Of a DNA stretch of 64,000 bases, positions 1 through 64,000 are shown piece after piece; the stretch's first letter is position 1, and the number at the start of each line of letters is the position of its first letter. The translations under genes and the position numbers were made by a program. Location of the stretch: NCBI GenBank assembly GCA_963965975.1, contig OZ014412.1, forward strand, positions 8,060,708 to 8,124,707. The letters are read 5' to 3'. The DNA is from Xestospongia bergquistia. Taxonomy: Eukaryota > Porifera > Demospongiae > Haplosclerida > Petrosiidae. Below the pieces are notes generated by a model. It was given only the letters and a program-made list of their open reading frames with translations, was not told the origin of the DNA and searched no databases.

Positions 1-419
1 ACATCTTGCTCTATAACAGAAAGGTATCAAACATTATCACACACACATGTTCTGAGCATGTATGCTTGTTACCTACAGGTATGTCTTGATTAATGTAACA
101 CTAATAATGTTTGATCTTACATTTATGGGGTGCCGTTTGTATTAAAATTGGAAAATTATCATGACATACTAAATAAGTCATTATTTATTAAACAACTCTT
201 GATTGACTTCTTATTTATTTAATAAATTATTTAATAAATTACAAGTTATTTAATAGATAATGAGCATTAAAAATCTTAAATACTCTATGATAAGTGATAA
301 CTCCAGTTAGATGTTCAGAGAGTTTATAATATTGAATTGGAGGTCATTATAGCATATCTTGTTTATTCTAGGTAATCACAATGTTACCATAACATTAATG
401 TATAGCATACTGGTATTGT

Positions 420-779
420 CACTGCAATATTTAACAAAACAATTACTTCCAGTTTTGTTTGTAGCACTTGAAGTGTTTATTGACAAATTTATTCTTGCTG
501 GAGCTATATAACATGCAGTAATATCATTAAAGTGTTTCTAACATTTAGTCTTACTTATTCTTGACACTCTGTGGTCCAATCCTGTCTACATTCTACACTA
601 TCAATACCACTAACAGTGTAACTATATACAGCAGTAGTATTAACAAAAATGTTAGCATTAAGAAACAATGGAGACAAATTAGTATTAATATTGTAGACAT
701 CATTTGTATTATTTGTAACTTTAACTTTATATACATCAGCACATGTCACATTGTCACAACTAAATATGACTTTAGCCAC
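420..779 (-). pseudogene. Broken FN3-domain fragment, minus strand
   Basis: Read on the minus strand, 555-779 encodes an FN3-like stretch with paired cysteines near its start and a typical FN3 end (TTAVYSYTVSGID). A second piece at about 420-515 would continue the fold. The same two pieces recur in the same order and orientation at 10430-10790, so this is a duplicated fragment. The reading frame near 560-590 is shifted relative to the other copy. No signal peptide or membrane exon was found nearby. It may descend from a minus-strand Ig-FN3 gene like the H genes downstream, but similarity is too low to say so firmly. Confidence 0.45.
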
Positions 780-954
780 TCTTCTCTATAGTAATCCCAA
801 CTATGTTAGTGGTACTGTACCAAGAATAATTCAAGAGAGACCTTCTTCAGTAATTTATGATGAAATCAGATCAGCCCTAAGAGAAACATATGAGGAAGAA
901 GGAAGGGGTACTAGTATTACTGTTGAAGAGAACACTGCCTATTCTTATAATTAG
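776..954 (+). pseudogene. Orphan last exon of an A/C-type receptor (ITIM tail)
   Basis: This matches the last coding exon of receptor C (15971-16146) in sequence, phase and stop position. It follows a pyrimidine-rich TTTAG acceptor. The encoded tail has an NPxY-type site (NPNY), the ITIM-type VIYDEI, and ends TAYSYN where C has TAYSYINTN, so the final ITSM-like motif is damaged. No upstream exons of this receptor lie before it; the preceding DNA is an FN3 fragment on the other strand. It is the end of a lost or rearranged gene copy. It could still be used as a 3' exon if the rest of the gene lies to the left of the window. Confidence 0.6.
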
Positions 955-1113
955 CACTCACTAATGTCTATATTAATAATGTGTGATGTATTGTTACCAA
1001 TCTTTATATAGCTTAATTATTACTGTGAAAATGCTTTTGTATAAAGTTTAACAACTGTAATAACAACCACTATTAATTGCTATACCAACAATCTTAATAG
1101 TTGTTACTATATA

Positions 1114-1288
1114 CACAGTGCTAATAATGGACAGTGACTATCTCTAATATGGAAGAATATAGAAGTGTGATAACAACATTATTTCATTATAGTATCCAAA
1201 AATTGACATGGACACTTCACATACTCTTACTAAAAAAATCCAATACAAAACTCAACATACAGGTGTATGGATTTGGTGATGATATTTA
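1114..1288 (+). pseudogene. Fragment of an IgGFc-binding-like exon
   Basis: The stretch aligns by eye with the end of the IgGFc-like exon of gene D (about 19870-20035): the segment encoding the [14 protein letters not shown] region and the YGF region that follows. The frame is broken. It shows that a D/E/F-type gene once lay upstream of the A/C receptors too. Confidence 0.55.
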
Positions 1289-1334
1289 GGGGAAGGTGAG
1301 ATGATAGCACCAGAATTATCAGAGGGCCAGAGGT

Positions 1335-1565
1335 CTCCTTCTTCCTACTCTATATCATTACAAAACTATTGTCTATATTATGTAATTATCTAGAAATTGT
1401 TTATAAAAATTACATAAACTGTGTCTACATCCCTATAATATATATAATATATAATTTATTTTTTGGCATTGTAATTAGACTACTGTTCACACACTTCCTT
1501 GTAATGTTAATGTCTAAATTATTGTTTATTTAATATTCATTTGTTTATCCAACAGGTAGTACTAT
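1335..1565 (+). repeat. Copy 1 of the A/C upstream flank
   Basis: This AT-rich flank shares a run of blocks with 4690-4908 and 12370-12555: a C(T)CCATATTATTAC-like start, a TACATAAACT block, a TCCCTATA block, TGTTTATTTAATAT and TTTGTT. In the other two copies the flank leads into the promoters of genes A and C. Here no receptor gene follows, so it is probably a relic of a third gene copy. Confidence 0.5.
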
Positions 1566-1954
1566 GCGATATGATAAGTGGAGCATAGACTACAAAATTT
1601 CCATTGTTAACTTTTGAGATCTTATTATTCATGGTCTCGAACTGCTTTTGCTGATTATGGCTTGTTTTAATGAGATAGTCCAGTAATGGGAAGAGTGGAT
1701 ACAATCTTGCTTGAATAGAGAGCTCAATTCTTGATATTTATATCTAATTAAAATTAGATATAAACTGGGAGGAACAAAGACAGGAAGAACAAACCTTTTG
1801 ATTGCATGAAGACAAGGTGTAGCTGGGTGTATAAAAATACACTATGATAACATTTATAGTGTTAAATATTTTTAATTAATTGTCACCTACCATTGTACTA
1901 TTCTATTCATCTGGTGACATCAATTTTCCATTTACTTTTGTGCAAAGTCCTCTC
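1566..1954. other. Non-coding stretch with a perfect hairpin
   Basis: No gene is visible. At 1737-1764 there is a perfect inverted repeat with 13-base arms (TTTATATCTAATT and its complement) separated by two bases. It could be a cruciform or the remnant of a small palindromic repeat. Nothing else stands out. Confidence 0.6.
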
Positions 1955-1974
1955 TAGGCCTGTCCCAATTATTC
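1955..1974 (+). repeat. Left terminal inverted repeat of the hAT element
   Basis: Twenty bases, perfectly inverted against 4175-4194, and preceded by one copy of the 8-bp target duplication. Confidence 0.9.
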
Positions 1975-2082
1975 TATTTTTTCTGCCTATTATTCTATTC
2001 AGAATTTCCCAAAACATTCTCCTATTATTCCTAAGAATTGACCCCATTATTCTCAATTATTCTCATAAAAATTCAGAAAAGT

Positions 2083-4038
2083 TCAACGATTGTATTGCAA
2101 CATAAGTGAGGTTTCTATATAGTCTTCAAGAGAAGAAGATTGTCTCTGAGAGAATGAGTTCTGTAGTAGAGAAAAAACCCTTTCTGCAGCTGCAGAACTT
2201 GGTTGAACCAAAAGGACAAGCTCAAAAGCTGTGCACCAGTGAGGTAAGTCCTGCTCATGTCTTTTCCACCAGTTCTGTGCATCAACTGAAGGATCAATCA
2301 TCGACAGCAGCTTTATAGTTGGGTAGCTCTGCTTTTAGGCCAGCAACAGTCTGAGTGCTCAGGGAGGGAAATGCAGCCGTAAATTCGTCGATTGTAGATG
2401 AATCAATAAGAGTGCGCTCCATCTTTTCTGGGGAGAGCAGTCTAGCCTCCTTGAAGAAGGACACAACTGGACTCAGCTCTCCATCAAACTTGGTCTAGAA
2501 ATACTGGAAGCCAGGTTCCACACACGACTTAGCATAAGTGATTAAAACTGTTGCTCAACAGTTGCATTGCCACTAGCCAGATTCCTTGCACAGGCTGTCA
2601 GATTAGGATAGTGTGGTAGGCTAATGAAATTGTATATTTTGCGTAGTTCTTCATATGTACTCAGGGCCAGTGGACCATCCCCCTCCAAACTGTAGGCTCC
2701 TTTGACAAAAGGCTCTCCAGTGTTAATAACCACAGCAAGCTCCATTCTGAGCTGAATCTTCTTCACTGAGTCGGTAAGTATTTCGAGCAAATTCCTCACT
2801 GTAGCTGGAGAGAGATTGTCAGATGATTGCAAGAAACCTTCAACATCTGGATAGCCCTCTAGTATTTCCTTCATTACCTCCCATCGGCTCCACCATCTGG
2901 TCTCAGAATGTGTTGGCACAGCTCTCCCACAATATGATCTCCAAGCAAACCTTGCTTTGGGGCTTTAAGAAAATAGTGAAATCCAGAGTCTTGTGAACTC
3001 ATATGCAACGGGAACCTTGAATTTTTCTCCAACACAATCCAAGGTGCGGGAGAAACACCCAATATCTAGCAAAGATGGATACAGGAGCTTTAAGGTAGCT
3101 ATTGCCACACTATTTACTGAGGCCCTGTCTCTCATGGATGCTACCAACCTACTCAATTCAATGGCATAAGAAGTAGATAGCGTAGAGATGATCAGACGTG
3201 CTAGTTCTTCACCGGTCATAGTCTTGCTCAGGAGCTTCAAACAAACCAGCCTTTGATTTGTCTTGAAATTGTCCACAAACCTCAAAAGAACAGCCAAACC
3301 TTCAGCAACGTGAGTGATTCCATCGAATATTACTGATAAGTTCTTTCCACTGATTTCCTTCTTTATTTCTTCCACTTCTTGCTGGTGAATAAAGGGGATG
3401 GTCTCGCTCAGGTGTTGTCGACCAGAAAGACTAAAAGCATGTTCCTCTAATAGATCACGCATGCAATCCACTTTTGACAGAGGAATCCCAGCCTTCAGGA
3501 ATGACTTGACAACAGTCACTCGATACACACAAACATTCTCAGGTAAGGTTTCACCTTTTGGGTGACATTTTTCGTCGTACTTCCTCAGAGATTCTGCTAT
3601 ACTTCTTTGTTTTGCTTTCTTTGCAAGAAATTCGCCTTTTGAGGTCTTGCGTTTCTGCGAATCAAGATGAAGTTTTATGATGCTCTTTTTAAGAGATACA
3701 GGCTCTCTACAGGCTGAACAAAATAGGCTTCCACCGGAAACAGTAAGGTCCTCGCCAGGAAACTCACGGACCCAAATGGTAGGGGTAACACTCTTTGGTT
3801 CATAGTCAACCTTTACTGTAGTTGTCCTTTTCTTCACACCAGTAGGTGGATTACTATGTGTTTTTCTTTTTCTAGCTAATTGAGATGGAACTGGAGACCT
3901 CAAACAGTTTATTATGGTTCTCACCCCACCATTTTCAGTCTGAGGCTCAGTAAAGCTAGACTCCTCCATGACACTGTCAACTGCTGAGCTGAAGTTCTCC
4001 ACAGAGTCTATGGAGCTTGAACTTGTACTTACAGCCAT
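2083..4038 (-). pseudogene. hAT transposase (broken)
   Basis: Start at 4038. The N-terminal part has a basic region, then a CxxC zinc-finger-like segment, then a stretch resembling CGGBP1-like hAT proteins (FLKAGIPLSKVD). The first catalytic-type Asp is in VIFDGITHVAEG and a second in RDRASVN. The conserved hAT ETRWWSRWEVM motif follows near 2900, and the C-terminal dimerisation region with SSAAAERVFSLL lies at 2083-2301. The frame is interrupted by an in-frame TAA near 2967, more stops between 2300 and 2560, and at least one frameshift around 2300 and one near 2545. It is a transposition enzyme, not a host gene. Confidence 0.85.
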
Positions 4039-4174
4039 GTTTTTCTACTAAGCACATGTACTGGGCTTCTATTGGAACAGTTGACCTTATTGACCTTTGG
4101 AAGGTTTAAAGCCCTATTAGGCTGGAATAATTCTCATATTCTAGCAGGTACCTATTATTCCCAAAATTATTCTC

Positions 4175-4194
4175 GAATAATTGGGACAGGCCTA
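4175..4194 (-). repeat. Right terminal inverted repeat of the hAT element
   Basis: Exact reverse complement of 1955-1974, followed by the second target-duplication copy at 4195-4202. Confidence 0.9.
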
Positions 4195-4202
4195 GTCCCC
4201 TC

Positions 4203-4689
4203 CTAAATCCACAACTGTGTAAAAGAATTATTTGATATCCTGTTGTTTCTAAGAGAACATTATGTATGTGTCACAGCTTATTGTGCTATGATGAGAAATC
4301 TGCATTCATTTCTTTAGGAGACTTACTTAGAGATTTTTCTTGTGCAGTCTACAACCTACTAGCTGATCTATCATTAGAGTCTGAAATACTTGAACACAAG
4401 ACAGTCATGAGTAAGTCCAAAGAATTAGCAAACATTGGTGACTTTGTAAAAGTTTCATCACTTTAAGTAAGCAATGAATCATGTTTTTAATGTATAAATT
4501 ACTATTATTAGGTTGCCATTGGGATATTTTGATATTTGGGAGATTTGTTAGTAATAACTTGGGAGGCTTGCATTGTTAGTGACTTTATTCACAAACAACT
4601 GGTAGTGAAAGAACACTTCTTCTTAATGAACACAACAGTCCTCTTCTCCAAGTGACTGGCACTTTCTGTCAACATCCACAATTGACTTG
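4203..4689. other. Non-coding stretch between transposon and receptor flank
   Basis: A short open frame at 4266-4466 has no recognisable domain and no paralog elsewhere in the window. No other structure was seen. Confidence 0.5.
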
Positions 4690-4908
4690 ACTCTCTTTTT
4701 CATACTCCATATTATTACAGTATCATTGACTATAATTATTATGGGTTAATTTTAAAATTGCTTATAATATTACATAAACTATACACGTCCCTATACTGTT
4801 AATATAGTTTGGGGCATTGTAAACTGGGCTACTGTTCAAACACATTCTTGGACTGTTAATTTTTAATTACTATTTATTTAATATCCCTTTGTTCGTATAA
4901 TAACTATA
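4690..4908 (+). repeat. Copy 2 of the A/C upstream flank (cut by a transposon)
   Basis: This is closely similar to 12370-12555, which lies directly upstream of gene C. Similarity stops at AACTATA (4908) and resumes at ACTATAATGG (6734), which marks the inserted element precisely. Confidence 0.7.
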
Positions 4909-5245
4909 CTCAATTCACTTTGAGAAGTCGCATACGTTTGCTTATGTAACTTCCGATCCACGCACGCTAGAGACACGAGACAAGAACCATTTTCAACCTC
5001 GTCAAATGCCACACACGCCTATATAACTTCCTTTTAAATAAAACTTACGGTCATAGTAGTTTTAACTACTCCATACTAAAGGATAGGCATACTTATGACC
5101 ACCAGGCATGCAGACGGCAATTGAAATAAGTGCCACCTAAGTACATTAGGAAATAATTACAAAATTAAGTGTGAAAAATAACAAAAAACTTATTTTATAC
5201 AATATTATCATTTTTGCTAAAATGCTCTAAAATATATATTAATGC

Positions 5246-6577
5246 TCAATTATCATCACTGCTTTCATTACTCAAAGAATCATCAGTCATGTTTCCTTCA
5301 TCATCTGAATCGCTGTCATCTTCATCTATATGTATCGTGAATTCTCCTATTACCATATCTTCTTGTAAATTATCTGCTTCCCAATAATAGTCATCAGCTT
5401 TTTTTAAACATGCTCTACATTCTTCTTCCATTCATCAGTTCCTACTTTATTAAATCCTTCATATGTTAAGCACTTCACGGCAGTCAGTGTAAACTCTTTG
5501 TTTTGGTCCTTGATGTATCTCTTCACTTGCGACCAACATAACTCAATTGGATTCAGTTCACAATGGTATGGTGGAATATGTACTACCTCATGTCCATCAG
5601 TTTTTGCCATTTCATCAATTACATAGTTAGGCTTAGGATTACTTCAATAAAAAGATAATAATTCGTGTTTAAGTGTGCGTTCTGGATATTCGATACCATG
5701 GCTCGTTAACCAGTCTTGCATTTCACTCTTTCTGGTATTGCTTGTTGGAACTTTCTCAATATCCTTTATATTACTTAACAACTTATCGTGAAACCATTCT
5801 TCAAAATTATTTGAGTTCATTTCATCATGGTAGTCTCCTGTTGCCTTCTTGCTTTGAAAGACTAAATCTGCTCCATCTACCCATCCATTCTCACTTCCTG
5901 CGTGCAATATAATGAGCCTAGTCCCTTTCCCAAATGGTTTAAGAATGCCTCCCTTTGTGCCACCTTGGATCCTATCATCAGACTCCACCCACGATCTCTC
6001 ATGACTACTATGTGAATTTGCCCATGTCTCGTCTAAATATACCACAGGTCTATTCTCTCTTCTATTTCTTCTCATTCTTCTTAATAGATCATTAGGTTGG
6101 TCATCATCACATTTAAAAGTCTCTTCTGTTAAATTCATCATACAAACTGCTCTCTCTAATTGCAATTTTTCATTTTGAAGCTTTTGGCATTCCTCTTGAA
6201 GACTACCAATTGTATGAGTGGAAAGATTTGTCTGCGTCCCAACAGTCCTAGATGATAGTGGTTGAGTTTGAGTTGCTACATCTGAATGTGATTCCATACA
6301 TGGAGATTCGTTGCTGACACCACTTAACTGTATGTAGCAAGGCAGATGCTTCTGCTTCAGCATTCAATCGTGCCAAACGAGTTCTTTTACTTCTATTATA
6401 ACACTCTAGTTCAAGTCTCCTTTTTCTCTTCACTTGACTTGTAACAAACTTGAAAATACTTGGCCCAAAATCTGGGGATAGAGGGTCGTCACTTTTTCTG
6501 CCACTTACAAAGTACCAGAGCAGAGCCAGCTGTGCTGGGTAGGCAACCATTTTTCTCGCTTTAAGGCAGCTACCCAC
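5246..6577 (-). pseudogene. DDE transposase (broken), middle catalytic Asp missing
   Basis: The N-terminal part has a basic stretch (KRKRRLELE) and a coiled-coil-like segment (LQEECQKLQNEKLQLE). The catalytic half has the first Asp in VYLDETWANSH and the last Glu in PPYHCELNPIELCW, followed by WSQVKRYI, typical of IS630/Tc1/mariner-type DDE enzymes. The region between KLLSNI and PTSNTRK is short and lacks the middle Asp motif (usually a DNAPYH-type segment). Frame changes occur near 6330 and near 5410, and a stop near 5644. The join of LTEETFKCDDDQ to the DDE core looks like a second internal deletion or a fusion with an N-terminus of another transposase type; this is uncertain. Confidence 0.75.
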
Positions 6578-6674
6578 TTCAATCTGCAGTTAGGATCAGC
6601 AGGAAAACGAGCGTGCTCCCTTCACAGAGCGATTAGAACAGCCTACAGCAGCAAAACTCTACCATCTCGCCACT

Positions 6675-6715
6675 CAATATGGCGGAGGGGCGTGATTGCA
6701 CCATGGATGACGTCA
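6675..6715. promoter_or_regulatory. YY1-like and CRE-type sites at the transposon end
   Basis: CAATATGGCGGAGG (6675-6688) resembles the YY1 consensus and TGACGTCA (6708-6715) is a perfect palindromic cAMP-response element. They lie 140-180 bases upstream of the gene A start and 100-140 bases upstream of the transposase start on the other strand, so they were probably the transposon's own promoter. Gene C lacks this segment. Factor binding is inferred from motif match only. Confidence 0.4.
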
Positions 6716-6739
6716 TCGAATACCCTCTATAGTACTATA

Positions 6740-6857
6740 ATGGATGGGTGGAGCACAAACATACTACAAAAGGAGCTCAAATTACACTGTTTTCGTTGTA
6801 ACCTTTAGACCTTTTAACTTATGACGTTTACGAAGAAGAGCTGTACTCATATCAAAA
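6740..6857 (+). promoter_or_regulatory. Proximal promoter/5' UTR of gene A
   Basis: The segment is nearly identical to 12561-12678 upstream of gene C, including GGGTGGAGCA, AAAAGGAGCTCAAATTACAC and AAGAAGAGCTGTACTCATATC, right up to the start codon. Such conservation over non-coding DNA marks either recent duplication or shared promoter function. Confidence 0.5.
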
Positions 6858-9638
6858 ATGTTGTTTGTTCTAGTACTTATGATTCTATCTATTCTTCCAT
6901 TAACTAGTAAGTGCTGTCTAGTTATATATTAATAATCTAATGATGTTACCATTAGACTCAACAGTGACTTCATTGACATGTCCATTCTCTCAACAATGTT
7001 ACAATGAAAGTCATCTCATTCTCTCATGTGAAACAGAGGCAGTTGTTTTAGCTTGGAGAATTGATCAACAATCACTTGAAATTATTTACAATTATCATGA
7101 TCCTGTAGGTAGCACTGATACATTTGGGAATTTTCGAACAAGTCTTGATCAACGACAACCAGCAAAGTCCACTATGAGAATTACATCAACTACTTCAATG
7201 TATGGTCTAAAAATTGATTGTATTGATGGTATTGATGGAGATAAGAGATCCTGTACTCTTATTAGTAAGTAAAAGAATATATGGAAATTCTATTTACTGT
7301 ATATATTATAGAGTATCCTGGTCAACCTGTTAATCTCACTATTACACATATCTCTAACAATACAGTAACATTACAATGGACTCCACCAGTACAAACTGGT
7401 GGTCCTAATATTACTGTACATTATATAGTTCATATTAGTTCAGAGAATGACACTATTTTCAGTTGTTCTGATAATCAATGTAATGTAACATTAAACAAAA
7501 CCACAATTACTGGTTTACAGACTGGTATACAATATAACATTACTGTGTCTGCTGTTAACTGTATTGGTATAGGACCACCAAGTTCATCAATACAAGTAAT
7601 ACCAGGTATGTGATACAGACAGCGCTATATATCCTATAAATTTTGATAAACAAGATACAGGTTCAAATTCACAAGATTGTATTACATTTGAATAGAAAGT
7701 CATACCCTTTAGGGAAATCTCCTATACTAATTTCACAACATTCTTTTAAAGCAGTTGACTTTACTACTGTTAAGTTGTATTGGTCAATTATTAATGATTC
7801 CATTGAGAAAGTTAAGAACTTTAATATCAAGTTGTTTGAAGCTTTGAAGACATCTAATGTAAGAGAGTTTACTACTGAGAATACCAGTCTTGTGGTGACC
7901 GATTTAAAAGAGAAACTAGAATACTCTTTTTCCATTCAAGCAAGAGATTTTAATGGGAGTTTGAGTGTCTTTTCTACTTCTATTAACTTCATATTAGATG
8001 GTACAGAATTCACAGACTATTCATTTATCAATTTGTCTGTCCAATAATCTATCTATCCATTAATTCATGTATCTATCCATCTTCAATATATGTAATGATT
8101 ACTTTCTTGTCTTTTTTATTATAGTTCCAGTATCAGTAAACTTGACAATGTTTTTAATTAAAATATCTGGCTCAAATTTTAAAGTTGATCAAAGTTTTTT
8201 TCAAATAACTTTTCAGGTAAGTAGACAAGATTATTGTGAACCTAATTATGACCACCATCATCCTATGTACACATTGATGTTCTTATGTAAACTATCACAT
8301 TGAGATCACCAGTTCCTATGATAACTAAACAAACTTTCTCTGACCTAAGCATGAATGGTTGTTAAAACATAAACACTTTTATCTATGATTATAGTGGAAG
8401 TTCATGAACTTGAAGACATTATGTCTCCAATAGATATGTATAACAATTAAGCTAAAAATTAATGTACTCAATTGTATAGGCTAAATAATAGGAGACTGTA
8501 TAATTATAACATAATAGTCATTACTATTGATTTATATGAATTATTAGAATGAAAATAACATGTATAGGTACACACTGAACATTAAAATAGGACCACCTGC
8601 ATTATATGTAAAGGCAATAAAGTATGCCCTGGCAAAATATAACATGTCTATCATTTTTTGTCTGGCATGTTGTACTTGCCTAAGCAGTCCTATGATTGTT
8701 TTGGACCACTTGTTAACTATATACATGTCCATTCCACATAATTTTATTCTATTGTTATACATGATTTTCAAGAGTGAGAAATGAAATCAACTAACTGTAA
8801 ACACACGTAACAACCAATAAATATTATTGCTTTTGCCATCTAAAGTCAACATAATATCTTATAACAACTCTCCTGTTTTTCGACTTAACAAAAAATCAAT
8901 TATTTATAATAACAAATGTACCATTAACATAATGTTAAGACAATTTTATAATTATATTCTTGTTTAGTACTTTAAGAATAGCAGACTTCCAATCACTGGA
9001 TATTTGATACATCATAATGGGACAGAGTCTGGCAACATCACTTCCATTTTTTATAATACTACAAATACTACAGTGGATTACAAAACTGTCATTCCTAGTC
9101 AATGTATTAATGGAGCAGATTTGTTGGTATCTGTGGCAGCTGTCAATGACTTGGGCACTGGTGATTGGGCAACAACCAGTGCTAAACTAACATTCGATAA
9201 CCATATTATTACATGTAAGAATGATATAACATTGTTACTTTTAATAACACTTGGTGCTATTTATAGCTTCAGTTATGAACATTATGAACAGACCAACTTC
9301 TACAGTTATATCTACTCCATCATCAAAAGATTATAATAGTTTGTTAAACAGTATCTATTTAAACTATTATAATTATTACTTTATCTTATACAGGTTCATT
9401 CCTGTCTTTAGTAACATTGCCCCTCTCATTACTTTTATTAATTATTTTATTCTTTATCATCTGTTTGATCTGTATTATAATATATAAGAAAAATAAGTTC
9501 ACAGACCAAGGTATCTCACTCTCTCTTGTATAATTTGATTATAGATATAGTCCTTTAGCCAATGATACCGGGAAACGAGGAGATAATTGTATTACTGTTG
9601 AAGGAAACATTGCCTTTTCTTATATTAACACTCACTGA
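6858..9638 (+). CDS. Receptor A: signal peptide-Ig-FN3x3-TM, shortened tail
   Basis: Exons: 6858-6906, 6956-7264, 7312-7605, 7713-8000, 8125-8216, 8968-9214, 9267-9338, 9394-9510, 9559-9638; 515 residues, open throughout. Exon 1 encodes a signal peptide (MLFVLVLMILSILPL). Exon 2 encodes an Ig-like domain (LSCETEAVVLAWRI, later cysteine in LKIDC). Exons 3 and 4 each encode an FN3 domain and exons 5-6 together a third. Then come a short Ser/Thr stalk and a transmembrane segment (LSLLLLIILFFIICLICIII). The predicted place is the cell surface, with binding through Ig/FN3; the ligand is unknown. Against paralog C the stalk exon is about half as long and the last exon lacks about 96 bases, removing NPSY and VIYDEI; TAYSYI has become IAFSYI. 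The exon 6 donor is placed at GTAAGA, shared with C. A transposon sits in its promoter. Confidence 0.8.
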
Positions 9639-9802
9639 CATTTATATGAATGATGTGTGATCTAATATTATTAATCTTTATAGTTTTATTATCACTAGTT
9701 GTTTGTGAAAATGTGCTTTATTTAAATGTTTAACAAATGTAGCAATTATTATTGTTACTATAGCAACAATTTTAACAATTGTTATTAATAATCTAATGAT
9801 TG

Positions 9803-10079
9803 TTACTAATAGATTCAACAATGATTTTTGTCATTGACATGTCCACTCTTTCAACAACTCAAGATTGATAGTCATCTCAATCTCTCATGTGAAACAGAGA
9901 AAGTTGTTTTAGCTTGGAGAATTAACCAACAATCATTTGACATTATCTACAATTATCATAATCTTGTAGGTAACAATGATACATTTGGGACCTTTCAAAC
10001 AAGTCTTGATGAACAGCAAATCCATAACGAAATTCACACCAATTACTTCAATGCAGGGTCTACAAATAATATTGTATAA
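9803..10079 (+). pseudogene. Lone Ig exon of an A/C-type receptor
   Basis: This closely matches exon 2 of A and C (LTCP, LSCETEKVVLAWRIN, IIYNYHN, FQTSLDE) after an ATAATCTAATGAT intron end like theirs. There is no signal-peptide exon before it, the 3' end diverges from the normal donor, and no FN3 exon follows. It is a truncated duplicate. Confidence 0.7.
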
Positions 10080-10429
10080 TATTTTACAAACAATAACAAA
10101 TTTATCACTCTATATTATAATTGTCAAAAATCATAAATTTTTAAACGATCAAGACTCGTTATATAAACTTACTTCCTCCTCCTCCTCCCTCATCACTGTT
10201 ATTACTGTCATGATACATTGAACAACTACTGGTATATCTGATTCTATAACATAGAGAGACATCGAGCACAATAATATTACATCACACTCACACACAATGT
10301 TGTACTTGTTGGTATCCCTTGACGAAAGATATTAACTGGTGAAATACTAATAATGTAAGTTTGACCTGTAAAATCTTGTCCAAATATTGTCATATACTCT
10401 ATATAATTTTGTTATGATCAATCTGTATA
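10080..10429. other. Non-coding stretch with weak similarity to 1-420
   Basis: There is no gene here. Parts of 10250-10430 resemble 1-420 (an ACTAATAATGT..TTTGATCTTAC-like block), consistent with one duplicated segment that includes the minus-strand FN3 pieces. Confidence 0.4.
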
Positions 10430-10790
10430 AATTTACTTGTATTGTTACTGTGATATTAACTAAACAACAACTTGCAGTTCTACTTGTGGTATTAGAAATA
10501 TCTATTGACAAGTTTATTCTTGTTGGATCTATATAAAGTTAATAACTGAAGATAATAATAATTAACAATCATAGGTTATACCTAATGTAAATGGAAAGCT
10601 CTTGACACTTTGTGGTCCACTTCTGCTTGGAATGTCAATGCCACTGACAGTATAACTGTACAAAGCAGTAGTATTAAGAAGATTACTAACATCAACATCC
10701 AGCTGAGATGAAGTAGTATTGATACTATATAGATTTCAATCGTGTTTTTTCTAACACGTATTAATTTGATACTTAATGGAACATGTCACA
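10430..10790 (-). pseudogene. Second copy of the minus-strand FN3 fragment
   Basis: The minus strand reads an FN3-like tail (NTTALYSYTVSGID) at 10600-10735 and a second piece at 10440-10540 (DPTRINLSIDISNTTSRTA). It is paralogous to 420-779. This copy lacks the frame shift seen there, but no flanking exons complete a gene with certainty. Confidence 0.45.
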
Positions 10791-11184
10791 TTGTTCCAAT
10801 GTATATATTACAACAATGCTACAATTGTTGTACAAAATATGTAATATATCATGTATATATATATCTGACACCTAAAAAAATACATGGTACATTTTTGTAG
10901 CTATATTTCCAATTGTAATTACACAAAAATCAATACATTTTCAACATAAAAACAATGAATGTATTCAATATATTTTTTCTGTGTAAATTACCAGAATACA
11001 GGAACTAGTTGTAGATTCTATTTCAATGTATTTCTGATTGTTTATTTTTTCAGTTTTGACATAATTGTCTTTAAAATACAATGGTTTGGGATTTTTACTT
11101 TATAAAACTTTTAAATTATCAATACAGCTGTAGCTTGTTTTCTTAATGTTTACAAAAATTGATAAGTATTCTTACCTGAATCTC

Positions 11185-11510
11185 TTACAGTAGTAGAGTT
11201 TGGTAACTTGCTTGTACTCCACCATTAATGCACTTGATATGTAAATCTGCGTCTCATTCACTGTGAATGTCAAATTTGAAGAATACAGCACATTATTATC
11301 ATAAATAGCTTTAAACCCTTTGGCCTTCTTTACTTGTATTGTGATTTAATAAAGTCAAATTGTTGTATACTTGTCCCATTTATATCCCAGATGGTGTGGT
11401 GGTCTTAAATGACAGTGTATCAGGTTTCCTACACATGTTCTATTACAATCCTCATTACATGTACACCTAAAATCCTCTACAACAGCACCTATACAGAATA
11501 CAGTGAGACA
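11185..11510 (-). pseudogene. Possible Ig-domain remnant, minus strand
   Basis: After a plausible acceptor near 11490 the minus strand reads a cysteine-rich start (CTCNEDCNRTCVGN, then HCHLRPPHHLGYKWD), with the Cys-Trp spacing of an Ig domain, but a stop follows soon. A second open piece (VLYSSNLTFTVNETQIY) ends at a GTAAGA donor near 11175. Together with 10430-10790 this would make an Ig-FN3 order on the minus strand, as in the H genes. It is degraded, and the assignment is tentative. Confidence 0.35.
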
Positions 11511-11529
11511 CATTAAAAGATCATGGTTT

Positions 11530-12369
11530 TGCAATTATCTTACATGTGGGTTTGAGTAGACAGAGAAGAAGACACATAATAATATTAAATAGAAATTTTA
11601 GTGAATTGTTTAAATCTTTGCACTTCTGATCATGAGGAGAGAGATACATCATATACATAACATGGGCTTTGATAAACTTACTGTTTTTTTAATATCCCTT
11701 TGTTCATATAATAACTAGTACAAGTAACTTACTGGGTAAGTTTAATAGTTTCATGTTTCTAAAAAAGTAAATAATAACTATAATCGAGAAATGTTATCAG
11801 ACCTTCCTGTTATCAGCCATGTTAGCTCCACACACAGCACTTACCAGCAAAGCAGTAACCCTTAGTAACTCTTACATATTTCAGTTATGAATATTAATCT
11901 ATTGTTTACATAGACTAGATATCTACCTAAACATTATAGGTAGTAGACTTTTTAACTTTACTTAAGCACAGATAATTATTGTAAAGTAGACACAAATAAA
12001 GTAGAGTCCTGATTGTGTGCTTAATTTAGTGACATAAAATGGATAGCAGAATAACCTACCTCTTTCTTTTTACAATGATTTTTACAGATCTAAATTTAAT
12101 TTATAGGCTATAAATAAAGAAGACAATGGTCCAGTTGCGTAGATAGAGTAGGAAGACTGACTTACATTTTTCATGAAGTCAAACCTTGACACTATTTTAT
12201 ATTACCAATTATTATGAACAGAAACATCATAAAGTACAGTCATAGTGTACAAGGGCATTAATGTTTTAAAAGCTATAGCAGATTTGATTTAGGGGAAAGG
12301 ATAATAATAACTTCAGAATTGTTGATATGACAGAGATCACCTTGTTCCAGTTGAAGGCTCAGGCTGGCT
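11530..12369. other. Non-coding stretch
   Basis: AT-rich intergenic DNA. No open frame, RNA gene or clear repeat was recognised, apart from similarity of its last 70 bases to the region just before 1335. Confidence 0.5.
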
Positions 12370-12678
12370 TGACCCCCTTCTTCATGCTCCATATTATTAC
12401 AATATCATTGTATATATTTTGTTTTAATTTTAAAATTGCTTATAATATTATATAAACTGTACACGTCCCTATACTGTTAATGTAATTCTTCACGCGCTTT
12501 CTTGCAGTTTAAATTGCTGTTTATTTAATATCCCTTTTGTTCATAATTATAATAACTATAATGGGTGGAGCATAAACATAGATACTACAAAAGGAGCTCA
12601 AATTACACGATTTTCATTGTAAACTTTAGACCTTTTAACTTATAACGTTTAAGAAGAAGAGCTGTACTCATATCAAAA
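12370..12678 (+). promoter_or_regulatory. Uninterrupted upstream flank and promoter of gene C
   Basis: This matches the flank of gene A in two blocks (4690-4908 and 6740-6857) without the transposon, so it shows the ancestral arrangement. No TATA box or known site can be assigned with confidence. Confidence 0.5.
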
Positions 12679-15600
12679 ATGTTGTTTGTTCTAGTACTTA
12701 TGATTCTATCTATTCTTCCATTAACTAGTAAGTGCTGTCTAGTTATATATTAATAATCTAATGATGTTACCATTAGACTCAACAGTGACTTCATTGACAT
12801 GTCCATTCTCTCAACAATGTTACAATGAAAGTCATCTCATTCTCTCATGTGAAACAGAGGCAGTTGTTTTAGCTTGGAGAATTGATCAACAATCACTTGA
12901 AATTATTTACAATTATGATGATCCTGTAGGTAGCACTGATACATTTGGAAATTTTCAAACAAGTCTTGATCAACGACAACCAGCAAAGTCCACAATGAAA
13001 ATTACACCAACTACTTCAATGAATGGTCTAAAAATTGATTGTATTGATGGTATTGATGGAGATAAGAGATCCTGTATTCTTGAAGTTATTAGTAAGTAAA
13101 AGGATATATGGAAATTCTATTTACTGTATATATTATAGAGTGTCCTGGTCAACCTGTGAATCTCACTATTACACATATCTCTAACAATACAGTAACATTA
13201 CAATGGACTCCACCAGTACAAACTGGTGGTCCTAATATTACTGTACATTATATAGTTCATATTAGTTCAGAGAATGACACTAATTTCAGTTGTTCTGATA
13301 ATCAATGTATTATAACATTAAACGAAACCACGATTACTGGTTTGCAGACTGGTATACAATATAACATTGCTGTGTGTGCTGTTAACTATATTGGTACAGG
13401 ACCACCAAGTTCATCAATACAAGTAATACCAGGTATGTGATACAGACAGCACTATATATAATATATATTTTGATAAACAATACACCAGTTAAGTTAAATA
13501 CAGAAGATTGGATTACATCATCAAGTATAAGCCAAAATATTCTTTAGGGAAATCCTCTATTCTAATTTCAAAACCTTCTTTCAAAGCAGTTGACTTTACA
13601 ACTGTTAAGTTGTATTGGTCAATTATCAATGATTCCATTGAGAAAGTTAAGAACTTTAATGTCAAGTTGTTTGAAACTTTGAACACATCTAATATAAGAG
13701 AGTTTACTACTGAGAATACCAGTCTTGTGGTGACCGATTTAAAAGAGAAATTAGAATACTCCTTTTCCATTCAAGCAAGAGATTTTAATAAAAGAGTGGG
13801 TGTCTTTTCTACTCCTGTCAACTTCATATTAGATGGTACATAGATCACAGATATTTCCATTCATCTTTCTGTCCGTCCATTAATCTATCTGCTTATCTAT
13901 CCATTGATAATGTATCTATTCATCTTTCATTTATGTAACAATTACTTTCTTATCTTCATTATTATAGTTCCAATATCAGTAAACTTGACAAATTGTTCAA
14001 TTGAAATGTCTGACTCAAATTTCAAAGCTGATCAAAATAAAAATTCTTTGCAAATAACTTTTAAGGTATGTAGACAAGATTATTGTGAACTAACTATGAA
14101 CACCATTCATCCTATATATACATTGATGTTCTTATGTAAACTAGCCTGTTTTATTTGTTTACTTAGTACATCAGTTGATAAATTGACATCCATCAATTGA
14201 GAGGATATGTTTCTATGGTAACTAAACATACTTTCTCTGACCTAACCATCAATAGTTGTAAAAACACAAACACTTTAATCTATGATGTCATCATTATAGT
14301 GGAAGTTCATGAACTTTCAGTCATTATGTCTTCAATATAGATGCATAGAACAAATAAGCTAAAATTACTGTACTCATTGTACAGACTAAGTAATAGGTTA
14401 CTGTATATGTTAGTAGTAACATAATGACATGGTCATTACCATTGATTTAGTGTAGTGATTAGTGTAGACATAAGATGTTATAGTTTTTGTTTAGTTATAG
14501 TAAAAGGTAAAATTTATTTTTATTTTTAGTATTAGTTATAGTATTAATGTGAAATTTAATTTAGTTATAGTGACGTTTAAACTGAAGCCACATTGAGCAC
14601 CATCACTTTTATTAATCAAGCAAACACTTTTGTTTTCTTCAGGAAGATACTTGGAAGTATTGCCATACTCAACTTTCTCTTGGTCTACCAGTAACAGCTG
14701 CTATACTAACTGTAGCCATGCTTTCTAGTTAATCTTAACTATAATAACTAGAAAATCACTCATGCATGGAAGGTTAAATGCACAAACAACTCAGGCATGG
14801 ACTACCTAACATGATAATTATGTTTTTTACACATTCTATGTGGTTAATAACTAATATAATTGAGGCTATTTAATTTAGTATTAGTTATAGTTCAAAGGAA
14901 AGTTTTAATTTTAGTTTAGTTATAGTTATAGTAACATTTGAAAAAAAATATTAGTTATAGTTTTAGTTATAGTTAACTAAAACTTACTCTCTACTAAAAA
15001 TATTTTAGTATTAGTTATAGTTAACTAAAACAACACTATAATTTACATATAATATTAGAATGACATATCAATGTAGAAAGTAACATGCATAGATACACAA
15101 AGAACATTTGGCCATTAAATGAGACCACCAGCATGATATTTGAACTATGCTCTGGGAACATACTTATATCTTTTCTGGCATGCATGTTGCACTGTCCTGA
15201 TGGTCTTAAGTTCTTTTGAACCACTTGTTAGCAATATATACAGCTACATCCATTTCACTCTTCTTGTTTAGTACTTTAAGTGTAGCAGACCTCCAATCAC
15301 TGGATATTTGATACATCATAATGGGACAGAGTCTGGCAACATAACTTCCATTTATCATAATACTACAAATACTATAGTGGATTACAAAACTGTCATTCCT
15401 AGTCAATGTATTAATAAAGGAGGTTTGTTGGTATCTGTGGCAGCTGTCAATGATTTGGGTACTGGTGGGTGGGCAACAACCAGTGCTAAACTAACATTCA
15501 GTATCCATATTATTACATGTAAGAATGATATAACAATGTTACTATTAATAACATTTTGTGCTATTTATAGCTTCAGTTACAATCACTTCAGCTACTCCTG

Positions 15601-16146
15601 CTATGATTATGGAAACGCAAACATTTTCTAGTGCAAAGTCCGATTCTCATAAACCAAGTGCTACTATAGACATTAACAGACCAACAGTTATACCTACTTC
15701 CTCATCACAGGATTATAATAATAGTTTGTTAAACAATGCCAATTTAAACTATTATAATTATTACTTTATCTTGTACAGGTTCATTCCAAATGCCACCCCA
15801 TACATTCCCGTCTGTAATTCTATTGATAACAATGCCCCTCTCATTACTTTTATTAATTATTTTATGCTTTATCATCTGTTTGATTTGTATTGTAATATGT
15901 AAGAAACATGAGCTCATAGATCAAGGTATCTCTACCTTTCTCTTATAATTTGATGACTATCATCCTTTAGTCACTGATATCGATACTAATCCCAGCTATG
16001 TTAGTATAACTGTACCAAGAGTGATTCAAGTTAGACCTCCTTCAGTAATTTATGATGAAATCATGCCAACACAAGAGGAACAAGGAGGAGGTACTAGTAT
16101 TACTGTTGAAGAGAATACTGCCTATTCTTATATCAACACTAACTGA
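12679..16146 (+). CDS. Receptor C: signal peptide-Ig-FN3x3-TM-NPxY/ITIM/ITSM tail
   Basis: Exons: 12679-12727, 12777-13091, 13139-13432, 13548-13835, 13968-14065, 15272-15518, 15571-15723, 15779-15925, 15971-16146; 588 residues. The order is signal peptide, Ig-like domain, three FN3 domains (the third split over exons 5-6 in phase 0), a Thr/Ser-rich stalk of about 50 residues, a transmembrane segment (about residues 500-525) and a 70-residue tail. The tail holds NPSY (NPxY type), VIYDEI (fits the ITIM consensus I/V/L/S-x-Y-x-x-I/V/L) and TAYSYI (fits the ITSM consensus T-x-Y-x-x-V/I). ITIM/ITSM sites in known receptors recruit SH2 phosphatases or adaptors when phosphorylated, so an inhibitory or switch-like signalling role is plausible but inferred. 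Intron 5 (1.2 kb) contains an insertion absent from A. The ligand is unknown. Confidence 0.85.
14450..15040. mobile_element. AT-rich insertion in intron 5 of gene C, MITE-like
   Basis: The intron of gene A runs through this point without interruption (TTGATTTATATGAATTATTAG near 8530), so about 590 bases were gained in C. Both ends carry many copies of TTAGTTATAGT-like words, and the ends read TAGTGTAGTG and, inverted, TATAGTGTTG, weakly like hAT-type ends. No protein is encoded. A non-autonomous DNA transposon is likely; the exact ends are unsure. Confidence 0.45.
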
Positions 16147-17124
16147 TGACAATATTATTAATGTGTGATATAGTGTTCCAATCTTTATAGCTTTATTATT
16201 ATTAGTTGCTTGTGAAAATGTTTTTTACAGGATATTGTGTTTTTATGTACAGAAACATTTTTATATTTGTTATTAATAATACAATTTGTTTTTATTTTAC
16301 TATATTTAAGCTGGTCACTCCAATGTGCATTGCATTAAATTATTTGGTAGTTACACTTACTTGTACATTTGTTGACAAATGTGTTTGTGTCCACCTCTAT
16401 TTACATAATACCACATCCAAGTATAACATTAATATCAAATAAGATAACAAACCATGTATTTTAGTCTTAATGAATAGTGCTGGGTATATTGTGTTACAAC
16501 CCCTTGTTTGCTTTTGAAGTATAACTTTTTTTCATTGTCTTTGTTATAAGTGGTCTTTGTTTTTTCCACTTCAACAGTAGTGTCTATTGTGTTGGATAAA
16601 TTAATGTATTGCTTCATTCCTAATGTTGTTCCAAAATAAATAAATGAATTAGACAATTGCTGAGATACATACATACATATTTATATGAACAATCCTACCA
16701 TGACAATCAATTGCTGATACAAATGTACACATACTAACAACTTGCCTTTATAATCCAGGTATTTTCTAACCACACCACTAACACTACAGTGTTCACTGCA
16801 AAATACCATTTCATGTTTTGAAGAATCATGAGCTTACCTAGCTGATTTGAGCAATTCAGGCTACGAAGTTAGGTAGCAGTGAGCACTCTTCCTGATTGTG
16901 AGTGGCATATGCTATGCTTTTTAATAATTTCATTGTTTACAGCAACTGACTTATGGAATCCAGCTGAAATTGTAAAATGGTATGGAATAACTTCATATAA
17001 AGAAAGTACCATTGCTCGTGTGTGATAATAAAGATGTCAGAAGCCAAGAAGTGGCAAGTGGACATGCCAACTAGATTTTACTGAACCAAAGTCAAATATA
17101 TAGGACAATAATATGAACTGATCA
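16147..17124. other. Intergenic stretch after gene C
   Basis: Short open frames on both strands (16206-16442, 16435-16674) show no domain, no splice partners and no paralog. A small CATA repeat lies near 16665-16680. Nothing else was recognised. Confidence 0.5.
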
Positions 17125-17995
17125 TTACTTCTGAAGAGTAAGCAGATACCACCCACAGTAACAGAATAAACCAGCTCATTCTTCATGTTGATCAACCAGT
17201 ACAGTTTTAATTACAAGGATACAGTAGTTAAAAATGAGACTCTTTTTAGATATAATTGTGTCTCAAAAACTTGTTCAGGAGATTAAAGTCATTTGGAAAA
17301 GTGAAGAGATTTCTATACATTTAATTCAACAACTGAAATGTCTTTATTCTCAGATATAGACCTGTGTTAGGTCTGGTCAAAGGTTAGGTGGTTTTGGTGA
17401 TTCGCCAATGACATATTCAATATTCTGTGAATATGATTTTTTATATCCAGAACACTACTGGGAATCAAATATCATTTTATCATTTTCTCTACTCAAGACA
17501 CAATACTAAAATGTATGAGCAAATACAACTTCTAACATGTAACACAATAATTGACCTCACAGCACATTCTATTATTACACAGTCTAATACATAATTCAGA
17601 ATATTGGTATATGGATTCAGTGATGATAATTGGATAGTTGTTTTATAGTGGTTGTTTGAGACTAATGCAACTTGTTAAAGATTGATAATCTAACACATGT
17701 GACAAATCTAAGAAAATCTAAGAATTTCACAACATACGTGACCACTGATCATGAAGTCACTAAAATAAGAGACAACTATCAATAAAGTTCTTCTAGTAAA
17801 CTTTTGTTACTGATTAGCATATTCAATAATCATTTAACTGTTATTTACTAGAGAAGTTTCAACATTGTTAATTTACTATAGAAGTGAAAATAAATATTAT
17901 GTCAAGCATACCAAACAATTTACCAAGTTTTGATAATAAAGCTACACGTATATCAATGTCTTGCTAAAACTGGAAGAGTTATAATATAAAACTAT
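17125..17995 (+). pseudogene. Scattered remains of a D-type large receptor
   Basis: Three pieces align with gene D in the correct order: 17135-17170 (the segment encoding EQIPPTVTW), 17570-17690 (the end of the IgGFc exon, then ATGCAACTTGTT) and 17935-17990 (the IPT segment LTKTGRV). Frames are broken and most of the gene is gone. It is an old copy just upstream of intact D. Confidence 0.6.
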
Positions 17996-18486
17996 TTATC
18001 AATACAATCAGTGTAACAGGCAAGGGTATCAGTAGAGAAACCACCCTACCAAGACACATTTAGATTCTATGGAAATTGAACATCAAAAATACACATTCTA
18101 CAGATATTGTTATATATATATAGCTTAAATAAATTAAAGTCAGGCTTCTGTGTACAGCAAAATTTACCTATGCCCCAGAAACATAAAGAGTGTCCTATAT
18201 ATGTGTTAAATTTATCTTATTCCTTAGATACATAATTGTTAGGCTTTGTTATGAATTAAATCAAGTGTTGTTATACTGAACTATACTAGTATAATCAAAA
18301 TTGCCTAGATGTCAGCTACAAACACGTAAATAGTTTGACACTCTGACCCAATGAATATTGGTACGTAGGATGGGTAACGCCGTGTACTTTGGGGTCTGAC
18401 CCTGAGACTTATATCAGCTGTAAATTCCCTCACTTACATCACTCCACAGCCAACGTTGGCTTTTTTGTCAGAAACGTCTACAGATC
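17996..18486 (+). promoter_or_regulatory. Upstream region of gene D with a perfect palindrome
   Basis: AGCCAACGTTGGCT (18448-18461) is a perfect 14-base palindrome 25 bases before the start codon and is followed by a run of T. It could be a factor site or a 5' UTR hairpin. A (TA)n tract lies at about 18111-18122. No TATA box is assigned. Confidence 0.35.
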
Positions 18487-21400
18487 ATGAACAGTTTACT
18501 GGTGTTTATTGCATTTGGTAAGTTCAAATAGCCTATTAGAGTTGTTTAACACTTGACCACCATTATCTGGACAGGTTTCCTGGCTACTACCATTGCCAAC
18601 TATGGTACTGACTTTTACATTGGACTTATGATCAATTTTAATACAACAACTGAAAATATTTGGTTATTTATAACGACTCCTTCTTCATCTCCTGTCAATT
18701 ATACCATTGCAGACTACACTCATATTATATCTACAGGAATTGTCACCAGCTTAAGCCCAGTAAACGAGAGTATTGATATATCTTATGTTACGTTAAACAG
18801 TAGTTACTCTCAACGTAAAAAAGGGATACGTGTGTACACTGAAAATGGAGGACTTATATCAGTGCTAGTTATTAACTATGTTTATTATTCATCTGGTGAC
18901 TATCTTGCTTATTCACATCAAGAATTGTTGATACATCAATATCAATACTTTGCTGTATCAACAGAAACAATTGGATTGCTTAGTGGGGTACTTCTTGTAG
19001 GCAATAAAGACAACACTACAGTCACCATTATACCTACTGAAAGTGTTATAATTCCTCAAGATATCCAGAACTCAACAAGTGCTGATATAACAGTTGCAGC
19101 TGGAACACCATACACTGTTACTCTTCACAAAATGCAGACATTTCTTTTTGGAACACCAACTGCTGATATCAGTGGAACTAGTATAGTATCTGATAAACCA
19201 CTCACTGTAATTAGTGGTCATGAATGTGCTTACATACCAGTCAATGTTACAGCTTGTGAACAACTCATTGAACAGATACCACCGACAGTAACGTGGGGTA
19301 AAAGATTCCTCCTCACTCCATATGCTGGTAGATCAAGACGGTACTACAAGATTATAGCAGCCGACAATAAGACTACACTAACATATAGATGTAGCACTGA
19401 CTCTGCAGTAACACTTTATCTGTTGAATCCTGGAGATTATANNNNNNNNNNNNNNNNNNNNNNNNNNNNNNNNNNNNNNNNNNNNNNNNNNNNNNNNNNN
19501 NNNNNNNNNNNNNNNNNNNNNNNNNNNNNNNNNNNNNNNNNNNNNNNNNNNNNNNNNNNNNNNNNNNNNNNNNNNNNNNNNNNNNNNNNNNNNNNNNNNN
19601 NNNNNNNNNNNNNNNNNNNNNNNNNNNNNNNNNNNNNNNNNCTACATTTTATTCAAACACCACTTCGTATTGCTCCTTAATCTCAGACAAACCAGTGCTA
19701 GTTACTCAACTAGGACCTGGCAATAATTTTGATTTCCTTGGTATCGGTGATCCCGTCATTTCAATGATACTTCCAATTGATCAATATTTTGAGAATATAA
19801 CTTTCATATCTCCGACTCTACCAATAATTGAAACACATCACCTAAATCTTGCTTCTATTACCAACGACACAGTACTGATGGATGGACAACCACTATCTCT
19901 AACATGGAACAACATCTATGATAGTGAGAACAACATTATGGGATATGGTACACAAATACCAATAACTGATCTCACATCTCATACTATTACTACACAGTCT
20001 AATACAAAATTTAGTGCTTTAGTATATGGATTTGGCTGGTCTACTGGTTATTCATATAGTGCTAATGTCAAACAAATGCAACTTGTTCAAAGTAGGTAGA
20101 ATGAAAATTTTATGTATTGTGCTACCATTTTATAGATCCGCTACAAATTCAACCTTGGTATGGACATATCCTTGGAGGAGTGCCAATATTGATCTCTGGA
20201 CCTTATTTTAAAGAAAATGATCAAATTAATTTGTCATTTGATAATGTTAATATGGTTAATTGTACTTATATCAATTCCAAAGATTCACTGTGTATCACTC
20301 CTCGTCTCACTAAAACTGGAAGAGTAACAGTGAATCTATACCAAAATGGCAGTCAATATGAAAAAACAACAAAGTTTTATTCCAGTAAGAAAAATGCTAT
20401 TTAAACTGTCAGAAAATTATAATGTTTTTTCTAGAACGTGTTGAAGATGATGTTCATGTATTTATTAGCTCTAATGAATTACTGATCCATATAGAAGATA
20501 ATATTACATTAACATGGTCAACAGCATCTCTGACTAAACCATTACAAGATGTCATTGCTCCCTCAAATCTACTTGTTGACATTAAGTTACATATTTTCCA
20601 TATATCTAATGATGTCCCTACATTAGAACAAGTGACCACACTAGACAGTGATGTAGCTAATAGTGGGTCAGCCACTGTCACAATACCTATTATATCACAC
20701 TTCAGTAATCAATCTGTTTATGGTGCTATTATTTCCATTGAAGCTAAAGGTAGTGATCCTCAGAATCATACATTATTTGATAAAGCAGAAGGAACAGTCA
20801 CTCAATGGACAGATATAATATGGATAGTATCAACCAATAAACAATCTAATGATACTAAACTATGGTCTGCATGTAAAGCATGGTCTATCAGTGAACCATC
20901 TAGTATTGGTCAACTACTATTAGATAAAGTGCGTTCTGCTTTCCCTTGTCCACCCACTATTGGTCAAGCTAGAACTGTCAACAGTGGACTTATTGAAGAT
21001 GGAGACACAAAATTGATAGAATTCTTTCATCCTAAAGCTTCCAAATGTTTTTATCAAAGGACAATTACAAAGTAAGTATGATGTAACTCATTCGTTGAAA
21101 TTATTATTGATTATTATATAATAGAACTGAAGGAGCAGGTAATGAATGTTGCTATGGGAACAACGGTAATTTGATAGTGGGGACAAATAATGGAGGATCA
21201 GTGGATAAAGTATCTGTAGTTGGTAGTAGTAGATTAAACTACTTCAGTAACTTAGTCAGGCATCAATTTGAAGATATCCTACCATTTATCTTCTGTTGTA
21301 AAGGAACACAAACTAGTTGTGACATTTACTATCAAAGACGTCCTTCAGATAATGGAACGGCTTACAATCCTCCAATACCTGGTAATAAATTATTAATAAT

Positions 21401-24042
21401 GTATACCAGTGATGTTTGCCTTGTTGTATAGCTTGTGTATATGGTGATCCTCATATTGTGACTCTTGATCTTCACAAGTACACATTTAATGGAAAGGGAG
21501 AGTTTGTTCTCATTGAGACAAATGATCAATCATTTACACTTCAAGGAAGAATGATTGAAGTTGAAACTTCGTTGGGAAGTGTTGCAAATGCAACTGTCTT
21601 TTCAGCTTGTGTAGCCAAAGAAGAGAGTTCAAGTACAGTTCAGTTTGAAATAGAAACAGTTGACAATATCACATCTGTGATCACTCTCATCAATGGAGAA
21701 AGAATTGATTTTGATGAGATAAAGAGCCAGGAGTTCAATAATGTAACTGTCACTGACTCTGGTAACAATACACTCAGTGCTACATTCTCAAGTGGTGCAT
21801 TTCTGTTAATACAAGAACAAAATAGTTTCATATCTGTCATGATTATTAGCCTCCCAGAAAGCTATCAAAACAAAACTCAAGGATTATTGGGTCCATATAA
21901 TGGTGATAAGACAGATGATCTTACTCCAAGGGGAAATGGAACAATACTACTATTGAACTCTACTATACAGGAGGCACATGAAAACTTTGGAATCACTTGT
22001 AAGGATTATTTAAAAACTTATTGCAATAACTACATATTTTTGTTCATATATAGGGATCATTGATAAATCTAATGACAGTTTATTCACTTATCAGTTTCAA
22101 CAAAGCTGGTCTGCATTCAATTTTCCATCATTCATTCCTGTGTATGAGCCTTCCTACTTTAATTCCACTCTAGAAGAGAAGGCTAATGAGATTTGTGGAG
22201 ATGATGTGTTCTGTAAGTTTGATATAGCAGCTACAGGAAGAGTTGAAATTGGAGAGGCTACATATCAAAAAGGAATAGACTTTGAACGACTTATAAATTT
22301 ATCCAAACCAGGTATATCAAATTATACATGAAGCTAATTATTCGTTTACAGTCAGTTGTAATCCACACTGTGTTTATGGTGTTTGTGTGGATACTAATGT
22401 ATGTGCTTGTGGAGAAGGTTATGAAGGTGACACTTGTGATACCATAGGTATTGAAGCTGTTCAATCTATACCTAATTGTATGTGTTATAGTTTATATACC
22501 ATGTGATTCTAATCCTTGTAATGGTGGTACGTGCCAATATTATGCTGGTAGTTATATCTGTTACTGTTTACCTGGTTTTACTGGAGTATTCTGTGTTGAA
22601 GAAGTACCAAGTAAGTATACACTTAAAATAACTGACAGTCAACTATATACTGTAGTTCCTCCAGTTCTAACTGCTGGTAATATTACAGTTCCAGTTAGCA
22701 GTACTAATATTGCATCTGATGTTAGTATAAGAGTTCAAACTGATAGTCTTAGTACTAATGTTACAGTTACAACTGATGGTACTAGCAGTCACGTTTCAGT
22801 TACAACTGATAATCCTACTACTAATCCTACAGTTCCAACTGATGATGGTAATATTGCAGGTGTTATTTTGTTTAATTAAACTTGTAATTTGTTAATAAAT
22901 AATAATGATAGCTGTATTATATATATATATTGAAATTTAAATCTCATGCACAGGTCAATTCCCTTACTTCATTCTATTGATGATAATACCATTCATAATA
23001 CTATTGATAATTAGTATTGTCTGTCTTGTTTGTGGCATCATAATCAAAAAGCAATGGAAAAAAGTCTCTAACAAAGGTACTTATAAATAGAATTCTACAG
23101 TATACCCTCAATAATATGATCAGTCCATGAGTGGAAATAATATGTACCATTTGACTAAAAATGACAGTATTATATGTTGATTAGAAAGCCATTTTTATAG
23201 AGTCCGTAGACATGTAGGTGACTTACATAAGATAATTGGTGTGCCCTAAAACCAATATAACACTCAGTGATGTTTTTTCTTTAGCAGGAGATGTTTATTA
23301 TTCAAGGTGTAATGAAGCTGTATTACGAACACTACCAACAAACATTAATTCAGTAATTTATGAAGAAATTGGCCGTGAGAGTACAATAATTTATGACAGA
23401 GTCAGGGAGATTACACTAGAATATGATCAAATCAATGAAACTATAAGAAAACAGCAAGATGGTACAAGACAAGAGGGAACCTCATGTACCAATGTTGATA
23501 ATAATGATGAATATTCTACTAGTACTATTGGTATTGAAAATCCTGTTTATTTACCTGGTATGGATGTCACAGAAAATCCTATGTATTCTACCAGTATGAA
23601 TGCTGTTGATAATCCTGTATATTTACCTGGTATGGAGGTTATAGAAAATTCTGCATATACAACCAGTATGAATGTTACTGAAAATCCTGCATATTCTGCC
23701 AGTATAAATGCTTCTGAAAATCTTGTATGTTCTACAAGTGTGAATGCTGTTGATAATCCTGTATATTTACCTGGTATGGAGGTTATAGAAAATCCTGCAT
23801 ATTCTGCCAGTATGAATGTTACTGAAAATCCTGCATATTCTGCCAGTATAAATGCTTCTGAAAATCTTGTATGTTCTACAAGTGTGAATGCTGTTGATAA
23901 TCCTGTATATTTACCTGGTATGGAGGTTATAGAAAATCCTGCATATTCTGCCAGTATGAATGTTACTGAAAATCCTGCATATTCTGCCAGTATAAATGCT
24001 TCTAAAAATCATGTATATTCTACTGTCAATGTTATACTTTAG
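18487..24042 (+). CDS. Receptor D: IgGFc-like-IPT-Ig-AMOP-VWD-EGFx2-TM with long tyrosine-motif tail
   Basis: Exons: 18487-18517, 18575-20091 (contains an assembly gap), 20136-20384, 20435-21071, 21125-21381, 21432-21998, 22054-22311, 22352-22447, 22491-22610, 22656-22859, 22954-23076, 23285-24042; about 1538 residues. Signal peptide; IgGFc-binding-like domain to residue 449 ([22 protein letters not shown]); IPT-like to 532; Ig-like spacer, then AMOP ([40 protein letters not shown]) to 830; VWD ([20 protein letters not shown]) to 1019; a MUC4-like segment to 1105; two EGFs; Thr-rich stalk; transmembrane about 1250-1275. The 250-residue tail has VIYEEI, IIYDRV, LEYDQI and ten NPxY motifs. AMOP-VWD pairing is known from MUC4, SUSD2 and Mesh adhesion proteins. 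A cell-surface adhesive or ligand-binding receptor that signals through SH2/PTB adaptors is inferred. The last exon has a TAGCAG double acceptor. Confidence 0.85.
19442..19641. other. Assembly gap of 200 N inside gene D
   Basis: The gap interrupts the IgGFc-like exon. Comparison with gene F ([14 protein letters not shown]) shows that the bases on the two sides would be directly adjacent (GDYTTFYSNTTSYCS), and with zero missing bases the exon is 1317 long and keeps the expected phase. The N count is therefore a placeholder, and the apparent stop at 19680 in the upstream frame is an artefact. Confidence 0.85.
23524..24034 (+). repeat. Coding tandem repeat: 36-base units in a 144-base period
   Basis: Twelve-residue units of the form (E/D)NPxY-x7 are repeated about fourteen times. 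Four units (DNPVYLPGMEVI, ENPAYSASMNVT, ENPAYSASINAS, ENLVCSTSVNAV) form a 144-base higher-order repeat with copies starting at 23602, 23746 and 23890. Later copies are nearly identical, so the array has grown recently by unequal exchange. One unit per period has lost the motif (ENLVC). Confidence 0.9.
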
Positions 24043-25293
24043 AGAAAACTGGATTTTTACTTCCAAAGAATGTTAGTGTTGTTTACATACTTATGTAGTT
24101 AACTTTCCTGTTGTATATTTCAAAAATTTTAATAATAGAATTTAAAAATTAATTAAGAAAAATTGTCTTCAACGAGTTTATCTTGAAACAGAATAATTTA
24201 GCATTACTTGTTATGGGACTACAATAGATTATTGTTGTCATATTTAGTCAGTATATGGTCTATCTTATTAAGACCATATATGGTATAAGTATTATCGTCT
24301 CACCAAATCTACTAATTCCCAAATAAAATGTTTAGCCACTATAATTGGATTAGTCATATAATTATTAAGAAATATTAAACATTACAATCTACATATAGGT
24401 ATTAATTATGCAGGCTATTTATTACTAATATATTATATAGCCACATCAATACAAGAGATTACCTATAATATAATATTAATATATATATATATATATTAAA
24501 TTCAAAATTAATACTTTCATAGTACATTGATTATTTGAAAGAGTACTTGCTCAAAGTCAAATTCTTCAATAAAGAAAATCCATATAAAGACACAAGACAA
24601 CAAAACATAGCAGTAGAGGAAGACCACTCATAGTTATGAATGTAGTCAATTCTTTTCTTGATCATAATCTTGCACATACATAGTCTATAGATGTATGACA
24701 TCACTTTGGTTTAAAGCTGCAAAAATAGCTTAATTTCACAATTTTTTATTGGACTAAAATAATTTTTTTAATGGATATGTCAAATTTGATTTTGATTTTC
24801 GGTCAAAGCCTTGGAACATCCCACTCAATATTTTGTTAAGAGTAGAAATGTACATAGTGCAGAAGGAGGAGGAGGAGGAGATATGGGTGGAGCATCAAGT
24901 AAGAAAGTGAAATAAGTTGATGAGATGGTGACAGAATTCAATGAATTTCAGAACAAGAATTGGCTTGAATCATGGATTTCAGTATCTCCATGTTCTACTC
25001 ACTATTTTCTCAGATTTCTTGGTTGTCTTGTCTAGATTTTGTCGTTGGAGCATGTTGTGTCTTCACCATTTACTCAGCTATCAGATTCAACAGAGTGGTT
25101 CTGGCTTTCAAGTTCAATTTTAATATATATTTTTTTTATTTCACTACAATAGCAATCAGCATATATATATAGCTAGCAATACTGTCATAATAAGTGAGAA
25201 TAATTTTATAGCAAGTCTATTATATCATATATCAGTTACCTAAAAACAATTTATAAAATTAAAGAAAGAAAACAAAATAAAGAACTATTGAAA
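24043..25293. other. Intergenic region between convergent genes D and E
   Basis: Very AT-rich, with a (TA)n tract near 24477-24496, an inverted repeat TATATGGTCT/AGACCATATA near 24252-24281, and an AATAAA near 24323 that could serve gene D. A GGA triplet run lies near 24865-24880. No gene was found. Confidence 0.5.
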
Positions 25294-28200
25294 TTAATAT
25301 CGCTCTTCAAATCTTCTCACATTCACTTTTACTGCACCAGGAATTATTGCATCAGTGTCTTTGCCTTCATGATATTTCTGCAAAATGAAATATAATGATC
25401 AACAATAAGTGATCAGGACTTAATATTACCTGAAACATTTCCAGTTCTTCAGTAGCTAATTGTAAGAGAGAAAGAGCAATTTAATGAAATGCTATTCTGT
25501 TATCAGTTAATAAAATCATTATCTCATAATGACAGTATGTAATGACATCTCATAGGACATATATAGTAACTGTTATTACAAAAGGCAAATAAATAATAAA
25601 AGATATGTAAATAAAGTGAGAAAGCTCCTTTAAGTTGCAACAACGTCTTACTTACTCATGTTCTCAAAGATATTATCCATCTCTACATCATCTTTAATGT
25701 CATAGGTAGTTTTTGTTTTAGTGGTCTTTTTCTTTAGACAACAACAGCACACAAACATTATCACTGCTATTACAATAACAACCAGTACTAATTCCACAGC
25801 TAATACTATCCCAACAATAAGAATAGTATTACATTCACAACTTGCAGCAGCCGCAGGAGTAACCACTAAAAATGACAAGATCACACACACGTCCCAACAC
25901 ATTTCATAACTCACAGTTCACTTCACAGTTTTTACCAGAAGAACATGGTGGACATGTACAAATATAATCACCATCATGATCCTGACATATGCCATCATTT
26001 TTGCAAGGGTTAGGATTGCACATAGAAATAACTAAATTAACATTATTTAGACAAAAATATTTTAATTTATATAGTTGGGAGCCTACTTTGATCACAGAAT
26101 TTTCCTGTATAACCAACTTGACATGTACAGATGTACTCATGACTTCCAGCATGATACTGACATGTACTGTTGTTACAAGGATTAGGATCACAATCTGAAT
26201 AGACTGTACAGGTTAGACAGAATTTAGAAATTTTATTAAAAATAGATTTAATTTACCAATAGTTTCACAAGTAACTCCAGTATAGCCTACATCGCAAGCG
26301 CATGTATTTATATCATAACAATATCCATGTACACAGGGTTGACTACAATATACTATAATAAAGAAAACAGACAAAGCTCAAAGTAACAGCTACCATTGAC
26401 TGACTTGGATAAGTATTATTGCAGAACTCTCCAGCAAAGCCAGGTAGACACACACACATGTAATTTCCAGCATGATACTGACATGTACCATTATTGTTAC
26501 AAGGACTTTGGTCACATGTTGAGTAAACTATAATATTAATATAAGTATGTTTCATTTAATCATTTAATAGTGTTATTACTTATGGTATCACAAGTGTCTC
26601 CTTCATAGCCTTCTCCACAAGCACACACATTAGTATCCACACAAGCACCATTAACACAGGATGGATTACAAATTACTAGAAATAAGGAATAACATTTAAA
26701 GAGAATTGTTATGAACATAAAAATTACTTGGTTTGGACAAATTAACAAGTTCATTAAATTCTTGTCCTCCTTGATATGTGGTCTCTCCAATTTCAACTCT
26801 TCCAGTAGTTGCTATATCAAACTTACAAAAGTCATCATCTCCACAAATCTGATTAGCTTTCTCTTCTAGAGCAGGATCAGAAAAGGAAGGCTCATACACA
26901 GGAGTGAATGATGGAAAATAGTATGTAGACCAGCTTTCTTCACATTTATAAGTAAACAAACTATCACTAGGATTATCAATAATCCCTAAGCAAAAGGAAT
27001 TAATATATTTTAAAAATATATCTGACTCACATGTGATTCCAAACTCTTCATGTATCTTTTGTAGAGTGGAATTCAGTGGTAATTTTGTACCATTTCCCCT
27101 TGGAGTAAGGTCATCTGTTTCATCACCATTATATGAACCCATCAATCCTTGAGTTTTATTTCGATAATTTGCTGGAAGGCTAACAATCAAAACAGATATG
27201 AAACCATTTCTTTCTTGTGCCTGAAGAACTGCACCCTTAGAAAAGGTAGCACCAAGTGTGTTGTTCCCAGAATCAGTGATGATTACATTCTCAAATTCTT
27301 GACTACTTGAATCCTCAAATGTAACTATTTCTCCATTTACAAGAGCTATCAGACTGACATTGCCATCATTATTAATTTCAAACTGAATAGTATCTGAGTC
27401 ATTTTGTTTTGCTGCTAATGCTGAGAATACAGTACCAGGAGCATCATCACCATTTTCATCTGTTGCTTCAATCATTCTTCCTTGCAATGTAAGTGATTGA
27501 TCATTTGTCTCAACGAGAACAAACTCTCCCTTTCCATTAAATGTGTACTTGTGAAGATCAAGAGTCACAATATGAGGATCACCATATACACAAGCTATAT
27601 GATAATATTCATAGGAAATTAATCTATTATACTAAACATTAATCTAATTAACCTGGGACAGGAGGAGAAAATGCTGATCCATCATCAGAAGGACGTCTTT
27701 GATAGTAAGTATCACAACTACTTGGTGTTCCTTTACAACAGAAGATAAATGGAAGAACATCTTCAAACTGATGACTTATCAAGTTACTCAAGTAAGTCAA
27801 TTCAGTACTACCAAGTAGAGATACTTTATCGACTGATCCTCCACTGGTAGGTCCCACTATCAAGTTACCATTGTTACCATAGCAACATTTGTTACTTGAT
27901 CCGTCATTATCACTGTGGGTAATGTGATATATATACTATATATTGGCAGTTAAAAATTGGCACTTTCAATGCTAAATATGTTATAGACTTTCATAGCATT
28001 ATTACAACTTTAACAAGATTAGTTACTAATATCACATCAAAGATGACTATTGACAATAAGAATTAATTTCATATTAAAGTACAGCATTCTCCTAGGCTCA
28101 TGAACATATCACGTGGCATGAAACAATTATAGGACTGCTTGGCACATAATGCATAACATGCAAGACAGAAAAATCTAATCAGATATATATTTCAGTATAT

Positions 28201-30645
28201 GAATCAACTTACCTTGTTATAGTCCTTTGATTAAAGCATTTGGCGGCATTGGGATGGATGAGTTCTATCAGTTTTGTATTTGTGTCTTCAATAAGTCCAC
28301 TGTTGGGAATTCTAGCTTGACCAATAGTGGGTGGACATGGGAAACCAGAACGCACTTTCGTTAGCAGCTGTTGACCAATACTAGATGGTTCACTGATAGA
28401 CCATGCTTTACATGCAGACCATAGTTTAGTACCACTAGATTGTTTATTGGTTGATACTATCCATATTATATCTGTCCATTGAGTGACTTTCCCCTGTACT
28501 TTATCAAACAGTGTAGGATTGAGAGAATCACTACCTTTAGCTTCAATGCAAATAACAGCAGTATAAACAACTTGATTACTGTAGTGAGATATAGTTGGTA
28601 CTGTGACAGTGGTTGAGCCAGTATTAGATATATTACTGCTTAATGTTGTGACTTGTTCTTGCGTTGGTACACCATTAGATATCTGGAATATATGTAACTT
28701 AATGTCAACAAGTATATCTGAGGGAGCAATGACATCTTGTAATGGTTTAGTTAAAGATGTTTTTGACCATGTCAATGTAATATTTTCCTCTGCATAGATG
28801 AGTAATTTGTTTGAATTGATACTGACATGATCATCATCTTTAATACGCTCTACACAATAAAAAATTATATTATTGGAATATATCTAAACAAAGATGTGAA
28901 TACTGACTTGAATAAAAGGTTGTTGTTTTTTCATAAAGACTGTTATTATGATATAATTTCACTGTGATCTTTCCAGTTTTAGTAAGAGAGGGAGAGACAC
29001 ATAGAGCATTTTTGGCACTGACATAAGTACAATTAACTGTTGTACTGTCAAATGATAGAGCAATTTTGTCTGTGTTTGTAAATGTAGGCCCTGAGACCAA
29101 TAATGGCTCTCCTCCAAGGATGTTACCATACCAAGGTTGAATTTGAAGAAAATCTGCAATATTACGATAAATACATATTTGAATTCATCACTTACTTTTA
29201 ACAAGTTGTATGTTGTTAACACCAGCGCTGTAAGAATAACCTCGATAAGAACCAAACCCATACACCAGTGTGCCAAATTTTATACCAGACTGTGTAGTAA
29301 TAGTATGAGATGTGAGATCAGTTATTGGTATTTGTGTACCATATCCCATAATGTTGTTGTCACTGTCATAGATGTTGTTCCATGTTAGAGATATTGATTG
29401 TCCATCCATTAGTACTGTGTCTTTAGTAGTGGAAGCAATGTTTATGTAGTGTGAAATGATGCCTGAGAATGTGTTAAATGTCATAAACGTAGCACTCTCC
29501 AAGTATTGTTCAATTGGTGAAATCATTGATATAACAGGATCACCATCACCACCAATGTCTTGACCAGGTCCAAGTATTGTCACCATAATTGGTTTGTTAC
29601 TAACTAAGGAACAATAGATACCACTGTTTGAAGATTGGAAACTGACATCCCCAGCATTTGACAAAGAAATTGTAGATGCACCTACGCCATTACATTTGTA
29701 TTTAATGGTAGTTTCACTTTCAGCTGCTATTATCTTGTAGTATTGTCTTGGTCTACCAGCATAAGGAGTGAGAAGGAATTGTTTACCCCATGTTACTGTG
29801 GGTGGGATCTGCTCACTGATGTGTTCACAATATGCAACATTATCTGGCACATTACCACATTCGTGTCCACTAACTACAGTAAGTGGTTTATCAGATACTA
29901 TACTAGTTCCACTGATATCATCTGAAGCTTCAATCAGAAATGTTTGCATTCTATGAAGAAAAATAGTGAAGGATGATCCAGCATTAACTCCCACATTAGG
30001 ACTAGCTGGGTTTTGAATGTCTTGAGGGACAGTAATAGATTGAGTAGGAATGATGGTGATTGTAGTGTTGTCTACATTTCCAACAAGAGCTGCTACACTT
30101 GATGCATCACCAGCTAGTGTTCCAGTAGACACTGCATAATATTGGTATTGGTTAATTGGATATTCTTGATATGGGTAAGCCAGATAGTCACCAATAGTAG
30201 TTGATCTATAATTGACCAGTACTACAGAGATTGGTTTAACACTATCAGAGTGAACGTAAATCCCTCTTTTACGATTAGAGTAACTGCTGTCAGAAATAAA
30301 ATAAGACGATGGAAGATTCACTTTGGCTGGACTTGTACTAGTAACAGTTCCTGTTGTTATAACACCAGTATATTGCTCAACAGTGTAGCTGACAGGAGAC
30401 GAAGATGGGGTGATAATACGTAGCCACATAGTTTGAGTACCCAAATTTTTCAATGCTGCAAGATAGAAGATGTTAGTGTTGGAGCCACTGTCACTGTCAC
30501 CAGGTCCACAATTACCATATCCATGAGCATTCGGTAAAACACTCAAAAGTATCACACTCACTGCATGATTATAACAATATTATTATTCAACATTCACATA
30601 TTACATTTACAACTTACATGTTATTACTAGTAGCACAGACTTCAT
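25294..30645 (-). CDS. Receptor E: IgGFc-like-IPT-Ig-AMOP-VWD-EGFx5-TM
   Basis: Exons, 5' to 3': 30618-30645, 29196-30560, 28908-29153, 28213-28849, 27653-27912, 27031-27594, 26728-26985, 26580-26675, 26405-26527, 26257-26352, 26087-26194, 25915-26031, 25656-25865, 25430-25455, 25294-25377; 1405 residues, open throughout. Signal peptide spans exons 1-2 (MKSVLLVITLSVILLSVLPNAHG). The IgGFc-like domain runs to about residue 464 ([24 protein letters not shown]), then IPT, Ig-like spacer, AMOP with CCYG and FCCKG, VWD ([20 protein letters not shown]) and five one-exon EGF domains, against two in D and F. A transmembrane segment (LAVELVLVVIVIAVIMFV) is followed by CCCC and basic residues. The tail of about 60 residues ends VNVRRFEERY and has no clear ITIM or NPxY. 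Exon lengths of the shared region match D almost exactly. It is probably an adhesive surface receptor. Confidence 0.88.
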
Positions 30646-30984
30646 CCTAGACTATTACTGATGATAGCAGCAAAGTTACACAGCTTGATAATTCTGTATA
30701 AGATAAAAGCAATGTCAGAATAAGTTTAAATTAAATTTATATTGTCTCACATGTAGAGTCAGGATATGAATATGTTTCAATTGGACCACACAGTTAATGT
30801 TTAGACTATCATGGGATGTTGGTCAGTTTATAGGACTTGGAGCATATGAAATTATTTGGTACTTATTAAATAACCCTCATCTGAGACAAAAAGAAAATGA
30901 ATGGCCCTCAGCTCCTACATGCATGGTTGTACCTCATGTATGTACCTGTACAATGCAAAAATTACTATTGTTATTTTACTAATA
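30646..30984. other. Upstream region of gene E
   Basis: No gene is supported. Short open frames at 30797-31085 have no recognisable content until the pseudogene begins near 30985. Confidence 0.45.
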
Positions 30985-31548
30985 CTTACTCAGTTACTGT
31001 TATTTGTTGTGCCATTGTTTCCAAAGAAAGTGATTCTCAATATTCTATGTTGTTTAATGAAATAGAAGGAGCAGTCACTCAATAGGCAGATGTGATATGG
31101 ATAATATTTACTAATAAATTATGGTCTAAGTGTATAAAGGAATGGTCTACCAGTGAACCATTTTAGTATCGATATCCTTTAAATAAAGTTGTTCTCATTT
31201 TCCATGTCAACAAAACATTAGTCAAGCTAGAACTGTTGATAGAGGACTTTTTAAAGACACAAATATACACTTGTAGGATTTATAAAGCCTTCAAATGTTT
31301 TCACCAAAGAAGATCACAAGGTCAGGTAGTTCATGTATTAAGACACACCTTTATTATTCATATTTTGAATATTTTAAATTCATGACTAACCTTATCTACC
31401 ACAAATATTTCTTTATATGCATGACTAATGAAAAACAGGTACTGAATGTTGCTATAGGACCAAAGGAGGATCAATGGATAAAGTGTCCTAGTTGGTAGTA
31501 GTAATTCAACTACTTCAGTAACTTAGTCAAACATCAATTTGGGAGTTA
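30985..31548 (+). pseudogene. Broken AMOP region of a D/F-type receptor
   Basis: The order matches exons 4-5 of D: a spacer end (TIVSKES), the TVTQ.DIW segment, the KLW...WSTSEP segment, a ruined FPCP region, then ECC/GGSVDK and the YFSNLVKHQF region at 31440-31545. Stops and frame changes are frequent. No VWD exon follows. Confidence 0.65.
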
Positions 31549-32129
31549 ATAAATGAATTATTTTCTTAAATTAAGTGAAATGATCTCATTCAATTTGTTT
31601 CAAAAAATGTACTATGTACTTCAGCCTAACCTTTTTAGATGTGTAAAGTTACAATATGACTATGAACCATGAACTATGCTCAATTATAATGACAACAACA
31701 AGATTTATTAGTACATAGCTAAGTATTATGCTATGGCTAAACTACATAGAAATGAGTATTACATCTATATTCTAAAGTGAGGATCTAAACTTTAACATAG
31801 GGTGAGCTTAGCATTATAATTCCTTTACAAAAAGGTTTGCCAGCAGCCTCCGACATTATTAATGATAGGAGTTTGGGTTTAAGATTCAGTTTCCTTAACA
31901 AAGCATTTACAATGATGTTCATCAAAATCAACATCAGCACCCTTGAGGTATAATAAATTCTTAAACAATAAGAAATGGAGTCTAAACATTTCATGTTTCC
32001 AAAGTTAGCTAATTATGCTAATTCCATATTTGGAAACTGATAATTATTGCTCTTAAGTTAAATTCATGGCTCGTCCACACCCTATTCCAAGTAATTATAA
32101 ATGTATCCAGGTGTCCTAAAGACATAATC
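31549..32129. other. Non-coding stretch
   Basis: No gene, repeat or RNA feature was recognised. Confidence 0.45.
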
Positions 32130-33065
32130 ATGAGACGTTTACTAGTGTTTTTTGCATTTGATGAGTTCACTTGTGCACATATTAATCATTCTCCATAATA
32201 TCAACAGGCTTCCATGCTATACAAGAAACTAACCTTGGTCTTGATTCCAGATAGCTGTGGCAATGAATGTTACATTGGAACAATGATTAGCTTTCATAGA
32301 GAAAATGAAATTATCTTGTTATACATAGCAACTCCCTCTTAATCTTGTGTTAATTGTACCATTGTATACTACACTCATATGCAGGCATTGTTACCAACAT
32401 AAACCCAATAAACGAGAATGTTGATATATCTTGTTATATTAAACAGTATGTAATTACTCTCAACGTAAAAAATGGGCATGTGTCTACACTGAAAATGGAG
32501 GACTTGTATCAATGCTAGTTATTAATTATTCATCTGGTGACTATCTTGCTTAGTCACATCAAGAATTGCCGATACAGCAATATCAATAATACTTCGCTGT
32601 GTACAGCAAAGTAAGTTACGCCCACTTCTTCACATAAATAAAATAGTCATTGATTTTTAACTCTATTTTCGTATAGCACTAGTGGACGAGACTTACAACA
32701 TAATATTAAACAGAAGTTAAAGCTTTTATCTAAATAAAATTAATTCAACCAGCTATGCTCCTCTTTTCACTTACCACTGAATTATGTTATTTGTGTATTA
32801 CATATAAGTTTTTCGGTATTGGCGTTCGAAATTTTAGCTGATAATAACATTGTTGGTAATATTATTGGAATTGTAGTAGGACTAATAATATTGTAATTTG
32901 TGTAATAGTGATAGCTGTTGTAACAGGGTGCTGGCACTTTTTTATGATGGAAAAAGAAACATTCAATAATAACTAAAAAAGTCTCTGTTGATAATACTTA
33001 TGGAAATCTGGATATGACAAATATTAATACATAGGAAGTACTGATGTATACACAGTAACAATACT
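32130..33065 (+). pseudogene. Chimeric pseudogene: D-like 5' end, F-like 3' end
   Basis: 32130-32610 resembles exon 1 and the first third of the IgGFc exon of D (start codon then RLLVFFAF; the exon 1 donor GT has changed), with several frame breaks. 32815-33050 resembles the transmembrane and tail exon of F, ending near DNTYGNLDMTNIN. Everything between is deleted. It occupies the place of the F gene in the first G/H cassette, so the join of D-like and F-like ends probably came from unequal recombination. Confidence 0.6.
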
Positions 33066-33476
33066 AGTATAATCTTCCTATATTGTAGCTGTATAGTTGA
33101 CTACATAGTATGTATAGCATTTTCTGATATTTTGTAATTTTTGATGCTTTTCTGTTATTATGTTTTATTTTCACTGAAATTATATACATTTATTCTCGTT
33201 TTAGTTTAGTATGTGCAACAATTAGAACAACTTTCTTAAACATATAATGTGATCACTTGTTCTGGAAATTTCATAATTAATGCAAATCAAATAGACTAGC
33301 AGAATAGATTGAGAGCTATTATTTGAAGTATTTGTCACAAACATATACTTCATACTGGTATTATAATATCAGTTAGGTACATAATTTGGGTTCACATTCC
33401 TAAAATTCACATTACATCATAGATTGGGAACACTATCTAAGTTCAGTTTACATTTCCTCCTAGTATGTTTTGATAA

Positions 33477-33493
33477 CTCTTTCACTGAAAGAG
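33477..33493. promoter_or_regulatory. Palindromic GAS-like site upstream of G1
   Basis: CTCTTTCACTGAAAGAG is a 17-base palindrome whose core TTCACTGAA fits the STAT/GAS pattern TTCN3GAA. It lies about 165 bases before the G1 start and recurs at every G gene. STAT binding is inferred from the motif only. Confidence 0.4.
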
Positions 33494-33657
33494 GTGGGTT
33501 CAGTTCAGGACAAGACCACAACAACTCTGAATGAAGTGTAGGAAGTGGGGGGAGTTCTAAAAAGAACTGTTTTGTGTACAGAAAAGAAGACAACAATGAG
33601 TTAAAGATCATCATTTAGAGAAAGAAAGAGAAACTAGTATAAGACTGTGTTTAAACT

Positions 33658-35861
33658 ATGAACTTTTTCCTACTTTGTGTGCTGCTACTGTTTAGACTAA
33701 TAGGTAAGATCTTGGTATCACAGACTATGCTGTATTCTTCTACTTTTATAGAATGTCAAGTCATTAATCTTGACTGTGGCATAGCAGACTCTTTGTGTCC
33801 ATCAGTTCATCATCATGTTGTGTTGAGATGTAAGACAGTGCATCGTTATCTGGTCTGGCATATTAATAATCAATACATTGAATTTACATCTTCTAATGAT
33901 TTTAATTACACTAAGACTAGTAATAATGGTCTGTTTTTGGGAAGAGTTGTTGCAAATATTGAAAATGCCCCTATGATTTCTACCCTAAGTTTTAACTCCA
34001 GTCTTGTGTCTTTAGGAACTGTCATAAAATGTATTGACAATGCTGCCAATAATGGTGTTCAGCAATGTCAAACAATGCTTGCTGGTAAGTAAAACAACAA
34101 TATAACACAAAACACTTTTGTATTTGATTAGTATGCTATTTCTGATAGTATTTTTATTTTTCTCAAGTCACTTTGTCTTTCAAGTTGTTTGACAAAGTGA
34201 CAGCTTAAAATTTTGTAGCTACAGAACCTAAATTGATCATTTATTATTCTGTTTCCTCATAGAACCTTCAGGAATCCCCACAAATTTGACACTGCAACAG
34301 CAACAACAAGATTCTTCAACTATTACATTGTTGTGGTCAACTCCTCTCACAACCAAAAGTTTGTTGATCAACTATTATGTAATCAAATTAATCAATGATT
34401 CAATGAACAATACCTGGACGACAAACTTGACAGAGATAACTATCAATGGGCTGAAAAAAGGTGTGGTCTATCAAGTCAGTGTGAAAGCTGTTACATGTTA
34501 TGGCAGTCTATTAGGGAATGAGTCTTTAATATTAGTACAATTGACAAGTAAGACATTTACAATAAGTGTAAGAGTGATTGTTCTTTTGGTATGAATTTAT
34601 TAAATTTTTTAAAATTGTTTCAGTCGTAGTGTTATTGTATACAAATGGTCACTATAATAGTACACAACAAACTTCTTAGAATTACACTAATTATTGTTTT
34701 TACTATCATTATGGCATACATTGAAAAACAAACATTAATTGTGTGCCAACTATAACATTATTTTACAAATGTTCATTGAAAATATGTTTCTTTTAATACA
34801 AAAATAACTCTATAACAAAGGTCACAATTAATGTTTTCTTAGTCACATTTAGATTAGTGTATTTGCCTAGTATTCTTAGTATCAATTGTTTAAACAAATA
34901 TGTGATTATGATCAATTTAATAGTATTCATGAACATCATCTACCACTTTATCATATTACAGATGCCCCATCACCATCTGCTTCATTCACATCCACTCAGT
35001 CAACTGTGGTGCTTTCTACTTCATCATCAACTTTGTATTCACAAACAATTACCTCATTAGCCAATTCTAGTCCAACCAGTATTACTACTGGACTACATAC
35101 TAGTACTGTCATTAGTACTGAAACTAATACAGGTATCATTGTTATTAACTGTATAGTTATGAGTAACAGAGGTGTATGTTTAGCTACAGTAAATTTGATA
35201 TGTCAAATGACCTATCTACTCAAGATCAGTTTCTATATAGAGCATGTTTGCATATGTTTTCTAAAGTGTGTTAGTTGTTTTATATAACAGTATATAGGCA
35301 CATGTGTATATTGTAAATGTATCTTTAACTAGTGTGTAATGCTTGGTAACTTTTACTAGCACTTAAAATTGTTAATGATATTCTTATATCATTAGAGGTC
35401 CAATCAACTCTAACACCAATATCTCCAACTGTCTCAACACAAGAGACAACAAACCCTACAATAAACACATCAAATGACTCTGGTTAGTTTATATTGATGG
35501 TATTGAACAAACAAATTATCATTTCTTTCTCATAGACTCAATATTATGGACAATGCTTATAATAAGTGGAACAATAGGAGCATTTATTACACTTTTCCTA
35601 TTATCTATTGTTAGTTTGTCTGTATCCATTATATGTTTGTTACAAAAAGCCAGAAGAACTCCACCCACTAAAGGAACGTCTTCACCTCCACCACCTTTGA
35701 CTTTTAGTCAAGAAGTGACTAATTCAACAGAGCCAATGACTGATATTAAATTATGTAAAAATCCATGTTTTAAAGATCCTTATCAAGTAGAGGACTATTA
35801 TCCTGTATTTTTAAATGTACCTAAGCTAGCAATAGGTAATAGTAGAACAGAATTGGTTTAA
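33658..35861 (+). CDS. G1: signal peptide-Ig-FN3-Ser/Thr stalk-TM receptor
   Basis: Exons: 33658-33703, 33752-34084, 34263-34547, 34962-35132, 35396-35482, 35536-35861; all introns phase 1; 415 residues. Signal peptide MNFFLLCVLLLFRLIG. One Ig-like domain (LDCGIADSLC, LRCKTVHRYLVWHI, IKCIDN). One FN3 domain (GIPTNLTLQQQQQ to ESLILVQLTS). A two-exon Ser/Thr-rich stalk is probably O-glycosylated, followed by a transmembrane segment (MLIISGTIGAFITLFLLSIVSLSVSIICLL). The 70-residue tail has a proline run, DYYPVFL (YxxL/I-type sorting signal) and a constant C-terminus RTELV that could be a weak PDZ ligand. No ITIM is present. The first AATAAA overlaps the stop codon and another lies about 90 bases on. 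It converges with H1 at a distance of 180 bases. The ligand is unknown. Confidence 0.85.
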
Positions 35862-36041
35862 TAAACTCAATGTTTTTAATTAATTAACAGTTTATTACTT
35901 GTGTGATTAAATTGTTAAAAAAGGTAAACTTTTAAGGTATGTTTTTAAATATAAAATAAAGACTCTGTTTGTCAACAGACCTAAAATGAACTCAAAAATC
36001 AAAATTTTTAACAAGAGACATACTTTAAGGATTTGTCTTGT

Positions 36042-37070
36042 TTATTTGAGGATTGCAATGAACAATGCCAGGACTATAACCACCAACACAGCAGATTTAT
36101 CTAAGGAACAATATAAATTAATTATATAGTATAAATATTTTGTATCTTGATTACGTACTTATAGTACTGCAGTTTATTACAACAGAAGGTGGGGTTGATG
36201 GAGCTGATGTTTTGTCATCTTTGTCATTTTCTATAAGAATCTTAATACTTTTTGATGGCTTACTTTCACCATTACAGTTTACTGCTATTACAATGGCATT
36301 ATATTCACCAGGTTTAAGACCCATGAGTATGACAGAAGTTGATCCAATTCTCTTTAAAGTCTGAATAATCCTACCAGAATTTGATAATAAGACTTTGTAA
36401 TAGTCTACATGAGAGTTATCTGATGTCCATGTAAGTAGTGGTTCTTCGCAAATGGTTACTGCTACATTGCGAGGAGCAATTGGTATTTCTTTGATAATAA
36501 AGAAGTTAAGAAAACTTTAACATATTGTCTTACTTTTAAGTTTAACTTGACAATTTTTATTAAATGAGTCTGATTGTGGCTGAAGACAAGTCACATTGAT
36601 AGCATTACTCTTGTCGACTGGGTTCAACTTAAACTGTAGTTGACTGGTCACCATTTGATCAATAGCTTTATAAACAAGTTTAGCTTGAATATTCTTCATA
36701 AAACAGGGACTTGATGAATTTCGGAGATCATTAACTTCATGGATATATCCCAAATTGATTTGGCATTGTGAATTAACAAGCCACCCAATGCCATTTCCAG
36801 GGACAGTGCATTGAGCACTGATCTCCTGTCCTATGCAAACTTCTTGAAGTGACTGACAGTTAAAGAGTGGTTGTTGTGTCCACCCACTTCCAAGTACTAT
36901 AGAGGAAATAATGAATATGGTATCATTCTTATGATTAGACACTTCTACAATATTCATATGATATATTGTTACACTATAAGGAGGCACTGATGATGTGTGT
37001 TCACCAAATCACACTGTACACATGATTGACACTTACAATTGAGTAGGAAAATGATACAGCAATATTTCAT
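36042..37070 (-). CDS. H1: signal peptide-Ig-FN3-C-terminal hydrophobic anchor
   Basis: Exons, 5' to 3': 37037-37070, 36534-36896, 36159-36488, 36042-36100; phase-1 introns; 261 residues. The start is chosen because MKYCCIIFLLN joins in phase to an Ig-like domain (FNCQSLQEVC, AQCTVPGNGIGWLVNSQC, NVTCLQPQ). An FN3 domain follows (IPIAPRNVAVTI, LLTWTSDNSHVDYYKVLL, YNAIVIAVNCNGESK). The protein ends in a polar NKS then AVLVVIVLALFIAILK and stop. With almost no residues after the hydrophobic stretch, it is either GPI-anchored or a tailless membrane protein, so it cannot signal by itself. It may be a ligand or co-receptor of the neighbouring G product; that is inference. Confidence 0.8.
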
Positions 37071-37191
37071 GCTATTTTAGATATCTTTCTATGATCAGTT
37101 CAACAATGTTGTCTTGACAGATTTGATATCAAGCACGTTTTTTAGTAGAACACTAGTTTGTCAATTTTATGAAGCTAAACTTGATATACTA

Positions 37192-37216
37192 ATATATATA
37201 TATATATATATATATA
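37192..37216. repeat. (TA)n microsatellite
   Basis: A TA tract of about 25 bases upstream of H1. Equivalent tracts stand at about 42579-42597 and 59897-59916 in units 2 and 4, but unit 3 has almost lost it. Confidence 0.85.
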
Positions 37217-37389
37217 CAGTGTCGAAGCACCCAATATTAGTAAAATCACCATATCCATCGTCCATAGCATGATTTTGCAATTGCAATGTCATTCATGTCA
37301 ACCTATCACAGACAGCACAGCAATCCAAGTCAAAACAAGTTATGAATAGGATAAAATTTTGTTGATTTTGCAAAAAGGTGTCAAATAGA

Positions 37390-38485
37390 TTTTCACTTCA
37401 TTAAGTTCAAACAATGGGTCATATTGCTCCTTATCATGTGCCATTTGTTTCAAAATTACTTATTCAAACTGCATACCATTGTTCATATTGTTCCTTAGTC
37501 TCTAACAAACCAGTGTTAGTAACACAATTAGAATCTGTCAAAAGTTTTGAGTGGTACTACCAGTGATTCAGTTACATCACTGATATCTCTAATTGGTCAC
37601 TATCCTAACAGTATCATTTTCACATACTTTGCTATATAACAGGAATTACTATACGCTATATAAACCTTGCAGTTACAACTGAAAGCAGAGTACTAATGGA
37701 TGGACAACTAGTATCTTTAACATGGAACACATTCTATGAAAGTGAGAACAACATTATGGGATACGGTACACAAATCCAAATAACTGACCTCACCTTCTTA
37801 TTATTAGTACAGAGTTTAATACAAAATTTAATGCTCTGATGTAGTCATTTAGCTAGTCTATTGTTTATTCATGTAGTACTGGATAGTACTAATGTTGCTG
37901 TAACAACTAATGGTCCTACAACTAATGTTACAGTTCCAACTACTCATGATATAGTTCCAACTGATGGTCTTAATATTAATCCTACAATTCCAAATGATGT
38001 TGCGAGTTGTTTTGACTTGCAATTTGTTAATAAGTAATTCTTTAATTTCTATCATATATTTACAGTTAGTTGTAATCCATTCTGTGTTAATGGTACTTGT
38101 GTGGATACTAATGTGTGTGCTTGTAGAGAAGGTTATGAAGAAGACACTTGTAATCACAATATAATTTGTTAACATTATATTTACCCTGTGGTCAAAATCC
38201 TTGTAATAGTGGTATATGTCAATATCATGCTGGCAATTATATCTGTCATTGTCTACCTGGTTTTACTGGAGTATTCTTTGAGAACAAATTACCATCAAGT
38301 AGTAAGTACATACATGAATATTATGTATTTGATTAATTTTAAACTCTTATAGGTCAAAGTACTAATCTTGGTGTTATTGTTGGAGTTGGAGTAGGTCTGG
38401 GAGTACCACTATTTGTAATAGTGATAGCTGTTATAGTAATAATCCTGTTGCTTTTTTTACAACGGAAGAAGAAACTTTAAAAAAC
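37390..38485 (+). pseudogene. Ruined F-type receptor, cassette 2
   Basis: In order: the distal IgGFc segment (CSLVSNKPVLVTQL at about 37480), the MDGQLVSLTWNTFYESENNIMGYGTQIQITDL segment at 37697-37795, a Thr/Asn-rich stalk (37875-38010), an EGF ([23 protein letters not shown]), a second EGF that has lost its last cysteine, and the transmembrane exon (38353-38480). The signal peptide, most of the IgGFc domain, IPT, AMOP and VWD are missing. The membrane exon stops at RKKKL, just before the place where F has its YEEM tail. Confidence 0.75.
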
Positions 38486-38871
38486 AAGCCAAAGTAGGTG
38501 TTGTATATATAGTTGAGTTTTCTGGTATTTTGTAGTTTCTATCTGTTTCAGTTAATATGTTTTTTGCTGAACCAATTATATTAAGTTATTCTTATTTTAG
38601 TGTGGTATATGTAATATCTAGAACAACTTTCTTAAAACATATAATGTGATCACTTGTTCTGGAAATTTCATAATTAATGCAAATAAACAGGCTAGAAGAA
38701 TAGATTGAGAGCTATTATTTGAAGTATTTATCACAAACATATACTTCATACTGGTATTATAATATCAGTTAGGTACATAATTTGGGTTCACATTCCTAAA
38801 ATTCACATTACATCATAGATTGGGAACACTATCTAAGTTCAGTTTACATTTCCTCCTAGTATGTTTTGATA

Positions 38872-38887
38872 ACTTTCACTGAAAGAG
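38872..38887. promoter_or_regulatory. GAS-like site upstream of G2 (shortened palindrome)
   Basis: The core TTCACTGAA is kept (38875-38883), but the left arm has lost a few bases compared with the other G promoters. Confidence 0.35.
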
Positions 38888-39056
38888 GCGGGTTCAGTTC
38901 AGGACAAGACCACAACAACTCTGAATAAAGTGTAGGAAGTAGGGGGAGTTCTAAAAACAACTGTTTGTGTACAGAAAAGAAGACAACAATGAGTTAAATA
39001 TCATCATTTAGAGAGAGAGAGAGAGAGAGAAACTAGTATAAGACTGTGTTTTAACT

Positions 39057-41248
39057 ATGAACTTTCTCCTACTTTGTGTGGTGCTACTATTTAGACTAAT
39101 AGGTAAGATCTTGGTATCACAGACTATGCTGTATTCTTCTACTTTATAGAATGTCAAGTCATTAATCTTGACTGTGGCATAGCAGACTCTTTGTGTCCAT
39201 CAGTTCATCATCATGTTGTGTTGAGATGTAAGACAGTGCATCGTTATCTGGTCTGGCATATTAATAATCAATACATTGAATTTACATCATCTAATAATAT
39301 TAATGAGACAAGTACTAAAGGTCTGTTTCTGGCAACACTTGTTGCTAATATTGAAAATGCCCCTATGATTTCTACTCTAAGTTTTAACTCCAGTCTTGTG
39401 TCTTTAAAAACTGTCATAGAATGTATTGATAATGCTGCCAATAATGGTATTCAGCAATGTCAAACAATGCTTGCTGGTAAGTAAAACAACAATATAACAC
39501 AAAACACTTTTGTATTTGATTAGTATGCTATTTCTGATAGTATTTTTATTTTTTTCAAGTCACTTTGTCTTTCAAGTTGTTTGACAAAGTGGTAGTTTAA
39601 AATATTGTAGCCACAGAGCCTAAATTGATCATTTATTATTCTGTTTCCTCATAGAACCTTCAGGAATCCCCACAAATTTGACACTGCAACAGCAACAACA
39701 AGATTCTTCAACGATTACATTGTTGTGGTCAACTCCTCTCACAACCAATAGTTTGTTGATCAGCTATTATATAATCAAAGTAATTAACAATTCAATGAAC
39801 AATACCTGGACGACAAACTTGACAGAGATAACTATCAATGGGGTGAAAAAAGGTGTGATCTATCAAGTCAGTGTGAAAGCTGTTACATGTTATGGCAGTC
39901 TATTAGGGAATGAGTCTTTAATATTAGTACAATTGACAAGTAAGAGATTTACAATAAGTGTAAGAGTGATTGTTCTTTTGGTATGAATTTATTAAATTTT
40001 TTTAAATTGTTTCAGTTGTAGTGTTATTGTATACAAGTGATCACTATAATACACAACAAACTTCTTAGAATTACACTAATTATTGTTTTCACTATTATTA
40101 TGACACACAGTGAAAAACAAACATTAATTGTGTGTCAACTATAACAGTATTTTACAAATGTTCATTGAAAATATGTTTCTTTTAATACAAAATAACTCTA
40201 TAACAAAGGACACAATTAATGTTTTCTTAGTCACATTTAGATTAGTGTACTTGACTAGTATTCTTAGTATCAGTTGTTTAAACAAATATGTGATTATGAT
40301 CAACTTAATAGTATTCATGAACATCATCTACCACTTTGTCATATTACAGATGACCCATCACCATCTGTCACATCCACTCAGTCAACTGTGGTGCTTTCTA
40401 CTTCATCATCAACTTTGTATTCACAAACAATTACCTCATTAGCCAATTCTAGTCCAACCAGCAGTACTACTGGACTACATACTAGTACTGTCATTAGTAC
40501 TGAAACTAATACAGGTATCATTGTTATTAACTGTAGAGTTATGAGTAACAGAGGTGTATGTTTAGCTACAGTAAATTTGATATGTCAAATGACCTATCTA
40601 CTCAAGATCAGTTTCTATATAGAGCATGTTTGCATATGTTTTCTAAAGTGTGTTAGTTGTTTTATATAACAGTATATAGGCACATGTGTATATTGTAAAT
40701 GTATCTTTAACTAGTGTGTAATGCTTGGTAACTTTTACTAGCACTTAATGTTATTAATGATATTCTTATATCATTAGAGGTCCAATCAACTCTAACACCA
40801 ATATCTCCAACTGTCTCAACACAAGAGACAACAAACCCTACAATAAACACATCAAATGACTCTGGTTAGTTTATATTGATGGTATTGAACAAACAAATAA
40901 TTCTTTCTTGTAGACTCAATATTATGGACAATGCTTATAATAAGTGGAACAATAGGAGCATTTATTACACTTTTCCTATTATCTATTGTTAGTTTGTCTG
41001 TATCCATTATATGTTTGTTACAAAAAACCAGAAGAACTCAACCCACTAAAGGTATCATCGAAACGTCTTCTCCTCTACCACCTTTGACCTTTAGTCAAGA
41101 AGTGACTAATTCAACAGAGCCAATGACTGATATTAAATTATGTAAAAATCCATGTTTTAAAGATCCTTATCAAGTAGAGGACTATTATCCTGTAATTTTA
41201 AATGTACCTAAGCTAGCAATAGGTAATAGTAGAACAGAATTGGTTTAA
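39057..41248 (+). CDS. G2: Ig-FN3-stalk-TM receptor
   Basis: Exons: 39057-39102, 39150-39476, 39655-39939, 40350-40514, 40778-40864, 40914-41248; 414 residues. The plan is that of G1. The Ig exon is six bases shorter and differs mainly between the SSN and GLFL segments (NNINETSTKGLFLATL against NDFNYTKTSNNGLFLGRV in G1). The stalk lacks two residues (SVTSTQ). The tail has the IIETSSPLPPLTF form. The FN3 and membrane exons are almost identical to the other copies. It converges with H2. Confidence 0.85.
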
Positions 41249-41428
41249 TAAACTCAATGTTTTTAATTAATTAACAGTTTATTACTTTGGTGATTAAATT
41301 TTTAAAAAAGGTAAACTTTTAAGGTATGTTTTTAAATATAAAATAAAGACTCTGTTTGTCAACAGACCTAAAATGAACTCAAAAATCAAAATTTCTAACA
41401 AGAGACATACTTTAAGGATTTGTCTTGT

Positions 41429-42457
41429 TTAGTTGAGGATTACAATGAACAATGCCAGGACTATAACCACCAACACAGCAGATTTATCTAAGGAACAATA
41501 TAAATTAATTATATAGTATATATATTTTGTATCTTGATTACGTACTTATAGCACTGCAGTTTATTACAAAAGAAGGTGGGGTTGATGGAGCTGGTGTTTT
41601 GTCATCTTTGTCATCTTCTATAAGAATCTTAATACTTTTTGATGGCTTACTTTCACCATTACAGTTTACTGCTATTACAATGACATTATATTCACCAGGT
41701 TTAAGACCCATGAGTATGACAGAAGTTGATCCGATTCTCTTTAAAGTCTGAATAATCCTACCAGAATTTGATAGTAAGACTTTGTAATAGTCTACATGAG
41801 AGTTATCTGATGTCCATGTAAGTAGTGGTTCTTCGCAAATGGTTACTGCTACATTGCGAGGAGCAATTGGTATTTCTTTGATAATAAAGAAGTTAAGAAA
41901 ACTTTAACGTATTGTCTTACTTTTAAGTTTAATTTGACAATTTTTATTAAATGAGTCTGATTGTGGCTGAAGACAAGTCACATTGATAGCATTACTCTTG
42001 TCCACTGGGTTCAACTTAAACTGTAGTTGACTGGTCACCATTTGATCAATAGCTTTGTAAACAAGTTTAGCTTGAATATTCTTCATAAAACAGGGACTTG
42101 ATGAATTGTGGAGATCATTAACTTGATGGATATATCCAAAATTGATTTGGCATTGTGAATTAACAAGCCACCCAATACCATTTCCAGGGACAGTGCATTG
42201 AGCACTGATCTCCTGTCCTATGCAAACTTCTTGAAGTGACTGACAGTGGAAGAGTGGTTGTTGTGTCCACCCACTTCCAAGTACTATAGAGGAAATAATG
42301 AATATGGTATCATTTTTATGATTAAACACTTCTACAATATTCATATGATATATTGTTATACTATAAGGAGGCATTGATGATGTGTGTTTACCAAATCACA
42401 CTGTACACATGATTGACACTTACAATTGAGTAGGAAAATGATACAGCAATATTTCAT
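41429..42457 (-). CDS. H2: Ig-FN3-anchored protein
   Basis: Exons, 5' to 3': 42424-42457, 41921-42283, 41546-41875, 41429-41487; 261 residues, the same length as H1. Differences from H1 cluster in the Ig domain (LFHCQ for LFNCQ, INFGYIHQVNDLHN for INLGYIHEVNDLRN). The C-terminus is AILN instead of AILK. Confidence 0.8.
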
Positions 42458-42779
42458 GCTATTTTAGATATCTTTCTTTGATCAGTTCAACAATGTTGTC
42501 TTGACAGATTTGATATCAAGCACGTTTTTTAGTAGAACACTAGCTTGTCAATTTTATGAAGCTAAACTTGATATACTAATATATATATATATATATACAG
42601 TGTCGAAGCACCCAATATTAGTAAAATCACCATATCCATCGTCCATAGCATGATTTTGCAATTGCAATGTTATTCATGTCAACCTATCGCAGACAGCACA
42701 GCAATCCAAGTCAAAACAAGTTATGAATAGGATAAAATTTTGTTGATTTTGCAAAAAGGTGTCAAATAGATTTTCACTT

Positions 42780-43866
42780 CATTTAATTCAAACAATGGGT
42801 CATATTGCTCCTTATCATGTGCCATTTGTTTCAAAATTATTTAGTCAAACTGCATACCATTGTTCGTATTGTTCCTTAGTCTCCAAAAAACCAGTGTTAG
42901 TAACACAATTAGAATCTGTCAAAAGTTTTGAGTGGTACTACCAGTGATTCAGTTACATCACTGATATCTCTAATTGGTCACTATCCTAACAGTATCATTT
43001 GCACATACTTTGCTATATAACAGGAATTACTATACGCTATATAAACCTTGCAGTTACAACTGAAAGCAGAGTACTAATGGATGGACAACTAGTATCTTTA
43101 ACATGGAACACATTCTATGAAAGTGAGAACAACATTATGGGATACGGTACACAAATCCAAATAACTGACCTCACCTTCTTATTATTAGTACAGAGTTTAA
43201 TACAAAATTTAATGCTCTGATGTAGTCATTTAGCTAGTCTATTGTTTATTCATGTAGTACTGGATAGTACTAATGTTGCTGTAACAACTAATGGTCCTAC
43301 AACTAATGTTACAGTTCCAACTACTCATGATATAGTTCCAACTGATGGTCTTAATATTAATCCTACAATTCCAAATGATGTTGCGAGTTGTTTTGACTTG
43401 CAATTTGTTAATAAGTAATTCTTTAATTTCTATCATATATTTACAGTTAGTTGTAATCCATTCTGTGTTAATGGTACTTGTGTGGATACTAATGTGTGTG
43501 CTTGTAGAGAAGGTTATGAAGAAGACACTTGTAATCACAATATAATTTGTTAACATTATATTTACCCTGTGGTCAAAATCCTTGTAATGGTGGTATATGT
43601 CAATATCATGTTGGTAATTATATCTGTCATTGTCTACCTGGTTTTACTGGAGTATTCTTTGAGAACAAATTACCATCAAGTAGTAAGTACATACGTGAAT
43701 ATTATGTATTTGATTAATTTTAAACTCTTATAGGTCAAAGTACTAATCTTGGTGTTATTGTTGGAGTTGGAGTAGGTCTGGGAGTACCACTATTTGTAAT
43801 AGTGATAGCTGTTATAGTAATAATCCTGTTGCTTTTTTTACAACGGAAGAAGAAACTTTAAAAAAC
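42780..43866 (+). pseudogene. Ruined F-type receptor, cassette 3
   Basis: Almost identical to 37390-38485, including the missing IgGFc, IPT, AMOP and VWD parts, the damaged second EGF and the stop after RKKKL. The two copies were therefore duplicated after the gene was already broken. Confidence 0.75.
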
Positions 43867-44250
43867 AAGCCAAAGTAGGTGTTGTATATATAGTTGAGTT
43901 TTCTGGTATTTTGTAGTTTCTATCTGTTTCAGTTAATATGTTTTTTGGTGAACCAATTATATTAAGTTATTCTTATTTTAGTGTGGTATATGTAATATCT
44001 AGAACAACTTTCTTAAACATATAATGTGATCACTTGTTCTGGAAATTCCATAATTAATGCAAATCAAACAGACTAGCAGAATAGATTGAGATCTATTATT
44101 TGAAGTATTTGTCACAAACATATACTTCATACTGGTATTATAATATCAGTTAGGTACATAATTTAGTTCACATTCCTAAAACTCACATTACATCATAGAT
44201 TGGGAACTATCTAAGTTCAGTTTACATTTCCTCCTAGTGTGTTTTGATAA

Positions 44251-44267
44251 CTCTTTCACTGAAAGAG
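44251..44267. promoter_or_regulatory. Palindromic GAS-like site upstream of G3
   Basis: Exact copy of the 17-base palindrome, about 165 bases before the start codon. Confidence 0.4.
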
Positions 44268-44430
44268 GTGGGTTCAGTTCAGGACAAGACCACAACAACT
44301 CTGAATGAAGTGTAGGAAGTAGGGGGAGTTCTAAAAAGAACTGTTTGTGTACAGAAAAGAAGACAACAATGAGTTAAAGATCATCATTTAGAGAAAGAAA
44401 GAGAAACTAGTATAAGACTGTGTTTAAACT

Positions 44431-47310
44431 ATGAATTTTTTCCTACTTTGTGTGCTGCTACTGTTTAGACTAATAGGTAAGATCTTGGTATCACAGACTA
44501 TGTTGTATTCTTTTACTTTTATAGAATGTCAAGTCATTAATCTTGACTGTGGCATAGCAGACTCTTTGTGTCCATCAGCTCATCATCATGTTGTGTTGAG
44601 ATGTAAGACAGCACATCGTTATCTGGTGTGGCATATTAATAATCAAGACATTGAATTTACATCTTCTAATGATGTTAACAAGACTAAGACTAGTACTAAT
44701 GGTCTGTTTCTGGCAACACTTGTTGCTAATATTAAAAATGCCCCAATGATTTCTACCTTAAGTTTTAACTCCAGTCTTGTGTCTTTAAAAACTGTCATAG
44801 AATGTATTGATAATGCTGCCAATAATGGTATTCGGCAATGTCAAACAATGCTTGCTGGTAAGTAAAACAACAATAAAGCACAAAAACACTTTTGTATTTG
44901 ATTAGTATGCTATTTCTGATAGTATTTTTATTTTTTTCAAGTCACTTTGTCTTTCAAGTTGTTTGACAAAGTGATAGTTTAAAATATTGTAGCCACAGAG
45001 CCTAAATTGATCATTTATTATTCTGTTTCCTCATAGAACCTTCAGGAATCCCCACAAATTTGACACTGCAACAGCAACATCAAGATTCTTCAACGATTAC
45101 ATTGTTGTGGTCAACTCCTATCACAACCAATAGTTTGTTGATCAACTATTATATAATCAAATTAATCAATGATTCAATGAACAATACCTGGACAACAAAC
45201 TTGACAGAGATAACTATCAATGGGCTGAAAAAAGGTGTGGTCTATCAAGTCAGTGTGAAAGCTGTTACATGTTATGGCAGTCTATTAGGAAATGAGTCTT
45301 TAATATTAGTACAATTGACAAGTAAGAGATTTACAATAAGTATAAGAGTGATTGTTCTTTTGGTATGAATTTATTAAATTTTTTTAAATTGTTTCAGTTG
45401 TAGTGTTATTTTATACAAGTGGTCACTATAATACACAACAAACTTCTTAGAATTACACTAACTATTGTTTTCACCATCATTATGACACACATTGAAAAAC
45501 AAACATTAATTGTGTGCCAACTATAACATTATTTTACAAATTTTCATTGAAAATATGTTTCTTTTAATACAAAATAACTCTATAACAAAGGACACAATTA
45601 ATGTTTTCTTAGTCACTTTCTTAGTATCAGTTGTTTAAACAAATATGTGATTATGATCAACTTAATAGTATTCACGAACATCATCTACCACTTTATCATA
45701 TTACAGATGACCCATCACCATCTGCTTCATTCACATCCACTTCGTCAACTGTGGTGCTTTCTCCTTCATCATCAACTTTGTATTCACAAACAATTACCTC
45801 ATTAGCCAATTCTAGTCCAACCAGTATTACTACTGGACTACATACTAGTACTGTCATTAGTACTGAAACTAATAAAGGTATCATTGTTATTAACTGTAGA
45901 GTTATGAGTAACAGAGGTGTATGTTTAGCTACAGTAAATTTGATATGTCAAATGACCTATCTACTCAAGATCAGTTTCTATATAGAGCATGTTTGCATAT
46001 GTTTTCTAAAGTGTGTTAGTTGTTTTATATAACAGTATATAGGCACATGTGTATATTGTAAATGTATCTTTAACTAGTGTGTAATGCTTGGTAACTTTTA
46101 CTAGCACTTAAAAGTTATTAATGATATTCTTATATCATTAGAGGTCCAATCAACTCTAACACCAATATCTCCAACTGTCTTAACACAAGAGACAACAAAC
46201 CCTACAATAAACACATCAAATGACTCTGGTTAGTTTATATTGATGGTTTTGAACAAACAAATAATTCTTTCTTGTAGACTCAATATTATAGATTAGATTA
46301 GTGTACTTGACTAGTATTCTTAGTATCAATTGTTTAAACAAATATGTGATTATGATCAACTTAATAGTATTCATGAACATCATCTATCACTTTGTCATAT
46401 TACAGATGACCCATCACCATCTGTTTCATTCACATCCACTCAGTCAACTGTGGTGCTTTCTACTTCATCATCAACTTTGTATTCACAAACAATTACCTCA
46501 TTAGCCAATTCTAGTCCAACCAGTATTACTACTAGACTACATACTAGTACTGTCATTAGTACTGAAACTAATACAGGTATCATTGTTATTAACTGTATAG
46601 ATATGAGTAACAGAGGTGTATGTTTAGCTACAGTAAATTTGATATGTCAAATGACCTATCTACTCAAGATCAGTTTCTATATAGAGCATGTTTGCATATG
46701 TTTTCTAAAGTGTGTTAGTTGTTTTATATAACAGTATATAGGCACATGTGTATATTGTAAATGTATCTTTAACTAGTGTGTAATGCTTGGTAACTTTTAC
46801 TAGCACTTAATGTTATTAATGATATTCTTATATCATTAGAGGTTCAATCAACTCTAACACCAATATTTACAACTGTCTCAACACAAGAGACAACAAACCC
46901 TACAATAAACACATCAGATGACTCTGGTTAGTTTATATTGATAGTATTGAACAAACAAATAATTCTTTCTTGTAGACTCAATATTATGGACAATGCTTAT
47001 AATAAGTGGAACAATAGGAGCATTTATTACACTTTTCCTATTATCTATTGTTAGTTTGTCTGTATCCATTATATGTTTGTTACAAAAAGCCAGAAGAACT
47101 CCACCTACTAAACGTGTCATCGAAACGTCTTCTCCTCCACCACCTTTGACCTTTAGTCAAGAAGTGACTCATTCAACAGAGCCAATGACTGATATTAAAT
47201 TATGTAAAAATCCATGTTTTAAAGATCCTTATCAAGTGGAGGACTATTATCCTGTAATTTTAAACATACCTAAGCTAGCAATAGGTAATAGTAGAACAGA
47301 ATTGGTTTAA
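44431..47310 (+). CDS. G3: Ig-FN3-duplicated stalk-TM receptor with a stop-bearing exon
   Basis: Exons: 44431-44476, 44525-44857, 45037-45321, 45707-45877, 46142-46228, then a second set 46406-46576, 46840-46926, 46976-47310. If all are joined the protein is 504 residues with a doubled Ser/Thr stalk. All joins are phase 1. After the first stalk pair there is a truncated start of the membrane exon with a good acceptor (46278), encoding D-S-I-L and then TAG at 46289-46291. Using it would give a protein without a membrane segment, that is, a soluble receptor. The Ig loop reads NDVNKTKTSTNGLFLATL and the usual TVSTQE has become TVLTQE in the first stalk. It converges with H3. Confidence 0.75.
45707..46291 (+). 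repeat. First copy of the duplicated stalk exon block in G3
   Basis: This block (stalk exon, second stalk exon, start of the membrane exon) is repeated at 46292-46988. The second copy retains a TTAGATTAGTGTACTTGACTAGTAT-like piece missing upstream of the first copy, so it came from another G gene by unequal exchange rather than by simple local doubling. Confidence 0.8.
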
Positions 47311-47490
47311 TAAACTCAATGTTTTTAATTAATTAACAGTTTATTACTTGTGTGATTAAATTGTTAAAAAAGGTAAACTTTTAAGGTATGTTATTAAATA
47401 TAAAATAAAGACTCTGTTTGTCAACAGACCTAAAATGAACTCAAAAATCAAAATTTTTAACAAGAGACATACTTTAAGGATTTGTCTTGT

Positions 47491-48519
47491 TTAGTTTAGG
47501 ATTACAATGAACAATGCCAGGACTATAAGAATCAACACAGCAGATTTATCTAAGGAACAATATAAATTAATTATATAGTATATATATTTTGTATCTTGAT
47601 TACTTACTTATAGCACTGCAGTTTATTACAACAGAAGGTGGGGTTGATGGAGCTGGTGTTTTGTCATCTTTGTCATCTTCTATAAGAATCTTAATACTTT
47701 TTGATGGCTTACTTTCACCATTACAGTTTACTGCTATTACAATAGCATTATATTCATCAGGTTTAAGACCCATGAGTATGACAGAATTTGATCCAATTCT
47801 TTCCAAAGTCTTAAAAATCTTACCAGAATTTGACAATAAGACTTTGTAATAGTCTACACAAGAGTTATCTGATATCCACGTAAGCAGTGGTTCTTTGCAA
47901 ATGGTTACTGCTACATTGCGAGGAGCAATTGGTATTTCTTTGATAATAAAGAAGTTAAGAAAAGTTTAACTTATTGTCTTACTTTTAAGTTTAACTTGAC
48001 AATTTTTATTAAATGAGTCTGATTGTGGCTGAAGACAAGTCACATTGATAGTGTTATTCTTGTCCACTGGGTTCAACTTAAACTGTAGTTGACTGGTCAC
48101 CATTTGATTGATAGCTTTGTATACAAGTTTAGCTTGAACATTTTTCATAAAACAGGGACTTGATGAATTGTAGAGATCATTAACTTCATGGATATATCCC
48201 AAATTGATTTGGCATTGTGAGTTAATTAGCCATCCAATGCTATTTCCAGGGACAGTGCATTGAGCACTGATCTCCTGTCCAATGCAAACTTTTTGAAGTG
48301 ACTGACAGTTAAAGAGTGGTTGTTGTGTCCACCCACTTCCAAGTACTAAAGAGGAAATAATGAATATGGTATCATTCTTATGATTAGACACTTTTACAAT
48401 ATTCATATGATATATTGTTACACTATAAGGAGGCACTGATGATGTGTGTTTACCAAATCACACTGTACACATGATTGACACTTACAATTGAGTAGGAGAA
48501 TGATACAGCAATATTTCAT
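47491..48519 (-). CDS. H3: Ig-FN3-anchored protein
   Basis: Exons, 5' to 3': 48486-48519, 47983-48345, 47608-47937, 47491-47549; 261 residues. It is the most divergent H: ...SLQKVC, GNSIGWLI, NTINVTC in the Ig domain, SGKIFKTLERIGSNSVILMGLKPDEY in FN3, and a changed anchor (AVLILIVLALFIVILN). Its upstream flank also differs, with the TA tract lost. Confidence 0.8.
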
Positions 48520-48829
48520 GCTATTTTAGATATCTTTCTTTGATCAGTTCAACAATGTTGCCTTAAAAAATTTCAATATCAAGCACGTTTTTTTAGTAGA
48601 ACACAAGCTTGTCAATTTTATGAAACTAAACTTGATATACTGATAGATATATAGTCTTGAAGCATCCAATATTAGTAAAATCACCATATCCATCATCCAT
48701 AGCATGATTTTGCAATTGCAATGTTATTCATGTCAGACAGCACAGCAAATCCAAGTCAAAACAAGTTATGAATATAAACTTTTGTTGATTTTGTAAAAAG
48801 GGATCAAATAGGTTTTTCACTTCATTAAA

Positions 48830-49284
48830 TTCAAACAATGGGTCATATTGCTCCTTATCATGTGCCATTTGTTTCAAAATTACTTATTCAAACTGCATAC
48901 CATTGTTCATATTGTTCCTTAGTCTCCAACGAACCAGTGTTAGTAACACAATTGCAATTAAAACTTGATCAAAGTTTTGGATGGTACCACTGAAGATGAT
49001 CAAATTATATCAATGATACCTCTAATTGATCAATATCCTAACAGTATCATTTTCACATACCTTGCTATATATCAGGAATTATTATACACTATATAAACCT
49101 TGCAGCACAACTGAAAGCAGAGTACTAATAGTGGACAACCAGTATCTTTAACATGGAACACATTCTATGATAGTATTAACAACATTGTTGGATATGGTAC
49201 ATAATCTAAATAACTGATGTTACCTTTCATATTATTAGTACACAGTCTAATAACAAAATTTAACACTCTGATGTATTGATTTAG
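48830..49284 (+). pseudogene. Ruined F-type IgGFc segment, cassette 4
   Basis: It follows the same pattern as the segments at 37420-37850 and 42810-43240 (GHIAPYHVPF, CSYCSLVSNEPVLVTQL, SLTWNTFYDS), with more decay, including loss of the MDGQ start. Similarity ends abruptly at about 49285. Confidence 0.65.
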
Positions 49285-49457
49285 TTGGTCAAACAACCTG
49301 CAATATTACCATCATCATTTGGAATTATAGGATTAATATTAAGACCATCAGTTAGAACTATATCATGAGTAGTTGGAACTGTAACATTAGTAGCAGGACC
49401 ATTAGTTGTTAGACAAACATTAGTACTATCCAGTACTACATGAATAAACAATAGACT
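49285..49457 (-). pseudogene. Inverted stalk segment of an F-type pseudogene
   Basis: Reverse-complemented, this matches the stalk region at about 37855-38005 (and 43243-43390): STNV..., TNGPATNVTVPTTHDIVLTDGLNINPIIPNDD. It continues from the forward-oriented segment before it and joins directly to gene-D-like DNA after it, so both ends are rearrangement breakpoints. Confidence 0.7.
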
Positions 49458-50226
49458 TGTAATTTGTTAATAAATAATAATGATAGCTGTATTATATATA
49501 TTGAAATTTAAATCTCATGCACAGGTCAATTCCCTTACTTCATTCTATTGATGATAATACCATTCATAATACTCTTGATAATTAGTATTGTCTGTCTTGT
49601 TTGTGGCATCATAATCAAAAAGTGATGGAAAAAATTTTCTAACAAAGGTACTTATAAATAGAATTCTACAGTATACTCTACTCTCTATAATATGATCAGT
49701 CCATGAGTGGAAATAATATGTGCCATCTGACTAAAAATGACAGTATTATATGTAGATTAGAAAGCCATCTTTATAGAGTCAATAGACATGTAGATGACTT
49801 ATATAGTTTAACTACTGTGTTCTAACAGAGATGTTCACTTTTTTAGCAGGAGATGCTTATTATTCAAGGTGTAATGAAGCTGTATCACAAACACTACCAA
49901 CAAACATTAATTCAGTAATTTATGAAGAAATTGGCCGTGAGAGTACAATAATTTATGATAGAGTCAGGAAGATTACACTAGAATATCATCAAATCAATGA
50001 AACTACAAGAGACAACAAGATGGACAAGACAAGAAGGAACCTCTTGTGTCAATAACATTATTAATTATGATGAATACTCTACTAGTACTATTGGTATTGA
50101 ATCTTTTGCATATTCTACAAGTATAAATGTCACAGAAAATCCTGCATATTCTACCAGTGTCAATGTTATGTTTTTAAGAACCCTGGATGTTATACTCTGG
50201 GAGAGTCTTCTTATTAATTTTCCTTA
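49458..50226 (+). pseudogene. Broken copy of the gene D membrane and tail exons
   Basis: 49525-49649 matches the D membrane exon (GQFPYFILLMIIPFIIL) with a TGA in the basic stop-transfer stretch. The following intron and last exon (from about 49846) match D, keeping VIYEEI and IIYDRV, with LEYHQI for LEYDQI. A frame change follows RDNK, and only two NPxY-like units remain (ENPAYSTS). The array is thus much shorter than in D, perhaps nearer the ancestral state. Confidence 0.75.
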
Positions 50227-51263
50227 ACGACATTACTTTTTGTGTATTTTTTTAATTGTCTGTGATAATAGATTTCATTTAATTATAGCTAGTATGATAT
50301 ATCAAAATATTAAGAAAAATGAGAACAAGACTAATGTTGTATCTGTCATTCATCATAATATACAAACTGTCACAAAATAGTAAGTACATGCGGTAGTATC
50401 CTTGATGAGCTTGACTGTATATCCCTTCTCAATCTATCATCACTAATTATATTCATTCTTAAATAATCAATTGGATGAAGTGAATATGACAATAACCATA
50501 AGGACAGCTATTTCACATGACTATAATTTTATTAGCATTAATCTAATCACCATTTTGATTGTGTTCTAACTCAAAAAATTATAGAATAGAATTACTTCAC
50601 CTTGCATTGTTTAAATTACTTGCATATTTAGAGTTCAATAATAGAATTTGCCAGGAAAAAGACAAATAATGCTTTGTCATTTAAAACATAATGTACATGT
50701 TGCCCACAGTGTAGTAAAAATTCAGCAGTCTGATTTGTAAAATAAATAATTTCAAAGAAATAGCCATAAAATACTTCTATAAATTATGTTATTATTTTAT
50801 AATAATAATTTAATTTCCGGGAAATTCTTCTAATTTCGACAATGCAAGCAAGCAAGGATGTCATCACTGTGAGGTAGATGTGCTTGCTAACTGTCGATAT
50901 AAATCTTTGTCAAAGACAGTAAACTGTGTTTTAGGAGAAATCATATTAATAAAGACTAAACATAGCCAGAAGCTCCAGATCTGAGACAGTCGACCTCAGT
51001 AGACTTAGTTTCCTTAAAAAACTAGCATCTGTTAGAGCTCTAATTTCGTTAAAATTAATTATTCGAGTATTAATTTCCTCTAAAAAAATAATTTGGCGAA
51101 TTTTTAGACGTTATACGGTATACAACATTCATATCCTGCACTTTAAAAAATCACGAGTTACGCAAGCTATATATGTTGTTTACAAGCTGTTTACAAACAA
51201 AAGGTTGCATTGTTTTGTACTGACTTTAGTGTTTTCCTGTGACATTTTGTATAAATAAGGAAA
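50227..51263 (+). other. Upstream region of gene F
   Basis: No gene was seen. AT-rich, with an unusual segment at about 51030-51125 rich in TTAATT/AATTTCG words that may be a small repeat. The 5' UTR of F probably lies in the last 100 bases. Confidence 0.4.
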
Positions 51264-54200
51264 ATGAAGACCGTACTTTTAGCATCAATATTATATTGTG
51301 AGTTGTAAATACAATTAATATAATCAATTATTTTTATTACCTTAAAGTTTTAGTCGTTCGTGAAAATGCTGAGCTTGTTAAAGGGGATTTCTATATTGGA
51401 GCTATGCGGAATTATCGAGGATTTACTCAAAATCTTCTGCTGTATATTACAACTTCAAGCTCCTCAGATGTGAGCTACACTATTCAAAATTATACTGGTG
51501 TTATAACAACAGGAACTGTTACTAACATAAATCCAGCCAAAGTGAGTCTCCCAGTTTCCCTTGTTACCTTAGACAGCGACTACTCCAATCGTAAAAAGGG
51601 GATTTATATTTACTCAGCTGAACCTATTTCTGTATTGGTGGTCAATTATCGGTTATATACTGTTGGAGAATATATGGCTTACCCATTTCAAGAATATCCA
51701 ATAAATCAATACCAATATTATGCTGTGTCAACCGGAACACTAGCTATATTTGATAATGCATTGAGTGAGGTACTCCTTGTTGGAAATAAAGACAACACTA
51801 CAGTCACTATTATTCCAACTCAGACTATTACAGTCCCTCAAGATATTCAGAACCCAACGAGTCCCAATATAACAATAACTACAGGATCTCCATTCACTTT
51901 TACTCTTCACAGGATGCAAACATTTCTATTTGGAGCACCACTAGCTGATATCACTGGAACTAGTATAATATCAGATAAACCACTTACTGTAATTAGTGGT
52001 CATGAATGTGGTAATGTCCCAGATAACGTTGCAGCTTGTGAACATGTCACTGAGCAGATACCACCCACAGTAACATGGGGTAAACAATTCCTCCTTACTC
52101 CTTACGCTAATAGATCAAGGCAATACTACAGGATTATAGCATCTGAAAGTGAGAGTACACTAACATATAGATGCAGCTCTGACTCTGCAGTAACACTCTA
52201 TCTATCAAATCCTGGAGACTTTACTACATTCTTTTCAAACACATCGTATTGCTCCTTAGTTTCTGATAAACCAGTGCTAGTTATTCAATTAGGACCTGGC
52301 CATGTATTAGATGATATTGGTGATCCTGTCATGTCAACAGTACCTTCAATAAATCAATATTCTGAGAGTGTTACTTTCACATCTCCAACTATGTCAATGC
52401 ATGTCCTGAACATTGCTTCCACTACTAAAGACACAGTACTATTGGATGGACAACCAGTATCTCTAACATGGAACAACATCTATGATAGTGACAACAACAT
52501 TATGGGATATGGTGGACAAATACAAATAACTAACTTCACTTCTCATACTATTACTACAAAGTCTAATTCAAAATTTAGCATATTAGTGTATAGTTTTGAT
52601 TTTTCTACTGGTTATTCATATAGTGCTGGTGTAAGACAAACACAACTTGTTCAAAGTGAGCATAGTAGTGAAGTGTAATAATATATGTATCACTGTAAAA
52701 ATTGTTCCATTATTTAATTTTAACAACCAATTTGAAACTTTACATCAGAGGATTTCTATGGAATCTGTCCTTCATGTGAATTACTCATTACATAATTTGT
52801 TAGTATGTTATACTTAGTCTATTACAAAGCAACAAATATAGAGTGAGTAGTAATTCATATCAATTTTGGATTCCATAATATTCTACTTATGTAAACTACA
52901 AATAAATTGTTGAAATAACATATCAACTCTTCTATTACTCATTTATATATATACTTGTATAGATCCACTACAAATTCGACCTTCATATGGACATATTTTT
53001 GGAGGAGTACCTGTGTTAGTCTCTGGGCCTTATTTTAAACAAAACAGTAAAATTAAAGTGTCATTTGATGACACTATTGTTAACTGTACTTATGTCAATA
53101 TTGATGATGCACTCTGTATATCTCCTTTTTTTACCAAAACTGGAAGAGTAACAATTATGCTGCATTACGATACACATATATATGATAAAACAACAGTCTT
53201 TTATTCAAGTGAGTTAATGAGCTCATAATTATAAGTTACTGAGAAATTGTACTTATTTTTAGATCGTGTTGAACATGACAGTCATACACGTGTTCGTATT
53301 AACTCTGATGAGCCTCTAATTCATGTGGGAGATAAAATCCCATTAGCTTGGTTACCAGTATCTCTGACTAAACCATTACAAGATGTTATTGCCCCCTTAG
53401 ATCTACTTGTTGACATTAAGTTACATATCTTCCATATATCTAATGATGTCCCTACATTAGAACAAGTGACCACACTAGACAGTGATGTAACTAATACTGG
53501 GTCAGCTACTGTCACAGTACCTATTATATCTCACTCCAGTAATCAATCTGTTTATAGTGCTGTTATTTCCATTGAAGCTAAAGGGAGTGATCCTCAGAAT
53601 TCTACATTATTTGATAAAGCAGAAGGGACAGTCACTCAATGGACAGATATAATATGGATAGTATCAACCAATAAACAATCTAGTGGTACTAAACTATGGT
53701 CTGCATGTAAAGCATGGTCTATCAGTGAACCAACTAGTATTGGTCAACAACTATTAGATAATGTCCGTTCTGATTTCCCATGTCCACCCACTATTGGTCA
53801 AGCTAGAACTATCAACAGTGGACTTATTGAAGATACAAATATAAAATTGCTTGGATTTTTTCATCCTAAAGCCTTCAAATGTTTTTATCAAAGGACCATT
53901 ACAAGGTAATATAATTCATATACTGAGACAACAATGATTATATGTTCAAAATATGAATATTATTATTATGACTATCTCCTTATCAATCACATCACATCAC
54001 ACATCACATGCAGGTCTAATGAAGGATCAGGTAATGAATGTTGCTATGGCAATGATGGAAATCTGATAGTGGGACCAACCAGTGGAGGATCAGTGGATAA
54101 AGTATCTACTGTTGGAAATAGTGGAGTAAATTATTTGCATAACCTAATCAAACATCAGTTTGAGGATGTTCTGCCATTAATTTTCTGTTGTAAAGGAACA

Positions 54201-55802
54201 CAAACTAGTTGTGATATTTATTATAAAAGACGCCCTTCAGATGATGGATCAGCATTTTCTCCTCCTGTTCCAGGTAGGTTATATTTTTCAAAGATTACTT
54301 TCTCATTAATACTATAGCTTGTGTAATTTATAATAATTTGTCATTCATTAGCTATCATAATTGGTGATCCACATATTGTGACTCTTGATCTTTACAAGTA
54401 CACATTTAATGGAAAGGGAGAGTTTGTTCTCATTGAGACAAATGATCATTCATTTACACTTCAAGGGAGAATGGTTGAAGTTAAAACTTCATTGGGAAGT
54501 CTTGCAGATGCTACTGTCTTCTCAGCTTGTGTAGCCAAAGAAAAGACCTCAAGTACAGTTCAGTTTGAAATAGAAACAGTTGACAATATCACTTCTGTGA
54601 TCACTCTTGTCAATGGAGAAAGAGCTAACTTTGATGAGTTGAAAAGTCAAGAATTTGAAAATGTGACCATCATTGACTCTGGTAACAACACACTCAGTGC
54701 CACATTCTCAAGTGGTGCAGTCCTACGAGTACAAGAACAAAATGGTTTTATATCTGTCCTTATTGTTAGCCTCCCAGAAAGTTATCAAAGCAAAACTCAA
54801 GGATTAATGGGTCCATATAATGGTGATAAAACAGATGACCTTACTCCAAGGGGAAATGGAACAAAACTACTATTGAATTCTACTATAAAGGAAATACATG
54901 AAAACTTTGGAGTCACATGTAAGTCAAGCTTAATGCTTTTTTTAATTTGCAATTTTTTTCGTTTTTTGTTTTCAGGGATCATTGATAATCCAAGTGATAG
55001 TTTGTTTACATATCATTTTGGACAAAGCTGGTCTACATACTATTATCCATCATTCATTCCTGTGTATAAACCTTCCTTTTCTGATACTGCCTTGAAAGAG
55101 AAGGCTGATCAGATTTGTGGTGATGATGTGTTTTGTAAATTTGATATAGCGACTACTGAAAGAATTGAGATTGGAGAGGCTACATATCGAGGAGGACAGG
55201 AACTTGAAAAACTAGTTAATTTATCCAAACCAAGTAAGTAATTAACACTCATTCACTCTATTGACTTCTATCTCATTCATAGTAAGTTGTAATCCATCCT
55301 GTGTTCATGGTGCTTGTGTGGATACTAATGTGTGTGCTTGTGGAGAAGATTATGAAGGAGACACTTGTGATACTACTGGTAATGATATATATATCTATGT
55401 AATATATGTAATCACAATTTGTTAACAGTATATTTACCCTGTGATCAAAACCCTTGTAATGGTGGTACATGTCAATATCATGCTGGTAGTTATATTTGTC
55501 ATTGTCTACCTGGTTTTACTGGAGTATTCTGTGAGGACAAATTACCATCAAGTAGTAAGTACATACATGAATATTATGTATTTGATTAATTTTAAACTCT
55601 TATAGTTCAAAGTAATAATCTTGGTGTTATTGTTGGAGTTGGAGTAGGTCTGGGAGTGCCACTATTTGTAATAGTGATAGCTGTTATAGCAATAGTTCTG
55701 GTACTTTTTTTACAACGGAAGAAGAAACTTTCAAAAACAAATGAAAAAGTCTCTGACGATAATACTTATGAAGAAATGGATATGACAAATATTAATAAAT
55801 AG
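51264..55802 (+). CDS. Receptor F: IgGFc-like-IPT-Ig-AMOP-VWD-EGFx2-TM-YEEM tail
   Basis: Exons: 51264-51297, 51354-52655, 52963-53208, 53263-53905, 54014-54273, 54352-54918, 54976-55233, 55283-55378, 55429-55554, 55606-55802; 1242 residues, open throughout. Signal peptide [13 protein letters not shown]. IgGFc-like domain to residue 445 ([30 protein letters not shown]), IPT to 527, Ig-like spacer and AMOP ([21 protein letters not shown]) to 828, VWD ([20 protein letters not shown]) to 1017, MUC4-like segment to 1103, two EGFs, a transmembrane segment ([19 protein letters not shown]) and a short tail with TYEEMDM. YEEM fits the YxxM pattern bound by PI3-kinase p85 SH2 domains. The VWD exon uses an acceptor about 35 bases downstream of the one in D. 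It is the only whole member of the cassette's large gene and precedes G4. Confidence 0.88.
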
Positions 55803-56230
55803 GAAGTGCTGATGTATACATAGTAACAATACTAGTATAACTGTATTGTTTGTAGCTGTTATATATATAGTTGACTACATAGTGTATAGTATTTTCTGAT
55901 ATTTTGTAGTTTTTAGCTGTTTTTGTTAATATTTTTTTGTTGCTGAACCAATTATATATATATTTATCCTCATTTTAGTTTAGTATGTGAAACAATTAGA
56001 ACAACACTCTTAAACATATAATGTGATCACTTGTTCTGGAAATTCCATAATGCAAATCAAACAGACTAGAAGAATAGATTGAGAGCTATTATTTGAAGTA
56101 TTTGTCACAAACAAAGTACTTTATACTGGTATTATAATATCAGTTAGGTATATAATTTAGTTCACATTCCTAAAACTCACATTACATCATAGATTGGAAA
56201 CACTTCAGTTTACATTTCCTGTTTTGATAA

Positions 56231-56247
56231 CTCTTTCACTGAAAGAG
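56231..56247. promoter_or_regulatory. Palindromic GAS-like site upstream of G4
   Basis: Exact copy of the 17-base palindrome, about 160 bases before the start codon. Confidence 0.4.
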
Positions 56248-56407
56248 GTGGGTTCAGTTCAGGACAAGGCTACAACAACTCTGAATGAAGTGTAGGAAGT
56301 AGGTGGAGTTCTAAAAAGAACTGTTTGTGTACAGTAAAAGGACAACAATGAGTTAAATATCATCATTTAGAGAGAGAGAGAAACTAGTATAAGACTGTGT
56401 TTAAACT

Positions 56408-58572
56408 ATGAACTTTTTCCTACTTTGTGTGCTGCTACTGTTTAGACTAATAGGTAAGATCTTGGTATCACAGACTATGCTGTATTCTTCTACTTTTATA
56501 GAATGTCAAGTCATTAGTCTTGACTGTGGCATAGCAGACTCTTTGTGTCCATCAGTTCATCATCATGTTGTGTTGAGATGTAAGACAGTGCATCGTTATC
56601 TGGTGTGGAATATTAATAATCAATCCATTGAATTTACATCATCTAATCATATTAATGAGACAAGTACTAAAGGTCTGTTTCTGGCAACACTTGTTGCTAA
56701 TATTGAAAATGCCCCTATGATTTCTACTCTAAGTTTTAACTCCAGTCTTGTGTCTTTAAAAACTGTCATAGAATGTATTGATAATGCTGCCAATAATGGT
56801 ATTCGGCAATGTCAAACAATGCTTGCTGGTAAGTAAAACAACAATAAAGCACAAAACACTTTTGTATTTGATTAGTATGCTATTTCTGATAGTATTTTTA
56901 TTTTTCTCAAGTCACTTTCTCTTTCAAGTTGTTTGACAAAGTGATAGTTTAAAATATTGTAGCCACAGAGCCTAAATTGATCATTTATTATTCTGTTTCC
57001 TCATAGAACCTTCAGGAATCCCCACAAATTTGACACTGCAACAGCAACAACAAGATTCTTCAACGATTACATTGTTGTGGTCAACTCCTATCACAACCAA
57101 TAGTTTGTTGATCAACTATTATATAATTAAAGTAATCAATGATTCAATGAACAATACCTGGACGACAAACTTGACAGAGATAACTATCAATGGGCTGAAA
57201 AAAGGTGTGGTCTATCAAGTCAGTGTGAAAGCTGTTACATGTTATGGCAGTCTATTAGGGAATGAGTCTTTAATATTAGTACAATTGACAAGTAAGAGAT
57301 TTAGAATAAGGGTAAGAGTGATTGTTCTTTTGGTATGAATTTATTAATTTTTAAAAAATTGTTTCAGTCGTAGTGTTATTGTATACAAGTGGTCACTATA
57401 ATACACAACAAACTTCTTAGAATTACACTAACTATTGTTTTTACCATCATTATGGCACACATTGAAAAACAAACATTAATTGTGTGCCAACTATAAGGGT
57501 ATTTTACAAATGTTCATTGAAAATATGTTTCTTTTAATACAAAATAACTCTATAACAAAGGACACAATTAATGTTTTCTTAGTCACTTTATCAGTTGTTT
57601 AAACAAATATGTGATTATGGTCAACTTAATAGTATTCATGAACATCATCTACCACTTTGTCATATTACAGATGACCCATCACCTTCTGCTTCATTCACAT
57701 CCACTCAGTCAACTGTGGTGCTTTCTACTTCATCATCAACTTTGTATTCACAAACAATTACCTCATTAGCCAATTCTAGTCCAACCAGTATTACTACTGG
57801 ACTACATACTAGTACTGTCATTAGTACGGAAACTAATACAGGTATCATTGTTATTAACTGTATAGATATGAGTAACAGAGGTGTATGTTTAGCTACAGTA
57901 AATTTGATATGTCAAATGACCTATCTACTCAAGATCAGTTTCTATATAGAGCATGTTTGCATATGTTTTCTAAAGTGTGTTAGTTGTTTTATATAACAGT
58001 ATATAGGCACATGTGTATATTGTAAATGTATCTTTAACTAGTGTGTAATGCTTGGTAACTTTTACTAGCACTTAAAGTTATTAATGATATTCTTATATCA
58101 TTAGAGGTCCAATCAACTCTAACACCAATATCTCCAACTGTCTCAACACAAGAGACAACAAACCCTACAATAAACACATCAAATGATTCTGGTTAGTTTA
58201 TATTGATGGTATTGAACAAACAAATAATTCTTTCTTGTAGACTCAATATTATGGACAATGCTTATAATAAGTGGAACAATAGGAGCATTCATTACACTTT
58301 TCCTATTATCTATTGTTAGTTTGTCTGTATCCATTATATGTTTGTTACAAAAAGCCAGAAGAACTTCACCCACTAAAGGTGTCATCGAAACGTCTTCTCT
58401 ACCACCTTTGACCTTTAGTCAAGAAGTGACTCATTCAACAGAGCCAATGACTGATATTAAGTTATGTAAAAATCCATGTTTTAAAGATTCTTATCAAGTG
58501 GAGGACTATTATCCTGTAATTTTAAACGTACCTAAGCTAGCAATAGGTAATAGTAGAACAGAATTGGTTTAA
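56408..58572 (+). CDS. G4: Ig-FN3-stalk-TM receptor
   Basis: Exons: 56408-56453, 56502-56828, 57007-57291, 57671-57841, 58105-58191, 58241-58572; 415 residues. The Ig exon is of the short type, as in G2, with its own changes in the variable stretch (VWNINNQSIEFTSSNHINETSTKGLF). The tail is one residue shorter than in G2 (VIETSSLPPLTF, KDSYQVEDYY). FN3, stalk and membrane exons are close to the other copies. It sits 600 bases after intact F and converges with H4. Confidence 0.85.
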
Positions 58573-58745
58573 TAAACTCAATGTTTTTAATTAATTAACA
58601 GTTTATTACTTGTGTGTTTTTAAATATAAAAACACAAAAGGTATATTTTTAAATATAAAATAAAGACTCTGTTTGTCAACAGACCTAAAATGAACTCAAA
58701 AATCAAAATTTTTAACAAGAGACATACTTTAAGGATTTGTCTTAT

Positions 58746-59774
58746 TTATTTGAGGATTACAATAAGCAATGCCAGGACTATAACCACCAACACAGCAGAT
58801 TTATCTAAGGAACAATATAAATTAATTATATAGTATATATATTTTGTATCTTGATTACGTACTTATAGTACTGCAGTTTATTACAACAGAAGGTGGGGTT
58901 GATGGAGCTGGTGTTTTGTCATCTTTGTCATCTTCTATAAGAATCTTAATACTTTTTGATGGCTTACTTTCACCATTACAGTTTACTGCTATTACAATGA
59001 CATTATATTCACCAGGTTTAAGACCCATGAGTATGACAGAAGTTGATCCGATTCTCTTTAAAGTCTGAATAATCCTACCAGAATTTGATAGTAAGACTTT
59101 GTAATAGTCTACATGAGAGTTATCTGATGTCCATGTAAGTAGTGGTTCTTCGCAAATGGTTACTGCTACACTGCGAGGAGCAATTGGTATTTCTTTGATA
59201 ATATAGAAGTTAAGAAAAGTTTAACGTATTGTCTTACTTTTAAGTTTAACTTGACAATTTTTATTAAATGAGTCTGATTGTGGCTGAAGACAAGTTACAT
59301 TGATAGCATTACTCTTGTGCACTGGGTTCAACTTAAACTGTAGTTGACTGGTCACCATTTGATCAATAGCTTTGTAAACAAGTTTAGCTTGAATATTCTT
59401 CATAAAACAGGGACTTGATGAATTGTGGAGATCATTAACTTGATGGATATATCCAAAATTGATTTGGCATTGTGAATTAACAAGCCACCCAATACCATTT
59501 CCAGGGACAGTGCATTGAGCACTGATCTCCTGTCCTATGCAAATTTCTTGAAGTGACTGACAGTGGAAGAGTGGTTGTTGTGTCCACCCACTTCCAAGTA
59601 CTATAGAGGAAATAATGAATATGGTATCATTTTTATGATTAGACACTTCACCAATATTCATATGATATATTGTTATACTATAAGGAGGCACTGATGATGT
59701 GTGTTTACCAAATCACACTGTACACATGATTGACACTTACAATTGAGTAGGAAAATGATACAGCAATATTTCAT
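58746..59774 (-). CDS. H4: Ig-FN3-anchored protein
   Basis: Exons, 5' to 3': 59741-59774, 59238-59600, 58863-59192, 58746-58804; 261 residues. It is closest to H2 in the Ig domain (LFHCQSLQEIC, INFGYIHQVNDLHN) but has VHKSNAIN for VDKSNAIN, and the anchor ends AILK-like as in H1 (LLIVILK). Confidence 0.8.
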
Positions 59775-60099
59775 GCTATTTTAGATATCTTTCTATGATC
59801 AGTTCAACAATGTTGTCTTGACAGATTTGATATCACGCACGTTTTTAGTAGAACACTAGCTTGTCAATTTTATGAAGCTAAACTTGATATACTAATATAT
59901 ATATATATATATATACAGTGTCGAAGCACCCAATATTAGTAAAATCACCATATCCATCATCCATAGCATGATTTTGCAATTGCAATGTTATTCATGTCAA
60001 CCTATCGCAGACAGCACAGCAATCCAAGTCAAAACAAGTTATGAATAGGATAAAATTTTGTTGATTTTGCAAAAAGATGTCAAATAGATTTTCACTTCA

Positions 60100-61182
60100 T
60101 TAAATTCAAACAATATTGCTCCTTATCATGTGCCATTTGTTTCAAAATTATTTAGTCAAACTACATACCATTGTTCGTATTGTTCCTTAGTCTCCAACAA
60201 ACCAGTGTTAGTAACACAATTAGAATCTGTCAAAAGTTTTGGGTGGTACTACCAGTGATTCAGTTACATCACTGATATCTCTAATTGGTCACTATCCTAA
60301 CAGTATCATTTGCACATACTTTGCTATATAACAGGAATTACTATACACTATATAAACCTTGCAGTTACAACTGAAAGCAGAGTACTAATGGATGGACAAC
60401 TAGTATCTTTAACATGGAACACATTCTATGATAGTGAGAACAACATTATTGGATATGGTACACAAATCCAAATAACTGACCTCACCTCTCTTATTATTAG
60501 TACAGAGTTTAATACAATATTTAACACTCTGATGTAGTGATTTAGCTGGTCTATTGTTATTCATGTAGTACTGGATAGTACTAATGTTTCTGTAACAGCT
60601 AATGGTCCTACAACTAATGTTACAGTTCCAACTGATAATCTTAATATTAATCCTACAATTCCAAATGATTTTGCGAGTTGTTTTGACTTGCAATTTGTTA
60701 ATAAGTAATTCTTTAATTTCTATCATATATTTACAGTTAGTTGTAATCATTCCTGTGTTAATGGTACTTGTGTGGATACTAATGTGTGTGCTTGTGGAGA
60801 AGGTTATAAAGGAGACACTTGTAATACTACTGATAATGATATATATCTATATATATGTAATCACAATATAATTTGTTAACATTATATTTACCCTGTGGTC
60901 AAAATCCTTGTAATGGTGGTATATGTCAATATCATGTTGGTAATTATATCTGTCATTGTCTACCTGGTTTTACTGGAGTATTCTGTGAGGACAAATTACC
61001 ATCAAGTAGTAAGTACATACGTGAATATTATGTATTTGATTAATTTAAACTCTTATAGGTCAAAGTACTAATCTTGGTGTTATTGTTGGAGTAGGTCTGG
61101 GAGTACCACTATTTGTAATAGTGATAGCAGTTATAGTAATAATCCTGTTGCTTTTTTTACAACGGAAGAAGAAACTTTAAAA
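60100..61182 (+). pseudogene. Ruined F-type receptor, cassette 5
   Basis: The layout is that of 37390-38485, but less decayed: the first EGF keeps GEGYKGDTCNTT and the second keeps its last cysteine (FCEDKL). The stalk is shorter by about 30 bases. The membrane exon again ends at RKKKL. The signal peptide, most of IgGFc, IPT, AMOP and VWD are absent. Confidence 0.75.
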
Positions 61183-61572
61183 AACAAGCCAAAATAGGTG
61201 TTGTATATATAGTTGAGTTTTCTGGTATTTTGTAGTTTCTAGCTGTTTCAGTTAATATGTTTTTTGGTGAACCAATTATATTAAGTTATTCTTATTTTAG
61301 TGTGGTATATGTAATATCTAGAACAACTTTCTTAAAACATATAATGTGATCACTTGTTCTGGAAATTTCATAATTAATGCAAATAAACAGGCTAGAAGAA
61401 TAGATTGAGAGCTATTATTTGAAGTATTTGTCACAAACATATACTTCATACTGGTATTATAATATCAGTTAGGTACATAATTTGGGTTCACATTCCTAAA
61501 ATTCACATTACATCATAGATTGGGAACACTATCTAAGTTCAGTTTACATTTCTTCCTAGTATGTTTTGATAA

Positions 61573-61589
61573 CTCTTTCACTGAAAGAG
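61573..61589. promoter_or_regulatory. Palindromic GAS-like site upstream of G5
   Basis: Exact copy of the 17-base palindrome, about 165 bases before the start codon. Confidence 0.4.
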
Positions 61590-61752
61590 GTGGGTTCAGT
61601 TCAGGACAAGACCACAACAACTCTGAATGAAGTGTAGGAAGTAGGGGGAGTTCTAAAAAGAACTGTTTGTGTACAGAAAAGAAGACAACAATGAGTTAAA
61701 TATCATCATTTAGAGAGAGAGAGAGAAACTAGTATAAGACTGTGTTTTAACT

Positions 61753-63749
61753 ATGAACTTTCTCCTACTTTGTGTGCTGCTACTGTTTAGACTAATAGGT
61801 AAGATCTTGGTATTACACTAAGACTAGTAATAATGGTCTGTTTTTGGGAAGAGTTGTTGCAAATATTGAAAATGCCCCTATGATTTCTACCCTAAGTTTT
61901 AACTCCAGTCTTGTGTCTTTAGGAACTGTCATAAAATGTATTGACAATGCTGCCAATAATGGTGTTCAGCAATGTCAAACAATGCTTGCTGGTAAGTAAA
62001 ACAACAATAAAGCACAAAACACTTTTGTGTTTGATTAGTATGCTATTTCTGATAGTATTTTTATTTTTTTCAAGTCACTTTGTCTTTCAAGTTGTTTGAC
62101 AAAGTGATAGTTTAAAATATTGTAGTCACAGAGCCTAAATTGATCATTTATTATTCTGTTTCCTCATAGAACCTTCAGGAATCCCCACAAATTTGACACT
62201 GCAACAGCAACAACAAGATTCTTCAACGATTACATTGTTGTGGTCAACTCCTATCACAACCAATAGTTTGTTGATCAACTATTATATAATCAAATTAATC
62301 AACAATTCAATGAACAACACCTGGACGACAAACTTGACAGAGATAACTATAAATGAGCTGAAAAAAGGTGTGATCTATCAAGTCAGTGTGAAAGCTGTTA
62401 CATGTTATGGCAGTCTATTAGGGAATGAGTCTTTAATATTAGTACAATTGACAAGTAAGACATTTACAATAAGTATAAGAGTGATTGTTCTTTTGGTATG
62501 AATTTATTAAATTTTTTTAAATTGTTTCAGTTGTAGTGTTATTTAATACAAGTGGTCACTATAATACACAACAAACTTCTTAGAATTACACTAACTATTG
62601 TTTTCACCATCATTATGACACACATTGAAAAACAAACATTAATTGTGTGCCAACTATAACAGTATTTTACAAATTTTCATTGAAAATATGTTTCTTTTAA
62701 TACAAAATAACTCTATAACAAAGGACACAATTAATGTTTTCTTAGTCACTTTCTTAGTATCAGTTGTTTAAACAAATATGTGATTATGATCAACTTAATA
62801 GTATTCACGAACATCATCTACCACTTTATCATATTACAGATGACCCATCACCATCTGCTTCATTCACATCCACTTCGTCAACTGTGGTGCTTTCTCCTTC
62901 ATCATCAACTTTGTATTCACAAACAATTACCTCATTAGCCAATTCTAGTCCAACCAGTATTACTACTGGACTACATACTAGTACTGTCATTAGTACTGAA
63001 ACTAATAAAGGTATCATTGTTATTAACTGTAGAGTTATGAGTAACAGAGGTGTATGTTTAGCTACAGTAAATTTGATATGTCAAATGACCTATCTACTCA
63101 AGATCAGTTTCTATATAGAGCATGTTTGCATATGTTTTCTAAAGTGTGTTAGTTGTTTTATATAACAGTATATAGGCACATGTGTATATTGTAAATGTAT
63201 CTTTAACTAGTGTGTAATGCTTGGTAACTTTTACTAGCACTTAAAAGTTATTAATGATATTCTTATATCATTAGAGGTCCAATCAACTCTAACACCAATA
63301 TCTCCAACTGTCTCAACACAAGAGACAACAAACCCTACAATAAACACATCAAATGACTCTGGTTAGTTTATATTGATGGTATCGAACAAACAAATGATCA
63401 TTTCTTTCTCATAGACTCAATATTATGGACAATGCTTATAATAAGTGGAACAATAGGAGCATTTATTACACTTTTCATATTATCTATTGTTAGTTTGTCA
63501 GTATCCATTATATGTTTGTTACAAAAAACCAGAAGAACTCCACCCACTAAAGGTATCATCGAAATGTCTTCTCCTCTACCACCTTTGACCTTTAGTCAAG
63601 AAGTGACTAATTCAACAGAGCCAATGACTGATATTAAATTATGTAAAAATCCATGTTTTAAAGATCCTTATCAAGTAGAGGACTATTATCCTGTAATTTT
63701 AAATGTACCTAAGCTAGCAATAGGTAATAGTAGAACAGAATTGGTTTAA
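61753..63749 (+). pseudogene. G5: G-type receptor with half of the Ig exon deleted
   Basis: Exons seen: 61753-61798, remnant of the Ig exon about 61813-61991, 62170-62454, 62840-63010, 63275-63361, 63415-63749. A deletion runs from the first intron (after CTTGGTAT) into the Ig exon and removes the acceptor, the first cysteines and the core Trp. The remaining Ig sequence is G1-like (KTSNNGLFLGRVV). The other exons are intact. Because exon 1 and the FN3 exon are both phase 1, direct joining would give a 307-residue Ig-less receptor (signal peptide-FN3-stalk-membrane-tail). So it is either a pseudogene or a working variant; the sequence alone cannot decide. Confidence 0.6.
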
Positions 63750-63929
63750 TAAACTCAATGTTTTTAATTAATTAACAGTTTATTACTTTGGTGATTAAAT
63801 TTTTAAAAAAGGTAAACTTTTAAGGTATGTTTTTAAATATAAAATAAAGACTCTGTTTGTCAACAGACCTAAAATGAACTCAAAAATCAAAATTTTTAAC
63901 AAGAGACATACTTTAAGGATTTGTCTTGT

Positions 63930-64000
63930 TTAGTTGAGGATTACAATGAACAATGCCAGGACTATAACCACCAACACAGCAGATTTATCTAAGGAACAAT
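63930..64000 (-). CDS. H5: last exon only (cut by the window end)
   Basis: Exon 63930-63988 encodes the NKSAVLVVIVLALFIVILN anchor and stop, as in H2. The rest of the gene lies beyond the window, so the array continues. Confidence 0.75.
   Translation of the reverse strand, partial: CSLDKSAVLVVIVLALFIVILN

Follow-up and report, generated by a model that had tools for sequence, protein, structure and literature searches.

KIR and LILR are clustered type I receptors with Ig domains that evolve by birth and death and include both ITIM-bearing and ITIM-less members. The tail of PD-1 carries an ITIM followed by an ITSM, with 25 residues between the two tyrosines, and is read by SHP2, a phosphatase that serves growth-factor signalling too. 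Clustered Ig-domain type I receptors with birth-and-death evolution and members with and without an ITIM are also described for the NITR (PMC2442602). In Hydractinia the Ig fold of the Alr proteins was recognised through AlphaFold (PMC11067881), and a review gives them V-set and I-set domains (PMC11999971). Among the immune domains counted in Dysidea avara and other sponges, V-set and I-set are reported to be the commonest (PMC12909245). Sponges fuse, reject and host dense microbiomes.

Here we describe a 64,000-nt window, i.e. the whole stretch of DNA analysed, from one assembly of Xestospongia bergquistia (contig OZ014412.1, 8,060,708-8,124,707). Clustering, birth-and-death and a mixture of ITIM-bearing and ITIM-less members are found at this locus as they are in NITR, KIR and LILR. 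As is described for Hydractinia Alr (PMC11067881), one locus contains numerous linked membrane genes of IgSF-like type together with pseudogenes. We favour, with modest confidence, the interpretation that at least four related gene families (A, B, C and D) make up a receptor complex of this sponge, which evolves via tandem duplication, decay and exon exchange and operates in the manner of the inhibitory (checkpoint) receptor clusters of vertebrates. Gene models were based on GT-AG introns and open frames and were hand-built or projected from one copy; signal peptides and transmembrane (TM) segments were called by eye. The cluster extends past the window, over 7,995,911-8,132,344 of the contig. 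The features of the window, with D1 denoting the membrane-distal domain, are:

775..948, plus strand: upstream C-like remnant with a C-type ITIM tail
6858..9638, plus: C1, with D1 (6956-7264), FN3 repeats, stalk and TM; tail exon without ITIM, out of frame
9828..10019, plus: C-type D1 fragment
11247..11486 (contig 8071954-8072193), minus: decayed D-family D1 with internal stops
12679..16146, plus: C2, intact; D1 (predicted V-set-like), FN3 domains, stalk, TM, tail with ITIM VIYDEI and ITSM TAYSYI
18487..24042, plus: G1, IgGFc-AMOP-VWD-EGF-type receptor; 200-N gap at 19442-19641, tail exon at 23285-24042
25648..30645, minus: G2, intact IgGFc-VWD-EGF receptor with short tail, inverted relative to G1 and G3
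30978..32601, plus: AMOP and IgGFc fragments
33658..35861, plus: A1, intact D1-FN3-stalk-TM-tail gene
36042..37070, minus: B1, intact D1-FN3-TM gene, tail nearly absent
37477..37794, plus: IgGFc fragment of unit 1
39057..41248, plus: A2, intact; the second structure model was made of its D1
41429..42457, minus: B2, intact; predicted protein the same as that of B5
42858..43175, plus: IgGFc fragment of unit 2
44431..47310, plus: A3, intact; duplicated stalk exon block (45618-46289 and 46317-46987)
47491..48519, minus: B3, intact; the most diverged among B1-B5
48901..50194, plus: IgGFc and G1-type tail fragments
51264..55802, plus: G3, intact IgGFc-AMOP-VWD-EGF receptor with YEEM in its tail
56408..58572, plus: A4, intact
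58746..59774, minus: B4, intact
60169..60552, plus: IgGFc fragment of unit 4
61753..63749, plus: A5; D1 exon without its first half and acceptor
63930..63988, minus: B5, last exon only, the remainder lying just past the window edge

The observations in the initial annotation of this stretch as a complex of surface receptors are confirmed, and its interpretation is borne out in part. Clustering and rapid duplication are borne out, for V-set-like D1 receptors that are nearly private to the locus. The nine intact Ig/FN3 membrane genes were counted correctly (A1-A4, B1-B4 and C2), but the label "Ig" fails by Pfam and holds by structure prediction. The three large IgGFc-AMOP-VWD receptors correspond to G1, G2 and G3, as judged from Pfam domains and G1-G3 similarity. 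Exon duplication is seen in the A3 stalk block (671 aligned nt, 97.0%) and inversion in G2. Two genes are damaged: A5, through loss of the first half and the acceptor of its D1 exon, and C1, whose tail exon no longer has the ITIM and is out of frame. The proposed sponge-like source fits the relatives of G3 in Amphimedon queenslandica, proteins with 47-49% identity over 93-98% of G3 that have IgGFc_binding, AMOP, VWD and C8-3_MUC4 in common with it.

The families would share a plan of one membrane-distal V-set-type Ig domain, as predicted from structure models, followed by one or more FN3-type domains and a single TM segment. A1-A4 encode a signal peptide, D1, FN3, two Ser/Thr stalk exons and a TM+tail, whereas B1-B4, on the minus strand, encode a signal peptide, D1, FN3, TM and a tail of 1-2 residues. 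D1 is followed by an FN3 domain above the Pfam cut-off in A2, B2 and C2; Pfam finds two FN3 stretches in C2, and we read a third FN3-like unit split across two exons. A and B genes are arranged tail to tail within each tandem unit. When the TM+tail of A was searched in the genome as a shared cassette, the matches were 6 A genes only. For families D and E the genome was searched with single proteins.

Structure prediction gives D1 the fold of an antibody variable domain, i.e. a V-set A'BCC'C''DEFG beta sandwich. In an 11-member D1 alignment the B-strand Cys (C26), C-strand Trp (W35) and F-strand Cys (C91) are invariant, and C8 and C103 occur in at least 90%. The first structure model (C2 first, 7 rows) reached a pLDDT of 54, which weighs against this fold, and none of the 11 D1s matched the Ig models in Pfam at E 1; these V-set-like receptors escape Pfam searches. 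A PDB search with the D1 profile listed Ig-domain proteins only, weakly (E 0.19-1.1), and a narrower first profile had no Ig chain among the matches listed. The homology of B D1 to A and C D1 is weak by itself (hhalign probability 5.5%, E 0.007). Against a set of 5.8 billion proteins, in which matching requires shared 5-residue words, A2 had no homologue; C2 had 77 matches, all to FN3-bearing proteins, among the 7995 candidates scored, those with the most such words in common.

C-type tails have an ITIM and then an ITSM, with 24-28 residues between the tyrosines. The ITIM is conserved across these tails and across two ectodomain types, and a TM+ITIM tail similar to the C type also stands behind a VWD-EGF receptor. 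The ITSM is missing in 3 of the 8 aligned tails, a set that omits C1, a ninth unread place and gene Cc, for which there was no tail match. C2 and the C-type tails thus have the anatomy of ITIM receptors: a signal peptide, an Ig domain (by prediction), a single TM and a conserved ITIM. ITIM-like tails are found in the C genes and in G1 but not in A (A2 tail read) or in B, which ends after the TM, and C1 also has no ITIM. A and B are the most recently amplified genes, and their want of an ITIM weighs against an inhibitory model.

Elsewhere in the genome, genes of SHP type (SH2-SH2-PTP) are amplified, with nine loci, eight of them called from co-location of matches and one read; most are single-exon. 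The locus that was read has a Glu in what we take to be the WPD loop, which may lower SHP activity. Both points, and the growth-factor role of SHP2, weigh against the inhibitory model. The amplified phosphatases could be the readers of the ITIM tails.

Our model builds on what is observed: the anatomy of the genes, their near-confinement to this locus, the conserved ITIM, the similar TM+tail on a VWD-EGF receptor and SHP amplification. The ligand of D1 would sit on another cell or on a microbe. ITIM/ITSM tyrosines would be phosphorylated in the C-type tails, and in IgGFc receptors whose tail is the same or similar, and would recruit SHP-type phosphatases, so that an activating or phagocytic response is damped. 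B and D, with hardly any tail or a short one, and A, whose tail has no ITIM, might be non-inhibitory partners, adhesion forms or ligands. A predicted V-set-like fold is here combined, in some of the receptors, with "off-switch" tails of the kind known from immune cells of vertebrates, and sponges may therefore have a simple immune-checkpoint system. It is a more tentative proposal that this is a true sponge ITIM/SHP checkpoint, in which V-set families and IgGFc receptors share an interchangeable TM+ITIM cassette, the amplified SHP are matched to it, and this locus is its fastest-evolving self or microbe recognition complex.

Microbe recognition is a reasonable alternative, albeit one we do not prefer, and it is compatible with inhibitory signalling: D1 and the IgGFc receptors would bind the surfaces of bacteria that come from seawater or belong to the microbiome, and G1-type tails would both drive and limit uptake. 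The G1 tail exon has 3 ITIM and 10 NPxY, and ten NPxY in one tail fit PTB-adaptor endocytosis, as in CED-1/LRP-type receptors; in the genome, this NPxY-repeat tail was found only in G1 and one fragment. IgGFc_binding is greatly amplified, with at least 132 places in the genome, but for that reason IgGFc-AMOP-VWD receptors are not special to this locus, and the A2 and C2 searches gave no D1 relatives hinting at a microbial ligand. Expression of sponge PRRs is described as individual-specific in Halichondria panicea (PMC8242945), which would suit microbe recognition. Among the IgGFc receptors themselves, IgGFc_binding, AMOP, VWD and C8-3_MUC4 all exceed the Pfam cut-off in G3, and all but AMOP do so in G2, while the genome search gave AMOP matches above cut-off in G1 and G2 exons; G1, whose gap lies in exon 2, was classed by its similarity to G3.

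The genes might instead encode ordinary receptors for cell adhesion whose tandem array is unstable, with drifting copy number and tyrosine motifs that are generic SH2/PTB sites. Ig-like adhesion molecules are described in sponges (PMC11999971), A tails are under purifying selection (omega 0.20, 9.3 lnL units better than omega = 1), and the ITIM of C2 alone is no rarer than chance (shuffle p=0.26; ITIM or ITSM, p=0.054). We regard this as unlikely, since drift alone would not be expected to conserve the ITIM in different tails and behind different ectodomain types, or to amplify SHP genes.

An allorecognition complex, as suggested in the initial annotation, seems more doubtful still. Here highly polymorphic D1 alleles would bind themselves or a linked partner, such as A and the B of the same unit, and binding across a graft boundary would decide between fusion and rejection; such a role is a matter of the ligand and is compatible with inhibitory signalling. 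The tail-to-tail linkage of A and B suits it, as does the enrichment of variable family A D1 columns in the CDR2-like C'-C'' loop (6/9 vs 15/101, p=0.0014), a loop picked post hoc after viewing the alignment, but family C has no such enrichment (3/9 vs 45/97). In codon models omega is below 1 for every exon class tested in families A, B and C (D1: 0.42, 0.35 and 0.67, respectively), so that "fast-changing", if taken as diversifying selection, is unsupported. For C D1 the pairwise Nei-Gojobori dN/dS was 1.19, yet the codon-model value of 0.67 is not different from 1 (2 x lnL difference 1.9), and the pairwise value was not accepted as proof of diversifying selection. C introns (K 0.16-0.26) exceed the dN of C D1 (0.10). 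In A, the D1 exon has dS 0.074 and dN 0.043, compared with K of 0.021, 0.033, 0.045, 0.009 and 0.067 for introns 1-5, and the description of introns as near-identical applies to some of these only.

It is improbable that the tandem units arose in part as an artefact of assembly, from alleles placed one after the other: the units are 89.5-97.6% similar (aligned pieces of at least 600 nt), the B2 and B5 D1 exons are identical and G1 has its 200-N gap, but identity along one unit pair ranges from 94.8 to 100%, single units have features of their own (the exon duplication of A3, the deletion in A5), and the C and D genes show greater divergence and are independent of it.

If the inhibitory interpretation is true, inhibitory immune-receptor signalling of the PD-1, KIR and NITR kind exists in a sponge, whether through common descent or through convergence, and if ITIM-to-SHP signalling works, an inhibitory-receptor logic mostly studied in vertebrates is present there. 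The locus offers concrete genes for tests: Pfam-missed V-set-like receptors, a conserved ITIM/ITSM tail and a set of SHP-type phosphatases. The literature searched (titles and abstracts, few subscription papers) has no description of a sponge V-set/ITIM cluster or SHP amplification. The available text of PMC12909245 on sponge V-set/I-set genes makes no mention of ITIM tails or SHP amplification, and unlike the genes of Dysidea avara and other sponges, which were counted with Pfam, the present D1 family goes unseen by it.

The C-type tails resemble that of PD-1 in motif order and spacing alone, and differ from it where the ITSM is missing. Compared with Alr, the sponge models have one V-set-like domain and FN3, and no second Ig domain was found. 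In contrast to the paired receptors of KIR and NITR type, whose activating members have a charged TM residue, the tail-less B genes have no charged residue inside the TM (by eye, a Lys lies at its outer edge only), and the D frame that was read likewise has none inside its hydrophobic run. Unlike NITR, KIR and LILR, the sponge receptors carry their V-set-like domain, undetected by Pfam, on FN3 domains, and a TM+ITIM tail similar to theirs also follows a VWD-EGF receptor.

Nine intact single-pass receptors, each with a distal V-set-like domain (D1, fold predicted) followed by FN3 domains, are found in the window, where gene structures were modelled with GT-AG introns:

A1-A4, plus strand, intact single-pass receptors with D1 and FN3
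B1-B4, minus strand, intact single-pass receptors with D1 and FN3
Gene C2 (window 12679..16146), plus strand, intact single-pass receptor with D1 and FN3

These models bear out the nine membrane-type genes of the initial annotation, as well as exon duplication (A3), exon loss (A5, which lacks half of the D1 exon) and inversion (G2), whereas the near-identical introns that it reported hold for some introns and not for others (K 0.009 to 0.067 among A introns). In C1 the ectodomain and transmembrane (TM) segment are open, and the tail exon is out of frame and without an ITIM. G1, G2 and G3 are classed from their sequence as IgGFc-VWD-EGF-type receptors, G1 by similarity. Pfam places IgGFc_binding, VWD and C8-3_MUC4 in both G2 and G3 and AMOP in G3; the genome search also places AMOP above cut-off within exons of G1 and G2. 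G3 has its two best matches in proteins of Amphimedon queenslandica, at 47 and 49% identity, and the genome is therefore that of a sponge, probably a demosponge, in line with the sponge-like animal previously proposed. The left edge of the window carries transposon remnants on the minus strand (2086-4044 and 5407-6363), with a hAT dimerisation region (2086-2334) and a DDE_3 endonuclease (5407-5643) above Pfam cut-off; for the three longer neighbouring frames Pfam gave no match at E 0.01.

An A gene (plus strand), a B gene (minus strand) and part of a G gene recur together in tandem as a unit of about 5.4 kb. Five units start in the window, the fifth crossing its edge, and G3 sits between units 3 and 4; identity between units is 89.5-97.6% (aligned pieces of at least 600 nt). 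The cluster exceeds the window, which is C2:8060708-8124707 (contig C2) in an assembly of 146 Mb and 21 contigs; with all families combined it extends over C2:7,995,911-8,132,344. All six A copies in the genome are at this locus, as are all ten B matches. These include B1-B4, one fragment, one diverged copy at 8131673 and B5, which sits at the window edge and whose predicted protein is identical to that of B2. A search with the C D1 gave 14 matches. Ten are D1s of C type within C2:8.006-8.074 Mb, six of them almost complete and four partial; one is an A D1, and three lie elsewhere. Interspersed with the C genes on the minus strand is a fourth family, D, with all 15 matches, many fragmentary, within C2:7.996-8.072 Mb; unspliced open frames of one D region encode D1, FN3-like exons, a TM and a short tail. 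Weaker relatives form further clusters on contig C2 (2.8, 5.5, 5.95-6.19 and 6.257 Mb) and on C9. At C2:6256801-6259200 two near-identical D1-FN3 stretches lie head to head with about 0.3 kb between open frames, a palindromic duplication. Three equal-scoring D1-like exons (C9:7375114, 7396180 and 7417246) are spaced by exactly 21,066 bases, and reflect either a large tandem repeat that arose very recently or a repeat of assembly origin. In a large protein set A2 found no homologue, and the matches of the gene C2 protein were FN3-bearing proteins.

A genome search with the C tail gave nine matches, of which seven belong to this locus and the others lie at C2:8576130 and 8588841. Eight of these were aligned, leaving out 8588841; C1 and Cc (another C gene, tail unmatched) also lie outside the alignment. 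All eight tails have an ITIM (SVIYDEI or SLIYDEI), and 5/8 additionally have an ITSM (TAYSYI or TAYCYI), with 24-28 residues between the two tyrosines. Conservation is higher in the ITIM block than elsewhere in the tail (invariant columns 6/7 versus 19/55, p=0.014); the gene C2 tail alone is unremarkable against shuffles (ITIM p=0.26; ITIM or ITSM p=0.054). G1 has three ITIMs within its first 85 tail residues, a number seldom reached in shuffles (p=0.0024), and ten NPxY motifs borne by a 144 bp coding repeat. The tandem repeat multiplying NPxY spans window 23511-24023, with periods of 144 bp and 36 bp. The G3 tail contains YEEM, and those of A2 and G2 have none of the four motifs scanned. At C2:8576001-8579000 unspliced frames on one strand encode VWD, EGF repeats and then a TM and tail resembling the C type (76% over 37 and 64% over 53 residues, respectively), which argues that one TM and ITIM cassette occurs with two ectodomain types.

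Candidate readers of these ITIMs are SHP-type (SH2-SH2-PTP) phosphatases, for which co-located PTP and SH2 matches indicate at least nine loci (150 of 405 PTP candidates scored):

C3:1265457-1283528, array with SH2 and PTP matches
C3:916188-917681, SH2 and PTP matches
C7:8318067-8319560, SH2 and PTP matches
C6:199640-201523, SH2 and PTP matches in several frames

At seven loci (C7, C3:916 kb and five in C3:1.265-1.284 Mb) the PTP and SH2 matches share a single reported open frame of 521-629 residues; of the other two loci, one has its PTP match interrupted by a stop and the other is that on C6. The apparent single frames suggest a retrocopy origin followed by tandem duplication. One array copy read whole best matches PTPN11/SHP2 in PDB (550 bits, against 467 for SHP1 and about 350 for receptor PTPs), and has HCSSGIGR and, at the WPD-loop position, WPE; WPD is the usual loop sequence. 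Fly and worm each carry a single SHP gene and human two, relative to which SHP-type genes appear amplified here. Shp2 is reported from Amphimedon (PMC7260276). Dense PTP matches without adjoining SH2 (C9:1.99-2.15, C5:0.44-0.78, C10:0.97-1.25 and C2:6.83-6.93 Mb) are probably receptor-type PTP expansions.

Pairwise dN/dS is 0.58 for A D1, 0.30 for B D1 and 1.19 for C D1. Under the codon model omega exceeds 1 in none of the nine exon classes of A (D1 0.42, FN3 0.58, tail 0.20), B (D1 0.35, FN3 0.55) and C (D1 0.67, FN1 0.34, FN2 0.62, FN3b 0.91); fixing omega=1 costs 2.9 lnL for A D1, 3.3 for B D1, 9.3 for the A tail and just 0.9 for C D1. An exon's own tree beats the shared tree, in raw lnL units, for A D1 (6), stalk (11) and tail (16) and for C D1 (9), FN1 (4) and FN3b (4), with zero gain for A FN3, C FN2 and both B exons. 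Together with identity along one unit pair running from 94.8 to 100 to about 97%, these trees point to exon exchange or gene conversion. The locus thus changes through copy turnover and exchange, and the earlier description "fast-changing" is not supported in the sense of diversifying selection. Variable D1 columns concentrate in the C'-C'' loop in family A (6/9 versus 15/101); in family C that loop is not favoured (3/9 versus 45/97).

The best-supported reading is a complex of innate receptors. Its C-type members and some of the IgGFc receptors would signal via ITIM/ITSM to SHP phosphatases, and the A, B and D forms, which are tail-poor, might be non-inhibitory partners or ligands. Recognition of microbes by these receptors is a tentative alternative, at least as likely as allorecognition because individual-specific PRR expression is described in Halichondria (PMC8242945) and IgGFc_binding is amplified, with at least 132 places genome-wide (132 of 213 candidates scored), many in large clusters:

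C1:14.39-14.82 and 21.9-22.3 Mb, IgGFc_binding clusters
C13:1.06-1.10 and 2.31-2.43 Mb, IgGFc_binding clusters
C7:1.03-1.32 Mb, IgGFc_binding cluster
C2:8.17-8.76 Mb, IgGFc_binding cluster

That the locus is an allorecognition complex seems unlikely, although its logic is common to the Hydractinia complex as outlined in PMC11067881. The abundance of V-set domains in sponges is already published (PMC12909245); among the titles and abstracts listed, literature searches did not find the hidden V-set family, the shared ITIM cassette or the SHP amplification. As a putative innate receptor complex, this sponge locus may be likened to KIR and NITR, and it shares its locus logic with the allorecognition complex of Hydractinia.
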